Assembly: GCA_001683735.1 (NCBI GenBank)
Contig: LUGG01000006.1
Coordinates: forward strand, 1,946,027-2,010,026
Length of the DNA: 64,000 nt
Source of the DNA: Grifola frondosa
Lineage: Eukaryota; Basidiomycota; Agaricomycetes; Polyporales; Grifolaceae
Direction: 5' to 3'
The notes under the pieces were generated by a model. It was not told the DNA's origin and searched no databases. It saw only the letters and a list, made by a program, of their open reading frames with translations. Numbering within the stretch: the first letter of the stretch is position 1; each line of letters starts with the position of its first letter. The translations under genes and the position numbers were made by a program. This document shows, piece after piece, positions 1 through 64,000 of the stretch.

Positions 1-2021
1 TCGGACAAGACACAGTTGTCGCGGTTCAGTGGCGACAAGCAGGCATGGCCCATTTATCTCAGTCTAGGCAACATATCAAAAGCGACTAGGCGACAACCAA
101 GTAAACATGCCACCATCCTCCTTGGCTACATACCCGTTACAAAGCTCCAATGTTTTTCCACCTCAACTCGCTCGCTGCAGGGCTATCGACTTTTCCATTC
201 ATGTATGCGGTCGATACTTGAACCACTTGTTCAAGCTGGTCGTGACGGTGTCGAGATGGTTTGCACCGACGGTGCTATACGCAGGGTTCATCCCATCGTA
301 GCTGCCTATATCGCCGATCATCCGGAGCAGTGTCTCGTTGTCGGATGTCAGGAGAACCACTGCCCCAAATGTACTGCTGGTCCTACAAGCTTGGGGGATC
401 CGGTGTATTCAACCATGAGAAACCCCGAGGACGTGCTGCGCATCATTGCTGAGGCTGCACGAGGAGAGAAGCCTGCCAAGTTCAAAAGTTATGGACTGCG
501 TCTCATCGAGCCATTTTGGACGGACCTACCTCACTGTGACATCTTCGCGTGCATCACGCCCGATCTCCTTCACCAACTCCACAAGGGTGTCTTCAAAGAT
601 CATACTGTATCCTGGGCTACTGAATGTGTTGCGGGAGGAGCTGCAGAGGTTGATCGTCGATTCCGGGCTTTACCAACACATCCGGACCTGCGCCACTTCA
701 AAAAGGGAATCTCACTGGTTTCACAGTGGACCGGAACGGAATACAAGAACATGGAAAAAGTGTTTCTTGGAGTACTCACCGGTGCTTCTGACCCCGCTGT
801 GCTTCGAGCAGTGCGTGGAGTTCTCGACTTCATTCACTACGCACACTTCGAAGCCCATTCCGATACATCGCTTGCCCGTCTTGGCGATGCGTTGGCTGCG
901 TTCCATGCTAATAAGGAGGTCTTCGTCAAGCATGGTGTACGAGAGCACTTCAACATACCGAAAATCCACTCGACTCAGCACTACCAGGCTTCAATCCGCA
1001 AGCTTGGAACTGCGGACGGCTTCAATACCGAGGGCTCTGAACGACTTCACATCGACTACGCGAAACGAGCGTATGCGTCTACCAACAAGAGAGTGTATAT
1101 TCAGCAGATGACAACCTGGCTAACACGTCAAGAAGCTGTCCACCGTTTCAGCGTTTACTTGCAGTGGGTCGAGTCTCTCCCACGCCATTCCCAATTTGGA
1201 GACGACTCGGACAATGAAGATACCTCCTCCCCTGAACACGATCATGCGAGCCCTCGATACAGCATTGCCAAGGAGCCTGGACTACCGAACACTACTGTGC
1301 TCTCCCTTGAACTCAACTTCGGCTGCAGCAATTTCATACCCACTCTCGAAGACTTTCTACGAACATCTTCTCGCAATCGAACTCTTCCTGCTGCAGCTGA
1401 ACATCTTAGTACTCACACTCAGTTTTCGGTATATAAACGCATGAAGATCTACTTACCGCCTCTTCGTCAAGTCTCTCGGAAACCTACTCAGGACACCATC
1501 CGCGCAATCCCTTCGACGCCTGCGCGACGTCTGAAAAAGGCGACTCCCGCACATTTCGACACAGTATTGGTGCGTCAGACTCCTGGAGACTATGAGTGTG
1601 ACTCGGATAACCCCCTCGATGGTGTGTTCATTTACCTTGGCTTACCTTAGTGTCATTTACTAATATTGATCCAGATTTGTGTGTCGCTCGAGTGCGAGCC
1701 ATATTCCAGTTGCCGGAGGCTTATGGCGCTCAGTTCAAACACCCGCTTGCGTTCGTTGAGTGGTTTACTCCCTTCCGCACTCCTGACTCGGACACAGGCA
1801 TGTATAAAGTCTCACATTCTTCGCGAAGCCACAGACGTCGGGTCTCCATTATTCCTGTGACACAGATAGAGCGTAGTTGTCATTTACTTCCAATATGGGG
1901 AAAGCAGATGGAACGCTCATGGAGATCTGAAGATGTACTTGACCAGTGTAAGCGGTTTTATGTAAATCCGTATTTGCGACACCACGATTTCATATTATTC
2001 CGGTATCTACTACCAAATTGA
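1..2021 (+). CDS. Plavaka-type DNA transposase, 5' truncated by the window edge
   Basis: The frame is open from base 1, so the N terminus lies outside the window. I recognise the Agaricomycete Plavaka transposase by its conserved segments: WPIYLSLGNI near the left edge, a NHCPKC zinc-ligand-like knuckle near 350-385, DLLHQLHKGVFKDH near 560-600, GSERLHIDYAKRAY near 1035-1075 and a C terminus ending in NPYLRHHDFILFR. A 53-nt intron at 1622-1674 (GT...AG with a CTAAT branch-like box) joins the first long frame to the last 115 codons and gives LDD-LCVARVRAIF, as expected for the family. The family is thought to move DNA by cut and paste. No premature stop is visible in the part present. Left end and inverted repeat cannot be seen. 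Confidence 0.85.
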
Positions 2022-2576
2022 ACTTTTGAGTTGACCATTTATTACCGAGACGAGATTGGCTGACGCTGTGGATCTGGAAACCAGGTAACACTAAGTGCTT
2101 TACAACCGAGACTACAGCTGTGTATATTGTGGAGCACCGGCACTATTGAAGCTACCTAGGACTATGAAGCTACAGTGCGTTACTATCGATTCTATTGGTG
2201 CTCGAGAGTCCTTAGCCATAACAATCTGGCTGGGGGATTTTGCTGATGCATCTCACACTGGTTTCAGCTCAATTGCGGTGTTTACGAGAGGCGAATGTGA
2301 TTGAGGATTATAGGAACTTAACTGAAAACACTGCACATAGGAAAAGGATTGGAAAGCTCGAGAAAATCGTAGATACGGTCATCGAACCGTAACAATACAG
2401 GAACAATACGGGAAAGGCGTACCGGACCCGTAGCGTCTCGGCAACTTCCGAACCATGTACGATACGGAGCGTAACCATTTACGAACAGGCCGTACAGCGT
2501 ATTTACGTTACGATTCGGAGCCCTACTACCCGCACATCCTGTCATTGACTTAGTGGCACTATGTCTATCTTAGCAG
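2022..2576. other. Non-coding tail downstream of the Plavaka gene
   Basis: No gene is seen. Bases about 2360-2520 are rich in short direct and inverted copies of TACGG, CCGTA and CGTAAC. Such clusters often mark the subterminal transposase-binding region of cut-and-paste elements, so this may be the right end of the Plavaka element. The exact end and target duplication could not be fixed. Confidence 0.35.
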
Positions 2577-3076
2577 TTGACTTTTTTCCGACACACATTC
2601 CCAGTTCTCAGTGTTGACATCATGGACGTCAGCGGAGAGTCGCAATCCGATATCATAGCGAACATTCTCAAGATGCGACTGGACGAGCGTGGCAAGCCCG
2701 TGCCGAACTCGCACACCCACGAGTTGCAGAATGATATCGAGAAGATGAACGAGCAACGCCAGGGTGGGTACTGTGGCTCATGCTACGGTGGTATCGAGCC
2801 CTCAAGTGGGTGCTGTGAACATGCGAGGACGTGCGCCAGGCGTACGTGAACCGCGGCTGGAGCGTCAGCATCCCAGACTCGATAAAGCAGGTGAAGCAGT
2901 TCCCTTGATAATGATGTCTATGCGTGCCGACACGACACATCTATGGTAGTGTGTGAAAGAGGGCTGGTCGAAAAGTTGAAGGAGCAGGCGTCAGAGGGGC
3001 GCGACGTCTCAGGACAGCTGCGCGTGAATAAAGTGGTGAGCAACATCCATCTCTCATCTGGGCACTCGTCCCGCTG
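2577..3076 (+). pseudogene. Erv46-like ER-Golgi cargo receptor fragment
   Basis: Erv46/ERGIC3 proteins cycle in COPII vesicles between ER and Golgi. This stretch resembles the luminal part of the family: LSVDIMDVSGESQSDI, then MRLDERGKPVP, a cysteine block YCGSCYGGIEP...GCCE at 2770-2820, then in another frame VRQAYVNRGWS at about 2831-2865, and after an intron-like gap LVEKLKEQASEGRDVSG and LRVNKVVSNIHLS up to 3056. The frame breaks after GCCE and the block stops before the conserved C-terminal half and membrane segments. The intron-like spacing shows that the copy was made from DNA, not mRNA. The casein kinase remnant begins within 100 nt on the same strand. Family identity is from memory of the motif order. 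Confidence 0.65.
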
Positions 3077-3139
3077 AAGACAAAAGAGTACGTTCGTCTG
3101 TCAGCACTTCTTGACCCATGTATGTAACGCAAAATACCA

Positions 3140-4797
3140 GACGCTCTCTTCATTCGGTGTCATCTTCGAAGGTAAAGTAACAAGCTGCGCTCTCCCGCCC
3201 AGGGTGGCAGTCTGGCCTGAACGCACATCCGTGCGTGGCAGGCACCAACCTCTTGAACTCGCAGACTGTCGCAATCAGGTTTGTACGCCCGATCTCCGTC
3301 TCGTTGTGCACATCTTGCGCGAGTATACTAACCGTGTGTCCTATTCTGTAGGAACCGAGGAAGGCGGAGGTCCCCCAGCTTCGAGGTGAGTGCTGGTCGT
3401 ATCGTATATTGGCCGGATGTCGTCAGTCTTATTTCAGCATCCTACGTGAGTTGTGTGTCACTGACGGTGAGCTGTTCCAGCTGGAATACCCCAAATATAT
3501 CATTTCGGATAGGAGGGGCTGCACAATATCCTAGTGATCGAACTACTGGGCCCTAGTTTAGAGGACCTGTTCGACATGTGCGGGCGCAAATTCTCGATAA
3601 AGACCGTCTGCATGGCGGCACGCCAGATGGTGAATGTGCCCACGCTCGCCTATCCCGTCTATTCCTGAGCCGCCCGCGTTGCACTCATAGCTCTCCCGGG
3701 TGCAAACGATCCACGATAAGAACCTCATCTACCGCGATATCAAGCCGAACAACATCCTCGTCGGTCGGCCTGGCACGAAGGCGGCTAATGGTCCGTGCTT
3801 CTCATGCCAATCCTCTGCCATGGGGCGAGGTAGTATCGCGACCCCAAGACGAAACAGCATGTTCTGTACCGGGAACGGAAGGGCTTGAGTGGAACCGCCC
3901 GCTACATGAGCATCGACACGCATCTGGGACGAGGTACGTGCTGACGCGCTCGAGTGACTTTGTGGTCGTTGTGCTGCCTTTTGACGCGTCGTGTCTCAGA
4001 ACAGTCTCGGGGGGACGATCTGGAGGCGCTTGGTCACGTATTCATGGATTTCTTACGAGGGAGCTTGCCATGGCAGGGCCTGAAGGTTGCCACTAACAAG
4101 CAGAAATACGAAAAGATTGGGGAGAAGCAGACAACGCCCATAAAAGAGTTGTGTGAAGGTTTTCCAGGTGCGCTCACCATTTCTGGCTATATGCTACATC
4201 ATATCCACGTCTGATCCTGTCTTCATGCAGAGGAATTTGGCATATACCTCAACCTATGTTCGGAAGCTTGGTTTTGAAGACACACCTGATTACGAATTTT
4301 TGCGAGAGCTATTTGCTAAAGTCATGAAGAATAATAATGACGTCGACGACGACGTGGATGATTGGAATCTCCTCAATGGTGAGCATAGTCGCTCATCGCC
4401 GACGAGCGTGCTGTTAATATCTGTGTTTTCCCGTGGGCGATAAGGTGGAAAAGGCTGAGAACTTTCCCTTGTGCGTACTTCTTCCGTACTCCATGTCAAA
4501 CGCAACGTGTTGACCTTATTGTTCCAGGGCCAAAATCAAATTCTTGCACAGATACAGAATACGGGGCCGACCACCCCTGCTGTGCAACAGATCGCCGCGA
4601 GGCCGAAAGGCAAGGTCACGACGATCACGACGTGTGTCCCAGGGCGGGCGGGTCGTCCCTCCCTCTCCTGTGCTCGTTCGGAACGGTTTGAAGCAGCACC
4701 ATCCAACGGCCCTCATCCTAGGCGGTGTAGTTCCCGGGCAGACCACCCCGTTGTCTGTGGCGGCAACACGCAGCGTCGGATGAGCCCCGCTGAATGA
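3140..4797 (+). pseudogene. Casein kinase 1 (YCK/Cki1 type) pseudogene with introns retained
   Basis: The order of kinase blocks is that of membrane-associated fungal CK1: SFGVIFEG (3150), GTNLLNSQTVAI (3240-3278), EPRKAEVPQLR (3355-3385), [23 protein letters not shown] (about 3516-3583), [15 protein letters not shown] (3704-3750), RDPKTKQH (3837), [15 protein letters not shown] (about 3886-3932), [23 protein letters not shown] (about 4016-4085) and FLRELFAKVMKN to DWNLLNG near 4380. Introns separate most blocks. It cannot make a kinase: the glycine loop start is absent, the VAIK lysine region is altered, the DFG segment is lost, and in-frame TAG stops replace Gln at 3510-3512 and probably Tyr at 3831-3833. 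A Q/T-rich tail follows at 4530-4600. It is a decayed DNA-level duplicate of a host gene. Confidence 0.85.
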
Positions 4798-5223
4798 TCA
4801 TGTGAACCACAATGTGCTTGTGTTTACGGGATGTGGACATTGAACTCGAGTAGTTCGCAGACTGCGCCATCTCCATCGTATGCCCGACTTTCTCGCTTGT
4901 TCGTGCGAGTGCTAACAACCGAGTAGGTGGTGGATGGAGATGCGCTCCTGTGCAAGAGCTTGATGGGCGAGCTGTATTATGCCAAGCTGCAGCTCGTGTG
5001 CGTCGCCCGGCATGGCGAGTCTGTTCATGGCGACTTTCTTTGGGCTCTTCCTGTCGAAGATGGCTAACAAGTTCCCGATAGAACTCGATCTTGGCACTAT
5101 CCCCGTCACAATTCGTAGAGCTGCTCTTCGACGTCATCGCCGAACCTCGTGGCAAGGTTTGCGTGATAGTCAGACGGTTGTTGACGGCGCACCTCGGTAA
5201 TGTGGGGAGCATCCGAGACGTGC

Positions 5224-5237
5224 ATCAGCAAAACTCG
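5224..5237 (+). repeat. Left 14-bp terminal inverted repeat
   Basis: ATCAGCAAAACTCG, an exact inverted match to 9257-9270. GTGC precedes it. Confidence 0.75.
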
Positions 5238-5560
5238 GTTTCATCTGAGTTCATCTGAATGTGTCTGAAGTGTCTTAATTCAGACCAAACAGATCTCACA
5301 GCAACATCAGATGGATTCAGACACTTAAGATGGCTCAGAACAAGGTACTGTACTACTACATATCTGCAGTTCAGTCAAGTCCAGAAACATCACAGAGGGG
5401 CCAGAGCCATCAGCCAGTCAGACCAAAAGTTCGGCACTTATACCATAAGATCAGCAAGACATCCTAGACTGTTTAGACCACCAAGAATATTTGTCTGGTC
5501 ACTCTGAGTTGTCTGATCCGAATCAGATCAACCAGAGCTCACAGACTGAAGAAATTAAAA
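5238..5560. repeat. Left subterminal TCTGA-rich region
   Basis: The stretch is dense in CATCTGA, TTCAGAC, GTCTGA and CTCAGA words on both strands. The same words fill 9010-9256 at the other end. The pattern fits a subterminal array of transposase-binding sites. No coding sequence is seen. Confidence 0.5.
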
Positions 5561-5589
5561 CCGAGCACAAAATGAACATTTAAGTAAAA

Positions 5590-7165
5590 GTAAGTGGACC
5601 CAGCTCCGCATCGGCTGCTCGAACATAGTCTGACCAAAGACGGCGGCGCGCAGAGCAGCGGGAGCGGACACGGGCACAGGCACGGGCACGGGGGTCGGAG
5701 TGGGGGTCATGCGCAGCCGCGCGCGCGCCGGGGAGCCCTGCCAGGAACTGGTAGTGCACGGCGAGTGCCCGCGGCGGGTGCTGGAGCGCGTCGTGTTTCG
5801 GCACGCAGACGACCTTTGCCGACGACATGGCCCTCGTTGCGGAGCTGCGGGTCGATGTTCGCGTTCTCGATGACGGACGCGCCACGCACGTCCTCCTCGT
5901 CACTGCTGCTGCTCTCCTCCTCCTTCTCCCGGCACTGCACGATGCTCTGCTCGCGTGCGAGGCCTGGCGGTAAATGGGGTCGAAACCGATTCTGCGTGTA
6001 GTGTCATAGACGGAGAATGTGGGTTTTCCGCACAGGATACGAGCGGGCTGTACTCGTCGCGCCCGCATGCGAGCATGGTGAGCGTCGTGAAGGCCGCGAG
6101 GATCACGAGCATAGTCACGCTCGTATCTGCAGGGATCGTTTGTGCGGTGTGCCCCCTAGCTGGGTCAGGCGGCAAGGAAGGGGTACCACGTAGCCAGTCG
6201 ACGGGCAGAATGGGAGCGAGTCATGATAGGGCATATGAAGGCCGCTGGGGTAAGGCGTCAGCTGGTCGGCGAGGCGCAATCCGGAAGATGAGACGTACCG
6301 GATTTTGTGACGAAGTTTATTGGCCGGCTCATCTTCGTCTGGTCCTGCACGGCGAATGCCATATAGTTCGTGAGTGGTGTGAGCCCTCCGATGAGCCATT
6401 GCCACAGCCAGCCATCATCGTCGCGCAGCCACAGGCCCTGGCTCGACGACGCGCTGACCAGTGTGGTGCTTGCCGTGCGCAAATTGCGTATTGCGCAGGC
6501 GGTGCGGGGCATAGTTGACAGCGAGGAAGAGGAGGTCTGCACGATGTGCAGGCTATAATCTGGGGGTGAAGAACGGGCAGGCGGGAAGGTGAGGTTTGCG
6601 GGCGGGAGCGTGTAGTTTGGGTAGGTCGGGGACGCATATGTGATTGGAGAGAAGGGAGGGGAGAAGGGCAGTGCTTGATTAGATGCGGTACCTCCAAGGA
6701 GGGGATATATATCTGTGATATTGAAATATCCTCTGAGAGACATTCAGTGGCCTTCCTTAGTCCTCTTGCGGAACAGGTACTCACGGACGTCGGAAATACC
6801 GACTTGGAACGATGCCCCCGCGGGCTGTTGTAGATCGCAAGGACGCCGCCATGCGTAGCGGTCCCGTTCCAAGTCCCAACGCCCTCCGCGCCCAGCGAGA
6901 TCTCAAACACACTCGAGTCGTCCACGTCTCCCGGCCCCGGCTGCGAGATGGAGGTGTCGTTCGTCACAAAGAACCGCGGATACTGCCCTGTGGAGCACAC
7001 GGCGACAGAGACATAGAGCGTGCTGATATCCGGGAGGGCAAATGTCGGAGGGGAGGGCAGCGAGGCGGTGGAGAAGTTGTAGGCAGCCACCAGAAGTACT
7101 GGGAACTTCGAAGCGCGCAAGTTCAAACGTTCAAGTTCAACTTTGATTGATACTCTCACGCTCAC
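5590..7165 (-). pseudogene. Mid1-like stretch-activated calcium-channel subunit, broken
   Basis: Mid1 is the fungal plasma-membrane partner of the Cch1 calcium channel. Reading down the minus strand from 7165 one sees FFVTNDTSISQPGPGD (about 6970-6925), GTWNGTATHGGVLAIYN (about 6860-6815), LRDDDGWLWQWLIGGLTPLTNY (about 6440-6370), AFAVQDQTKMSRPINFVTKS (about 6365-6300), SLPFCPSTGYVVPLP (about 6220-6180) and ACGRDEYSPLVSCA (about 6072-6030). These are in family order but in shifting frames, with an intron or deletion near 6750-6810. The downstream cysteine-rich region at 5600-5960 is heavily altered by GC-rich repeats. No frame runs through, so no product is expected. It lies inside the TIR element, divergent from the PKS remnant. 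Confidence 0.7.
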
Positions 7166-7289
7166 TCAGTACTCACCTGTAACACAAGTCTTGGGCTGCA
7201 TCATATACCTCGTTCCCTCCTCCACTCTCCCACCTTTCGTCACGATGACTCCTCCCGCTAGCATCTTGCTGTTTTTTCCAGCGGCCTTA

Positions 7290-8870
7290 GTTCTGCGGGT
7301 CAGCTGCGTGCGACACTCATTACTCAACTTGAGGGCACTCCGCATGATGCACTCGTGCTCGCGGACGTTGCATACGCCAGCACTGCATGGCGCAAGCTCC
7401 TCCGGCACCGCATGGCAGTCACCGGATGCTCCGCCGCGGAGCTCCTCACGAACCTGCATGACGTGCAGACCGCGGCGGTCGTGCCGCAGAAGGGCGGGGA
7501 GCAGGCGAAGGCGTTGTTTGCATTCAGCGGGCAGGGCGGGCAGTACGTCGGGATGGGTGCAGAGCTTGGGAGGAGAGGTGGATGTGGAGAGCGCGGAGGC
7601 ATCCCGGGCGTTCCAGAGCACAGTGTTCGTCCTTGAACATGCGCTTGCATCGCTTTGGATCGAGTGGGGCGTGAAGCCCGGGCCATAGGTGTGTTTCTCC
7701 TTTTTCTGGACTTAGGATCAGGTAGCTTGTGGATGATGCAGTCTTGGTAAGTACGCGGCCCAGGTCACCGCCTGGGTGCTGAAACTGGACGATGCGCTGC
7801 GGCTGGTCGCTGTGCGCGGCCCCGAATTCAAGACTGTCGCAGCGTGCATCGAGATCGGTCCGCACCCCATGATGTTCCCGATGCTGCGCTGCCTCCAGGG
7901 ACACGCGGGTGCACCTCTGCTCCTCCCCTCGCTACGCAAGGATGCCTCCGACTTCGCCGTGCTTTGTGCTGCCCTCGCTGGGCTGTATGCACTGCCCATT
8001 GCCAATGATATCGCGTGGTCTTCAACGCCCTCGCGTCTATCTCGTAGACCTCCCGCTGTATCGTTTCGCCGACACGCGCTATTTGGTGACCTCCGACCGC
8101 AGGCTGCTGCCGCACTCGCTCTGATACTCCCCAAGCCCCGCTTTTCCCTGTTTGACTCCTGTGTTGGCATGCCCTCTGGAGAGGGTGTCGACGGTGTATT
8201 CGAGACACCTATCAGCCAACTGGCGGACCTCGTTGAGGGCCACAAGGTGTCTGGCTTCGCGTTGTGCCCACCCTCGGTTTACCACAAACTCGCATTGGCC
8301 GGCACGCAGCATGTGCTCGAACACCTTGCGCCCATGCCAACGGACGCGGTACTCGACCTCGTCAGGATCACCTACTCGACATGCTCGTCCACTCTCCGTG
8401 TGTCGCGCGCCCGGTACGCATGGACATCACACTCAACGCATCTGGCGAGAGGTAGGCTTACACATTTGGCATCAGCTCATACACTACAGACGGCGAACAC
8501 CAACCATACTGCACGGGCGTCTTCAACAGCTCGTAGCGTGCATTGAAGCTTATGCTCGCAAGCACGATGGTCGAGTGGCGCCGGTAGGCCGTGCTCGACT
8601 CCCGCGCTGCAGAGATGTTCTACATGTGCACAGCGTACGATCTCGTCTTCTCGCGCATCATTGCCTACTCAGTGATCTTCCACAGCGTGAAGTTTACCAC
8701 CATCCAGGCAAACGGGATCAACGTGTATGCGGTTGTGCAGCTGCCTGCGGCCGCTTCCAAGGGTTGCATACGTCGTTCACCCGATCTTCGTGGACATGCT
8801 GCTCCATGTCGTGCGCTCCGTCATCAACTGCAATGCCAGTGCGAATGAGGCATTCATCTGCACGGGACCA
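7290..8870 (+). pseudogene. Non-reducing polyketide synthase remnant (AT to PT domains)
   Basis: The order of blocks matches a fungal non-reducing (orsellinic-type) PKS. The linker and acyltransferase start come first (DVAYASTAWRKLLRHR, then ALFAFSGQGGQYVGMGAELG at about 7510-7570), then FQSTVFVLEHALASLWIEWG (about 7612-7672), then ACIEIGPHPMMFPMLRCL (7840-7895). The product-template domain follows, with SLFDSCVGMP (about 8148), ETPISQLADLVEGHKVSGFA (8200-8260), YHKLALAG (8280), FSRIIAYSVIFHSVKFTTIQ (8648-8708) and HPVFVDMLLHVV (about 8774-8810). The segment that should carry the acyltransferase GHSxG serine is deleted between about 7690 and 7740, and several frame changes are present. The ketosynthase and carrier domains are absent. 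Confidence 0.8.
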
Positions 8871-9009
8871 CAGCATGCTTAGGCGGCCGCTCGTATTGCG
8901 CCGTTGGATGCAAACATACCGTAGCCAACAGGTGGTGCACGTACGTGTTGGAGTACTTTGTGCTGTTGGTGCTGATTGCAGAGGTGCTGTCGGACATTAT
9001 GTAGAAGTA

Positions 9010-9256
9010 GCTAAATTGTCATTTAGGCAGTCTGTAAGCTCTGAGCAGTCTGTATGAAATACATCTTCTCAATGCCATCTGAAATCTGAGCTGTGTCTGG
9101 ACAATTCTGAAGCTCTGAAGCTTCTGCTGAAGACCATCAAGAGGCTTCAGAGCTTTCAGACAATGAGGGCTTATGAAACCTCTGTTATGTCTGGAATGGT
9201 CTGGTGGTTCAGATACTCAGACGAAACAGAGTCATCCAGAGCAAATCAGAGTGTGT
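9010..9256. repeat. Right subterminal TCTGA-rich region
   Basis: It contains many CTCTGA, TTCAGA and GTCTGG words, mirroring 5238-5560. It ends at the right inverted repeat. Confidence 0.5.
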
Positions 9257-9270
9257 CGAGTTTTGCTGAT
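9257..9270 (-). repeat. Right 14-bp terminal inverted repeat
   Basis: CGAGTTTTGCTGAT, an exact complement of the left end, followed by the GTGC duplication at 9271-9274. Confidence 0.75.
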
Positions 9271-9399
9271 GTGCGACGTCGTAGGACCGCCATGGCGGAT
9301 CCTTCGGGGTCGGGCATGACACTAGTAGTGATGCGTTCAGCGTTCCTTCACTACTGTACAACTTGTGCTAGTGGTAGTTTCATCCAGGTATTCCGTTCA

Positions 9400-9790
9400 C
9401 AATACTTTCACAATATTGTTTTGAATATATTTACTTCATCTCTTCTGTGTCGGGTTGCCTAATATCGTAAATAATTTTTAAAATTGCTGGTCACGCGGGT
9501 CACTCAATATGTCTCGCATATCTTTGGGTAAGATATTGTAAAGTCGATGTGACAAATGGTCACACAGCGTTCTCAATATGTTTACAATACTTCGCCACAA
9601 AATATTCAAAATATGTTCAACATATGAGATCATTTTGAATATATTTAAAATGGGATATCTCATGTTAACTGTATCGCATTTACAAGATCTTTATCATATG
9701 ACATGTGTTCACATTGTAAAGATGTTTTCAATATGTTTACAATATTTGAGGTTTGGTTATGGTGAATATATTTAAACTATGTTTAGCATA
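9400..9790. repeat. AT-rich segment built from short related words
   Basis: Variants of CAATATGTTTACAATA and TTGAATATATTTA recur at least four times on one strand, with inverted copies such as AACATATGAG. It could be a decayed MITE or simple AT-rich spacer. Ends and target duplication are not evident, and no gene is seen. Confidence 0.4.
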
Positions 9791-10130
9791 TCTTTACTCC
9801 AGCCTCGTCGGCTGCGTGCTCGTTGAAGGTACGCGGAAGGTTGGGGCTTGAGTTGACGCGGGGCAGGTCGAGCCGCCTCCCCAGCTGAGACGCAGAAAAA
9901 TATTGTAATCTGCATGCAGTGATGGGTGGGATATACATATCCGGCATATATTCCCTTCTCCTATGATCTGGCGGTTCACGCAGTGGCTTGAACAGACTCA
10001 TGATCAAATTAGGGAACAACATCATTCCGGTCTCAACTGAGCCAAACAGAATGCGCAGCTTCCCTCCGCCGTTCGATCTTTCATCCCCACGTGAAAACTG
10101 AAGCTTGTTCACTCGGATATAGCTATCGTC
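9791..10130. other. Upstream region of the BTB gene
   Basis: A minus-strand open frame of about 109 codons crosses this stretch, but its composition is unconvincing and I do not recognise it. It is probably the promoter region of the BTB gene. Confidence 0.3.
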
Positions 10131-11123
10131 ATGACCGACTTAGCTATCCCTCATCGCAGCAGTCGTTATTGGTACAATGACGGCTCTGTCGTAGTACAGG
10201 TGAATAATACACAGTTCCGTCTTCACCGTTCTCTTCTATTACAGCAATCTATCGAGTTCAAACGCGCATTCAACAAGAACGAGGATGAGGAGGATGAGAT
10301 GGTGACCCGCATGGCTGGGGTGAAGGTGGAAGGTTGCGACGTATACGAGACGCACGGTATCACGTCTGATGAGCTGCACAACATCTTGGTAGCGATCGAC
10401 CTTGGAGCGTAAGCTGTCAATAACCGTCAGGAGTGTTATCACCACTGAATACATGCATAGTTCACTCTCCATAGATCCTCCACCTTTTGATAAGTTTGCG
10501 TCGATATTACGTGGATCGCAAGCACTTCGCTTCAGCGTCCTCCATAATTGGTGCATTCGTCGTCTTCGCTCCATGTGGCCTGATCAACCACATCTCCTCC
10601 ATCCCATTCCCAATCCTGATGCAAGAGAAGGGTTGAAACTCGCCGTCCGACTGCACTTGTCCGACATCATGAAATCGACGTGTTATGATCTTGTACGTTC
10701 GCCTGCGTTTGGTCACGTCGTCGAGTCGATGCAATGGGGCCCTCCATTTCAATCCCCTGACTCGCCAATGCCATACTCCATTTTTATCCATTTGGTAGAT
10801 GCTCGTGAGGCCCTCCTGTCGTCCTGGCTCTCGTTCATCCACAACTCCCCTGCGCTCCCTCCCCCTCATGTGGCATCACTCCTTCCAGCAATCCGTGTGA
10901 CGGTGCAATGGGCTCTGCTCTCAAAGCATGGGTCCGTCCATTGGTTGACGACACACTCATTTCATCCGGAGCTATGGATGTTTTCACCGCCTTAAACACA
11001 TTGTCAAGGACAGATTGGAGTGCATTGGGAATTTGTCACCTCTGCGCTCATGACCGGCGCAAAGCCATCTCCGAATATACGTTGTTGTTGTGGGCGGCAT
11101 TCTCTGACATGATGGGCTTGTGA
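10131..11123 (+). CDS. BTB/POZ domain protein
   Basis: The protein starts with a BTB-like core, YWYNDGSVVVQVNNTQFRLH then SLLLQQSIEFKRAF at residues about 14-48, as in the large Agaricomycete family of BTB proteins whose partners are mostly unknown. BTB domains mediate dimerisation and often cullin binding. A 52-nt intron at 10409-10460 (GTAAGC...CATAG) rejoins the frame at IDPPPFDKFASILRG. A second intron of about 77 nt at 10895-10971 would carry the frame to a C-terminal block, LNTLSRTDWSALGICHLCAHD, ending EYTLLLWAAFSDMMGL at 11123. Without it the frame stops at 10995. The second intron is inferred from frame and family, and its 5' site (GTGTGA) is weak. This is the only multi-exon gene in the window that looks like an intact ordinary host gene. 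Confidence 0.7.
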
Positions 11124-11823
11124 TATAATCTTTGTACGTGATGTTCAATTACTCGCTCCACACACGCCAGAACTGAGCTGTTAAAATTCGTTCTAGATGT
11201 AGCCCACAAGAGCGCAGTTGCGCTTTTGCGCCCACTTCATGGTGATCACGCGCAAATGCGCTCGTGCGCCGACATCAACCAGTGTTGATTGCGTGTATCA
11301 TCCATCATCTTGATAGATTTTGTTAAAAGATATCTCAGCGGTTATATGTGATAAATCCAATGTCTCCGTCATTGTAGATATTATGCGGTCAAATTATACA
11401 ATGTACATGGCAGTCCGAACAATGTTCATTAACATCCAATGATTATATGCCTTATGACCATGTTCTTAATGTGGACTTGTTTCATACTTTGATCATACTT
11501 CGTACACAGACTGAACGAGCTTTCCCATTAACCTCCTTATTGTCTTGAAGGTGAAGTCTGAACCTCATGTCTACACCGGCAGGTCATTGTATTACCTGGG
11601 CATAAAATAATAATGTAGAGGTCGGGGTTAAAATCTGAAGCGTGGTTGAAAACCTCACGGAACCACCCCCGCTCAACCCCACCTTGGTTCGAGCCTGGGT
11701 TGAACTCATTTTCAACCTGGCTTAATCCTACATCAGATCACGTGCACGTATACCAGGCCTGCATTTCTCGCTCCCGTTGATTTTGATTCGCTCTATTTAC
11801 TCTGATTAGACCCTGCTCACTTC
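11124..11823. other. Intergenic, no gene seen
   Basis: A small imperfect hairpin lies at 11209-11264 (GAGCGCAGTTGCGC against GCGCAAATGCGCTC, one mismatch). GGTTGAA/TTCAACC words recur at 11635-11730. Nothing coding is supported. Confidence 0.4.
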
Positions 11824-12064
11824 TCAGACAACAAAAATATATTTATATGTACTTATAATACAGTTAAAACCGTTCCTACCACTCTCGGAGGCGTCGAATC
11901 GCCAATGCACTTGTCGCACGCATAACAAATTTGAAGCAAGCGATCCGAAATGAACAAGTGACACACCTTGCGCGATTGCGCTTGACCGCGTCGCCAAACA
12001 ATACATTGATGGCCAAGGCGACGTAGCCCAGGTCCCGGTCCCAGAACGCCGGCCTCGCCGGCGT

Positions 12065-13045
12065 TGGTCGCAGAGGGGTCAGCGTGTGAGCTGCACCAAA
12101 CAGTGCATTCTGGAAGAGCACAGGTAAGTAAATGTTATCGCCAAAAGCATAACAGACGACTCACATTAAGGGGCGGCCAACGCGCGAGACGTCCGAGAAA
12201 CATGCACGAGGTGATGCATTCTGCAAGAGTGTCTGTCAATAAATTTGATTGCTGCCAATGTAACTCACAACTCACACTCAGGGGGTCCGGCTGGCAGCGC
12301 GCGAGCCGTCCGAGCAACACATGCCTGCAATAGATCCGGTAAGCACGTTTAATCACGGATAGCATAACAGTACTTACATGGATGGGTCAGGCTGCCAGCG
12401 CACGAGCCATGCATGCTGGCAAAAGTCCGGTGAGCATGTTTGATGGTTGATCACAGCAAATGCTCACTGTAAGGGACCTGATGCGCGGCGCTCGTCGATG
12501 CCTGCATCCCGGATCACGCGCACGAACGCCGTGGGGCACTCCTAAGTGAGCGTGGTAATCTTTCTCGTGCATGCCGATGGTGAGCTGGCGCGCGACGTAC
12601 GGCGGGTAGGCGAGAAAGTCGATAAGGCTCTTGTTCGTCGCGGCGTTCGACGGGAGCAGCGCGCAGTCCGGGATCGCGCGGAGGGAGAGGGCGGTGATGT
12701 TGGTGATTGAGGGGTAGGGGAATGCGGCATGATAGATGGAAAAAATCCGGTAAGCATGTTTTCTCGTTAAGCGCATAACAACGCTCACCGAAAGGGGCCA
12801 GACGTGCCAGCCCTACAAAGAAGTGCATGCTGGAAATAATCCTGTAAATAGATTTCATCACTGAGAGCATAACTTCACTCACATCAAGTGTGAGTGTGTG
12901 AGATCACCGAAGCAACACAAGATGAAGAGCATCGCGTAAGCGCACACGTTATCAGGGATAGCATTACAATACTCACATTGAGTGGATTCTGCTTCCAGCA
13001 TGCGATACGCCTGAAGCAACTACACTCAGATTGCCCTCCATCGCG
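12065..13045 (-). repeat. Tandem array of exon-intron-like modules of about 100 bp
   Basis: Read on the minus strand, this stretch repeats one pattern five to seven times. An exon-like piece of about 38-56 nt (CATGCA...TCGTGC...CTGGCAGCC) is followed by an intron-like piece of about 50-55 nt that starts GTGAGT or GTAAGT, contains TGTTATGC or a close variant, then ACNTGCTTACCGG or a variant, and ends in CAG. Copies begin near 12168, 12271, 12378, 12473, 12790, 12884 and 12981. Exon-like and intron-like parts are both similar between copies, so whole modules were duplicated. The copies are diverged and their frames do not agree. It could be the remains of a multi-exon repeat gene. Confidence 0.55.
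12490..12740 (-). pseudogene. Coding-like segment interrupting the module array, family unknown
   Basis: Between two modules the minus strand has one clean frame with ordinary protein composition: FPYPSITNITALSLRAIPDC, then LLPSNAATNKSLIDFLAYPP and YVARQLTIGMHEKDYHAHLG, down to about 12540. A frame change then gives VRVIRDAGIDER. I do not recognise it. It may be the larger exon of the gene from which the module array expanded. Confidence 0.4.
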
Positions 13046-13340
13046 ATAGCCCGAGCTGCCCTACTGTCTGCTGCCTCAGCTGTACATCTGCCACAAGATC
13101 AGTCTCCACAGTAGCCAAGGTCACTCACATAAAGGCTGATATAGGATGTTGCATATTCTCGCTTTTTGAACCAGCTGAGATGCATTCGAACTTGGTCAGA
13201 CATGGGAGTTGTAAAGCCACGAACCACAAAATTTGCACAAAGGCGCCATTAGACGCCCACGCTCCTTCCGTTTTGGGCACAAGTCTTAAGTACTAAGTTT
13301 TCGAGACAAGAGCACAGTTTGGTTTTATGACGACTGTTTG
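13046..13340. other. Flank of the LTR element, no gene seen
   Basis: No supported gene. The last five bases (13336-13340, GTTTG) are the left target-site duplication of the retrotransposon. Confidence 0.5.
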
Positions 13341-13575
13341 TGTAGTGTGGGTGGGGGCTTATCACGCTCACACCTCGCGTACATTGCACCAGTCTCTGTA
13401 TTTGAGAAAGTGCAGGTGTACTCGAGGAAGGTGAAGAAAGCTAGTGCTTTCTTCACTGCTCGCACACTTTTATACTAAGTAAATACAGGTAAATGAAATG
13501 CATAATTAATAGTATTTTTAGTAGTTAAGTCCTCGATTGAGGACTTAACCATGGAAATGGTAACGACCCGTTACA
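13341..13575 (-). repeat. 3' LTR (left on the plus strand)
   Basis: 235 bp. It carries the TATAAAA-type box of the element (minus strand, about 13462-13476) and a 10-bp-arm hairpin TTAAGTCCTC/GAGGACTTAA at 13525-13548. Differences from the other LTR are at 13365, 13398, 13414, 13499 and 13569. Confidence 0.93.
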
Positions 13576-13585
13576 CTCCCCCCCT
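13576..13585 (-). promoter_or_regulatory. Polypurine tract
   Basis: On the minus strand AGGGGGGGAG lies directly against the 3' LTR. This is the expected plus-strand DNA primer site for reverse transcription of a minus-oriented element. Confidence 0.8.
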
Positions 13586-13749
13586 ATCGGACCCGTGTAC
13601 GGGGGCAAGAAAGAGAGCGAAGACGGCGACAGTAGTCACCACAATTGTGGGAGCAATGCACACGCTAGGGCCGAGACCACAGTGGTAGGGACATGCCACA
13701 CTGAAACGACGCGGGCATGATCTTGGGTGCTCGTGACGGTCGATGTGCC

Positions 13750-16152
13750 TCAAGTTTCGGGCTCAGCTGGCTCCCTGGAGTTGGCTTCGCCCTCGTCAGG
13801 AGGAGCGCCCTCCGTCAGGGAGTCATGACCCTGAGGGAGGTTGTCAACGCTGCTGCTGGGTGCAGCGGTAGTGTCTGCGGTGGTATTCTCGGGGACGGCA
13901 GTGGCCATCAGAACATCAACCTCGATGCGGATGAGCTCGTCGATCGGCAGCACGATAGTGATGTCAGCAGCATTGCAAGGGTACGTGTCGTACGGTGGTA
14001 CGGCGTCGACCGCATGTCCTTCTCGAAGGTTGCGGTGGCGAGGGAAGAATTCTTCCATCACCTTTACACCTCGAGTGCTGATGCCTACATGGGCGAACCA
14101 GCGTGCCACGTCAAAGATCGTGGTGTTGGTAGCAGGGCTGGGGAATGGCTCTAGCAGTTCCATGGTGGTGTGAGGGTAATTGCCCTCAGTCATGATGTGG
14201 TCAAATAGGCCACAAATTGAGAATAGGGCTCGCACGTTTGCAGCCCAGGCGTTGATCGCAGGTGTCCCACCTGTTCGTGGGGCCACGAGCCACGCAATGC
14301 GGAATGACTCGAGATCGGCATGGTACCAACCCCCACTGGGGAAGGTACGAGTGCCTGCAGGAACTCGAGCGGGGTTCTGCAGGTACCAGGAGATCCATTC
14401 GTCGATGGAGTTCTCCGTACGTGGTTGGGGAAGATGGCCCCCTATTTGGGCATCGCACTTCTTCTTGGCGGGTCCAGAGGTAGGCGGGGGACTATTGTCC
14501 ACCACCTTCCTTTTGCCAGCACTCTTGCTGGACACCGTGATGAAACCCTCCATAGGATCGTCTCGATCCATGGTGGGTGCCGTGGATGATTCTGCAGTCG
14601 GGTTGACTGCGATCTTCATTGCTTGGGCTTGAGCTTCGTCCCGGAGGCGGAGTTGCCTCAAGAACTTGTGGGACTTAGCATCACGGCGAGCCTCGCTTTC
14701 GGGGTTCTGCCAGTTCTGGAACATGTACTGGAGGCCTACTAGTACAGACAAGCGCAGGTCTTCCTGTATTTGTTTAATCAAGTCCATTACGCGCACTTGC
14801 GCGTGATGGTCCTTCTGTGCCGTCTTGATGAACGCCAGCCCCGTCATCTTGTCATGTGGTACATATGTGGACCACTCGCCAGAATACATGGGGTCAGTGT
14901 TCACGATGGCAGGCACCTCCGCTGGCCATCCTGTCACGGGGATGCTCGACCAGTCAAACCGCGCATAGCGGTGAGGTTGAACATTCACGGCCGCACGGTT
15001 GGCTTCGCAGGCAGCTTGCTGCTCCGCAATCTGAGCCTTTTGCAGGTGCTTCTTGCGGCGGGACTTGGCAGTTGCCAGTTCCTGCTGCTGCACATCAGAG
15101 TCATAGCTGGTGGCGTCCGACAGCTCGCCCAAGCTTTGAGCGCTCGGGCGGTGGGTGTCCTCGCCTGCTGGAGTCTCGTTGATGTACGAGCCAGCTGGCC
15201 ACGATCCGGATGCGATCAGTGGTGGGGACAATTGTCCCTGCTGCTGTCGGAGCATGTGGGACAGTCCCAGTGCTTTCGCACTAGTTGCCGACCCGCTCAC
15301 CTGGGGCATGCGCATCACAAGCATGCTGCTACTTGCAGCGGGGGCACTTGACGGGGGCAGCGATGGCCAACCCACATCCCTTTCTTGAGGCATGAATGTA
15401 TTGTGCCTCTGTGGGGATGCCGGTGCACTTCGTGGCTGCAGCTGAGTGATGCGATGGAGGGCATTGTCGCACTCCTCTCGCATCATGTTATAATCTGACC
15501 GGAGCAGCACGAATTCGCACTGTGCACCATTGCAGATGTCCTCAGCATCGTCGCATTCGTGGCGAAGCTTCGCGATTTCAGCTCAGAGGTCATCGCATTC
15601 CTCCTTGTATCGGTCCCGTTCCTCGTGCAATTGCGCAGCGGTCCGGTCCGTACCATGGGATCCATGGTCCCCTCCCCTCTCAGAATGGGTCTCCCATCTG
15701 AAATAGTCCCAATAGAGTCACTGCTGCGACGCATGGGCACTCATGTGCGCGGCTTGGAATTTGGGGGTACCGTGGCTGCTACTGTAGTGCTGTCGATAGG
15801 CAGCGCACACGGGGCAGCCATCGGCATGTACGAGCGGTTGCTCGTGCGAACCCATGGAAGTCCACTCATGATCAGGCATGGGCATGAGTGGAGGCATTGC
15901 TGTCGCCGATGATGAGCCAGTCATCGACGGCTGCAATGCTTGTTGAGCTAGGGTGTTGGACTGTTGTCCGAACCCGAATGGCTGACTCTGCATGCCGGCT
16001 ATGAAGGGAGTCACCGGCGAATATGCCAATGGCAGCCCAAAGGTCGCACCATAGGGCATGATAGTACCCATGTATCCACCCTGCAATTGCAGGGGGAATG
16101 CAGAGGGTTGATGTTGGGTTGGAGTCAGCACCATCGAGATTGATGGCGCCAT
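13750..16152 (-). pseudogene. Extra ORF between chromodomain and 3' LTR, function unknown
   Basis: One frame runs from ATG at 16152 to TAG/TGA near 13750, about 800 codons, broken only by two in-frame TGA codons at 15718-15720 and 15583-15585. The N-terminal 140 residues are Pro/Gln/Met-rich. A charged coiled-coil-like stretch follows (HEERDRYKEECDD, then AKLRHECDDAEDICN). The middle is Lys/Arg-rich, and a folded-looking C-terminal part contains DEWISWYLQNPARVPAG and MEEFFPRHRNLREGH. I have seen similar proteins as hypothetical ORFs in mushroom gypsy elements, but know no function. Candidate roles are an RNA-binding or second Gag-like protein. The TGA codons may be decayed CGA codons. Confidence 0.6.
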
Positions 16153-16648
16153 CCCAAAGAGGGGATGGGGATACCGGGCTGTTGTTGTTGCTGCTGCTGT
16201 TGTGCAGAGGCGGGAGGTGCAGATGGGTCCTGCGAATTCGCAGGACCATCCATTGGGTGGTCGGGGTGCTCCATTTGGAGAGGAAGGGAGTGGTCTGAAA
16301 GAAGGAGTTGGACAGCATCTTCAGAAATTTCTGAGACGCCCGGCGATCACCGAGATCACTCGTGTAGATCAGCCGCGCTGGTCGCGTGACCAGCACGTCA
16401 CATTGCAGCACTAGCGCACGGTTGCCCCGAGCATCCATCAGAGTGCCCGTCACGTGATAGTCACATCACGCCATGAGCGCTGACGCCCAGCAACTCTGAC
16501 CGGTTTCCTGATCTGTCGAAGTCACAGGTCAAGTGACTTGTGACTTCAGCGGGTTTCGCTGCTAAGTCCAAGTGGACTGCAGCTCTGCACGTCTTGGACA
16601 CTCTCATGTCTACGAGTGCGGGATGACATAGGCCATCAATTGACGTGC
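16153..16648 (-). other. Spacer between pol and the extra ORF
   Basis: It includes a CAG/CTG-type run near 16180-16205 (Gln-rich if translated on the minus strand) and a minus-strand frame from 16453 that overlaps the next ORF. No conserved domain is recognised. Confidence 0.35.
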
Positions 16649-19600
16649 CTATGCCTTTTTCTTGGGCAGAGCTTGCCAGTCCTGAACACCCATGAGTGTC
16701 AGGTAGCTGTCGAGTGTGGCGAGCTCCTTGCAATTTGCATAGGGCTCCCACGTGTGGTCACCGAGTGTCCACCGTACGTGGAACTCGACCTTACGACCAT
16801 CCCAGTGGTGGCTGACAATCTCATCGACCAGCCACTTGGTCTCTTCGGCGAGTCCAAAATCGTAGTACGACTGGGCTTCTTGATGAGGGAACAGCATCTC
16901 ATCATTTGGTTCATGTCGTCGCAATAGCGAGATATGGAACGTAGGATGGATGCGTCATTCCTGGAGTTCCTTCGGGAGTTCCAAGGTGTAAGTGGATTTC
17001 CTCTGCATTCGCAGAGAGAATCTTATATGGGCCAATGTATTTAGGCATTAGTTTCCTCGCTCTGCCTTTTGGCAGGGCGAGGTTTTGAGTTGATAAATAC
17101 ACCAGTGCACCGACCTGGAATTCAGGTTCAGCTTGCCGATGTTTGTTGGCTTGGTAGGCCTGGTTGACACGGGCTTCTATGATCATGTCGTGCACCATTG
17201 CCAAGTTTGCCAATGCACGTTGCGCAAATTCATGCACGCCAGCAAAATTGGTGTTGGTGTGAGTTCCGCTGATCATACAGGGAAGATACCCATAGTTCAA
17301 CTCGAACGGTGCAAACCCAGTGGTAGCACTGGCAGAAGAGTTCAATGTGAACTCCACCATCGGTATCTTCTCGATCCAATCGAGTTGATTGGGCGAGACC
17401 ACTGATCTCAGGATTTGCGAGATGGACCTAATGGTCCGTTCCGATAGTCCGTCAGTCTGCGGGTGGAAAGAAGTTGACATGAGCAGCTTTTGTGCCCATG
17501 AGTCTGTGGAGTTTACGCCAAAACTTTGACGTGAACTTGCTGTCGTGGTCCGAGACGATGGACTCGGGGAGTCCATGCAATTGCACGATCTCCCTGAGGT
17601 ATCGCTCGGCGATATCTAAGGCAGTGCTGGTGGTGTTCACGGGTACTAGGTGTACCATGGACATCAGCCTGCACATGACTACCCATAGGTAGTCGTATCC
17701 TTGGGACTTCGGGAATGGACCTACAAAGTCCATGGCCACAGAGTTCCAAGGGAACCTTGGTATCGGCAATGTGTGCAGTAGCCCAGACATCGGGTGATTG
17801 TGCGGTTTTGCCGTTTGGCAAGTCCCGCACGTTGCGCAAAATCGCTCAACGTCACGGCCGATCTTGGGCCACCAGAACCAATGGCGGATATATTCCGACA
17901 TTTTCTGTGGCCCAAAGTGGCCTATTGCTATATGGCCCTGATCGATTATGAACTCGGGCAATTGCCTGCGTTCATATTCGATGTGGGGGATGCACAAGAC
18001 TTCATCATCTTGATGACTCTTGGTGTATATCAGTCCATCCCTCATGACGAATGTCGTGAATTGGGCTGGGGACTCTAGTACCTTCTGGAATAGTGGGTCG
18101 TTGGAGTAACCAGCCTTGACCACTTTGTCGAAGTCCATTGACTTCTCCATCCGTGGTCGGAGGGGTGGCCCATTGGCCAGCGACTCACCCAATGTGGGGT
18201 TGTCATCACTGGTTATATTCGTAGCCCATGCCTCGTGAACGGCAGCAGCCATTTTGGCTGCCTCCAGTTCACGAGCTTCCTGTAACTGGGAAGAGGCTGG
18301 CCGCTAATTATGTGGCCGGCTCTCAACTCCAGCACCCGATTTTGGGGAGGTCGTCCCATTTGGGGTCCAAACGCACATCTGCATTTGCGATGTCCTGAAT
18401 GGGCGTATAGTCGTCGGCATTGTCATTCTCGTAGTAATGAGAGAGACAGTCGGCGACTTTGTTCTTGGTCCCTTCCACGTACGTGATGTTGTACTGGAAG
18501 TGGGATAGATATTCATTCCAACGGATCTGTCTATTTGACAGATTCATTGTGTTTTCGAAGTATTGCAGGGCCTGATGATCCGTAGTATCTGGATCTTCCG
18601 GCCCAGCAGTTTGTCTTCCCATTTGAGAAGGCCTTCGAGGATTGCCAATGCCTCGTGTTCGTACGTTTTGATGCGCGTTGGGCACTGGTGAATTTCTTGG
18701 AGAGAAATCCTGCTGGTCTGCAGGTTTGCCAGTCAGGCCCTTGCCCATAGACTGCGCCGACTCCATAAATGGAGGCATCGCAGACCAGCCAGATTGGCTT
18801 GGGGTTGCTCGGGTCAATTGGTTTTAAGATTGGGGCCCTGCAGGCCAATGCCTTGATCATCTCGAAGCACTTGTCGTGCAGTGGGCGCCAGACAAATAGT
18901 CTGTTGTTATGCACCATGTCTGACAAGGGTGATGTGTACGCCGTCACATCTGGCATGAAGTGTGCCAGATAATTGACGAGGCCCAGAAATCTCTGGACCT
19001 CCTTGTAAGAGCGTGGTGTCTGCCAATTGCGGATGCGACCCATCTTGTCTGCGTTGGCGTGGAGGCCTCGGTCATCAATTAGATGGCCAAGACAGTCCAT
19101 ACTCTTTGAGTACAGATCACACTTGGTCTGACTCAAATAGAGCTTGGCAGCTCTTAATTTGTCGAATACCAGACACAAGTGTGTCTCGTGTTCTTCAATG
19201 GAGTCTGAGAACACAAATATATCATCGAGATATACATGGACAAATTGTCCAATGTAATCTCGGAAGATATGAGTCATTAGACTCTGAAATGTAGCAGGGG
19301 CATTGCAGTCACCCTGCTGCATTACATTACTGAGATAAGTACCATATGGTGTGGCAAATGCCGTCTTCCATACGTCCTTGGCGATGATGCGTATTTGCTC
19401 ATATGCGTCGGACAGGTCAATTTTTGACCTGTATTTTGTGCGAGCAACATCCATCCTGATCTGGTCTTGATCAGGGAACGGCGTGACATCCTTTACTGTG
19501 TTGTCATTGCGCTTTCGCGCGTCGACCACGGTGCGGAGCTTGCCGTTCTTTTGGCTACACATAGTGCGGAGTGGCTTGTGGTACTGAAGCAGGTTCCAAT

Positions 19601-20772
19601 CAACCAGCATTGGTGTACCTTGCTATTTCTCGAGTAGCTCAGGCTTTTTAGCATCCGGGCATCGAGGAAGGTGGTACCGTATTGTTTGTCCAGATCAATC
19701 AGCGGAATTCGATGATTGACTCCCGGAAGGGCAGTAGCACTTCTGGAGCAGGACACATTATATCGGTGCACTCCTCGAGCCATTTGGCCCGAAGAGTGGA
19801 CAGCCTCTCCATCTCTTCTTCAGTTGGAGGATCCGTCGGTCTCGCATTGAGTTCCTCTGGATCCTTCCTTAGTGTTTGTCTGATCTCCTCGTCCTTGAGG
19901 TGATCGACAAACACTTTCATCATTGTGTCGTTGAGGCCGAGTGGGTCCAATTCCCCGAATCGGTCTCTACGTGGCCCTGTCGATGAATGCATCAATGGGA
20001 CTGCTTTCTCAGTGATGCTCGGCATAGGGTCCCTATGTCGTTGCTTGGGGAACCATCTTGGTTCTTTTTGTTGGGGCACTACCATCAATCTCGACGGCTT
20101 GGCCTGTTCTGACCACAGAGCTCTCGATGGAGAGCTCCCCTCCCCCTCTGCAAACACAATAGGTTTCGCTCGCGATGTGCGAGATTGGGGAGGTTCAACA
20201 ATGGTTGAACTCACTGCAAACCCCTACTGGTTGGAGGGGAGCTGCACTATGGCCACATTAAGATGCGCCGCCATGCGGAGCTGGCAGCTTTCCAGCCGGT
20301 TGGCTAGGATTTCCGCCTCCTCCACGGTGGTGTAGGCTGGGATTTCCATGCCTTTGATGTGAATGGTGTGGGTCTCGAAGTTGAGGCTCACGCCATACGT
20401 GTTGCAGAACACGGTGCCAAGTATCAGATTGTAGCGGTCAATGTCCACTACGTCTAGGTAATGGACAGTGTTGACGGGCCCAACCACAATTCGTGGTCGG
20501 GCACCATAATTGATGCGTGTACGACTGCCCTTGGTACCTAATTGGAGCCCAACCTGCTCTTGCAGGTTGACGCGGTCTGCAAGTGCGAGGTACATGACTT
20601 TGGGTGAGATCGAATCGGTCGTACACCCGGAGTCAAACAATGTGAATGCCTTTACTCCGTTCACCATTACTTCCGCACAAAGCATGCGTTGAAGGTCTGG
20701 AGAACGTTTTGGTTGTCCCGTTGGGTCCGTTATGCAGTGGACTCGCAGGTCGTAAAGCCAAGTGTTGCACAC
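16649..20772 (-). pseudogene. Pol: protease, RT, RNase H, integrase, chromodomain; several frame breaks
   Basis: Order on the minus strand: aspartic protease with LFDSGCTTDSIS (about 20647-20610); linker; reverse transcriptase with LRTVVDARKRNDNTVKD, IDLSDAYEQIR and the catalytic YLDDIFVFS (about 19237-19211); RNase H with WLVCDASIYGVGAVYG and KVADCLSHY; integrase with an H-x3-H...C-x2-C zinc finger (HIAIGHF to CATCGTC, about 17937-17812) and catalytic blocks MDFVGPFP, SDHDSKF and LSERTIRSI. A chromodomain closes it (WLVDEIVSHHWDGRKVEFHV, WTLGDHTWEP, about 16850-16735). Frames change in the RT N terminus (19500-19700), in RNase H (near 18600), at an A-run near 17490 and near 16955. Chromodomains of this kind direct integration to heterochromatin in related elements. 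Confidence 0.9.
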
Positions 20773-21128
20773 AGATCATGCCGGCAGTCCAGCAGTCAAT
20801 TGGAAGGTTTGGACCAATTGGTCTATCCTTCCTTTCGGTTGTACGGCTGGGTGGGACTCGACGTGCATGGCAGCAAGCCTCATTAATCTGAAGTGCACAT
20901 CATCGCGCACTTCCTCGTCGAGGTCGCTAGTGTCAGACTCGACATAGCATTCGTCCGTTGACGAGTATTGAGATCCCCGAATCCATAGTCAGATTCTGGG
21001 TAATCTTGTACCGTCGAGGGTCCCTGATCAACTTGCTCAGGGAACTCATTTGCTGCCGGAGTCTGGTCTGTCACCGATGAACCATTGTCCACGGCGGCAG
21101 ATTCATCTTCTGATTTATCGTCCACTAC

Positions 21129-23049
21129 TCACTGTGCAAACATGTGCTGCGCACCAGTCCCAGTGCCATACTTCGGGCACTTGGGATCGGTGGAGTAATG
21201 GCCAAGTTGTCCACATGCATAACACTTTACTGTGTTTGTAGCGGGTTTTGATGGTGCGCGCTGGTCAGCCGGTTTGGCTGCTCTGTCCGGTCCACTTGGG
21301 CCAGGCATGCATCTCGTCTCATCCCGGTGGTCACTATTGTTGGCGCGGGCGGAAATGGTCGCATCCAGCATTAGGCTGAGAGGACCTATGTCCTGCACCG
21401 TGAGCAACTGCCCTAGGTGCGGCATGGTTTCCAGCTGGGTGACTTGGCCACGACTGCGGCTTGTCACCACTGGTGGTTACTGGCGAAGGCTTCTTCGTTC
21501 GAAGAGCCTTCATCATATCCAATCCTCGCTCATAGGCGAGCGCAGCCACATAGATTTTGCAGAACATGGACATTGCGGCCAAATGGCCTTGGTGCAGTAC
21601 TATTGCCTCGCACATGCCGCTGGGCAGTGCGGACAAGAATCGCTGCCTGAACTTAAAGTCTGAAGGACGTTCGAACATTTGTTCGGCGTACTTATTCAGA
21701 CGTTTGTAGAGGTCCGCGATGCCTCCACGCGATGCACTGTAGCTTGCCTGGTCCCATTTGTCACTGGCGATCTGATGCACATTCTTGTGCAAGAATCACC
21801 AGTGCATGGAGACTACCGCGGCCTCAAAGGTCCAATCTCTCCTCTCCCTTGAGGGGGATTGAACCGTTGAGAAGAACCACTGAGATGTGGATCCACTAAG
21901 TGCAGATCCCATCATTCTCAGGTGGTCTCTGTCGAAGTCCGGTCCAGTGACTCTCAGCGTTGCTAGGTATTCTAGCAACTCCTGAGCCATACTTTGAATG
22001 CGTTGGCATCGTCAGTGCCCTCAAACTTAGAGGGTGCTGCCAGCTTCGATATTCGAAGGTAGTGGGGCGGGTCATCCATTGGCGGCTCGCCCACCATGAC
22101 CTCGATTATTTCGAGGCAGCGGTGTAGACCTATCTGCTCGATTGAGTCGACAGGGGGTTCCTCGTCGTTGTCCAAGTCCGGGCCAAAAACCAGGACATCG
22201 CGCTCTCGCTGTCTGCGAGGACACACCTGGTCCTCGGTGCATACGTTGGGTGCTGCCTGAGGCCGAACTCCATCATGTTGCACTGCTGGTGCATTATGGT
22301 CAGCTTGGCAGTGTCCCCCGTCCCTGCGTGCAGGTGGTGCGTTCACTCCCGGGCCAGCTGCTGGAGGAGCCTGGCTGCCCTGGGAACTATTGGCATGTTG
22401 AAGGGGTACTTGTGTGGGACCATGTGGTGCCGCATCTTGACCTCGACTGCTCGATAATGAACTGCTCGAATGGTGCGATGGCGGGGACAGTTGTCCATGT
22501 CGTGATGCTGCCTGAGCAGGTGATGCACACTGTGGTTGAAACCCAGCATGTGTAGATGGTTGAGTTATGCTGGGTGGACTGAGTACCAGCGAGACCCGCT
22601 TGTCTCAGCCGGTGTGGGCGAGAGTTAGCTAGGGCCCTAGCGATACCACGGGCCCATTGGCCTGCGGTATTGGTCCTGCTACTTCGCCTCGATGCCTCTC
22701 GGTCCTCTTCATCGTCCTCTTCATCCTCGTCTACATGCCTCCGTACATTCCTCCTGCCTCTCTCTTGTCCCTCGCTCTGCCGTTCCGACCGTGTCTGCAT
22801 ACAGCGCATACCCTCGAACACGGGTTGAGCTGCCGACTCAGGCGGCGTCATTTCCAAGTCTTCTTGGATCTGGGCGGTGCGCTCAGCATGGTCTTGCTCC
22901 TCGACTATTGTCGAGAGCAGTTGCGAGATCTCTTGGTCTCGCTCATGCAAATGCTCGAGCAGGTCCCGGACCTCTTCACAGTGTGCGTTCATCGACTGCA
23001 CGGTGCTCGCGAGCCTATTGGCTCGGATCCGTGCATGCGAGGTAGCCAT
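21129..23049 (-). pseudogene. Gag with CCHC-like knuckle, broken
   Basis: The N-terminal part starts MATSHARIRANRLASTVQSM at 23049 and has an acidic/basic coiled region. The capsid-like core reads LRISKLAAPSKFEGTDDANA (about 22060-22005). A one-base loss near 21995 then shifts AFKVW out of frame with AQELLEYLATLRVTGPDFDR. A TGA at 21796-21798 interrupts it before FLHKNVHQIASDKWDQ. A zinc knuckle CYACGQLGHYSTDPKC (about 21232-21180; C-x2-C-x4-H-x6-C, two residues longer than the canonical spacing) precedes the protease. Gag would form the particle and bind RNA; this copy cannot do so unaided. Confidence 0.8.
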
Positions 23050-23059
23050 GGTTGATCGC

Positions 23060-23544
23060 TTAAGCCACCGCCATTTGATGGTGACTTGCGCGGTGACCTT
23101 TCGGGGTGGTTAACTGCTTTTTCCTTAGCTCTATGGCGCTCTTGTCGCGCTCGTGAGCTGGCGGGGGAATCGGAATGCGAACTATCTCATTTGCGTTCCA
23201 TGATCTGCGTCTGGCTCTCGCCTTCGGCTTCAGCACAAAATCTATTGGATGGGCCTCTGGAAGGCCCTTCTCCGTGGTCACTATTGTGACTGGAGGAAGG
23301 TCGCGCCACCACACGACCGCTGATCCCACTCTCGGTGGGACCAGGTTGGTCGTTGGAAGCAACCGATGTTGGCGCTGGCCTCCGACAGCCAGTTCTGACG
23401 GCTGGTGCTGACGAATCAGCTGTCGGCACTGCTCTAGCGTGTGCAGTGCTAGCTCAGGTGAGCCGGGGGATGGAGGAAGCATGGGACATAGAAGCAAAGA
23501 AGATTGATGGGAGTGTGGGATGGTGTGCGAAAATTTCCTCATTG
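23060..23544 (-). CDS. Short ORF upstream of gag in the retrotransposon leader
   Basis: A minus-strand frame of about 160 codons from an internal ATG near 23544 reads through HTLEQCRQLIRQHQPSELAV and IPIPPPAHERDKSAIELRKK and ends just before gag. It is proline- and arginine-rich with no recognised domain. It may be a leader ORF, the true start of Gag in another frame, or chance. Confidence 0.35.
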
Positions 23545-23603
23545 GGTGCAATTGCACTTTCCGGGGAAAGAAATGTGGTAGTTCCACTTGGAACGTAAAA
23601 AAG

Positions 23604-23838
23604 TGTAGTGTGGGTGGGGGCTTATCATGCTCACACCTCGCGTACATTGCACCAGTCTCTATATTTGAGAAAGTGCGGGTGTACTCGAGGAAGGTGAAGA
23701 AAGCTAGTGCTTTCTTCACTGCTCGCACACTTTTATACTAAGTAAATACAGGTAAATGAAACGCATAATTAATAGTATTTTTAGTAGTTAAGTCCTCGAT
23801 TGAGGACTTAACCATGGAAATGGTAACGACCTGTTACA
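23604..23838 (-). repeat. 5' LTR (right on the plus strand)
   Basis: 235 bp, same length as the other LTR and 230/235 identical by eye. As the 5' LTR of a minus-strand element it should hold the promoter; the TATAAAA-like box is at about 23725-23739 on the minus strand. Confidence 0.93.
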
Positions 23839-23843
23839 GTTTG

Positions 23844-24189
23844 GTTTATACAATGGCTATGTTACGGTCTATACTGAGAGATGTAATGAATTAAGTACAT
23901 ATCTGTCAGCTTGAACAAAGCAGGCTGGCTAAGCTGCCAGTCCTTGGCTGCGAGAATGATGGCCCCGACAACGATGGTCTCTCAAACAGTGTCATGAGAG
24001 ATGAAGCAGCAGCAGGAGATGGCACATAGTGGGAGAATCCAAGAGGAGCTGAGGAACCTGTGGCTTGAGTGGACTAAGTGTCGGGGAGGGCATTCGGTTC
24101 CTCATACCGAGAATCAGTGCCCCCGAATGCCGCAAGGTCACGATGAATGCACTGATCTACATATCTACAGGTGTGCATCATAGTCATTT
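23844..24189. other. Right flank of the LTR element, no gene seen
   Basis: No supported gene or repeat. Confidence 0.4.
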
Positions 24190-24772
24190 AGTGAAGATGA
24201 GACTGCATGACACTGGCACGTACAATTTCCATGTGCTGCCTCGCAAGTTGTGGCCCTGATTTTTGACTTCGGCCTCAAAGAACTCATCGACACAGGCCCA
24301 GAAATCATCCTCCTTGTGCACTCTTCCTTTGCTCATGTGCTTGCATTTCTGCCCGGTTGATCTCTCCTCGGCTCTATCAGGTGCATCCTCTGAATCGGTG
24401 TCCTCCTCTTCGTCGACACCAATGAGGGCGAGGTGGTCCATTCTGAAGCACCTCTGCAAAATGTGACAGGATAAGGGAATGAGCATGAGATTTTAGAGCA
24501 CATACCAGGATTGCATTGTGAATAGTAAAGCCGATATCTATCCTCTCACCTGGACCACCCTTCGTGTACTTGTGAGCAGAGTTGTATGTAAAAACATCCA
24601 AGGTGCATTTGGTCTTGCCTTCGATGCTTTTGCGCAACTGCAAACTCGTCAGCATCAACACACACTGGTTAGTTTTCCTATAGGGACTTACATCGTTGCG
24701 GAATGCATTACGCACCATCAGCAAAAACTCCCGAGGCTGAGCGTACCGTACATGAGCATGCACCAGCCCCAA
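24190..24772 (-). pseudogene. C-terminal part of an Agaricomycete repeat-associated protein (family F)
   Basis: Two exon-like blocks are seen. One reads FLLMVRNAFRND (about 24730-24700), then after a GTAAGT...TTTGCAG intron LRKSIEGKTKCTLDVFTYNS and IDIGFTIHNAIL (24640-24510). The second reads RCFRMDHLALIGVDEEE (24450), a basic patch, and VHKEDDFWACVDEFFEAEVK (about 24320-24265). I recall a multi-exon mushroom family of unknown function with these blocks in this order, usually in many copies near transposons. The matching N-terminal part is at 27860-28530, so the gene seems to have been split by about 3.1 kb of other sequence. Confidence 0.4.
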
Positions 24773-25297
24773 TCCGGTGCACTAAATATATTTTCTTACC
24801 TGACCCAACAATGCACACTTGCCACTTGGCAAGAGTCGCCAGACAGTGCCAGACAGTGCACCATGTGCCCGGAGGCCTGCAACTGGAGGCCGGCCCATCC
24901 AAGTCGTCACTATTCATCTGATAGGATAGGGCCAGGCACCCATACATATCGGGCAAGACCTGCTATCTTACCAGACGACTCGGTGCCCATCTGGCATTAC
25001 CTTGCCTGGCGTTGCCAGACACTATGTAGTCCGGTCTTCCAATATTGTTTGCTTCAAGCAGTATATTTTATTCAAGTTCGCAAATTACAAACTAAAATAA
25101 GTAATGTATGATAATTAGGAATCCCCCTAACCTAGCCATGATGGAGTTAATGAGGAGTCAACATTCACCATGGGCACAATCATGACATGGATGGTGTGCA
25201 CGAAGACCTCTTCATGAACTAAAAGACAGTGTGAAAAGCACGCATATAGGGATGAGAGTGAGCGACAGACCTAAGCTTCCACCGTGACATTGCAGCT

Positions 25298-27058
25298 CTA
25301 TGCATTGGGCAGTGGCACACTGGACAGGCAGTCATTCTTCCAAGACAGCCCAGATGGGAGCAAGAGTGAGCTATACTTGATGGGTAGATTGGCACGTGAT
25401 GCTTGCGGATCCCAGATGTGTAGCATCCATGCCCACCGAAGCACAGTACTTGTACACCATTCCAGGGGTGTGTCAGCCAGCTTCCGCTGGAATGGGCAGA
25501 AGTTCCATGTGCCGCCCTCGATCCTTTTTGCATCCACATGCCCGATGTGATTGCCCTTTGATTTCGACTTCTTGCCCTGCTCATTGAACCTAGAGATGTA
25601 CGGCATAGGGCACCATCATGAGAGGATCACTTTCAGGATGAGAGGTAGAAGAAGACACTTAGCTGGTTATAGAATGAGCATGCAGGCTCAGGCATCATCG
25701 AGCGTGGAGAGTGCACTGGGACCCGAAGTGTGTGGTGGCATGACAAAGAGAATTCAGACAGAATGCCTGCCTGGTAGGTGGAGACAATAGTAAAGGAATA
25801 GGATGGCGGAACATGTGCCGCAGATTACACAGGCAAGCTCAGATGCCTGCAAGCCATACGCCAAGACAGCAGGGAGAAAGCAATGAGAACCCGGTGCACA
25901 TACCTATGACCGACTGTGCATATGCCCGTGGTCACGGACATGCATGGGATGGTGGCAGGAAGCTGCAGGTCATCAAGGTGGTTATCTTGAGAGCTGAATA
26001 TACAGCACTCGACGGCCAATGCACTGTGCTTGATGAGCGAGGAAGTTAGTTTGAAGGAGGAAGAAGCAGTATACGCACCTTAGGTCAGCCAGCTCCCCGT
26101 CCCAACAACAATAAAGGGCATACCAGGGACGATGCATGACGGGCATCGATGAAGCAGTACATGCTGCCCGCATGACGACACAGCGCTAGGTTGGTTCCAT
26201 AGAAAGTTACGAACCTGCAACTCGTGGTGTGAGCATGCATATATGCATGAAAAAAAGCTGCGGATACCTTCTTCATGGGTATTTTCTCTTCTGCATAACC
26301 CTGGCATGCATGCTGGATGCAGCCTAAATCAGTCATGCTATTCCATGCGAAAGTTGAATGGGCAGAAGTCAGGAGATTCATCTAGTTGCTGCATATTCTT
26401 TGCCATGAGCATCTGGTGTATGGACTCGCCCTTACTTTCAGTCACATCAACTGCAATACCCCCACTAAGCCTCACAACCCGGGGGAAACAAAATAAATTG
26501 AACTCACAGTTGGAACACGTCTGCCGGAGAAACTTGAAGAAAATGTGCTCTACCTCTGCCCTGCACTCCTGTGGCACCTTGTTCCTGGGCGACATATCAT
26601 CCTCCATGGACGGCGACATGTGGCTCATGCAGCATTGCCTGCTGCCCAGTCCACACGAGCACATTACTTCTACTGGCACCTGGCACCCCATCCATCGCTG
26701 CCTTCACCTCCACTCCATAGCCCATGCCTCCCGCGCCCGCCGATGCGTAGTATTGTCCGAGTGAGTACTCACCGCTGTCGTCATCTAAGTCATGACCAAA
26801 GTCATACTCATCGTTGAACTCGGGCGAGGATGCATGGGGGCTGTGCAGCTCGGACGTCGATGCATGCAATGCAAGGCCATTGTATACGCTTGGTGGGATA
26901 TCACCTGCAGCACCCGGCACGAACATAAAAGTGTTCACATGCAAGTTCGAGTGCAATGGCTGCACGAGCGCTGCAGGTGCGATGGACATAGGCACAGAGG
27001 GCTGCGGTGCATGTGCGCTGTGTGGTGGGGAGATAAAGATCAGTGCATTGTAGGGCAC
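25298..27058 (-). pseudogene. Agaricomycete repeat-associated protein (family P), broken
   Basis: Minus-strand blocks in order: a Pro/Ser-rich N terminus (27058-26770), PQECRAEVEHIFFKFLRQTC (26590-26530), ESKGESIHQMLMAKNMQQLD (about 26440-26385), EEKIPMKKV (26290-26265), FLWNQP (about 26205-26185), then after an interruption PYISRFNEQGKKSKSKGNHI (about 25603-25545), WAWMLHIWDPQASRANLPIK (about 25430-25370) and LSWKNDCLSSVPLPNA (about 25345-25298). The last part resembles a putative Ig-like fold (LPxxLSWxxxxLSGxPxPxA) common in uncharacterised mushroom proteins. Coding blocks are separated by introns and by at least one longer interruption (25620-26180). No function is known. Confidence 0.45.
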
Positions 27059-27859
27059 AGGGCCGGCGAGTATCGAGACAGTGGAAAGCGAGTGTTGGTG
27101 GTGCTATTGGACTGCGATGCAGCCACTTGTTACTTGCAGTTCACCAGTGCAACATCTGACTGCTGAAATACTTCACAAATCCGAGTGTGATGCGCAGCTC
27201 GAAGACTGAGCACGCGATGCACCTGTATGGGTCCATCACTGTAAAGCATATCATGACAAGCGGAAGCAGAAGGAAAAATGTATAGCATACCAGGTACGAG
27301 GAAGTCTGCAGTGGTCTAGATGAAGAAGAGCTTGAGGTGGATAAACAGGTCAGGGAGCGAGAAGGCATGTTTTGGTCTGCTAGAGGTCGATATATGTGTG
27401 TCCAGTCAGAAGACTCGGAGCGAGAGAGTAGACTCGAGATTGAAAGGCTCATGGTGAGACATCTGGGGAAAGAAAAGATGAAGTCCATTTGCAGGTGGGA
27501 GGTACTTTTTATAAGGGCCAAGATCGAGAGGAAGCGTGACATCTTAAGAAAACACCGAAAACATTCAACATTAATGTTGCGAATAAGAGAGGTAAGCGTC
27601 TAATTTAGAAGGTCCATACCCCGATTTGATCAAGCCTGAACCCCTCATTTTTGTAGTTAGACACAGCGAAAAATAGTTTATTACAATCGGATGCACACTA
27701 TACCATAACATTACAAGGTACTTCAACTGCTATGCAAGAAAGTACCTACATGTGCAGGACCAAGGTGACCTGCTGCATGCTCTGCTGGGCGCTTGCCCTA
27801 TCTGGCAAGACGCACACAGTCTGGTAGCCTCGTGGCCTCCCTGGCCAGATTGCACGTGT

Positions 27860-28530
27860 CTGGCCGGATGGTGCAACGTCCACCAGACTTTGGACTTTTT
27901 GGTGATGATGCTCGAACATGTCCACTTGAGCAAGCCATGTAGGAGCATCTCATGGTTCGGCTTGCCAAATATATTCATGAGCATCATGTTCTTGTGATCA
28001 TCATAGAGAGCTTTCTGTTGAAATCACAATCCATTAACAAAACCAACCATTATTGGCTTCAAATACACACCTCAAGGTCCATATGCATGGTTTTGAAAGC
28101 AGTGCGGGAGGCCTGATAGATCAAATGCTGTGTCGTCTGTCGAATGTTCCTCTGCCAAGCCAATCAGTATATCTTTCGAGTAGGTCAGGGATACTTACAT
28201 GCTGCGCTGATGTAAACACAAATGTATCTTCCAAACGAATCTTCAGGTCAGCGAAGAGTTCAGGAAGATTGGAAACATAATCCTGGGCTCCCACACGATG
28301 AGCTTTAGCAATCTGGCTGAACAGGACAGCAAGATAATAGGTCCGTGTAGCTAAGTCCAACTGCATTAGTAAGCCATCCAATAAGCCGAGCTGAAGCTAC
28401 CAGTCAGTAGCAGCTTCAAACTCCTGAATCAAGTAGCGGACAGACCTCGACAAAACCATGAAGTTCATGGCACTGAAGGTCCTCAAGCTGGTATTGTTGG
28501 GCAAATGCATCAATGAACTTTGGTGTCAGC
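27860..28530 (-). pseudogene. N-terminal part of family F protein
   Basis: Minus-strand blocks are FAQQYQLEDLQCHELHGFVE (about 28510-28450), LDLATRTYYLAVLFSQIAKA (about 28362-28300), LPELFADLKIRLEDTFVFTS (about 28271-28210), and after introns NMMLMNIFGKPNHEMLLHGL (27990-27930). It then dissolves into GC-rich CCAGAC/GTCTGG-type sequence at 27770-27885. It joins conceptually to 24190-24772. Confidence 0.4.
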
Positions 28531-30341
28531 ACTGCCAACACCACTGTCAGTGAGACAGCTGTGTTGAACTTTGGCAAATGCACGGATGCTGCATCTATTC
28601 CACCTTATTTCCCGGTTCCCATTACCTACCAAATTCAGCACTTTCCTTTCCTCATTAGGTACAGATTACTTTACCCTAGCTACATACCACACTCTGTTTC
28701 CTCCCGACACGTCGTATACCAGCATAGATATAAACCATCGCCCGACGCTCATCTCAGTAACCTGTTTATCTCGCAGAGTACTGAGGTGAGCTCTTACTGT
28801 CATTTTCTCTATACCCACTGATACTTACTCAATTACATAGTCATTCATTACTGTTTATATCTTATAGGTATACTCAATATTATAACCCATTTATCCTGTG
28901 GAGTACTGAGTCATTCGTTACTGTTTATATCCTATAGTACTCCGCCCGCTCTATCCATAAAAAGCTGTGGCTCGTTGAGGTGGAGAAGGAGGTCTTAGAG
29001 GTAGCGGCACATGGCATGAGTCAGGGGTGATTGGAGAGGGGGAGCATGAGTGCACGTGCAATGGAGTGTGGATGTTGGGCATGGGTGTAAAAGGCTCTGG
29101 GAAGTGATAACCTGCAGGCGGCGTGAGGACATTGTCCTGCTGGGAGGCAGCGAATCCATTCATAATGCTGAGGGCCCGGGTGAGTTGGTAACTCGATCTC
29201 GTATTACATGTCTTGCACTCACCTTTTTAAGGGCCCCAAATACGTCTATCACGCGTGGATTTTGTTGATTTGCTTTCAACAATCGAGCAGTCACATCGTG
29301 TCGCATCGTGGCATGTCAGTTGGAATCGCTATAAGAGGCACACGCTCCCCCTGTTTGAAACATCGTGCTCACCATTGTGGAAGAATGCTCGTTCAGCAGC
29401 CACCACATCCACATTGCAACTATTGGTCCTCTGGAGGGCCAGAAGGCAGCTATAAGTTGACTTCATCACCAAAGGCCCTGGTGTCAAGGCCATTGCAGGC
29501 TGCTGCACGAAAAACACACACATTGGGCTTGACATTGAGGTGAGCAATATGAACTCTGTGATAATGCTTCATTGCTTACCATGGGCCAATGCTTGCAAGG
29601 CTCTTCAGTGATGGTGTACTTGATAGCCAGGTGTCCGACTCACAATACATCTGTAACCTGACTGGTGACGTTGCAGCAGCAGCATGTGAAGGTGAGGATC
29701 CGTGTTTTTAACTATAACAATCTTGAATAACATCATGCTTCTTAGTGAACTCATGTGTGAAGTCCGAGAGATGCACCAATGTTAGTGACAACCCTAAACA
29801 TATCAAGTCTGAATCTGAAAGCCCACGACTGCCTCCCGCCATGGAAATACAATGATCGGAGAGAGTCACAGCTGGTCAACCCAGCGTCCACACGGCCTTC
29901 GCTACCATTGAAGTAACCCATACCGAAGTGTACATACTGGAGAGGCTCATGGAGGCGATCCAACGTGAGCATGCTGGATTACAAGCAGCTTTGGTGAAGA
30001 GTGGAATGGTGCAGATCGAGTTGAAGGATCGGTGCAAATACCTGGAGTGGTGGAATGCAGAGCTGGTAGCAATACTCGAAGAGAATGACTTACCTGTACC
30101 GTTAGGACCACAGTCTCAAATTACAAAATGAATGCGAGCGAGCATCTCATGCAGTACAACAATTCAGATTGTTCATTCTCGGCTAAGGCATACTGCATTC
30201 ATTCAATTACATAACACGACATCCTTCTCATCACCTCTCACTGCTTCATGTCACATCTCTTCACACATCCTCCCTTCCACCTGTGCTTGAACATGATGCC
30301 CAATATGCCTGTGTTGCACCTTGCTGGAGTTGGGCCAGACA
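28531..30341. other. Mostly non-coding, one unplaced ORF
   Basis: The clearest frame is a plus-strand stretch at about 29890-30131 (HTEVYILERLMEAIQREHAG, then QIELKDRCKYLEWWNAELVA, possibly a short coiled coil) with unknown identity. A minus-strand Pro-rich frame at 29163-28951 may be an N-terminal exon of a gene of family P or F. Nothing else is supported. Confidence 0.3.
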
Positions 30342-32559
30342 TCATACCTGACCGACTTGCATGGTACACGGTGTCCTTGGAGTCTGACCACTTGGCGTGT
30401 CAGCCACTTTTTGCTTGGGTTTTTGAAGTTCAACCTCTCTGGCAGCACTCGCATGAATCATATCATCCACATCTAGCTCAGGCACCCCAATGCAGAATTT
30501 TTGCAAGTGCATGGCATCACGCATTTGTGCCGTATTCAAGAGAATATCTTCAGATTTTTGATGGGCCACCACTGGTTCAGTTTGATCGGTGAGGCATTGT
30601 TCTTGATAAATGTGGCATGTTGCTCCTGTGGTGCATCCATTTCGAGCACAGTTGTGTTGCACATTGACCATGCACAGAAGATCCTAGATTCAATGGGCCA
30701 TCAATATTAAACTGATGAGGATAGTGTGAGTAGTCGAGATTGACCTTCAGTTCCGATACTAATCTCCATTTATTGCACAGCTTAATCTGCGGCATCTGAT
30801 ATATGCCTGCTGTATCAGTCACTTCGACCTCCTGCACCAGTATCACATTTGGGTGCCCGCTTAAATCTTCTGGTGAGCCCTGAACTTGAAGGATCTCTTC
30901 AACGCATGCAATTAATGTGTTACACAGAGTGCCGGGTACCCAGACAATGACATATTGCCCAATGTTGCAGTGATCCCCATTGTTCAGCATAAGTTGACAA
31001 TTTGTTTTTCATAGACTCCACCCTGTAAAATCTGCATTGCCTTCGGGAAAGTGCTTTGCTGCCAGCAAAGTTGCAAATGGCCACGGCGCATGCTTGTCGG
31101 TAATGCAGCCCCCTGTTTGTCATGAGCATGTTATTGGCAGACCACGAGGGATCCGAACATACCTGATTGTGGCGGCCTTTGATCACCTAGGCCAAGATAT
31201 TGAGTGAGAGTATTTGGTGAGTGAACAAGGCTCCCAACGGCAGGTCCAGCAGCTGTCCATGCTTCACGAGTAAACATGACTGTGCATCACCTCTGCTGGA
31301 CCGTGTCATAAAGAGACTGCCACTAAGCAAATGTCGTATGCGATTACCTTGGGCAAATGCTCGAGCGATGTTTCGCGATGGTGCCTGGCGATTGAAATGA
31401 ACATTTTTTGCACGAATAACCACATTGAATGACTCGAAAGCCTCCGTCGCAAATAGGATGGATGGTACGAATTGCCAAATATGCTCAGGCAAGTGAACAA
31501 ATATATGAAACTTCGGCTTATTGAACCAGCAACTTGTCCAGCGAGCAGCACATAGGAGAAAGTGCTGTATTTCTTTCTCGATGGTTTCCTGGGTTGGAAG
31601 CATCAATGTAGGAAGACATAGGAACAAATATGAATAGTTAAAGCACATACTACATGCACTGTGATTTCTCGGATTTCAGGCTGCCATATTAAAGGCACAA
31701 GTTTGGACAATGCGATCCATGTGTCGAAACAATCTCGGGCAACAAGATCATAAATCACGAATGGTGCCGCTTGTGCAATTGCCCAAAAATTATGCCCGGT
31801 CAGAGATCCCGAGTACTGTACCAAGGTCCTGCCAGCCAGTGGGGAGATATTCAGGCCCGAAACATCGAAGGATGTCAGCGGAGATATCAATAAGGCCTTT
31901 TTGTCATCCTTATCCTTCAGCTGATTCTGCACCAGATCCCGCCACATATACTTGATGAACCCGAGAAGAACTACATGAAGGATTTCCACTGGTGTATCTT
32001 GGTGGGCATCTAGGCCTATAATCATTGGGTGATAAGTACCTTTGCAAATAGATTTAAATAGATGTACCTTTGATTCACCACACTGGATTAGTGGTGTTCT
32101 TGGGGAGAGATTCGACTTTGGCATCCAGTGCTGCCTGCTTTGATGGTGTGCCACATTTCTTCTTATAAGCATTGAAGAGCTGCTCAAGAAAAAATAGCTG
32201 AAATGTGTCTTTGATCCCAGATTCCATATGCATCTTCATGACTTTGGTCTTGGTATCAAGTGTTGAAGCCTCTTCAAAGTATGTACAAAGCTTTTCGGCA
32301 GTCTCCTTTTTATTACAAGGAGCCCCAACCTGCACTTTTTATAAGTGGATGAATTCCATAACTATGATGTGACATACCTTTACAAATGACTTAAGCCTAT
32401 TGACCATATTGGACATGCTCTCCAATGCTCGCTTTCCACGTCCTTTCTTCATCATCAGAGAGATCAAGCTTTCATCATCGCTGATCACATCGGTGGCATC
32501 TGTGCTTCCAGCATCACTGCCAGCATGGACACTGCTTTTGCCTGCAACGGCTTCAACCT
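30342..32559 (-). pseudogene. Agaricomycete TE-associated protein, DTPVEILHVVLLG family
   Basis: I recognise, in order: KGRGKRALESMSNMVNRLKS (about 32440-32380), after a 48-nt intron (32377-32330) GAPCNKKETAEKLCTYFEEA, DTPVEILHVVLLGFIKYMWR (about 32005-31945), LISPLAGRTLVQYSGSLTGH-like text (31850-31790), WFNKPKFHIFVHLPEHIWQF (about 31535-31475), FATEAFESFNVVIRAKNVHF (about 31452-31393), SRNIARAFAQGNRIRHLLSG, then C-terminal blocks including LLNTAQMRDAMHLQKF (about 30545-30495). The family is large and multicopy in mushroom genomes, with no assigned function that I know; its distribution suggests a mobile element. The usual N-terminal half is missing. The frame continues upstream into TET/JBP sequence. 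Introns interrupt it and a few stops are possible. Confidence 0.55.
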
Positions 32560-33424
32560 CATGTCCCAATACTTTTCCGCAAAGGCCGATCATAGTCCCG
32601 GAACTGTAGCACACGTCCATCCCCATGGTCGGAAGCAGTAGCCGCCCTCCAGAGTATGGTCCGACCGTCACCAAAAGATCCATCCAGGGCGCCTGACCCA
32701 CATTGTCCCAATGAAAAGGAGTCACACAGTTGGCTATGATTTGTATCACAGTGAACACAGATGTCCATGACTGAATATGCGGATCCAAGCTTGGATCTTG
32801 CTGCAAGCACCGCAATGCTTCCTGGCCTGCCTTCCAAAGGTCCGGATGCATGATTCTGAGCATGCCGCTCATGAGCACATTGGAAACGGTGAGCAGTTGC
32901 AACCAGTCTGCTGATTGGGCATGTCTTCGAATTGATGAAGAAGTCTCCGGACGATGTGGAGCCATCTGAAGGATGAGTTGTTGTGAGGACATAAAGAGGG
33001 GTTGAATAGAGCTCGTACCTTGTGTCCCTGCTGGAACCAACCAGCAGACAGTGTGATGGTCCCGGGGTAAAAAACGTCACCCTACTGCGTGGTCTTAAAG
33101 TGTGCTCTACTGTCACGCCATCCGCATTTGGACTGCTTCGCGCCATTCTTAAATGCAATCTTCATTGCTTGAACGACAGCCTCCATAGTCCTCTGCAGCC
33201 AAAATATATTGGAGCGTCTGAAAGGCATGTGGATAAAAGTGCACCTGACATGCTTCCGACAATATGCTGGGGAGAATCCAGCACAGGATTTGTTCATGCT
33301 TGTCGACAAGAATGCTCAGAACGTCGACTAAGGTAGGCTGAGGGAGAGGTGGAAATCTCATCAGTAAATCCGCCTCTTTTTTTGCACTTTTTCCCATCGG
33401 TTTTAAGCCAAGTTTGTCATTGTA

Positions 33425-33460
33425 TGGTGCGGGCCACTTAGACACCGCTACTTTTGTGCA
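33425..33460 (+). repeat. Left 36-bp terminal inverted repeat
   Basis: It starts TGGTGCGGGCCACTTAGAC and pairs with 40792-40827 with two mismatches. Confidence 0.88.
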
Positions 33461-35619
33461 ACGAAAACTCACCCCGCAGATTTGGGTTAAAATCTTAGCT
33501 GTCTGGCGAAAGTGCTCCTTTTGACGATAGGAATCTTTTGATCAGAGGGTTTTTTATAATTCTCAAAATTGCGGGAGATATAAAAATTTCGAACTATGAA
33601 TTTCGCCAGTGATGGGAATTTATTTCCATATTTAGTATTATTAAGCTATAATAGGAAATTCAAGCGTCTAATTGGCGTGCCAGAGTCTCTGGAATGCGTC
33701 GATGAGACTTGTATCGCTTTGTACCAAACTCCCGAACACGTAATTGAGCATCCTTCACACTCAATCTGTCTCTGTAGGCATCCATCCACCGCTTCATGCG
33801 ATGTTCCCATTTCCGAATCAGCTCCACACCAACTGATGCCAATGCTATGGGAAGGTTGGCCTGCAACGTCGGAAATGTGTAATCACAGTTCTCACGCAAA
33901 TACCGTTTGACTGCACCCCAAAAGAACTCAATAAAATTGAGTTCGCAATGGAACTTTGGCAAGAAGATGCATAAGTGGCCAGCCGCTTCAATCACCTCTT
34001 GAACAAGTGACCGCTGTTCCATAAAATCGGGTTGGCATTCAAGAATCCGTTTTGCACAGCATGTTGTTGAGTCAAGATCAGGGCATTTCCCATCTCGGCA
34101 CTGCATACGCAGCTTCGGAGTCCATAGACCATGTTCAATAAGAACTTGCTTCATTCCTTTGGGAGTGTCGGGGAAGTTCGGATGGTCGGGAGGAAATGTC
34201 ATGGACTGAGGAACCTGCTGACCATCCTTCATATACCAGCCATCTCGCATTCGAGGTTGCTTTCCACCTGGACGCAGATTCATACGGGAGGCAAGTAATG
34301 CATCAACTGCATAAGCAGAGTGTCCCTGTGAGTTGTCGACCATTATGAGAGCTTGATATCCTGGGCCGTGTGCATTCTCGAAAGCGGGTATGATTTTCTC
34401 AACAATCTGAACATATTGATCAATAAATAATTCCCTCTTGATAATTATTGGAGCTTACTTGTTTGACAAACAACTCTCCGTTCCAGTACCCTTCATAATT
34501 TTTACCATATTCAAGGGTCTGGCTTGCCTCCTTTAACCAGCCGACAGTTGAGCAGATCACGTCGCTCTGATGAATTCCACGACCAACACCTTTCTTTTTC
34601 AACGGATGTTCACCCTCAAGGACCCAGCTTTTCTTTTTACCGTCATTAGCCTGTGATGTCATCTCATCATGTGCGACAAGAACGAGAGGCCGCTCCATGC
34701 AATATAACGGCTTCTTCACCTCTGTCGAAACGTCGCCTATAACGTATTCAACAAGATGCCGCTGATGTTCCGCCATGGCCGGAAGGAAAATCTCTTGGCG
34801 ATACTTGACAACATCAGGTCGATCATGGCCATCGTAATATAATGATTTTTTGTGTTCAATATATCGAAAGCCTTCACGATGAAGCCAGCGACGTGCCGTT
34901 CGGATCGAAATACCCTTCCCAACCTTCATGTGAATGCGAGGAAACAGTTCAACCTCAAGATACTTCTTGAGTCCATGGGGCATCTCGACATTAACAACTC
35001 GTCGCAGATATTCTTCGGCAATAGCAGGTATCATCCGCTTCTCGGTGAATTGAGCCAACTTCTCGGGATCCATGGACCACTTGTTCGAGCGAACGTATGA
35101 ACGAAGCTCGGCACAAATTATCGGATCGCTCAGAAGCGTGAAAACCTTGACATGCCGGCCCTTAAACGAGACGGGAAGCTCTCGTTTATCCACCCATCTT
35201 CGCACCCATTGTCTCACCATCCGTCCCCATTGCGCAGCAAACCCTTGACTCTCTGCAGCACACTCAGAAGCATCAATGGCACTTCTGTCATTGCGAAGAA
35301 TCATTCGAAGGTGGCTCTGTATGCATCTTGCTCGGTATGCTTGCAGTCCATGTGCCCCAGCTTCGAATTCGTGTCGTTTTGACTTTATAAGGCCCTCAAT
35401 AGCTTTGAGCGCGTCCGCAAGCTCTTTCCGACATGCTTCTTGAGCAATACGACGTGCAACCCGTGTGGGAATATCACGTTTTTGTCGTTTCAGAGGAGGG
35501 GCCTTGAGCGTAGTCCCGAATGATTCCGAAGCTTGTGAGGTGGACAGCTGTGGTCACCATTTTGGTAATACAATATAGCATCAACCTGCTACAACCGTTG
35601 TGAGTTAGCTGGTCAGGTT

Positions 35620-36830
35620 GTCAAAAATGCCGTAGTACAATACTGGGCAGATTGTAATATATATTGTATTACAATAGGAGCATTGTAATACAGCTAGGCC
35701 GCATTTTTTTACAATTAGGGCTGCTTGTAATATTTCTATAGTACAATCTGACCTGATTGTAATACTAGATAATACAATCAGGCCAGGTTGTAATTTTCGA
35801 TAAAACAATCAGGTCAGATTGTAATATTCAGTAGTACAATCTGACCTGGTTGTAATATTCAATAAAACAACCAGGCCAGGTTGTAATTTTCGATAAAACA
35901 ATCAGGTCAGATTGTAATATTCAATAGTACAATCTGACCTGATTGTAATACTAGATAATACAATCAGGCCAGGTTGTAATTTTCAATAAAACAATCTGGT
36001 CAGATTGTAATACTAGATAAAACAACCTGGTCAGATTGTAATATTCAGTAGTATAATCTGACCTGGTTGTAATTTTTGATAAAACAATCTGGTCAGATTG
36101 TAATATTCAATAGTACAATCAGGACAAATTGTAATACTAGATAAAACAACCTGGTCAAATTGTAATATTCAATAGTACAATCAGGTCAGGTTGTAATACT
36201 GGATAATACAATCAGGCCAGGTTGTAATTTTCGATAAAACAATCAGGCCAGATTGTAATACTACTGGTAATACAATCTGACCTGATTGTAATACTAGATA
36301 AAACAACCTGGTCAGATTGTAATATTCAGTAGTACAATCTGACCTGGTTGTAATACTAGATAATACAATCAGGTCAGATTGTAATTTTCGATAAAACAAT
36401 CTGGTCAGATTGTAATATTGAATAGTACAATCAGGTCAGGTTGTAATACTAGATAAAACAATCTGGTCAGATTGTAATATTGAATAATACAATCAGGTCA
36501 GGTTGTAATACTAGATAAAACAATCTGGTCAGATTGTAATATTCAATAGTACAATCAGGTCAGGTTGTAATACAGATAATACAATCAGCCCAGATTGTAA
36601 TACTACTGGTAATACAATCTGACCTGATTGTAATTTTCAATAAAACAACCTGGTCAGATTGTAATATTCAGTAGTAATTTTTGATAATACAATCAGGCCA
36701 GATTGTAATTTTCGATAAAACAACCAGGTCAGATTGTAATACTACTGGTAATACAATCTGGCCTGATTGTAATATTCAGTAGTACAATCAGGTCAGGTGT
36801 AATACTTCATTATTACAATCCCACCTGCTT
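35620..36830 (+). repeat. Left-arm minisatellite of palindromic units
   Basis: Units of about 35-40 bp alternate CAATCTGACCTGATTGTAAT-type palindromes with AT-rich linkers (ATTCAATAGTA, ACTAGATAAAA, TTTCGATAAAA). Each unit is itself a short inverted repeat. Roughly thirty units are present. Confidence 0.75.
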
Positions 36831-38894
36831 GTATTATCCATATCAGGATAATAGAGCTCGGGGTAAATACAGGATTTGTCACATGTTGCGGAAACATACC
36901 ACATTTGGTATGTTTTAAACATAGCCACCATATGTTTTCTCCTCCACTACTCCCTCAATTCTGCACAGATATTCTTCATTTTAGGTTCGTCTGAAAGCGG
37001 TCGTCGAGTATAATTAGATTATGTACATATCTTTGTATGATATTAAAATAAAAACATACCATTCTGGGCAACCACCCAGAATGTTCTGCTGCATTGCTCC
37101 TTCAAATCTTCACCAAATTTCTTAATTCCTTCATCCCTTGGTCGCCTTAGTGTCCCATTTTATGTTCTACATTTATTTTGGCAGAATATGTGACGGAAAA
37201 CATACCATTTCTGGTAGGTGCAGGCTCAGCCACACCAGAATTCCTCCCTCCTCCCCTCAATACTTCATAGATTCTCTTTATTTAACATTCCCGTAGTCCT
37301 ACATATGTCTACTCTAATTTCTAATTTTATGTATAGTAGACAGCCCAAACAATGATAATATTTCGTCTCCTCCTGCTTTGCTGGCAGGGATCCATCCTAA
37401 TTTGGGAAATGAATATTGGACGGAATCTGGAACGAAGGGCACCATCTAAAAGGTGTATTTTATCCTAATAAGGCGATGTTCACGCCGAAATATTCCGTCC
37501 GGTACTCGCTTCAGGACACACACAACAATTGGGTGGCAGTTGCTACACTGATCACCCAATATCCTTCCACCCAGTTGCTGTTTTTTTCTCGTCTCTTTTG
37601 TATCCATCTACCATTGTATATATCTCTCAGATCCATTTTCTATTTCACTGTTTGATGCATATTTGATAATGCTGAATCCCAAACACTGAAATGTAATATC
37701 CCCGATAGGAATTTTTCTGGCAGCTTTAAAAGAAAATTTCCATATATAACACTCATATAGCTCTACAATCTACAACAAAGATCAAAAGAATACATGAGGA
37801 AGTGAGGGAGATATGAGGAAAATACCTAATTGTGGCTGAAACCTCAATACTGCTGTACCGGTCAAGTCACCTGTACAAGTGAATCAGGGGCAAGTACACT
37901 GATTCCTGAATTACTCCCTCAATTCCTCATCAATTTTTATGATCTTGGACTTGTTTGGAAGCTGTTATATTCTATCCTCTCTGCAATTCGTATTGTTATA
38001 TTTGTGTAGTAGGACAATTGTATAATCTATAGGGGAAGCTGATAAGGATTTCACCATATGGGATCGTCTCTGATAAGCGTATGTATAGCTATAAGATACC
38101 CCAATATAAAGCAATACACCACAAAAGTCCGCTTGAAAGTAGGGGTAAATCCCATTCAGGAAGGATGGAGGAAATGTTTCAGCCACCCCTGAATACTGTT
38201 TTGTGGTTTCTGAAGCGAGTACCGGACGGAATATTTCGGCGTGAACATCGCCTTATTAGGATAAAATACACCTTTTAGATGGTGCCCTTCGTTCCAGATT
38301 CCGTCCAATATTCATTTCCCAAATTAGGATGGATCCCTGCCAGCAAAGCAGGAGGAGACGAAATATTATCATTGTTTGGGGCTGTCTACTATACATAAAA
38401 TTAGAAATTAGAGTAGACATATGTAGGACTACGGGGAATGTTAAATAAAGAGAATCTATGAAGTATTGAGGGAGGAGGAGGGGGAGGAATTCTGGTGTGG
38501 CTGAGCCTGCACCTACCAGAAATGGTATGTTTTCCGTCACATATTCTGCCAAAATAAATGTAGAACATAAAATGGGACACTAAGGCGACCAAGGGGATGA
38601 AGGAATTAAGAAATTTGGTGAAGATTTGAAGGAGCAATGCAGCAGAACATTCTGGGTGGTTGCCCAGAATGGTATGTTTTTATTTTAATATCATACAAAG
38701 ATATGTACATAATCTAATTATACTCGACGACCGCTTTCAGACGAACCTAAAATGAAGAATATCTGTGCAGAATTGAGGGAGTAGTGGAGGAGAAAACATA
38801 TGGTGGCTATGTTTAAAACATACCAAATGTGGTATGTTTCCGCAACATGTGACAAATCCTGTATTTACCCCGAGCTCTATTATCCTGATATGGA

Positions 38895-39790
38895 TAATAC
38901 AAGCAGGTGGGATTGTAATAATGAAGTATTACAACCTGACCTGATTGTACTACTGAATATTACAATCAGGCCAGATTGTATTACCAGTAGTATTACAATC
39001 TGACCTGGTTGTTTTATCGAAAATTACAATCTGGCCTGATTGTATTATCAAAAATTACTACTGAATATTACAATCTGACCAGGTTGTTTTATTGAAAATT
39101 ACAATCAGGTCAGATTGTATTACCAGTAGTATTACAATCTGGGCTGATTGTATTATCTAGTATTACAACCTGACCTGATTGTACTATTGAATATTACAAT
39201 TTGACCAGGTTGTTTTATCTAGTATTACAATTTGTCCTGATTGTACTATTGAATATTACAATCTGACCAGATTGTTTTATCAAAAATTACAACCAGGTCA
39301 GATTGTACTACTGAATATTACAATCTGACCAGGTTGTTTTACCTAGTATTACAATCTGACCAGATTGTTTTATTGAAAATTACAACCTGCCCTGATGTAT
39401 TACCTAGTATTACAATCAGGTCAGATTTTACTATTGAATATTACAATCTGACCTGATTGTTTTATCGAAAATTACAACCTGGCCTGATTGTATTATCTAG
39501 TATTACAATCTGACCTGATTGTTTTATCGAAAATTACAACCTGGCCTGATTGTATTATCTGGTATTACAACCAGGTCAGATTGTACTATTGAATATTACA
39601 ATCTGACCAGATTGTTTTATCGAAAATTACAACCTGGCCTGACTGTATTACTAGTATTACAATCAGGTCAGATTATACTATAGAAATATTACAAGCAGCC
39701 CTAATTGTAAAAAAATGCGGCCTAGCTGTATTACAAGCTCCTATTGTAATACAATATATATTACAATCTGCCCAGTATTGTACTACGGCA
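38895..39790 (-). repeat. Right-arm minisatellite
   Basis: This is the inverted counterpart of 35620-36830, with fewer units (about 895 bp against 1210 bp). The difference shows expansion or contraction after the arms formed. Confidence 0.75.
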
Positions 39791-40791
39791 TTTTTGACAA
39801 CTCTGACCAGCTAACTCACAACGGTTGTAGCAGGTTGATGCTATATGTATTACAATACAGGTAGCCAGTAGTGGGTGGAGGTTGGATGCAAGGGAACAGG
39901 TGTCAGATTAGGGGAAGCCACAGTCACAGGTTCGTCATCGGTTTCTTCTTCTGAGGTTGACATGTCTGAAAGATAACCCGCAAAAATCTCTGCATTGATG
40001 GACTCCTTCAACAACAATTCATGGGCTGCAGCTGCACCCTCAGGTTGTGCCGGCAGCTTGTGTTGAGTTGGCACAGTGCCCGTCATGAAGAACTGTCGCA
40101 TCAACACAGCGCTGGCACTGGCACCAATAAGAATTGGTAAGTTTCGTTATGGCAAGCGACAGGAGAAGACTCGGACATGCGAACCTTTTTCGCATCTCTG
40201 CATCTGTCTTCTCCTTGTCACGCGCAGCCTTTTCCTTCTCTCGTTTTGTTCGTACTGATCTCCCGTTATAACCCAGTGACCGATTTGACTCGGCTTTCAT
40301 CCATGTTTTCTTCGGCACTGGTTGTGTCAACCTCTCATAGAGAGTTGGCTTCTGCAGCTCGACAAGCTCCTTCTCCAATTGAGCACGAACACTCTCTGAC
40401 AATTCCTCCCCCTCCAGCTCTGAAAGCTCTTCCTCTTCCTCAGAAGCCAACTCATGTGAGTCATCCTCCCATTCCGAATCACTGTCAGAGGGCACATAAT
40501 GGCTCACACCACCAGTCCAGGTGGTGCATTCATAACTGTCGGCAAGATCAAGAATCGGAGAAGTTTCAACACCTCGGAGCTTGGTTGCAGCGGCGGCATG
40601 CGCACGAGAAGCGGCAGCTTTCTGCTTGTTGGATGGACGCAGCATAGTATCAGCCAGCTCAATCCTCGTAACATTTCTTCGTGCACGGAAATATATTTTA
40701 GTACTAGTGTCTTTGCTGCGCTGGTCGCCGCCAAGACCGCACTAAACCCTGTGTTAGGGTTATTTTTTTTTTCGCCAGCCAATTTCGCCGC

Positions 40792-40827
40792 TGCACAAAA
40801 GTAGCGGCGTCTAAATGGCCCGCACCA
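40792..40827 (-). repeat. Right 36-bp terminal inverted repeat
   Basis: It is the inverted partner of 33425-33460. TA follows at 40828-40829. Confidence 0.88.
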
Positions 40828-41383
40828 TAGAGATCTGCATCCCAGCAGCATGTGACTGAGAGAAGATGAATGGGCCATGGCAACGGCGGAGTAACACGTT
40901 TACTTACTGGGATTGTTATATGCGGCAACCATCATGTCAACCACACAAATGCTCTCATGTCAACCGCACAAATGCTCATTCACCATTGCAAGGCTAATCG
41001 TCACGGAAGGTATTGGCACAGTGATGGGCATGGCAGATGTAGCTTTGTTCAGCTTGTACTTGAAGAGGTCTGACATATACTGCGATAACAGCTCTGTGTA
41101 GTCGAAGGTGAACTGATGAGAGTTCATCATGTACTAGAATAAGAAGGATGAGAGAAACAGGTGAATATGCAAGAACAACAAATGCATACAATGGCCTGAT
41201 GCTGCAGATATCCGGAGCTGTGTCCGAACCATTTTCTGCAGGTTATATTGAAATCATGCCCGTGTTGATGGGGTGTGCATTCCCAGGTAGCCTGGCATGC
41301 CAACCGACGGCTTCGATCCAGATCAAATCATCGAGGCATCGATGCAATCCATAAAAGTGGGTCCATGTCCGGGTCCGGGTCCG

Positions 41384-41602
41384 TCATGACCATTCTGGGC
41401 ATCTGCAATAAGTGAACATCCGGCCCGTGATGATAAGCTTAAGCTGACATCCGCTTGTGTGCAACTCAGCAACGCTGCATCGCTCATTGCCGGTTGCGTT
41501 GACCTCGTCATTGACTTTGTGCTTCCAGCTTATGTTTGCTTGCCTCCCTTCCCCCTGGTCAGCAAGCATGAAACGTCTTAGCCCCGTGAAAAAGGTCTGC
41601 AT
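41384..41602 (-). CDS. Hypothetical exon upstream of TET/JBP copy 1
   Basis: A minus-strand frame reads MQTFFTGLRRFMLADQGEGR then NISWKHKVNDEVNATGNERC. Composition looks protein-like, but I know no family. It could be a 5' exon of the interrupted TET/JBP gene. Confidence 0.3.
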   Translation of the reverse strand: MQTFFTGLRRFMLADQGEGRQANISWKHKVNDEVNATGNERCSVAELHTSGCQLKLIITGRMFTYCRCPEWS

Positions 41603-41653
41603 TATCCAATCTCGTGTGCCATTGAGCCCATTCAGTCATAACATCCGTAAGTA

Positions 41654-41960
41654 ACGGACAGCCGGGGATCCAAAATACTGCTATTCACGGAACAGCCGGG
41701 CCCGGCCGGGATTCAAATTATACCTGTGTATGTGGATGGGCCGGGGTTCAAATATACCCATAGTCATGGAGGGGCCAGCATGCAAAATATTCTCATAATC
41801 ACGGAAGGGCCGAAGAATGCATCAAACCCGTCAACATGGTGCAGCCGGAAAGGAGAATAAATGTATGCTAGGGGTTTGCGTATGGTTTTGATTCCCATGA
41901 ATCTCGAGCGGCCGGGATTGAATCATGATTATTGTAGGGCCATCACCATATGATCATGGT
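41654..41960 (+). repeat. Left inverted end with repeated GGCCGGG-TTCAAAT units
   Basis: Units of the form (A/T)GGA-x(1-2)-GGCCGGG-x-TTCAAAT recur about every 30-40 bp (near 41654, 41688, 41734, 41767, 41803 and 41909), with decreasing fidelity. They look like binding sites for the transposase or for an element-encoded protein. The part from 41684 is mirrored at the right end. Confidence 0.6.
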
Positions 41961-42951
41961 GTGGCCAGCATCATTCATGATCCTGATCACACACATCTCA
42001 GGCAACATCACAACCAACCTTTTATATACAGTTTCACTTTCACAGTATTTTACTAATGTCCAAGCCGGCACCCGGGATTAATGATCCCCATCCGGGATTT
42101 GAGATACACATTATGCATCAATGCCGATGGACCAGTACCTGTGTGGCTTAACCCCATCATCTCGATAATTGTGCTAAGGTAACCGGTGTTCATGATTGTG
42201 GGTCAGGGTTCATCCCATAATACATCGGCATTCACATTCAATGTGGCCGGTTTACAAAAACATTAATCGGTTTTCATTGGGAGATTGCGAAAGCCGGTTC
42301 CTCTCATGTGAATCCCGGACATATCTACATTGCATTTCTTGATTGATCTCATCATGTGATGGCTTTTTGATCCCTTATCAATCACGCAGAGGATGTACAC
42401 AATTCCCAGTCTTTTGAATGGCCTTTGTACTATTGGTGGATATTTGCAATACAATTGCCGGATCTTTGGTGCTTCTAACTTTGTGGGACTGCATGGCGCA
42501 TGTCATGCATGGTTTATCCATCGGGCTCCGCGTGCATGAAGATAGCATTTTTATCCATCTGTGCTTCTCACTATATTTGTCCCAGGCTTTTTGTATGGTG
42601 GCATTCAGTTCAAGAAGCATGGAAGATGAGACTCATCAAATTTTGGTCTCACCGTTTCAAACCCCGAAAACCACCAAAATTCCAAGTTTTGGATACATAA
42701 TGTTCCTGCAGCCCAATATCGTATGTTTATTTTAGTGTCATATTTGGTAGGTCATCATTAAATTGGTGCTCACATACATCTATAACAGTGACACGATTGA
42801 TCGTCGGCGAAAGATGTGCATCTATTTCCACGGACCTCAGACACCTATGTTGAATACTTTATCATGTACACCAACACATCTTCCACATAAATAATATCAT
42901 TCCAGTTATATAGAGCTCTCCAGAGATCGATTCTGTCATCCTTCTGCCATC
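41961..42951. other. Left subterminal region, no gene seen
   Basis: It contains further CCGGGATT words (42070-42110) and degenerate frames only. The C1 gene starts at its right edge. Confidence 0.4.
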
Positions 42952-43592
42952 ATGGATAACGTCGCGGCTACTCTCCGTCGTGAACCCACCATGTTTCCAG
43001 CAAATGACCGTTTTTTTTTCAACTTTGTGGAATCCAAGGTTTTTGAAATTATTCGCAAGCGGTAAGTGACCGGTTTTTAGGTGATATATACTAAATCTTT
43101 CCTAGCAATGGCCCCTATGCGGAATGGTTCATTGCTGAAACGGAACAACGCCAGGCGGAGGCGAATCAGTTGGAAGGTGGCGTGTTGGATAGGGTGAAGG
43201 ATGTGATGAGGAGGTCCACCGTGATGGCTGCGATGTGTGCTCGGATTTCGAACGAGGAACCGCAGATTTTCGCTGAAGATGTTCCCACCATTGAGGTGTA
43301 CGTCGGGTTTGCAACAGCTATTGCAATGACGCAATCGGTTTTGGTAAGATTTCCTTTTATTCCATTGGCAAATATGTTGACATTGATTATCAGCTTTTCC
43401 TAGGCCCCGATGCTGCCGGTTCCCCAGAGTACATCGCCCCTCAAACCCCGCCCCCGCCGCGAACGCTCCTCAGTGGGTATGGGAGCTTCGGTTCACCCAG
43501 CTCGCCGAGCGGCTATTCTGAAGCCGGAGGATCTGAGGCGGAAAGCCATCCTTCTACACCATACGCGCAAACGCCGGTCCGGCGGAGCATGA
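42952..43592 (+). CDS. Small accessory protein C1, function unknown
   Basis: Start at 42952 (MDNVAATLRREPTMFPANDR). Intron 1 begins at GTAAGTG near 43061 and ends at CTTTCCTAG near 43106, giving KR-NGPYAEWF. Exon 2 encodes an acidic, probably helical segment (EQRQAEANQLEGGVLDRVKD). Intron 2 runs from GTAAGA at 43344 to about 43403. The last exon has either an Arg/Pro-rich tail ending RKRRSGGA (43592) or, in another frame, a Ser/Gly/Pro-rich tail ending at 43609. C2 near the other end has the same layout (short FPxNxxFF start, helical exon of about 75 residues, low-complexity tail). No family is recognised. Confidence 0.5.
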
Positions 43593-43609
43593 CTGGTCAC
43601 TAGGCAGCA

Positions 43610-44464
43610 TGCCGAGTGTCCACCGATCTTCTCCCCGGCGCTTCCAATGCCACGATCCGACGATTTTTCAAACGCCATGCCGAAGAACCGGGCTTTTTGG
43701 TCGGCTGAACATTTTTGTTTTCTTGGTGGGGAGAAAGGAATTGCCATTGCTCCCGGTGTATTTGTATCACATATCAGAATCAAATCTTTCTGTGAACCTC
43801 GGTAATCCTGCCCAAATTCAAGTCAAAACCATTGAGCTATAGAATATCGGTATTCACTCAGTCCCTGCTAAGATTCCACATTATGCCTGCGGGATTTGAT
43901 GGGAATACCTGGAGTCGTGATGGATTGGAAGGACTGCCGAACATATTAAAGCCAATGAGTCACCATATCAGTCTGGACATGTAGGTATCTGGTTTTGACC
44001 GGTCTTGACAGTGAATCACTTGTTCAGCTAAATGACTCGTCTGCAGTCAATACTCGGCTTTTGTAGGCACTGTCATCAAAGCCACCGGCCTTCACGATGA
44101 TAGGGCTGAGTTTCACATTGTATCGTGAAAGCCACGTGTTTCAATCTGATATTTAGTAAGTGATGAAGAATATCTGTGATAACTTTGAAATCAATCATCT
44201 GGTGATAATGCATCTTTCAGGTTCAGACCCATTTCAAATGTTGTGGGTAATTCCCAATGAATCTCTGGTTCTAATGTTCAACATCATCATCCATCATATC
44301 TCTTCTGACAACCACCACCGCAACATACGCCCTATCCAGCTAATCACCAGTCACCGCCATAGACAAATCCCATAAACCGACTTCGAAGCCAGTCCCACAT
44401 CAGCATAATCTCAATCTGCAGCTGAAAATATGAAATCCGGTCTGCTTCAACAGTATGGGAAGTT
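43610..44464. other. No gene supported
   Basis: Short frames only, between C1 and the 3' end of A1. Confidence 0.35.
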
Positions 44465-44470
44465 TCAGGA

Positions 44471-46491
44471 CTAGAGCTTACGTGAAAGGGCTTGGGTGAT
44501 AGCTTCAACAGCATCATTATAGGCAGCAAGCTGCTCCAAACTGGCTTTGGCCCCGGTTTCGATCTGTTTGCACCCAGTAAGACAAACCAACATGCAACAA
44601 AGCTACACTTGCCATCACTCCAGCTTGTGGCAGGGCTTTATCATGCCCACCCAATGTCAGAACTTCGGGTAGTAGGATGGTGTTCGTTAACTGGGCAATT
44701 TTTTGCGTTTCATCCCGGAATTCATTCCAAATGTTTATGCTGTTGGTATTCCAATGTGATGGTGGGCGAATTACTTGCTGGTTATCCGTTGATCTAGTAG
44801 TACCAGGAGGGGAGGGGTTGGCAACTGGAGAAGGCGGAACTAGTTCTGTATAAACATCACTATCGCTGGTGGCATCAGAATCATTCATTATTCCCCCTGT
44901 TTGCCAAATCCGAGGGATTGCAGTCTTTCGGCGTTTGGCAGGATAAATTCTTCCAGTTTTGGGATCGACAATGCCGACAGATAGAACTGAGCTCTCATCT
45001 GCTTCCAGATTGCCGACCTTTGAGGTACCTGATTTTCGACATTGTAGGTTAAACAGATAAAATAATATTCTGACTGACCCCTGACTGGAATGTCTTGGTT
45101 GATGGGAGTGGATTTCGATCGACTTCGACCCCCGGCCTTCCCGGGTTGCCCATCATGAGCTCCAGCTTCTTCGGTGTTCACGTAGTTTGAAAGCCGTTCA
45201 TCCTCTTGCTGATCCCAAGCTATCAACAGCAGCTTTTCAAGATCTACATTGCGAGACGGAAGTTTCTCTCCCCTTGCCAAGTGTGCCTCCTGTGCATGGA
45301 CTTGCTTCTCCAGCATCCATGATGGTTTCATGTTCTGTTTTCGACCATGAGACTACAGGAGGTCTTATTCTTCCTGCAGTTCATGCAAGTAATGCTACCA
45401 TCAAAAATATAGCATGTTTCCTTGCGGGTTGTGCACTTTTGGCAGGTAATTTCCTGTTAGCTATGTTTAGCAGTTGAGCATCCGGAAATAAGCACTGCTT
45501 CACCGAAAGTTTTAAAACCGGCCTGGGATGTCTCTGCCCGGGTTTGGCACGCTGACGCAGTTTGATCGGTATTGGGCGATCACTGACCAATGGAGTTGGA
45601 CTATCGCTATCTGATGGGAGGAACAATGGTTCATGTGGTTTCGGCTTCGTGCTAGTGGGTTTGAAACTAGCAGATTTATCCTCACTCATGCTGACAGTTC
45701 TCTCCTTCCTGGCAGTAGATTTCTTGCCTGCAATTTACAACTGTAAATGCAATTAGTAAGAATATACAACTTGCATCACTTACTAGCCAATGACTGTATA
45801 TACACATCCTGCATCATCTGCCTTCGCTGCGGCTGGAGTTGGATGACATGATCTGGCTCCTGCATGAAGGTGTCGGCTTCCATCTCCCCATCATTCACAT
45901 TTGCATTGCGCGGCTTTTTTGGTGAGTTGTTTTCCGTGTAGTGTTCATGAACACGTTTTTTAGCAGCAGGGCCGGGGTTCATGCTGGCAGTGTTTCCCAT
46001 CCCCGTGTTCAGCAGAGGTGCAGGGACCCAGTCTTCAGAATCTTCTCCCTTTTAGTGTTCGTTATTGAGAAAGAAAACCAACATACAGGCCTTCCACCAG
46101 GAATTGATGTCCTTCGTGAGCTGGGATATCCTTACTGATGGCTTTCACCCAGGGGTGGCAATTAATCCGGGGATCTTCGGCATGAACAGATTGTAAAGTC
46201 TTGACTCGCTTTTCTTTCCATGCATCCTGAGCCTCACATATTGCACTGAGAAGTACAGATGGAATTCGATATTGCTGTTTTTTGATGTTCATTGCACACA
46301 TAATGCGAAATAAGATGTCCTGGAGAAGGTATCAGAAAGACTTCGAGCAAAAGGGAGTCACCTACGAATTCCGTCCACCAGCGGATTTCGAACTCTTTAT
46401 ACACTGGGCTTGACAAATTCGGAGCCATCTTTAGGGCCTCACACAGGGATCCGGCATTGGTGTTGAAATTCTTGAGATCAATGTTAGACAT
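44471..46491 (-). CDS. Zn2Cys6-cluster protein A1, candidate DNA-binding regulator
   Basis: Start MSNIDLKNFNTNAGSLCEAL at 46491. The first intron falls after WWTEF, exactly where A2 has one. The next exon reads IPSVLLSAICEAQDAWKEKR and AEDPRINCHPWVKAI, matching A2. A cysteine array at about 45440-45350 has the spacing C-x2-C-x6-C-x8-C-x2-C-x6-C (TCQKCTTRKETC...TCMNCRKNKTSC), as in fungal Gal4-type binuclear zinc clusters. An intron with a CTAAC-like branch and AACAG end lies just before it. Downstream exons are Lys/Ser-rich, with a C-terminal helical part (ASLEQLAAYNDAVEAITQAL). It is divergent from B1, sharing a promoter region of about 180 bp. Exon joins after the zinc cluster are uncertain. 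Confidence 0.6.
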
Positions 46492-46669
46492 GATTGATAA
46501 TATAAAGCAGCAGAGCAGTTTTAGATTTGAGTGATGAAGTGGTGAGGAAAGAGGGTGAATAAAAAGTCACAACTGAGGAACAGGTTATGAAGGATTTCGA
46601 CACACATCACGTGATCGTGGGATGCTGACTCATCAACAATACGTCGGAGTTTTAAGTTGTGAGATAAAC

Positions 46670-47982
46670 ATGAGCCAGTTTCAAACCCTTTCTGAGACCT
46701 CTCTTCCAGCACCTTCAACCAAGCGGTATGTCAACATGTCACGTGCCATCTTTATGATTAAATTTATTTCATTTTTAGGCCGTCACACCTTCATAAACAT
46801 TCCCTCGGCTTTCAGAATGTGTAAGCATTCTGATTTTCACTGGTGCCATTTTTGATGTTGTCCAACCATCACAGCTACGCATAAAAGTATTTATATATTG
46901 ACATTATATTTCAGTGATTTTCTAAACAATGTGGCTTTAGATTCTGTTCATCGTCAAAACCGTGTCATGTTTACGGAACTCAACCGTGGTTCATCTCAGT
47001 CAATTTTCGGCATGAAAACCAGTCTGCCTTCTATGCAGCAAGCCGACAGGGACTCGAGTTTACCAGAGGTGGAGCGGGAGGTTGGAAATCGGTCTCCTAG
47101 TTCAGACCCGGTGGATGATACAATGGGTAATATAGTCTGTCTCAGAAACTTTAAATATAGCTAATTGTCCATTATGTAGACTATGACTTAGGTTCGCCTC
47201 TGCCAGAGGATGTTGATTATGACCTCGGTTCCCCTCCCGAATCCCGATTTATCACGCCAAATTTTGACATAACCTACGACCTCGGTTCTCCACCTCCATC
47301 AGAACCGGATGATGATTACTATGATCTCGGTTCTCCACCTCTTCCACAGCCAGATGACAACTCTGTTTCATTGAGCAAGCCAAATCCTCCACTGAACCCG
47401 GATGCGCTCGACCCCGTCCCAGATGCTGAACATGATTTCGAATGTCCACCGCACTGTGCAGCTCTCAACGCATTTCTTCCTCCACGCCGGATGGTCTATC
47501 CCAATAATCGCGAATACCGAGTCCCTGTTCTGCCAGTCATGCCAGAGTTTCACAAAAAACCGAAGCCGGGTTTCATCTACAAAGAGCAGGTCTGTCATAC
47601 AGCAACAGTCTCACGCGACAACCGGAGATACCTCCTTTTCGAATATCCTCCACATGAGGCTTTCCGGGATACTGCCGAAGAATATTTGCCGGATCGAATC
47701 CGTGTGCGACAACGCATGCTGATTAAATCCCGACGGGATCTCCTGCTCCTCCCGGGAATGACGACAGAGATGACCAAGCTGAAGAGCAGGGCGGTAAATA
47801 TATCGGAGTCTGCCTCCATGGATGAGGTAACATATCAAGCCAGTATGAGTGAAGGGTTTCGGACAGAGCTCCCCTCAGAGGAGAAGATAACTGAGATTCT
47901 GCAGGAGGCCAGTAGGTGGCGGGCTGAGCACGGGATTAAATCACTTAGATTTGGTCTTGAAAATGAAATTGGGGGTGCATGA
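46670..47982 (+). CDS. YDLGSP-repeat protein B1
   Basis: Start MSQFQTLSETSLPAPSTK at 46670. Introns begin at 46727 (GTATGTC), about 46820 (GTAAGC) and 47125 (GTAATA). The last joins ...DDTM to DYDLGSPLP, and B2 has an intron at the same place. Four YDLGSP motifs follow at about 47183-47345, each 12-19 residues apart in Pro/Asp-rich linkers. The C-terminal part is conserved with B2: EEYLPDRIRVRQRMLIKSRR, then SASMDEVTYQASMSEGF. No domain is recognised. Evenly spaced short motifs in a disordered region suggest a multivalent binding scaffold, which is inference. It is divergent from A1. Confidence 0.65.
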
Positions 47983-48133
47983 TGGCCATGTTTATGGGTT
48001 TCAATTTTTCATTGTATCCTTATATAACAGAAAGTTTGAAGACCGTTGCAATGCCAAAAATACACGGTGTTCGGTATTTGAATCAGACAAGTGACATACA
48101 CTGGCTTTAGCATGAAAATATAGACCATTTCTG

Positions 48134-48841
48134 CTATTTGATTTTTTCATAAAGATCCTTCATCACCACCAACATAGTCTCATGACCGGTGGCCTCCTCT
48201 GCTTCTGACTGCTGCAAGGACATCAGCTGCTCTTCCAGAGCCGTCAGCTGGGTGATAAAACCATCCCATTCCTGGCGCTCCATCATGACCGGCTCTCGCT
48301 AAATGACTTTCAGTTATGAAGGTACTGAATGTCGTCGGCTTTGATCCACTCACATACAGTGCTCCCGGGTTTATCCACCACGCTGGAACCCCATCAGTGG
48401 AATTCTCATCCCATGTCCACCACTGGTTGAGCACAGCAATTTTTCGCAGTCCTTCCGGCAAATCTGATGGAGGACCTTTCGGTCGTGGCATCAGCTTGAC
48501 ATCCACGTATGGTCCTGTCGGATCCCAGCATAATGCAGTTGTTGTCATGATGAGGACCATTGGGGGCATGTACATGTCATGAAACCCGGCAAGTTTCATT
48601 TTCCCAAAGGAATTCCGACAATGATACTGACATGGAGCGTCACAAAGGCCGAAATGCGGTTGGTTATGGCACTCACTAATTCACGTTGAAGGCCTTGGGT
48701 CCAGCGGAATTGAGTTATCTCTTTTGGCTCCTTTGGGTAGGCAAGCATCGCCATAGTGATTCTCCATTCCCGAATATCGATTTCCGCAGCAGCACAGCGA
48801 TAGTAAGTGATACGGGCCTCACGGCTGGGAAGTTCAGACAT
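48134..48841 (-). CDS. Accessory protein E, function unknown
   Basis: Start MSELPSREARITYYRCAAAE at 48841. Two phase-0 introns make one frame. GTGAGTGCC...GTCAG removes about 48675-48629 and joins LQREL to YHCRNSFGKMKLAGFHDMYM. GTGAGTGG...TTTAG near 48354-48303 joins NPGALY to REPVMMERQEWDGFITQL. The product is about 210 residues with a Trp-rich middle (NQWWTWDENSTDGVPAWW) and a C-terminal coiled coil (LTALEEQLMSLQQSEAEEAT). It lies downstream of the KDZ gene on the same strand. The splice model is mine; no family is recognised. Confidence 0.6.
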
Positions 48842-49070
48842 GATGCAATGGAGCTGCATATGCAGATAAGTGACCATATATAAGCAGATTGAATTTAAAG
48901 TTCAAACTCCTATTACAGTCCACAATAGACATGTCAGCTCCATTGTCACAGTTTCACATCACCGGCACTCAGGCCTTCTGACCATTATGGGAGTTTATAG
49001 TTTATTTTCAGATTAAATGCCAGAAACAGAAATACACCATTTATAACAGGAAATATGAACCACGTCATTG

Positions 49071-52000
49071 TCACAAAACAGAAAGATCTTTGTTCAAAAC
49101 ATCACCAAAGTCTGCCACTGCAGAATCTGCAAAAGATTTCCACATTGCAGACTGTTTTCTGGCATAAGACTGGTGACCATTGCTATCGGATTGTTCTGCT
49201 CGGGTTTTCCAGATCTGTGCTTGGTGACGAAAGAATCTGATGGTCCACTCCATTTCTGAGGTGACGATAATGTATTCCTCCTTCCAGCGATCATATCTTG
49301 CCTTGGCCCTGAGCCAGTTAACTCGATGAACTGCAGACAATAGTAAAAACCAGGATTCAGTAGTATGTGAGATTGACTTACATTCCCGCATCCAGTCACT
49401 TCCGTTGCTGTCTCCTTCCAAATCCATTGTCCAAAACCATGCCAGTGGTTTGTTCCTCAAACCACGGGTATGAGCTTCCACCAAAGCCGTTTCTACTTTG
49501 AAGTCCTCGGGTTTGAGAGTCTGGTATCGATCAATTATCGTCTTTCGATCTTCTCGCCTTTCATCTGCATGGGCTGGATAAAAGGATAGGAGAGCCTGAC
49601 GCGCCAGGCTGTAAACTCGAGATTGCTGAGCCACCTCAGTTTGGACGAGATGCACATCATCCCATGATCGGAGTTTCTCTCGCTGGCTATTTGCTTCTCG
49701 CACCCGAGTTCGAAATAAGAATGCTTTATACCCGAGAGCCAGCCGGATTCGATGGAGAGCATCATCCATTTGGCCTTTCCGAAGTGCTATTTCTTCCTTG
49801 GCGACAGTTTGGAGTTGAAGTCTTTTACACTCCTCCCAACCTATGGTGGATGGCATATTGAGAACAAATTTCTCGGCGGGTACCTCATCCTGGATATTAT
49901 CCATATCATCAGGTTCCGTATCACCCTCACCAGTGTCCTCCCATTCGGCATTCACCTCCATGCCGTCGTCCTCGGTATTCAACATAAATTGAATAGCTTG
50001 TTTTTGGAAATTGTTAATGCGGGTTTGAAGACGTTGCTGACGATCCAAAACCAGCAACCTCTCACTGACTGTTGGACTTCGGCCCGCTTTTCGTATCTCT
50101 GTGGCTAACAAGGACCTTAATGCACTTTCAGTTTAAAACAAATTTCACATATTTTTCACTCACTGTGACTCCTGTATTCGAATTCCAGATGCTAACCAGG
50201 AAACCGCGCCCCTTGTGAGTCCCTCACTCTGCTCAGCTTTGGCAAGTTCTAATTGAATCTGATTCCGAGTGGGAGCTGTTGTAAGCAAAATCAGATGATT
50301 CTGGCCCATTTCTTACATCCAAAACTCATCTCACTGACCTTCACGCTTTTTCACTTCAAAGATGTCCATTACTTCCACATTTTTGTCTCTCTCTGACATA
50401 GCGCAGAGATACTGTTCCATCCAAATGTTGAGATCATCTGGATCGGCATTGAGATTGGCCTGTTCTAATGCTTCCCCATGAAGCTTTTGGCCCGCTTCGG
50501 CCTTCCGATACTTTCGGATTAGGGACGGAACTGAGTTTCGAACAGTGAGTGAATGCCGAGAATATTCATGGTCTGTCAACTTACTGGATCTGGTCAACTT
50601 CTTCCAATTTGAATCATTCATGTGATCATCAATGACTTCTTTCCGATGTGCTGTTGACATTCCACGTGTGCTTCCAGAAATGTGATTGAGCGGAGCCCAG
50701 AGGGTTTCGATAATTTCTCCATCAATTTGACCGGCGCCCTCAATGAAATTCGGGGAATATCTTGCAAAAAATTTGTCTTGATGACCATGAACGTGGAAAA
50801 GCCCAATACCGTGCAATAGCTTCAAACCGGGTGGCATCTTGAGGTATGGATTCCCTGCAAACCGGGCTTTCAGGTGCTTGCTGTACTGGCACATGATGTC
50901 ATAAAGTAGCAGGACCAGGGTGATTCCGCACAGTGTAGCAAAAGCTCCATTCAAGGTGTAATCCATGTTCTTTTGTCTATTGTTCATCAGCATCGAATAC
51001 CGGGTCCCAGTGATGTGCTTACCTCTCTCCCTTTTGAAAGTCAACAACAGAATGAGGTACAAAGCATCCATGACGAGCACATGCAGCAGCCCCAATGCCA
51101 GTGGCTTCTAAGTTGTGACGATTGGCATTTGCCTGGTTTACTGCTGCATGGTCATTGCAGGTTGATCGCTGTGCAACTTAAGGTCAGAATAATTGCATTT
51201 CTGCAATGGATGATCTGGCACTTGCCTCCTTTGTTTCCTTTGCAACTTTCAAATGCTGTTTATATTCTCGATCCTTCACCATGAACCCTTCTCCATCACG
51301 AAGCACAACATCATCATTCGGCTTTCGCATCTTCATATGCTCAGCAGAGAAGTTGCCATCCATCACAAAGCTCCGCAGGTATTTCCATCTGTAAACTCAT
51401 TAATACCATCTTCAGACCGGGATTCAGACTAACCTATGAGGATCAAGTTCCCAATCAGGTGGCAGATTAACTCCAGGTTGGGGACAGGTCGGACAGAAGA
51501 TAGCATGACTCCCAGGTCCTTTCACAGAATCTGGATTGTGTGCTAACCCACTCCATCTTGCGGTTTTCAGCTCTCTCCATTGCCTACTTGTTCGCAGAAG
51601 TTCCCGGTACCGATCCTTCTTTCTTTGATCAGCAACTTGAATATTGAGTCCCGTCGATACTGGGAAAACATACCGGCACTGTGTGTGGAAAGCCAGGAGA
51701 TGTAATCCTTCGGAGTTTGTTATAGTAGTTCAGAGCTGCGGTTTTGCATTCCTTATTGTCAAGCAAGAAGTCGTCCAGTAGACGAAATGTGAATGCAGTT
51801 TGCGGATATTGATGGCTGGCAGGATAGAGACCCATGTCCAAAAGTTGCATGTCTGGTTCCACGGCATTGGGACATCCACACCAGTGAACATCCAAATGAT
51901 GAATCCCGCTGGTATCAACAATTACCATGGTCCGCGAAGACTTTCCAACAGCTGGTGTGATGCTGGGCATCTCTTCTTCCATCCGGTTTTCATCCTCTCC

Positions 52001-52626
52001 CTCTTCGTCTTCCCTATCAGCTTCCCATCCCATTTTTTCGATAGGACATCTCCCTCCCTGGTGTCCAAGATGCAACTCTATTCCAACATTTCGCAGCCAT
52101 CCAGGCCGAAAATAATCACCTGTCCAGGATTCCACTCGATGAAATGGTAGCCGTAGATGTGTTTGCCGAGTACATTCAATGCATGTCACTGGAGAGCCTA
52201 GGCATTCCAGACATCGCCAGCTGCCCTCACGAATGTTACATTCCGAACATCGAAGGCCGGTTGCTGGATAATCATTTTCGGTGATTCTATTCAAAAATGC
52301 CTGCTTTCGACACAACCAGTCTCGCATGAAGTCATTTTGATTCTGGTTATCATATTTTTCACTTGAGCTTGTCAACACCATACATAATTTGCCACACCAA
52401 CCTTCGTTTTTCGATGAGAAGGCTCAGCATCTGGCAGGGTTTCTTGGAAATTTGGAAGGTTTGCATTCGCGGCGTCCGGATTGATAAATATGCAGTGTCC
52501 GCGGTTTTCTATGGGATTGGTGACCCTCTTTACCTTGGCTCGGTTGCCATGAATATCAGACTCGGCATGCCTGATTCTGTTATGGGACAGAACCTGACGT
52601 CTTGGGATGGTTTTTCTTCTAGTCAT
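49071..52626 (-). CDS. KDZ transposase with CxC2-like cysteine cluster
   Basis: A multi-exon minus-strand gene starts near 52626 (MTRRKTIPRRQVLSH). The N-terminal cysteine cluster (LRCSECNIREGSWRCLECLG, then TCIECTRQTH, about 52250-52165) and IHHLDVHWCGCPN are typical of KDZ-linked CxC2 regions. The KDZ catalytic region follows: VMDGNFSAEHMKMRKPNDD (about 51365-51305), VLLLYDIMCQYSKHL (50925-50880), LFHVHGHQDKFFARY (50810-50760) and QIDGEIIETLWAPLNHISGS (about 50732-50675), with the expected D, D, E residues. A long helical C terminus (50111-49071) completes it. Introns of about 45-60 nt separate the exons. I see no clear stop inside the catalytic part. The enzyme should cut and move the element. 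Confidence 0.85.
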
Positions 52627-52695
52627 GGGCTCATAGTCCCTGCCCCAAAGCTGTTTATATGTATGGCCCAAAAATCATTTTTCAAAATACACATG

Positions 52696-53945
52696 TTAAA
52701 CCTGCTTGCAGTAATACTTTCTGCTCATCCAATGAGGAAATTCAACTTCGGCATGTCGTAAAATATCAGCTGACATGAAAAATGCCATACAGATCCGCTC
52801 CCCATGGGTCGCCTCCACCCCATGCAGAAGCACTTTTCCACATAGCCCAACAATTGTCCCTGGATCATATGCGACTTTCACTCCGATCCCTGGCAGATCC
52901 AGATATGTCTCCTGATAGACACCTATGGTGAGTAGCAAATCCAACCATGGTGCTCTACCTGCATGGTCGCGGTGGTTTGGAGTGTTCCGATTGGCAATGA
53001 TTTGAATAGCACTGAAAGCCGATGTCCATGAGGAGATATGAGGTTGCAAGCTAGAATCTTCCCCCAACTTTCGAAGGGCAGCAACACCGGCTGTGTATAG
53101 TTCCGGTTGCATCACCCGCAATATGCCGCTGATTAATGCATTTGATTCTCCCATGGAATGCAGCCAATCCTGGCATTCAACGTGTTTTCGGATAGAAGCT
53201 GATATTTCCGGCTGGAATGATGCAGTCTGCAACATTTGAAATTCATCAATGTGTCAATTCTTGACAGCTCAAACATACCTGATGTCCTTGCTGAAACCAT
53301 GCAGCTGACAATGTCACAATTCCCGGCATGAACCAGGAGCACCGGGTGGCGCACTTGAATAACTCTGGATTTGATCTCCATGCTTTTGGTGTTTTGTATA
53401 TTTTTCCAATACCGGCTCGATTTTTCTCAGGGATTCTGCGATTTTCCTCTGCAAACAGGTTGGCACTGAAAATGAATGCCAGTTGTGCCAAAGCCCACCT
53501 GGCGGGTTTCGATCAGGATTTCTGGTAAAATCCAACACATGATCCGATCATGCTTATCCACCAAAACGCGGGGATGTCAATGACGGTTTTCAGTGGGAAA
53601 GGTGGAAATCTTCGACGGAGATCTTCTTCCATTTTGTGGTTTTTCCCGTCGGCTTTAACCCCAGGTGGTCATTATAAAGATCCAAGTCCCAATCGACTTT
53701 GACTTCAACAAATGATGATTGAATCAACTTTAAAAGATAAGATGTTCCAAGACAAGCTTACTTGGATTATTAAATGCCTGAACAAGAATTTTAACACTCT
53801 TCATGCACTCATATACCATGTCTGTTGATAAGACAATTGATGGTCTGGGCTTCACATCAGATGCAGTGATTTGCATTGTAAATAGTTGTAGCATGTACAG
53901 TGACAGAGCATCAGTGTAGTTCAGGTTCCAGATGGTTTCAAACAT
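52696..53945 (-). CDS. TET/JBP DNA dioxygenase (copy 2) inside the KDZ element
   Basis: The catalytic core reads AIQIIANRNTPNHRDHAGRA with the H-x-D metal pair at 52966-52974, then PGTIVGLCGKVLLHGVEATH with the distal His, and ERICMAFFM with the Arg that binds 2-oxoglutarate. All ligands of the family are therefore present. Upstream are NYTDALSLYMLQLFTM (near 53920), an intron after AFNNP, and VDWDLDLYNDHLGLKPTGKT (about 53696-53640). Between about 53640 and 53400 the conserved text moves between frames (for example PRVLVDKHDRIMCWILPEIL). That means either unrecognised introns or frameshifts, so full activity is not assured. It ends just upstream of the KDZ start on the same strand. Mushroom TET homologues oxidise 5-methylcytosine. 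Confidence 0.8.
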
Positions 53946-54186
53946 GATGTGCTGGCAGGAAGGATGAAATTTGTCCTAATCAAACAGTCATCTAAATAGG
54001 TGTTAAATTACATTTACTGTAGAAAAACATCTTCACATTGCGGAAATGGTTGAATCCGACTCCGGGATTATTGTCAGCAAATCAAATGATTGTCAGCTGT
54101 CAGATGTCACATGCAACTAAATTCTCGAAGCGAAGACATGCTCTGATTTCTTCCTCCTTCTTTTTCACCCCCATCTGCACTCTGAC

Positions 54187-57086
54187 ATGTCTTCCAGAAC
54201 TGTGATCATCTTGACCGCTACAGAACTTGAAGCTTTGGAAGGTTCTGCTGAGACACATCTTCTGGGTTTAAAGTCTGAACGAAAGCGAATTCGAAAGAGA
54301 CTTGCAAAAGATTTTTGTGAAGGAAGAAAAGAGGCTGAGAAGGGATTTCACGGAAAGATGCTGCAGGTAAGCATGACGGAATCAAATGACAAAGACGTAT
54401 TATTAACGGCATTATCAAAGATGATACATAGGTGGTTTGCCAAAAGGGAAAGGGGCAAAGCCGGGAGCAGTGGCAAGTCGAGTGACAAGTATTACCTTAC
54501 TCGCAAATGGACCGGCTACCGGGTTTGGAGGGCAGAACACTCTCAAGACATCATTGATCGAGCAGCGGAAATCAGTCAAGCCCGACCGGGATCAGCAGAT
54601 TTTATCAAAGCATACCAGCCAGCTGGTAGCTATCTGTACAGTCAGGTTGAGTTGGGGACACGAAGAAAATATGATGAAAAAGCCGATGAATGGAATGAGA
54701 GAGGCCCACCTGTGAAGGTGCAGAGGATGTGAGTTTCCTTAGATCTTGGCCTTCGCGATGTTCACGTTTTTGAATAGCGTCGCGGATGAACAATTATCCG
54801 AGATGTGTGCCAATTTTGCTAGAATGGTCAAGCTACAAACGAATGCCAACATCTTCATGCTTACTGGACATGAAGATGCTAATGGTGAAATGGTAGTGAT
54901 CAGGCAAGTCCAATATGAGCATTCTTCAGACTTTTGTTTGACCCGAATGCCGGCAGGCATGATTTCAACCACAAGTTCAGTGAAACCCGGTGCAAGTTTA
55001 CTCAGATGTATCCGGAGTGGCAACAGAAACATATGCTCTTTGGGGACAGTTCACTCATATGTGTTTCCGTAAGCTGAGGATTTTTACAATGGCTTCCAGC
55101 TTACATTGTTCGTAGACCCAGAACAAGCAGCAAAAGTAGCTGAAGATAATCCTGCGATGACCGCGGCAAGTGTAAAACCGAAGGTGGTTCCGTATCCATT
55201 TGGGCTTGACGATGCCGGTATTCCAATTGTGCCACAAGTGTTAGACGTCCCTTTGCTGGAAATGCAGAATTTCATCCGAACATTCATGGGCATTCACTGG
55301 GGTATGCTTAAAAGCCGAAACATGGCGTCTTTGCTAAATAATTCTTAACCAGGTTTGGCTTGTGGAAAAGAAAAAAAACATGGGATTCCTTGGGCCAGGC
55401 TGAACAAGGAAGGATTTGATCGATATATCGAACCTGGTTCTCTTCCGGAAGGCATGACATTTACTGATCCATCAAAGATTACCAGGGACTCTGCAGAACT
55501 GTTAGTCCGGTATTGGCAAGGACGTCAGATGAATCCCGACATCATCAATGTCTTTCGGTTCTCACATGGAATTGCAGCATCGATTCGAATCAATGCCGTA
55601 TACTCCCCAGAAACCGGACTCCGCTGGCACTCCAAAAAGGCTGACCATAACTCAAATGCAAGGGAAAGGGGAAGGCCAAAGCCGTTGCAGGCATCATGGA
55701 TGAGTCGAACAGCAATGAGGCATTCAGTGGGGATGAGTTTAGATAATGACAGTTCTGAAGATATGGATGGGGACATGGACGAACAGGAAGTTCCTACCCA
55801 ATCCCGTAAGCCAGTCCAAGCAATTCTTCCAATGCCGGTGGCCAGAGTAAATACGAAGGTGGCAAAGGACGAGTCACCAGCTTGGGCAGGCCAGAGTGGT
55901 CATCTCCGTCGCGTGTTCCTCATGGCTTTGTCTGATGAGGCCTATATCAGACATTCATTCGAGTCATCACGCGAATGCCGGTATGTATAATCTTGCTTAA
56001 ATGTTTTTAATTAATAACATTGAGCATGCAGGGTGACCTGGAAACAGCAATGCCGGATGGAGCTACAACTCTAGCGTGGGATTGGACTTTCACATATTCG
56101 GTTCTTCCGCCATCATTCCATCTGGACGTTGAAACAATGCTCAAATTTCTCGCTGACTGGAGGTTCTGGTGGAAACATGGGAGTCCGACATTTCGAGTTT
56201 CAAGCCCGAAAATGCAATCCTCGCGGCATTGAGCATTGGGCTTGTGCTGCGAGATCTCAAAATTGCGCAGTTTGTGGTTGCCGATCCAGATGACACTTCG
56301 ACCGATATTCCATCTCATCTCTATTCCACAGTGCATACCTTCCAGGATGTGCAGAATTTGCTGGAGATGTGTGGCCGGATGACAAGATCTTGGATTACGT
56401 GGGAGGAGTATATTGAGGCCCAAAACCCCACAGAAACTTTTATAGATCAAGGTGTTTCCATTGTGAAGAGGAATTCAGCAATTGCTGTCAGAACCGCCAT
56501 TGCCGGGCCATCCGGTTTCAATGGCAAACATTCTCCCAAACCTGCACAAATCGTATCAGCTATTAAGCCACGACGGCTCACCGCTGGGAAACCTGTTGGA
56601 CGGATACAGCAATTTTACATTGATATTCTTGCTGAGACAGAAACAGTGCATCCACAGCAAGCTCCATTGCTACTGGATGATGATCATATGTCCATGGCAG
56701 ATGTTGATGTTGAGGATCAGAGCCGGTTCAATATCGATCCCAATTCCATCCCCAAAGTCAAAGCGAATATGGCATTTCTGCCTTCTATCTCCCACCATGA
56801 GCCATCACCATCAGACATTGGTGAGCCATCACCGGCTCGCAGGATGGTAACTCGGGGAACGAAGCGGAAATTGGATGAGGAACATGATGCGAGACAGAAC
56901 CCAATGCTGGACCACGGTCTTCGACGCCAAACCCGCGCTGCGACAAAGGCTGAATGCCCCATTCCCTCCGTGAACAACACCAGAAAACCACCAAAGAAGG
57001 CAATTGGTCGAAAGCCTGTCCAAAGCCTGCACCTCGACGCGCAGGCAAGAGGTGAGAGATCTGACTATTTTGATGCGATTTTCTGA
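54187..57086 (+). CDS. Accessory protein D, multi-exon, function unknown
   Basis: Start MSSRTVIILTATELEALEGS at 54187, divergent from the TET gene with about 240 bp between. Exon blocks: KSERKRIRKRLAKDFCEGRK; RKWTGYRVWRAEHSQDIIDR and GSADFIKAYQPAGSYLYSQV, ending GPPVKVQRM (54730); FTFLNSVADEQLSEMCANFA (54765-54825); HDFNHKFSETRCKFTQMYPE after a possible GC-AG intron (about 54903-54957); VDPEQAAKVAEDNPAM (55110); ACGKEKKHGIPWARLNKEGF (55358-55418); then a long C-terminal region with MLDHGLRRQTRAATK and basic patches ending at 57086. The RKWTGYRVWRAEH block is reminiscent of HMG-box-like proteins near mushroom TET genes, but this is a weak impression. Exon joins near 54732 and 55070 are uncertain. 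Confidence 0.5.
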
Positions 57087-57230
57087 CATAGGCATAGATG
57101 ATATGTGAATCATTTATATGAACTTTTGATACATGACAGTAATGATATAGATATGCGGCACTGATCTGGAGTTCGACATTCCGGTTTTGAGTGGATTCAC
57201 TGACATGTGCAACTAAACTAGTTCATATAC

Positions 57231-58257
57231 TTATTGACCATGTGGCTGAACTGCCTTTCCTTTTAAATCCACTTGTCTATCCACCTCATGATCAATCTTG
57301 CCAAGTTTCAGGGCTTTATCCAAGCTATCCTCCTCCTCGGCATTAGACGGGTTTCGGCTCGGCTTTGTGAACTGGATGCAATGAAGGCCGGACTTGTCCA
57401 GAAACTTGCGATCTTCATATGTGACATAACGAAGCTTGCTGATGGAGGGTAGCACCTCCACAAAAGATGGGTTGCTATCAATCTGGTGCTCCACCTCATC
57501 CATAGATGCTGACTGCGCCAAAGCCTCTGCTCTAAGCAAGATCTGCCCAACATCTGCGGTCATTTCCCTGAACTGGGAGATTGCATGCCGGCGTTTGTAC
57601 AGCAACTGGGTTTGGACTCGAATCCGATCGGGCAGATATTCTAAGGCTTGCTCATTCATGATGGTTTCTGAAGGATTCTCAAATGTAATGAATGTCGAAC
57701 CATCATGGCCTTCAGGAAGTGGAGAGCCGAGGTCATACTCTGGCAAAATGGCGCTGGGGTCAATACCATCAAAGCCTGGGCTGATAGAGGGGGAGTGTAT
57801 GGGTGAACCAAGGTCATAGTCGATGTCGATGAATGCCGGGCTGACAGCACGGGATTGAGGTGGAAAGCCGAGATCATACTCGAGGCCAGGACTGGGTGCA
57901 TGGAATTGGGGTATGGGACCAAGGTCATACTCTCCAGTGGCCGGGCTGGGAGAGCGGGATTGGGGTGCAGAACCGAGATCATACGCTTCAAAGACTGGGC
58001 TGGGAGAGCGGGATTGGGGTGCAGAACCGAGGTCATAACTATCATTTATGGATCGTGGAGAATTTAATTCATAGTCTTTATGAAGGATGATTAGCTAAAA
58101 ATGATTAGAGATAACATTTTACTTTACCCATGTCGATATCGGCTTCCGGTGTTGGACTAGCAGTCAGATTTCCCAGTTGCATCTCTACCTCCATAGAACT
58201 CGAGTCTCGGTAATATTGCCCACGGCCAGCGACATCGGTTTTCATCTGAGACGGCAT
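57231..58257 (-). CDS. YDLGSP-repeat protein B2
   Basis: Start MPSQMKTDVAGRGQYYRD at 58257. One intron (GTAAAG...TAAAG, about 58127-58076) sits at the position of the last B1 intron and leads into DYELNSPRS. Then six more motif copies (YDLGSAP twice, YDLGPIP, YDLGFPP, YDLGSPI, YDLGSPL) are spaced 17-27 residues apart, each followed by Gln/Ser-Pro-rich text such as QSRSPSPVFEA. The C-terminal part matches B1: LEYLPDRIRVQTQLLYKRRH and SASMDEVEHQIDSNPSF. It ends KGKAVQPHGQ. It is divergent from A2 with about 475 bp between starts. It has seven motifs against four in B1, so the array changes in number. Confidence 0.68.
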
Positions 58258-58731
58258 TCAAATAGGGGAATTTCCTGCAAAATGTGAGCAAAAAAACATT
58301 GGAATGCAGTGTTGTTGGGCCAATACCTTGCTGTTCAAAGTAGTGGTTGGATAAGATGAATGCCGGTACGAGTTTAACTTTCTAACAAATGATTGTTGTT
58401 AGAAGTCAGGTATGATCCCTAAGTGAATGATAACTTACTACCTGGATGGGTTGCAGGAAGAGAGGGGAAAACAGCATGGGGTTCAGACTTCAGTCTTTAT
58501 CTCACGTGCCTGAAATTAGCGAACTCCGACCGGTAAATGGGTGGAGATGGCCGAAAATAATGCCGATAGAAATCAACATCTCACGATCACGTGATATCTC
58601 CCAAATCCTTCATAACCCCGAAGTCCCTTCTCTCACGTCTTTTCCTCCTCTCACTTGAAACATCACCAAGTCCATTCAAACCAGCCGACACGCTTTAGTC
58701 TTTACCGACATCCAGCTCTTTTTTTGATACC

Positions 58732-61262
58732 ATGTCTGAAATCAACGTCAACACTTTCAACACCAATGCCGGCTCCCTCTGTGCGGCTTTGGAAATTGCT
58801 CCGAAACGTGATCATGAGAGGTATCCTGACTTTGCTGCCCAATGGTGGACTGAATTTGTGAGTCACCGGCTTTGAATGGGAGTGGTGCTAATTTCATTTT
58901 TTAGAATGCTTTGTTCAGGATGATGAGGGAACTCGCCCAACAGGGAAAGCGCTTTCAAATTCCGGCCCCGATTCTCAGTGCCGTATGCGAGGCTCAGGAC
59001 GCTAGCAAGGACCATCGAGTCAAGAATCTGAATGCCATCAGTGCCGAGGACCCCCGTATTGCAAAACACGCCTGGGTAAAAACCGTTGTGCAGGAAATCC
59101 CAGCTCACGAGAATGTGAACGTTTGGTGGAAGGATTGTAAGCGATTTTGTTTTGACTTCAGACTGTGCTGACAAAAGGCGGCAGATATCGAACCCCGGGT
59201 TCAGCCACCTAAGCCCAAGGCTCCCAAACCCGCACCACCAGCCAAGAAGATGGGCCGATCTGGTCAACGTGCTGAAGACCGGGTGGAAAGGAACTCAGGC
59301 AAAGAGGGTGATGTTGAGATGGCAGACGCCCCTCGTGACAAAGGAAAGGGGGTTGCAAAACCCGGTGTGTGTCAATCTGTTCGATATACAATCGTATTTA
59401 CACCTCACTTAAGTGTCCAAACCCGCCAACCCATCCAAAACCATCAAACATCCCCCAAAATCGAAGGAAATTATATCAAGTGAAGACGATTCCTCAGTGG
59501 AAGATCTGCCTCCAGCTCCTCCAGAGCAGGCAAGCCGAAAGCCGCAGAGAGGCGCAGGCTCAAAGTCAGAGGTTCTCGAGGACTTCGTGGTTCCTGATGA
59601 AGATGAAGAAGATCCAGAGGGCGACTACATGCCAAAGCAAACGAAGGTCAAGCTGGAAAGCCTGGTGAACGGCGTCCGCCGCCAAAGTTTTTGCGTTCTG
59701 TGAGTGATGATGCGGGATTCACGTTCATGCCATTCACCACCGGCGTTCAGGAAATCACTTGCCAGCAGTGCATCACTCGCCATGAGACGTGTTATGTCTT
59801 TACCAGCAGCATTATCTGCATGAACTGCCGGAGGAGCAAAACATCGTGCAACCTCAGTGGACGCCGTGATAAAAAGGGAGGAAAATGGATGTGGGCAGAG
59901 CAAAACCGTTCGAGGGAGGAACGTTTGGCAGAAGGGGGATACTTCCTCCTCGCAATCTTCAACTGGAAGCCGCACTCGCCAAAGACTGGAACGAGCTAGA
60001 GCAAGACCGGGTTGAAAAGGAGCTGAAACGGGTTGCAGCAAAAGCAGCAAAAGCAGCCAACGAAAGCTCATCGAAACCCACATCAAAGGGGGCTGGCAAG
60101 AAAAAGCCGAGCAAAATGATAGGTGAGGTGCATCTATCATTTACTTTCACTTATTCACATGACTTTCAGAGACAGAGATGGATCCGAAAGGTGGAAAACG
60201 AAAGCCGCGCACCAAACCTGCAGGTGAGTCATTTTTGGTTGAGCGCTGTGAATATTAAAGTCGAATCCCACACAGAGCATCCATCAGAGCAAGAATTGGA
60301 TGCTACGCCACCCAAGAAGTTTATCAAACGCCCAAATCCGTTTCCCCTCAGGAGGAGGAAGAGGAGGAGATTGTTTCACCTCCACGTCCTCCCAAGCACA
60401 GTCGCGCTAGATGTGAGAACCAACATTTTTGAGTATCTATTTCACTGAAAGCCCAATCCCACACAGCAATCTCAGAATCTGAAGAATCTGAGGCATCAGT
60501 GCCACTCCTCCGTCAAGCACAATGGCCGAATGCCGGCCCATCAGGGGATGAAGACCAGGAGATCACGTCATCAGCACGGCCAGCAAAGCGCCGCAAAGCC
60601 ATGAGTGAGTATTACCTTATTCTCTCGGTATTCAGCTGAAAGTTCAAACCCACATAGCTCATCCTGATGTCGAGGACCATGACATCGAGATGAATTCTCC
60701 GCTCTTAGATGGGGACAATGGCATCAGACCCAGGTCTTATCAAAGTCGGGAGATAGAGCTGCGACCAAGTGTCGCAGCAGAAGACCGGGCCAAAATTTGG
60801 GAGCAATTCCAGGAATCTAATCGTGTCATGGCGCATTTCGTGGAAACCATCATTCCCCAGATCCAGGTGGCCATTCCACAGATACAATTGGCAATTCCGC
60901 GACTGGATGCAATGGAACCGATGGTCGACGAACTTATGCGCGGCCAGATAATTGCCGACAAAGCCATCACCAAGCTTGCCAACATTGAACCCCGGCGAAA
61001 AGCCGAGATCGAGCACCTTACTATGGAGAATGACATGCTGAAAGCCGTAGTTGAGAATCTTCGAATCACGGTCCTCGACAGTTCCAGCCGACCTCATGCT
61101 GAAGCCTCCACTCAGGTGCAGCAGGCCGGGATTCAAGCAGATGGGATTCTTCGCGTGGACAAAAGCACATCACCTCTGCGATCACCAGAATTGGGACCCA
61201 GTGATAAGGACATTGTAGTGAAAGATGGGTCGGGTTTGGAGGCCAAGTCTGCAGTGGTTTGA
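58732..61262 (+). CDS. Zn2Cys6-cluster protein A2, candidate DNA-binding regulator
   Basis: Start MSEINVNTFNTNAGSLCAAL at 58732. The intron after QWWTEF matches A1. Exon 2 reads IPAPILSAVCEAQDASKDHR. A Pro/Lys-rich exon (QPPKPKAPKPAPPAKK) and an acidic exon (EDFVVPDEDEEDPEGDYMPK) follow. The zinc array at about 59758-59855 is C-x2-C-x6-C-x8-C-x2-C-x6-C (TCQQCITRHETC...ICMNCRRSKTSC). After it the frame needs a shift at the G-run near 59935, where LAEGG meets ILPPRNLQLE, or an unrecognised intron. Later exons are short and basic (KKPSKM, GGKRKPRTKP, AKRRKAM). The last one (60655-61262) holds repeated IPQIQVAIPQIQLAIP and a coiled coil. It is divergent from B2. Confidence 0.6.
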
Positions 61263-62032
61263 ACAAGGACGTCGATATGCAGGACACTTAGCATGTTTCA
61301 TTCATACCAGGCTTCTGATGTTTCGCCTATGTAACATTTTCAATTCACTTAGTGAACATTTTGCTTTGCTTCTGCCTATTTGACACCTCAAAGCCGATCT
61401 CGGTTTCGCGTTCATTCAATTCACAGTCATACACCTCGGGTTTGAGATAGCGGGTTTGGGATATGTATGTTATTCAGTTGGCTTTGAACCATAATCACTC
61501 GATTTGTGTAGCGTCTTTTAGGACTGAACGTTGTAGCACTGCAATTCGGCCAAACCCTCGAAAAGAACAGGCTAGAAGCAGCAACTCAATTGGACTTCAA
61601 AGAACAGCCGGGAATGACTTGAAGCGCTGAAGATGTGTTGTAAGCATCATTCAATTTCTGGCCACCTCTCGGCACATGATTGATGTTTTTATAAATATGT
61701 CCAGTCAGATGACAGCCACATCGAATATAATGGAATATTCATTTGAATGTTCTTCTCATCTTATCTCTATGAGCCAGGCTATCGGGATTCACCGTGTCAA
61801 AATCTGCTTGACTTCCTGAACCCAATTCCATCTGAAAGAGGCACGGCCTCAGTCTGCCAGGTAATTAATACGATCCCAAAAACCAATTTGGAACTATCAT
61901 TTGATCATCAAATTCTTCACCAAATTCTGAGGTCTACTAATCTGGGAAATTAGGGTTCTCATGTTTAAAATATCTCACCTGCTTTCACTTATATAAGAGT
62001 CGCTACTCGAGATCGATCCAGCAACTTTTACC
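61263..62032. other. No gene supported
   Basis: Spacer between A2 and C2. CCGGG words and AAAGCCG motifs recur. No convincing frame is seen. Confidence 0.35.
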
Positions 62033-62914
62033 ATGCAATCGCCCCGTACACCCACCGCTTTTCCTGTGAATGAAGTTTTTTTTGCGCCCGTGTGACACGC
62101 ATGGTCGTGCACCTCATGCAGGGGTAAGTGGCTGAAAAACATCATATAAAATACTAATTTGTATTTTGTCACAGTTTGTATTCTGAATACCTTGCCCGGG
62201 TTCCAGTTCCAGAACGCACTGCTGCAGTGTCCCGGATTACAGAGAATGTGCAACTGCTGCTCCATTCGGCTGAGAGGATGGAAGTCTTAGTGGGGATGAT
62301 GAATTTCGAGGGAGAGTTGGATGGTGACGCTGAAACCGAGTTCATGATGCTCTTTTCCCATGCACTGTTGATTGTTTTAGAGGAACTATATCCTGTGGAT
62401 GAGGTAAGCTCAATCCCATCGGCTTTCAGGTTTTACACCCATGATGCTACAACAGAATGACATGCATGCAGAAGTCGGGTCCACGTCCACCCAAAGCTCA
62501 CCGCATGAGGGTGGAATGGAAACGGATGCCGTCTCCCCTCAATCCCAGACGACGGGTTTCGCCAGCAACCCCCAAGAAGTCCAGGACATCTTTGCCATCA
62601 CAGCCTTGGAGTCTACGTCGGACCACGCTGTTGCGCGCGGCCAAACAACACCCTCCTCCCCGAATCCCGGTCAGGATAATCTCACCCACTACATGATCAA
62701 CCAGTTCCTCCAGGGGAGGCCTCTTCCACGTTTCGTGAAGCGCAGGCAGCTGAAGATGGTCAGGGTTCGGCGGTTGACATATGAGCCAGGAGAGATGGCT
62801 GATGATGTTATGAGTGATTCGTCGGAGCCGATGTCCTCGCCAACCCCGGTGCCCGCAGACCAAGTTCGAAAGCCGTTCCCGGATTTGAGGGAGAAACAGA
62901 AGAAAGATCTCTGA
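62033..62914 (+). CDS. Small accessory protein C2, possibly broken in exon 1
   Basis: Start MQSPRTPTAFPVNEVFF at 62033. A run of eight T at about 62081-62088 leads to an in-frame TGA; one base fewer would open the frame up to a GTAAGT at about 62124. Exon 2 (from 62174) reads LYSEYLARVPVPERTAAVSR and LLLHSAERMEVLVGMMNFEG, ending LEELYPVDE. A 52-nt intron (GTAAGC...ACAACAG) at about 62404-62455 follows. The last exon is Ser/Pro/Gln-rich with HYMINQFLQGRPLPRFVKRR and ends EKQKKDL at 62914. Layout parallels C1. No family is recognised. Confidence 0.5.
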
Positions 62915-63363
62915 GCATTATTCTCCTGTATTGCGCGTAACGTTTGTACAATGTATTGATTTGATCAGCATTCAATGTAATCGTCCATGAACAATGCTCC
63001 AAAGCCATCTGAAGTGGAAATAAACAAGTGAGACCACTACATAGCAGTCATTTTGGTCTTCATCACCCTCATAGTCTGGTTTCACTCATATCGGCTTTGG
63101 TGATCACATTTTGGTATGTTACAATGTATGAAACTATGCATCGGAAATAAGATTAAATCAGAATTATTAATAAAGATAAATTGAATTAATCTCTTATCAT
63201 TTCATTCTGAAAGCCACATCTATAGTGAGATCCACCTCTCAAGTATGAAAAGGTCCTGGCTTCAGCATGGGATACATCGGGATTCATCTTTAGAGTGCCT
63301 GGTCTTCATGACAAAAGAATCGCATGCGAGATCAAAAAATTTATTAAAGTCCCCGGCTTTTAC
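62915..63363. other. Right subterminal region, no gene seen
   Basis: AT-rich spacer without a supported gene. Confidence 0.4.
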
Positions 63364-63631
63364 AAAGAATAATCGAATTTCATAGCTAGAGCAATGGCTT
63401 TCATAAAGAATGCCGAATTACAGCACTCATTGCTTCAATCACAAAGCCTGGTGAAGTTTTTGATTCTGGAGGCGGAACATGGCATCAATTACACAGCAAA
63501 AATATTGGGCTTTCGGCATCAACATATCGCGGTGCAAGGTGCACCGGGTTTCGTGATTAAAGCAACCAGTGCTGTAATTCGGCATTCTCTATGAAAGCCA
63601 TTGCTCTAGCTATGAAATTCGATTATTCTTT
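63364..63631. repeat. Inverted-repeat unit with 64-bp arms, MITE-like
   Basis: Arms at 63364-63427 and 63568-63631 are complementary with one mismatch (AAAGAATAATCGAATTTCAT at the outer end). The spacer is 140 bp. No ORF or clear target duplication is seen. It may be a MITE inserted near the end of the giant element, or a structural part of it. Confidence 0.7.
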
Positions 63632-63849
63632 ACCAAAACTGGACACCTTGACCATAGAGTCTGGTTACTTTAGCTATGAAGGCTGAGGTAGACAGATGAA
63701 ACCCAGCTTCCATGAAAGCCAGTTACTTTGATCATGATATTGACAATGGTCGGGTTTCAGTTATAGATGAGTATGGTAAGCTGAATAACTATAGTTCAAC
63801 GTGAAAACTGACCAAAAACAAACCCACTCAAGATACGGTCTTAGTGTGG

Positions 63850-64000
63850 CTATCAATTTTTTTCTTCCTTCCGGCTGTGCCGTGTTTATGGGGTTTAATG
63901 CAATGCCCGGCCCTTCCATGATCATGGGAATATTGAATCCCGGCCCTTCCACATACACAGGTATAATTTGAATCCCGGCCGGGCCCGGCTCTTCCGTGAA
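63850..64000 (-). repeat. Right inverted end of the giant KDZ element
   Basis: This is the inverted counterpart of 41684-41850. The window ends inside it, at the base matching 41684. Confidence 0.8.

What the first reader, a model, noticed from the sequence alone, without database searches (positions are those of the whole stretch)
41684..64000. A more than 22-kb KDZ transposon with matched ends, carrying a TET/JBP enzyme and eight accessory genes
The inverted ends (43 bp perfect, about 150 bp related) enclose the transposase, the dioxygenase and genes A1, B1, C1, D, E, A2, B2 and C2. KDZ-TET linkage is known, but a unit of this size with a Zn2Cys6 protein, a motif-repeat protein and small partners is, to my knowledge, not described as a system. 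A plausible idea is that the element brings its own DNA demethylation and recruitment machinery to escape silencing.
Basis: partly seen in the sequence, partly recalled or inferred. Interest (0 to 1): 0.92.

Follow-up and report, generated by a model that had tools for sequence, protein, structure and literature searches.

The report
Giant multi-gene jumping element in maitake
A 22-kb jumping gene in the maitake mushroom carries, besides its cutting enzyme and a DNA-demethylating enzyme, a set of unknown genes, several of which recur beside the same two enzymes in older relatives, so the element looks like a self-contained kit for moving and perhaps for escaping silencing.

Summary
Confirmed and extended. 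The window ends a contig of Grifola frondosa. It sits at two fully seen sites with different perfect 7-bp target duplications, plus a half copy elsewhere; the full sites differ by 17 mismatches (BLAST), 6 of them clean isolated SNPs, so it moved recently. It encodes a KDZ/CxC2 transposase and a CcTET-like dioxygenase. D and E recur with KDZ and TET in 12 other clusters (about ten after likely double assembly), AB in six. A 15-bp terminal motif occurs 38 times genome-wide, its control 0. Every copy has some broken frames, in different genes. TET-carrying Kyakuja transposons are published (PMC12730594); a conserved multi-gene set was not in the text I read. The anti-silencing role is inferred; cross-species synteny could not be tested.

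The parts
41617..41623 (.). Target-site duplication TGCCATT (left copy; the right copy is seen in contig C38)
   Evidence: second site (C18) has GTATAGT on both sides
41624..64000 (.). Transposon, 22,451-22,457 bp in full; the last 61 bp lie beyond the window (contig end)
41624..41638 (+). 15-bp terminal motif GAGCCCATTCAGTCA shared by the family
   Evidence: 38 exact hits in the genome, 0 for the reversed control; alignment
41624..41778 (+). Left terminal inverted repeat, about 155 bp imperfect; contains 43 bp perfect at 41694-41736
63907..64000 (-). Right terminal inverted repeat, the part inside the window; 43 bp perfect at 63948-63990
42952..43592 (+). ORF G, 178 aa, weak model; start resembles F
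   Evidence: low score; F-G hhalign E 0.002 over 34 aa
44471..46491 (-).
45349..45456 (-). Six-cysteine cluster of AB1 (Zn2Cys6-like spacing)
46967..47982 (+). Gene C1, 316 aa, YDLGSP-type motif repeats
   Evidence: C1-C2 hhalign E 2e-19
48134..48877 (-). Gene E, 212 aa, 3 exons; conserved in relatives (similar exon plan in the C2 relative)
49071..52623 (-). KDZ transposase with CxC2 cysteine cluster, about 1063 aa, 8 exons (start uncertain)
   Evidence: KDZ 4.9e-52 (profile 5-217 of 217), CxC2 1.4e-25; model
52696..53632 (-). TET/JBP dioxygenase, at least 294 aa as read with copy C38 (conservation runs upstream to about 53930)
   Evidence: Tet_JBP 2.5e-22; CcTet 6.6e-30
54187..57055 (+). Gene D, about 855-885 aa in copies C18 and C38, divergent from TET; conserved in relatives; no Pfam match
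57231..58257 (-). Gene C2, 324 aa, YDLGSAPQSRSPSP-type motif repeats, divergent from AB2
   Evidence: tandem repeat 57905-58037
58732..61291 (+).
   Evidence: an annotated hypothetical protein of G. frondosa covers 67% at 81% identity
59748..59855 (+). Six-cysteine cluster of AB2, C-X2-C-X6-C-X8-C-X2-C-X6-C
   Evidence: Pfam Zn_clus only 10.4 bits against cut-off 21
62033..62914 (+). ORF F, about 250 aa in two or more exons, model uncertain; parts resemble predicted genes of the C2 relative
   Evidence: direct search finds it only in this element
63346..63649 (.). 108-nt inverted repeat, 86%, 88-nt loop, near the right end

Best explanation
A large, recently mobile DNA transposon of the KDZ superfamily, closest to the TET-carrying Kyakuja lineage, that moves by a DDE-type transposase acting on a shared terminal zone (15-bp tip plus CAGCCGG/CCTGT..ACAGG-type subterminal motifs) and makes 7-bp target duplications. 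Shown: unit, ends, duplications, recent movement, gene content, and recurrence of D and E with KDZ and TET in relatives. Inferred: the TET enzyme oxidises 5-methylcytosine that the host places on the element, keeping promoters and ends usable; D, E, AB and C are standing parts of the element's machinery, AB (six-cysteine cluster) being the likeliest DNA-binding factor that targets the enzyme or transposase to the element.
For: Two complete insertions with different perfect 7-bp duplications and different flanks; 17 BLAST mismatches in 22,422 bp between the sites, of which 6 are clean isolated SNPs. KDZ 4.9e-52, CxC2 1.4e-25, Tet_JBP 2.5e-22; TET aligns with CcTet including HxD and the Gly and Asp positions given for CcTET 331 and 337 (positions from PMC12730594). 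38 exact copies of the terminal motif, control 0; 20 of them fetched, and the sequence after the motif follows one plan. D within 6 kb of TET in 21 of 25 mapped loci, TET within 5 kb of KDZ in 18 of 26, E within 20 kb of KDZ or TET in 20 of 28, E within 3 kb of a terminal motif in 14 of 28, own copies included. Third-position mismatch excess between element and the C2 relative in D, E and TET and between AB1 and AB2, strongest at the cysteine cluster (0.17/0.17/0.53). CpG transitions 34 of 222 against 38 of 950 at other C/G in 15 relatives' ends. DNA_methylase-family matches in the host, 5 rows at 4 places. In Laccaria and Coprinopsis, oxidised 5mC is enriched in transposons (PMC8889193, passages).
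Against: No methylation or expression data for this host. No copy is seen with all frames open. D, E, AB, C and F match no family above cut-off (G was not scanned); models of D exon 1 and of the AB2 homologue are poor (pLDDT 42.5 and 47.9). C and F are found by direct search only in this element. AB hits in relatives are weak (E 2e-5 to 7e-4). E changes side and orientation between elements. Two relatives bounded by inverted terminal motifs (C2, C32) lack matching 7-bp flanks. CpG counts come from related sequences and are not independent. In Laccaria and Coprinopsis only a few TET genes showed weak expression (PMC8889193, passage); KDZ copies in Cryptococcus were unmethylated or nearly so (PMC12810828, passages). 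The two Laccaria Kyakuja families are described with 5'-CA..TG-3' tips and no TIRs; this left tip is GA and there is a 155-bp TIR.
Confidence: 0.85

Rival explanations
1. Passenger cargo: a KDZ-TET transposon that picked up unrelated genes by chance; they hitch-hike without a role in transposition or anti-silencing.
For: No accessory gene scanned has a recognisable domain above cut-off; C and F are not found elsewhere in the genome by direct search.
Against: D and E recur beside KDZ and TET in diverged elements, with protein-level constraint; AB sits between D and E in six other places, one site probably counted twice (C2/C45).
Confidence: 0.2
2. The accessory proteins serve transposition itself (end binding, synapsis, target choice or transposase regulation, as second proteins do in En/Spm or Harbinger elements, recalled), and demethylation is TET's job alone.
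For: Ordered subterminal motifs at both ends; an AB-C pair near each end in mirror image; a six-cysteine DNA-binding-like cluster.
Against: No direct test; KDZ elements of 9-11 kb in Cryptococcus were caught inserting into a reporter gene, and no TET gene is mentioned in the passages I saw (PMC12810828), so a transposase may suffice.
Confidence: 0.35
3. Assembly artefact or nest of several elements rather than one unit.
For: The window copy ends at a contig end and the copies differ by many small indels; another locus in this genome looks nested.
Against: The same 22.45-kb structure is present at a second site inside another contig with its own duplication.
Confidence: 0.03

Closest known systems
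TET+ Kyakuja DNA transposons of Agaricomycetes (Kojima 2025, PMC12730594; read: abstract, text parts 1-4 of 7, figure legends, passages)
   Same: KDZ transposase plus AG-type TET/JBP gene, 7-bp target duplications, reported from Polyporales
   Different: Those from Laccaria are described with 5'-CA..TG-3' tips and no TIRs; here GA..TG and a 155-bp TIR. No accessory genes of Kyakuja and no such size appear in the text read; supplements not seen
KDZ elements of Marasmius oreades (PMC8290104, passages read)
   Same: KDZ elements in a mushroom, with TIR motifs characterised by the authors
   Different: Details are in a supplement not seen; no gene set or TET is described in the passages read
KDZ1-KDZ3 of Cryptococcus neoformans (PMC12810828, passages read)
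   Same: KDZ transposase with CxC cluster, long TIRs (139-241 bp), currently mobile
   Different: About 9-11 kb, 4-8 bp duplications, CxC1; TET not mentioned in the passages seen
TET+ IS3EU and PHISTA elements of rusts (PMC12730594)
   Same: TET gene together with further proteins (alpha-kinase in IS3EU, an unnamed third protein in PHISTA)
   Different: Other transposase superfamilies; partner genes not compared by sequence
Vandal/VANC anti-silencing in plant MuDR elements (cited in PMC12730594; details recalled)
   Same: Works-like comparison: transposon-coded factor reversing its own silencing
   Different: No sequence relation shown; recruitment not tested here
Fungal Starships (start of abstract of PMC12134995 seen in a search listing)
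   Same: Large element with many genes
   Different: Tyrosine-recombinase elements; here a KDZ transposase, TIRs and short duplications

Membership tests
KDZ superfamily | KDZ transposase domain (PF18758), full length | tested here: met
   4.9e-52 over profile 5-217 of 217 (spliced model from the window copy)
KDZ superfamily | Associated CxC cysteine cluster | tested here: met
   CxC2 1.4e-25
KDZ superfamily | Inverted ends and short target duplication | tested here: met
   155-bp TIR; TGCCATT and GTATAGT duplications
TET+ Kyakuja lineage | 7-bp target duplication (Zisupton and Dileera 8 bp) | tested here: met
   two sites; values from PMC12730594
TET+ Kyakuja lineage | AG-type TET with HxD, Gly and Asp as in CcTET | tested here: met
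   alignment to 8jkk (same region of 7vpn)
TET+ Kyakuja lineage | 5'-CA..TG-3' tips, no TIR (as stated for two Laccaria families) | tested here: not met
   left tip GA, right tip TG; 155-bp TIR
TET+ Kyakuja lineage | Transposase falls in the Kyakuja clade | not tested
   no reference Kyakuja, Dileera or Zisupton proteins were at hand; hence filed as KDZ, Kyakuja-like
Starship | DUF3435-type tyrosine recombinase (recalled) | tested here: not met
   no such match in the Pfam scans of 20 of the 59 listed ORF pieces, covering the main genes
Zn2Cys6 fungal DNA-binding cluster (AB) | Cysteine spacing C-X2-C-X6-C-X5-12-C-X2-C-X6-8-C (recalled) | tested here: met
   C-X2-C-X6-C-X8-C-X2-C-X6-C in both copies
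Zn2Cys6 fungal DNA-binding cluster (AB) | Pfam Zn_clus above cut-off | tested here: not met
   10.4 bits against 21, 7.7 in the longer piece; so a look-alike, not filed as a member

The most novel reading that the evidence does not exclude
This KDZ-TET lineage carries a dedicated multi-protein anti-silencing machine: TET as the eraser, D and E as fixed partners, and a mirror-duplicated, divergent AB-C pair near each end as end-specific recruiters that bind the subterminal motifs, clear CpG methylation there and license the transposase. It would be a transposon-coded targeted demethylation complex.
Probability: 0.22. Interest if true: 0.85.

Novelty: new variant of a known kind. Interest (0 to 1): 0.62.

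Why it matters
Fungal transposon TET enzymes have been proposed to erase silencing marks, which PMC12730594 says is not experimentally validated. This element is a very recently mobile example in an edible mushroom, with defined ends, duplications and a conserved set of candidate partners, so the idea becomes directly testable. If D, E or AB target the enzyme, they would be a natural sequence-guided DNA demethylation system.

Tried and rejected
Short-element or host-gene reading: rejected. Counting C38 as a separate copy: rejected, it overlaps C6 with the same flank. C45 likewise appears, by its coordinates, to mirror the end of C2, and C8 shares a flank with C2 at 3.516 Mb, so cluster counts are upper bounds. 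Homologues of D in the protein database: none; AB2 found only one protein, that of G. frondosa itself; I take that database to be poor in fungi (not tested), so absence means little. Fold clues: both models too poor for a fold search, none made. HMG-box idea for the D N-terminus (from memory): no Pfam support. AB2 against the AB-like gene of the C2 relative by hhalign: E 0.24, not significant; C against the C-like gene: E 0.015, weak, score 24.4 against 10.2-16.9 in 5 shuffles; G against the C2 relative's F-like gene: nothing. TSD for the C2 (3.491-3.516 Mb) and C32 relatives: not found. tRNA and Rfam scans of the window: nothing.
Full report
What was checked. Searching the own genome with this end gave 7 hits, four left and three right ends. 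The window is the last 64 kb of contig C6, which stops at base 64000. In the C38 and C18 copies the unit runs about 61 bp further and ends ...GACTGCAAGGTGTG; on the left it begins at 41624 with GAGCCCATTCAGTC. Full length is 22,451 bp in C38 and 22,457 bp in C18.

Mobility. The flanks change exactly at these ends. The C6/C38 site has TGCCATT on both sides (both sides are seen in C38), the C18 site GTATAGT on both sides. C38 overlaps C6 over 23.3 kb including the outer left flank, so it is the same site assembled twice. C28 holds only the left 3.5 kb, with another flank. The window and C18 copies differ by 17 mismatches and 48 gap openings in 22,422 aligned bp (BLAST; 25 mismatched columns by MAFFT). 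Only 6 substitutions separating C18 from both C6 and C38 stand clear of other differences; 5 are transitions (a seventh is private to C38). The element moved very recently.

Intactness. The copies differ by many small indels. Different genes are open in different copies: D and AB2 in C18 and C38, the KDZ domain, C1, C2 and E in the window copy. C6 and C38, though one site, disagree with each other, so assembly error is the simplest cause for much of this. No copy is seen with all frames open, and AB1 was not read through in any.

Host. The AB2 gene matches hypothetical protein A0H81_14673 of Grifola frondosa on a contig of 124,246 bp, the length of C38. G. frondosa is in Polyporales, one of the orders in which PMC12730594 reports TET only in Kyakuja.

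Core genes. The spliced transposase model (49071-52623, minus) matches KDZ at 4.9e-52 over nearly the whole profile and CxC2 at 1.4e-25; the dioxygenase (52696-53632, minus) matches Tet_JBP at 2.5e-22 and the CcTet structure sequences at 6.6e-30, with the metal-binding HxD and the Gly and Asp that PMC12730594 links to 5mC and 6mA activity.

Accessory genes. D (54187-57055, plus) is one gene of about 855-885 aa, head to head with TET. AB1 and C1 on the left mirror AB2 and C2 on the right: both pairs are divergently transcribed, and the two arms are inverted. C1 and C2 are related at E 2e-19. AB1 and AB2 differ mainly at third codon positions (cluster 0.17/0.17/0.53). For C1/C2 the third-position excess is slight (0.45/0.36/0.50). 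Two end-proximal ORFs, F and G, are weak models. None of the accessory proteins scanned (all but G) has a Pfam match above cut-off.

Relatives in the same genome. I searched the genome with KDZ, D, AB, C, E and TET (the D search scored 64 of 83 candidates, so it is a lower bound) and mapped mainly one row per locus (22 KDZ rows at 55% identity or more plus one at 37%, out of 94; 25 of 92 D rows, 13 of 27 AB, 5 of 11 C, 28 of 49 E, 26 of 31 TET; the dropped rows are other exons of the same genes or distant KDZ subfamilies). In this map D lies within 6 kb of TET in 21 of 25 loci, TET within 5 kb of KDZ in 18 of 26, E within 20 kb of KDZ or TET in 20 of 28. These counts include the element's own copies and loci that look assembled twice (C2/C45, C2/C8). 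Twelve clusters other than the element's own hold KDZ, TET, D and E (the C32 one with the 37% KDZ), about ten after the two likely duplicates; two more hold KDZ, TET and D. The common order is KDZ and TET on one strand, then D, AB (where found, six places) and E on the other, for example C3:2,320,141-2,332,530. E lies on the KDZ side in our element, in C2:3.13 Mb and in C32. In the fetched relative C2:3,531,001-3,563,620, gene prediction gives KDZ, TET, D, a serine-proline motif-repeat gene on the minus strand, an AB-like gene and E, with other predicted genes between TET and D: D, C-like, AB-like in the same order as D, C2, AB2 here, although the C-like and AB-like proteins are too diverged for a significant pairwise match (the cysteine cluster itself is found by tblastx). 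Codon positions in D, E, TET and KDZ show third-position excess (D 0.40/0.31/0.65, E 0.47/0.36/0.61, TET 0.36/0.24/0.65), with the caveat that poorly aligned stretches were left out (kept: D 295 of 576 codons, E 131 of 199, TET 257 of 271).

Ends. GAGCCCATTCAGTCA occurs 38 times in the genome, four of them this element's own left ends; its reversed control 0 times. Twenty of the others were fetched. By choice they share the 15 bp; beyond it they also share an ordered zone with CCTGT..ACAG, CAGCCGG and TCACAGGCCAGCCGGTCCCGGCCGG-like motifs, and both ends of our element follow the same plan with CCGT..ACGG in place of the first. Our right tip is a variant, CACACCTTGCAGTC, found 3 times, two of them the element itself. 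Half of the E loci (14 of 28) lie within 3 kb of such a tip. Two relatives appear bounded by inverted tips (24.8 kb at C2, 19.0 kb at C32), but their flanks show no duplication, so I do not claim them as intact units.

Silencing. In 15 of the 20 fetched ends (subfamilies with at least three members; five ends left out), C-to-T or G-to-A changes occur at 34 of 222 CpG cells and 38 of 950 other C/G cells; other changes at 2 of 222 and 13 of 950 (Fisher 1.4e-8; cells are not independent). That is the mark expected from deamination of methylated CpG. The host has DNA_methylase-family matches, 5 rows at 4 places. Both fit, without proving, the published idea that transposon TET enzymes counter silencing. 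Against it, in Laccaria and Coprinopsis only a few TET genes are weakly expressed (PMC8889193, passage), and KDZ copies in Cryptococcus carried no or almost no CpG methylation (PMC12810828, passages).

Known or new. TET-carrying Kyakuja elements with 7-bp duplications are published (PMC12730594; abstract, text parts 1-4 of 7, legends and passages read). That text mentions partner genes in IS3EU and PHISTA but none in Kyakuja, and describes no TIRs for the two Laccaria families. KDZ TIR motifs were characterised in Marasmius oreades (PMC8290104, passages; supplement not seen), so TIRs as such are not new. Searches for Kyakuja-Dileera-Zisupton with TET (4 papers), Kyakuja and fungi, KDZ transposase and Agaricomycetes, Grifola/KDZ/transposable elements (12 of 28 listed), JBP/transposase/Coprinopsis/Laccaria (15 of 28 listed), giant transposons and Basidiomycota and Zisupton with accessory (12 of 1,251 listed) showed no such multi-gene unit in the titles, abstract starts and passages seen. 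The founding paper of 2014 and the supplements were not available, so the novelty is provisional: a new variant of a known kind.

Confidence. That this is a single, recently mobile KDZ-TET element: about 0.97. That D and E are conserved parts of the family: about 0.9; AB about 0.75; C about 0.5. That TET counters methylation of the element: about 0.6. That the accessory proteins guide it: about 0.25.

Noticed in passing
window 32537-32974 (-): A second TET/JBP gene piece outside the element (54% to the element's TET; Tet_JBP 5.8e-11).
   Followed up: partly
window 35711-36820 and 38911-39694: Two inverted arrays of a 31-bp tandem unit in a low-GC stretch, like the tandem-repeat ends of another element; similar arrays lie about 5-8 kb from the C18 insertion.
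   Followed up: no
window 205-1650 (+): Plavaka transposase fragment (6.4e-52); the surroundings look transposon-rich, with a DDE_3-like gene at 33660-35560 (6.3e-8) and a predicted retrotransposon-like polyprotein at 17452-19610 (by eye).
   Followed up: no
G000 C38:94611-99169 (in L009): AB-like (32%) and D-like (34%) fragments just outside the element's right end, suggesting insertion beside or into an older relative.
   Followed up: no
G000 C2:3,540,939-3,562,722 (L048-L050, L054): Two nearly identical E genes 21 kb apart in the same orientation; the spacing of 7.7-7.9 kb between a TET fragment and the first E recurs in C24 and C13 (coordinates), so a nested unit seems to have been copied whole.
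   Followed up: partly
L048 1049-1789; L049 8749 to L050 12: A further unnamed small gene family (RAWSG, GxGWN/GHWWN motifs) near KDZ-TET in the C2 relative, not seen among the gene models of our element.
   Followed up: no
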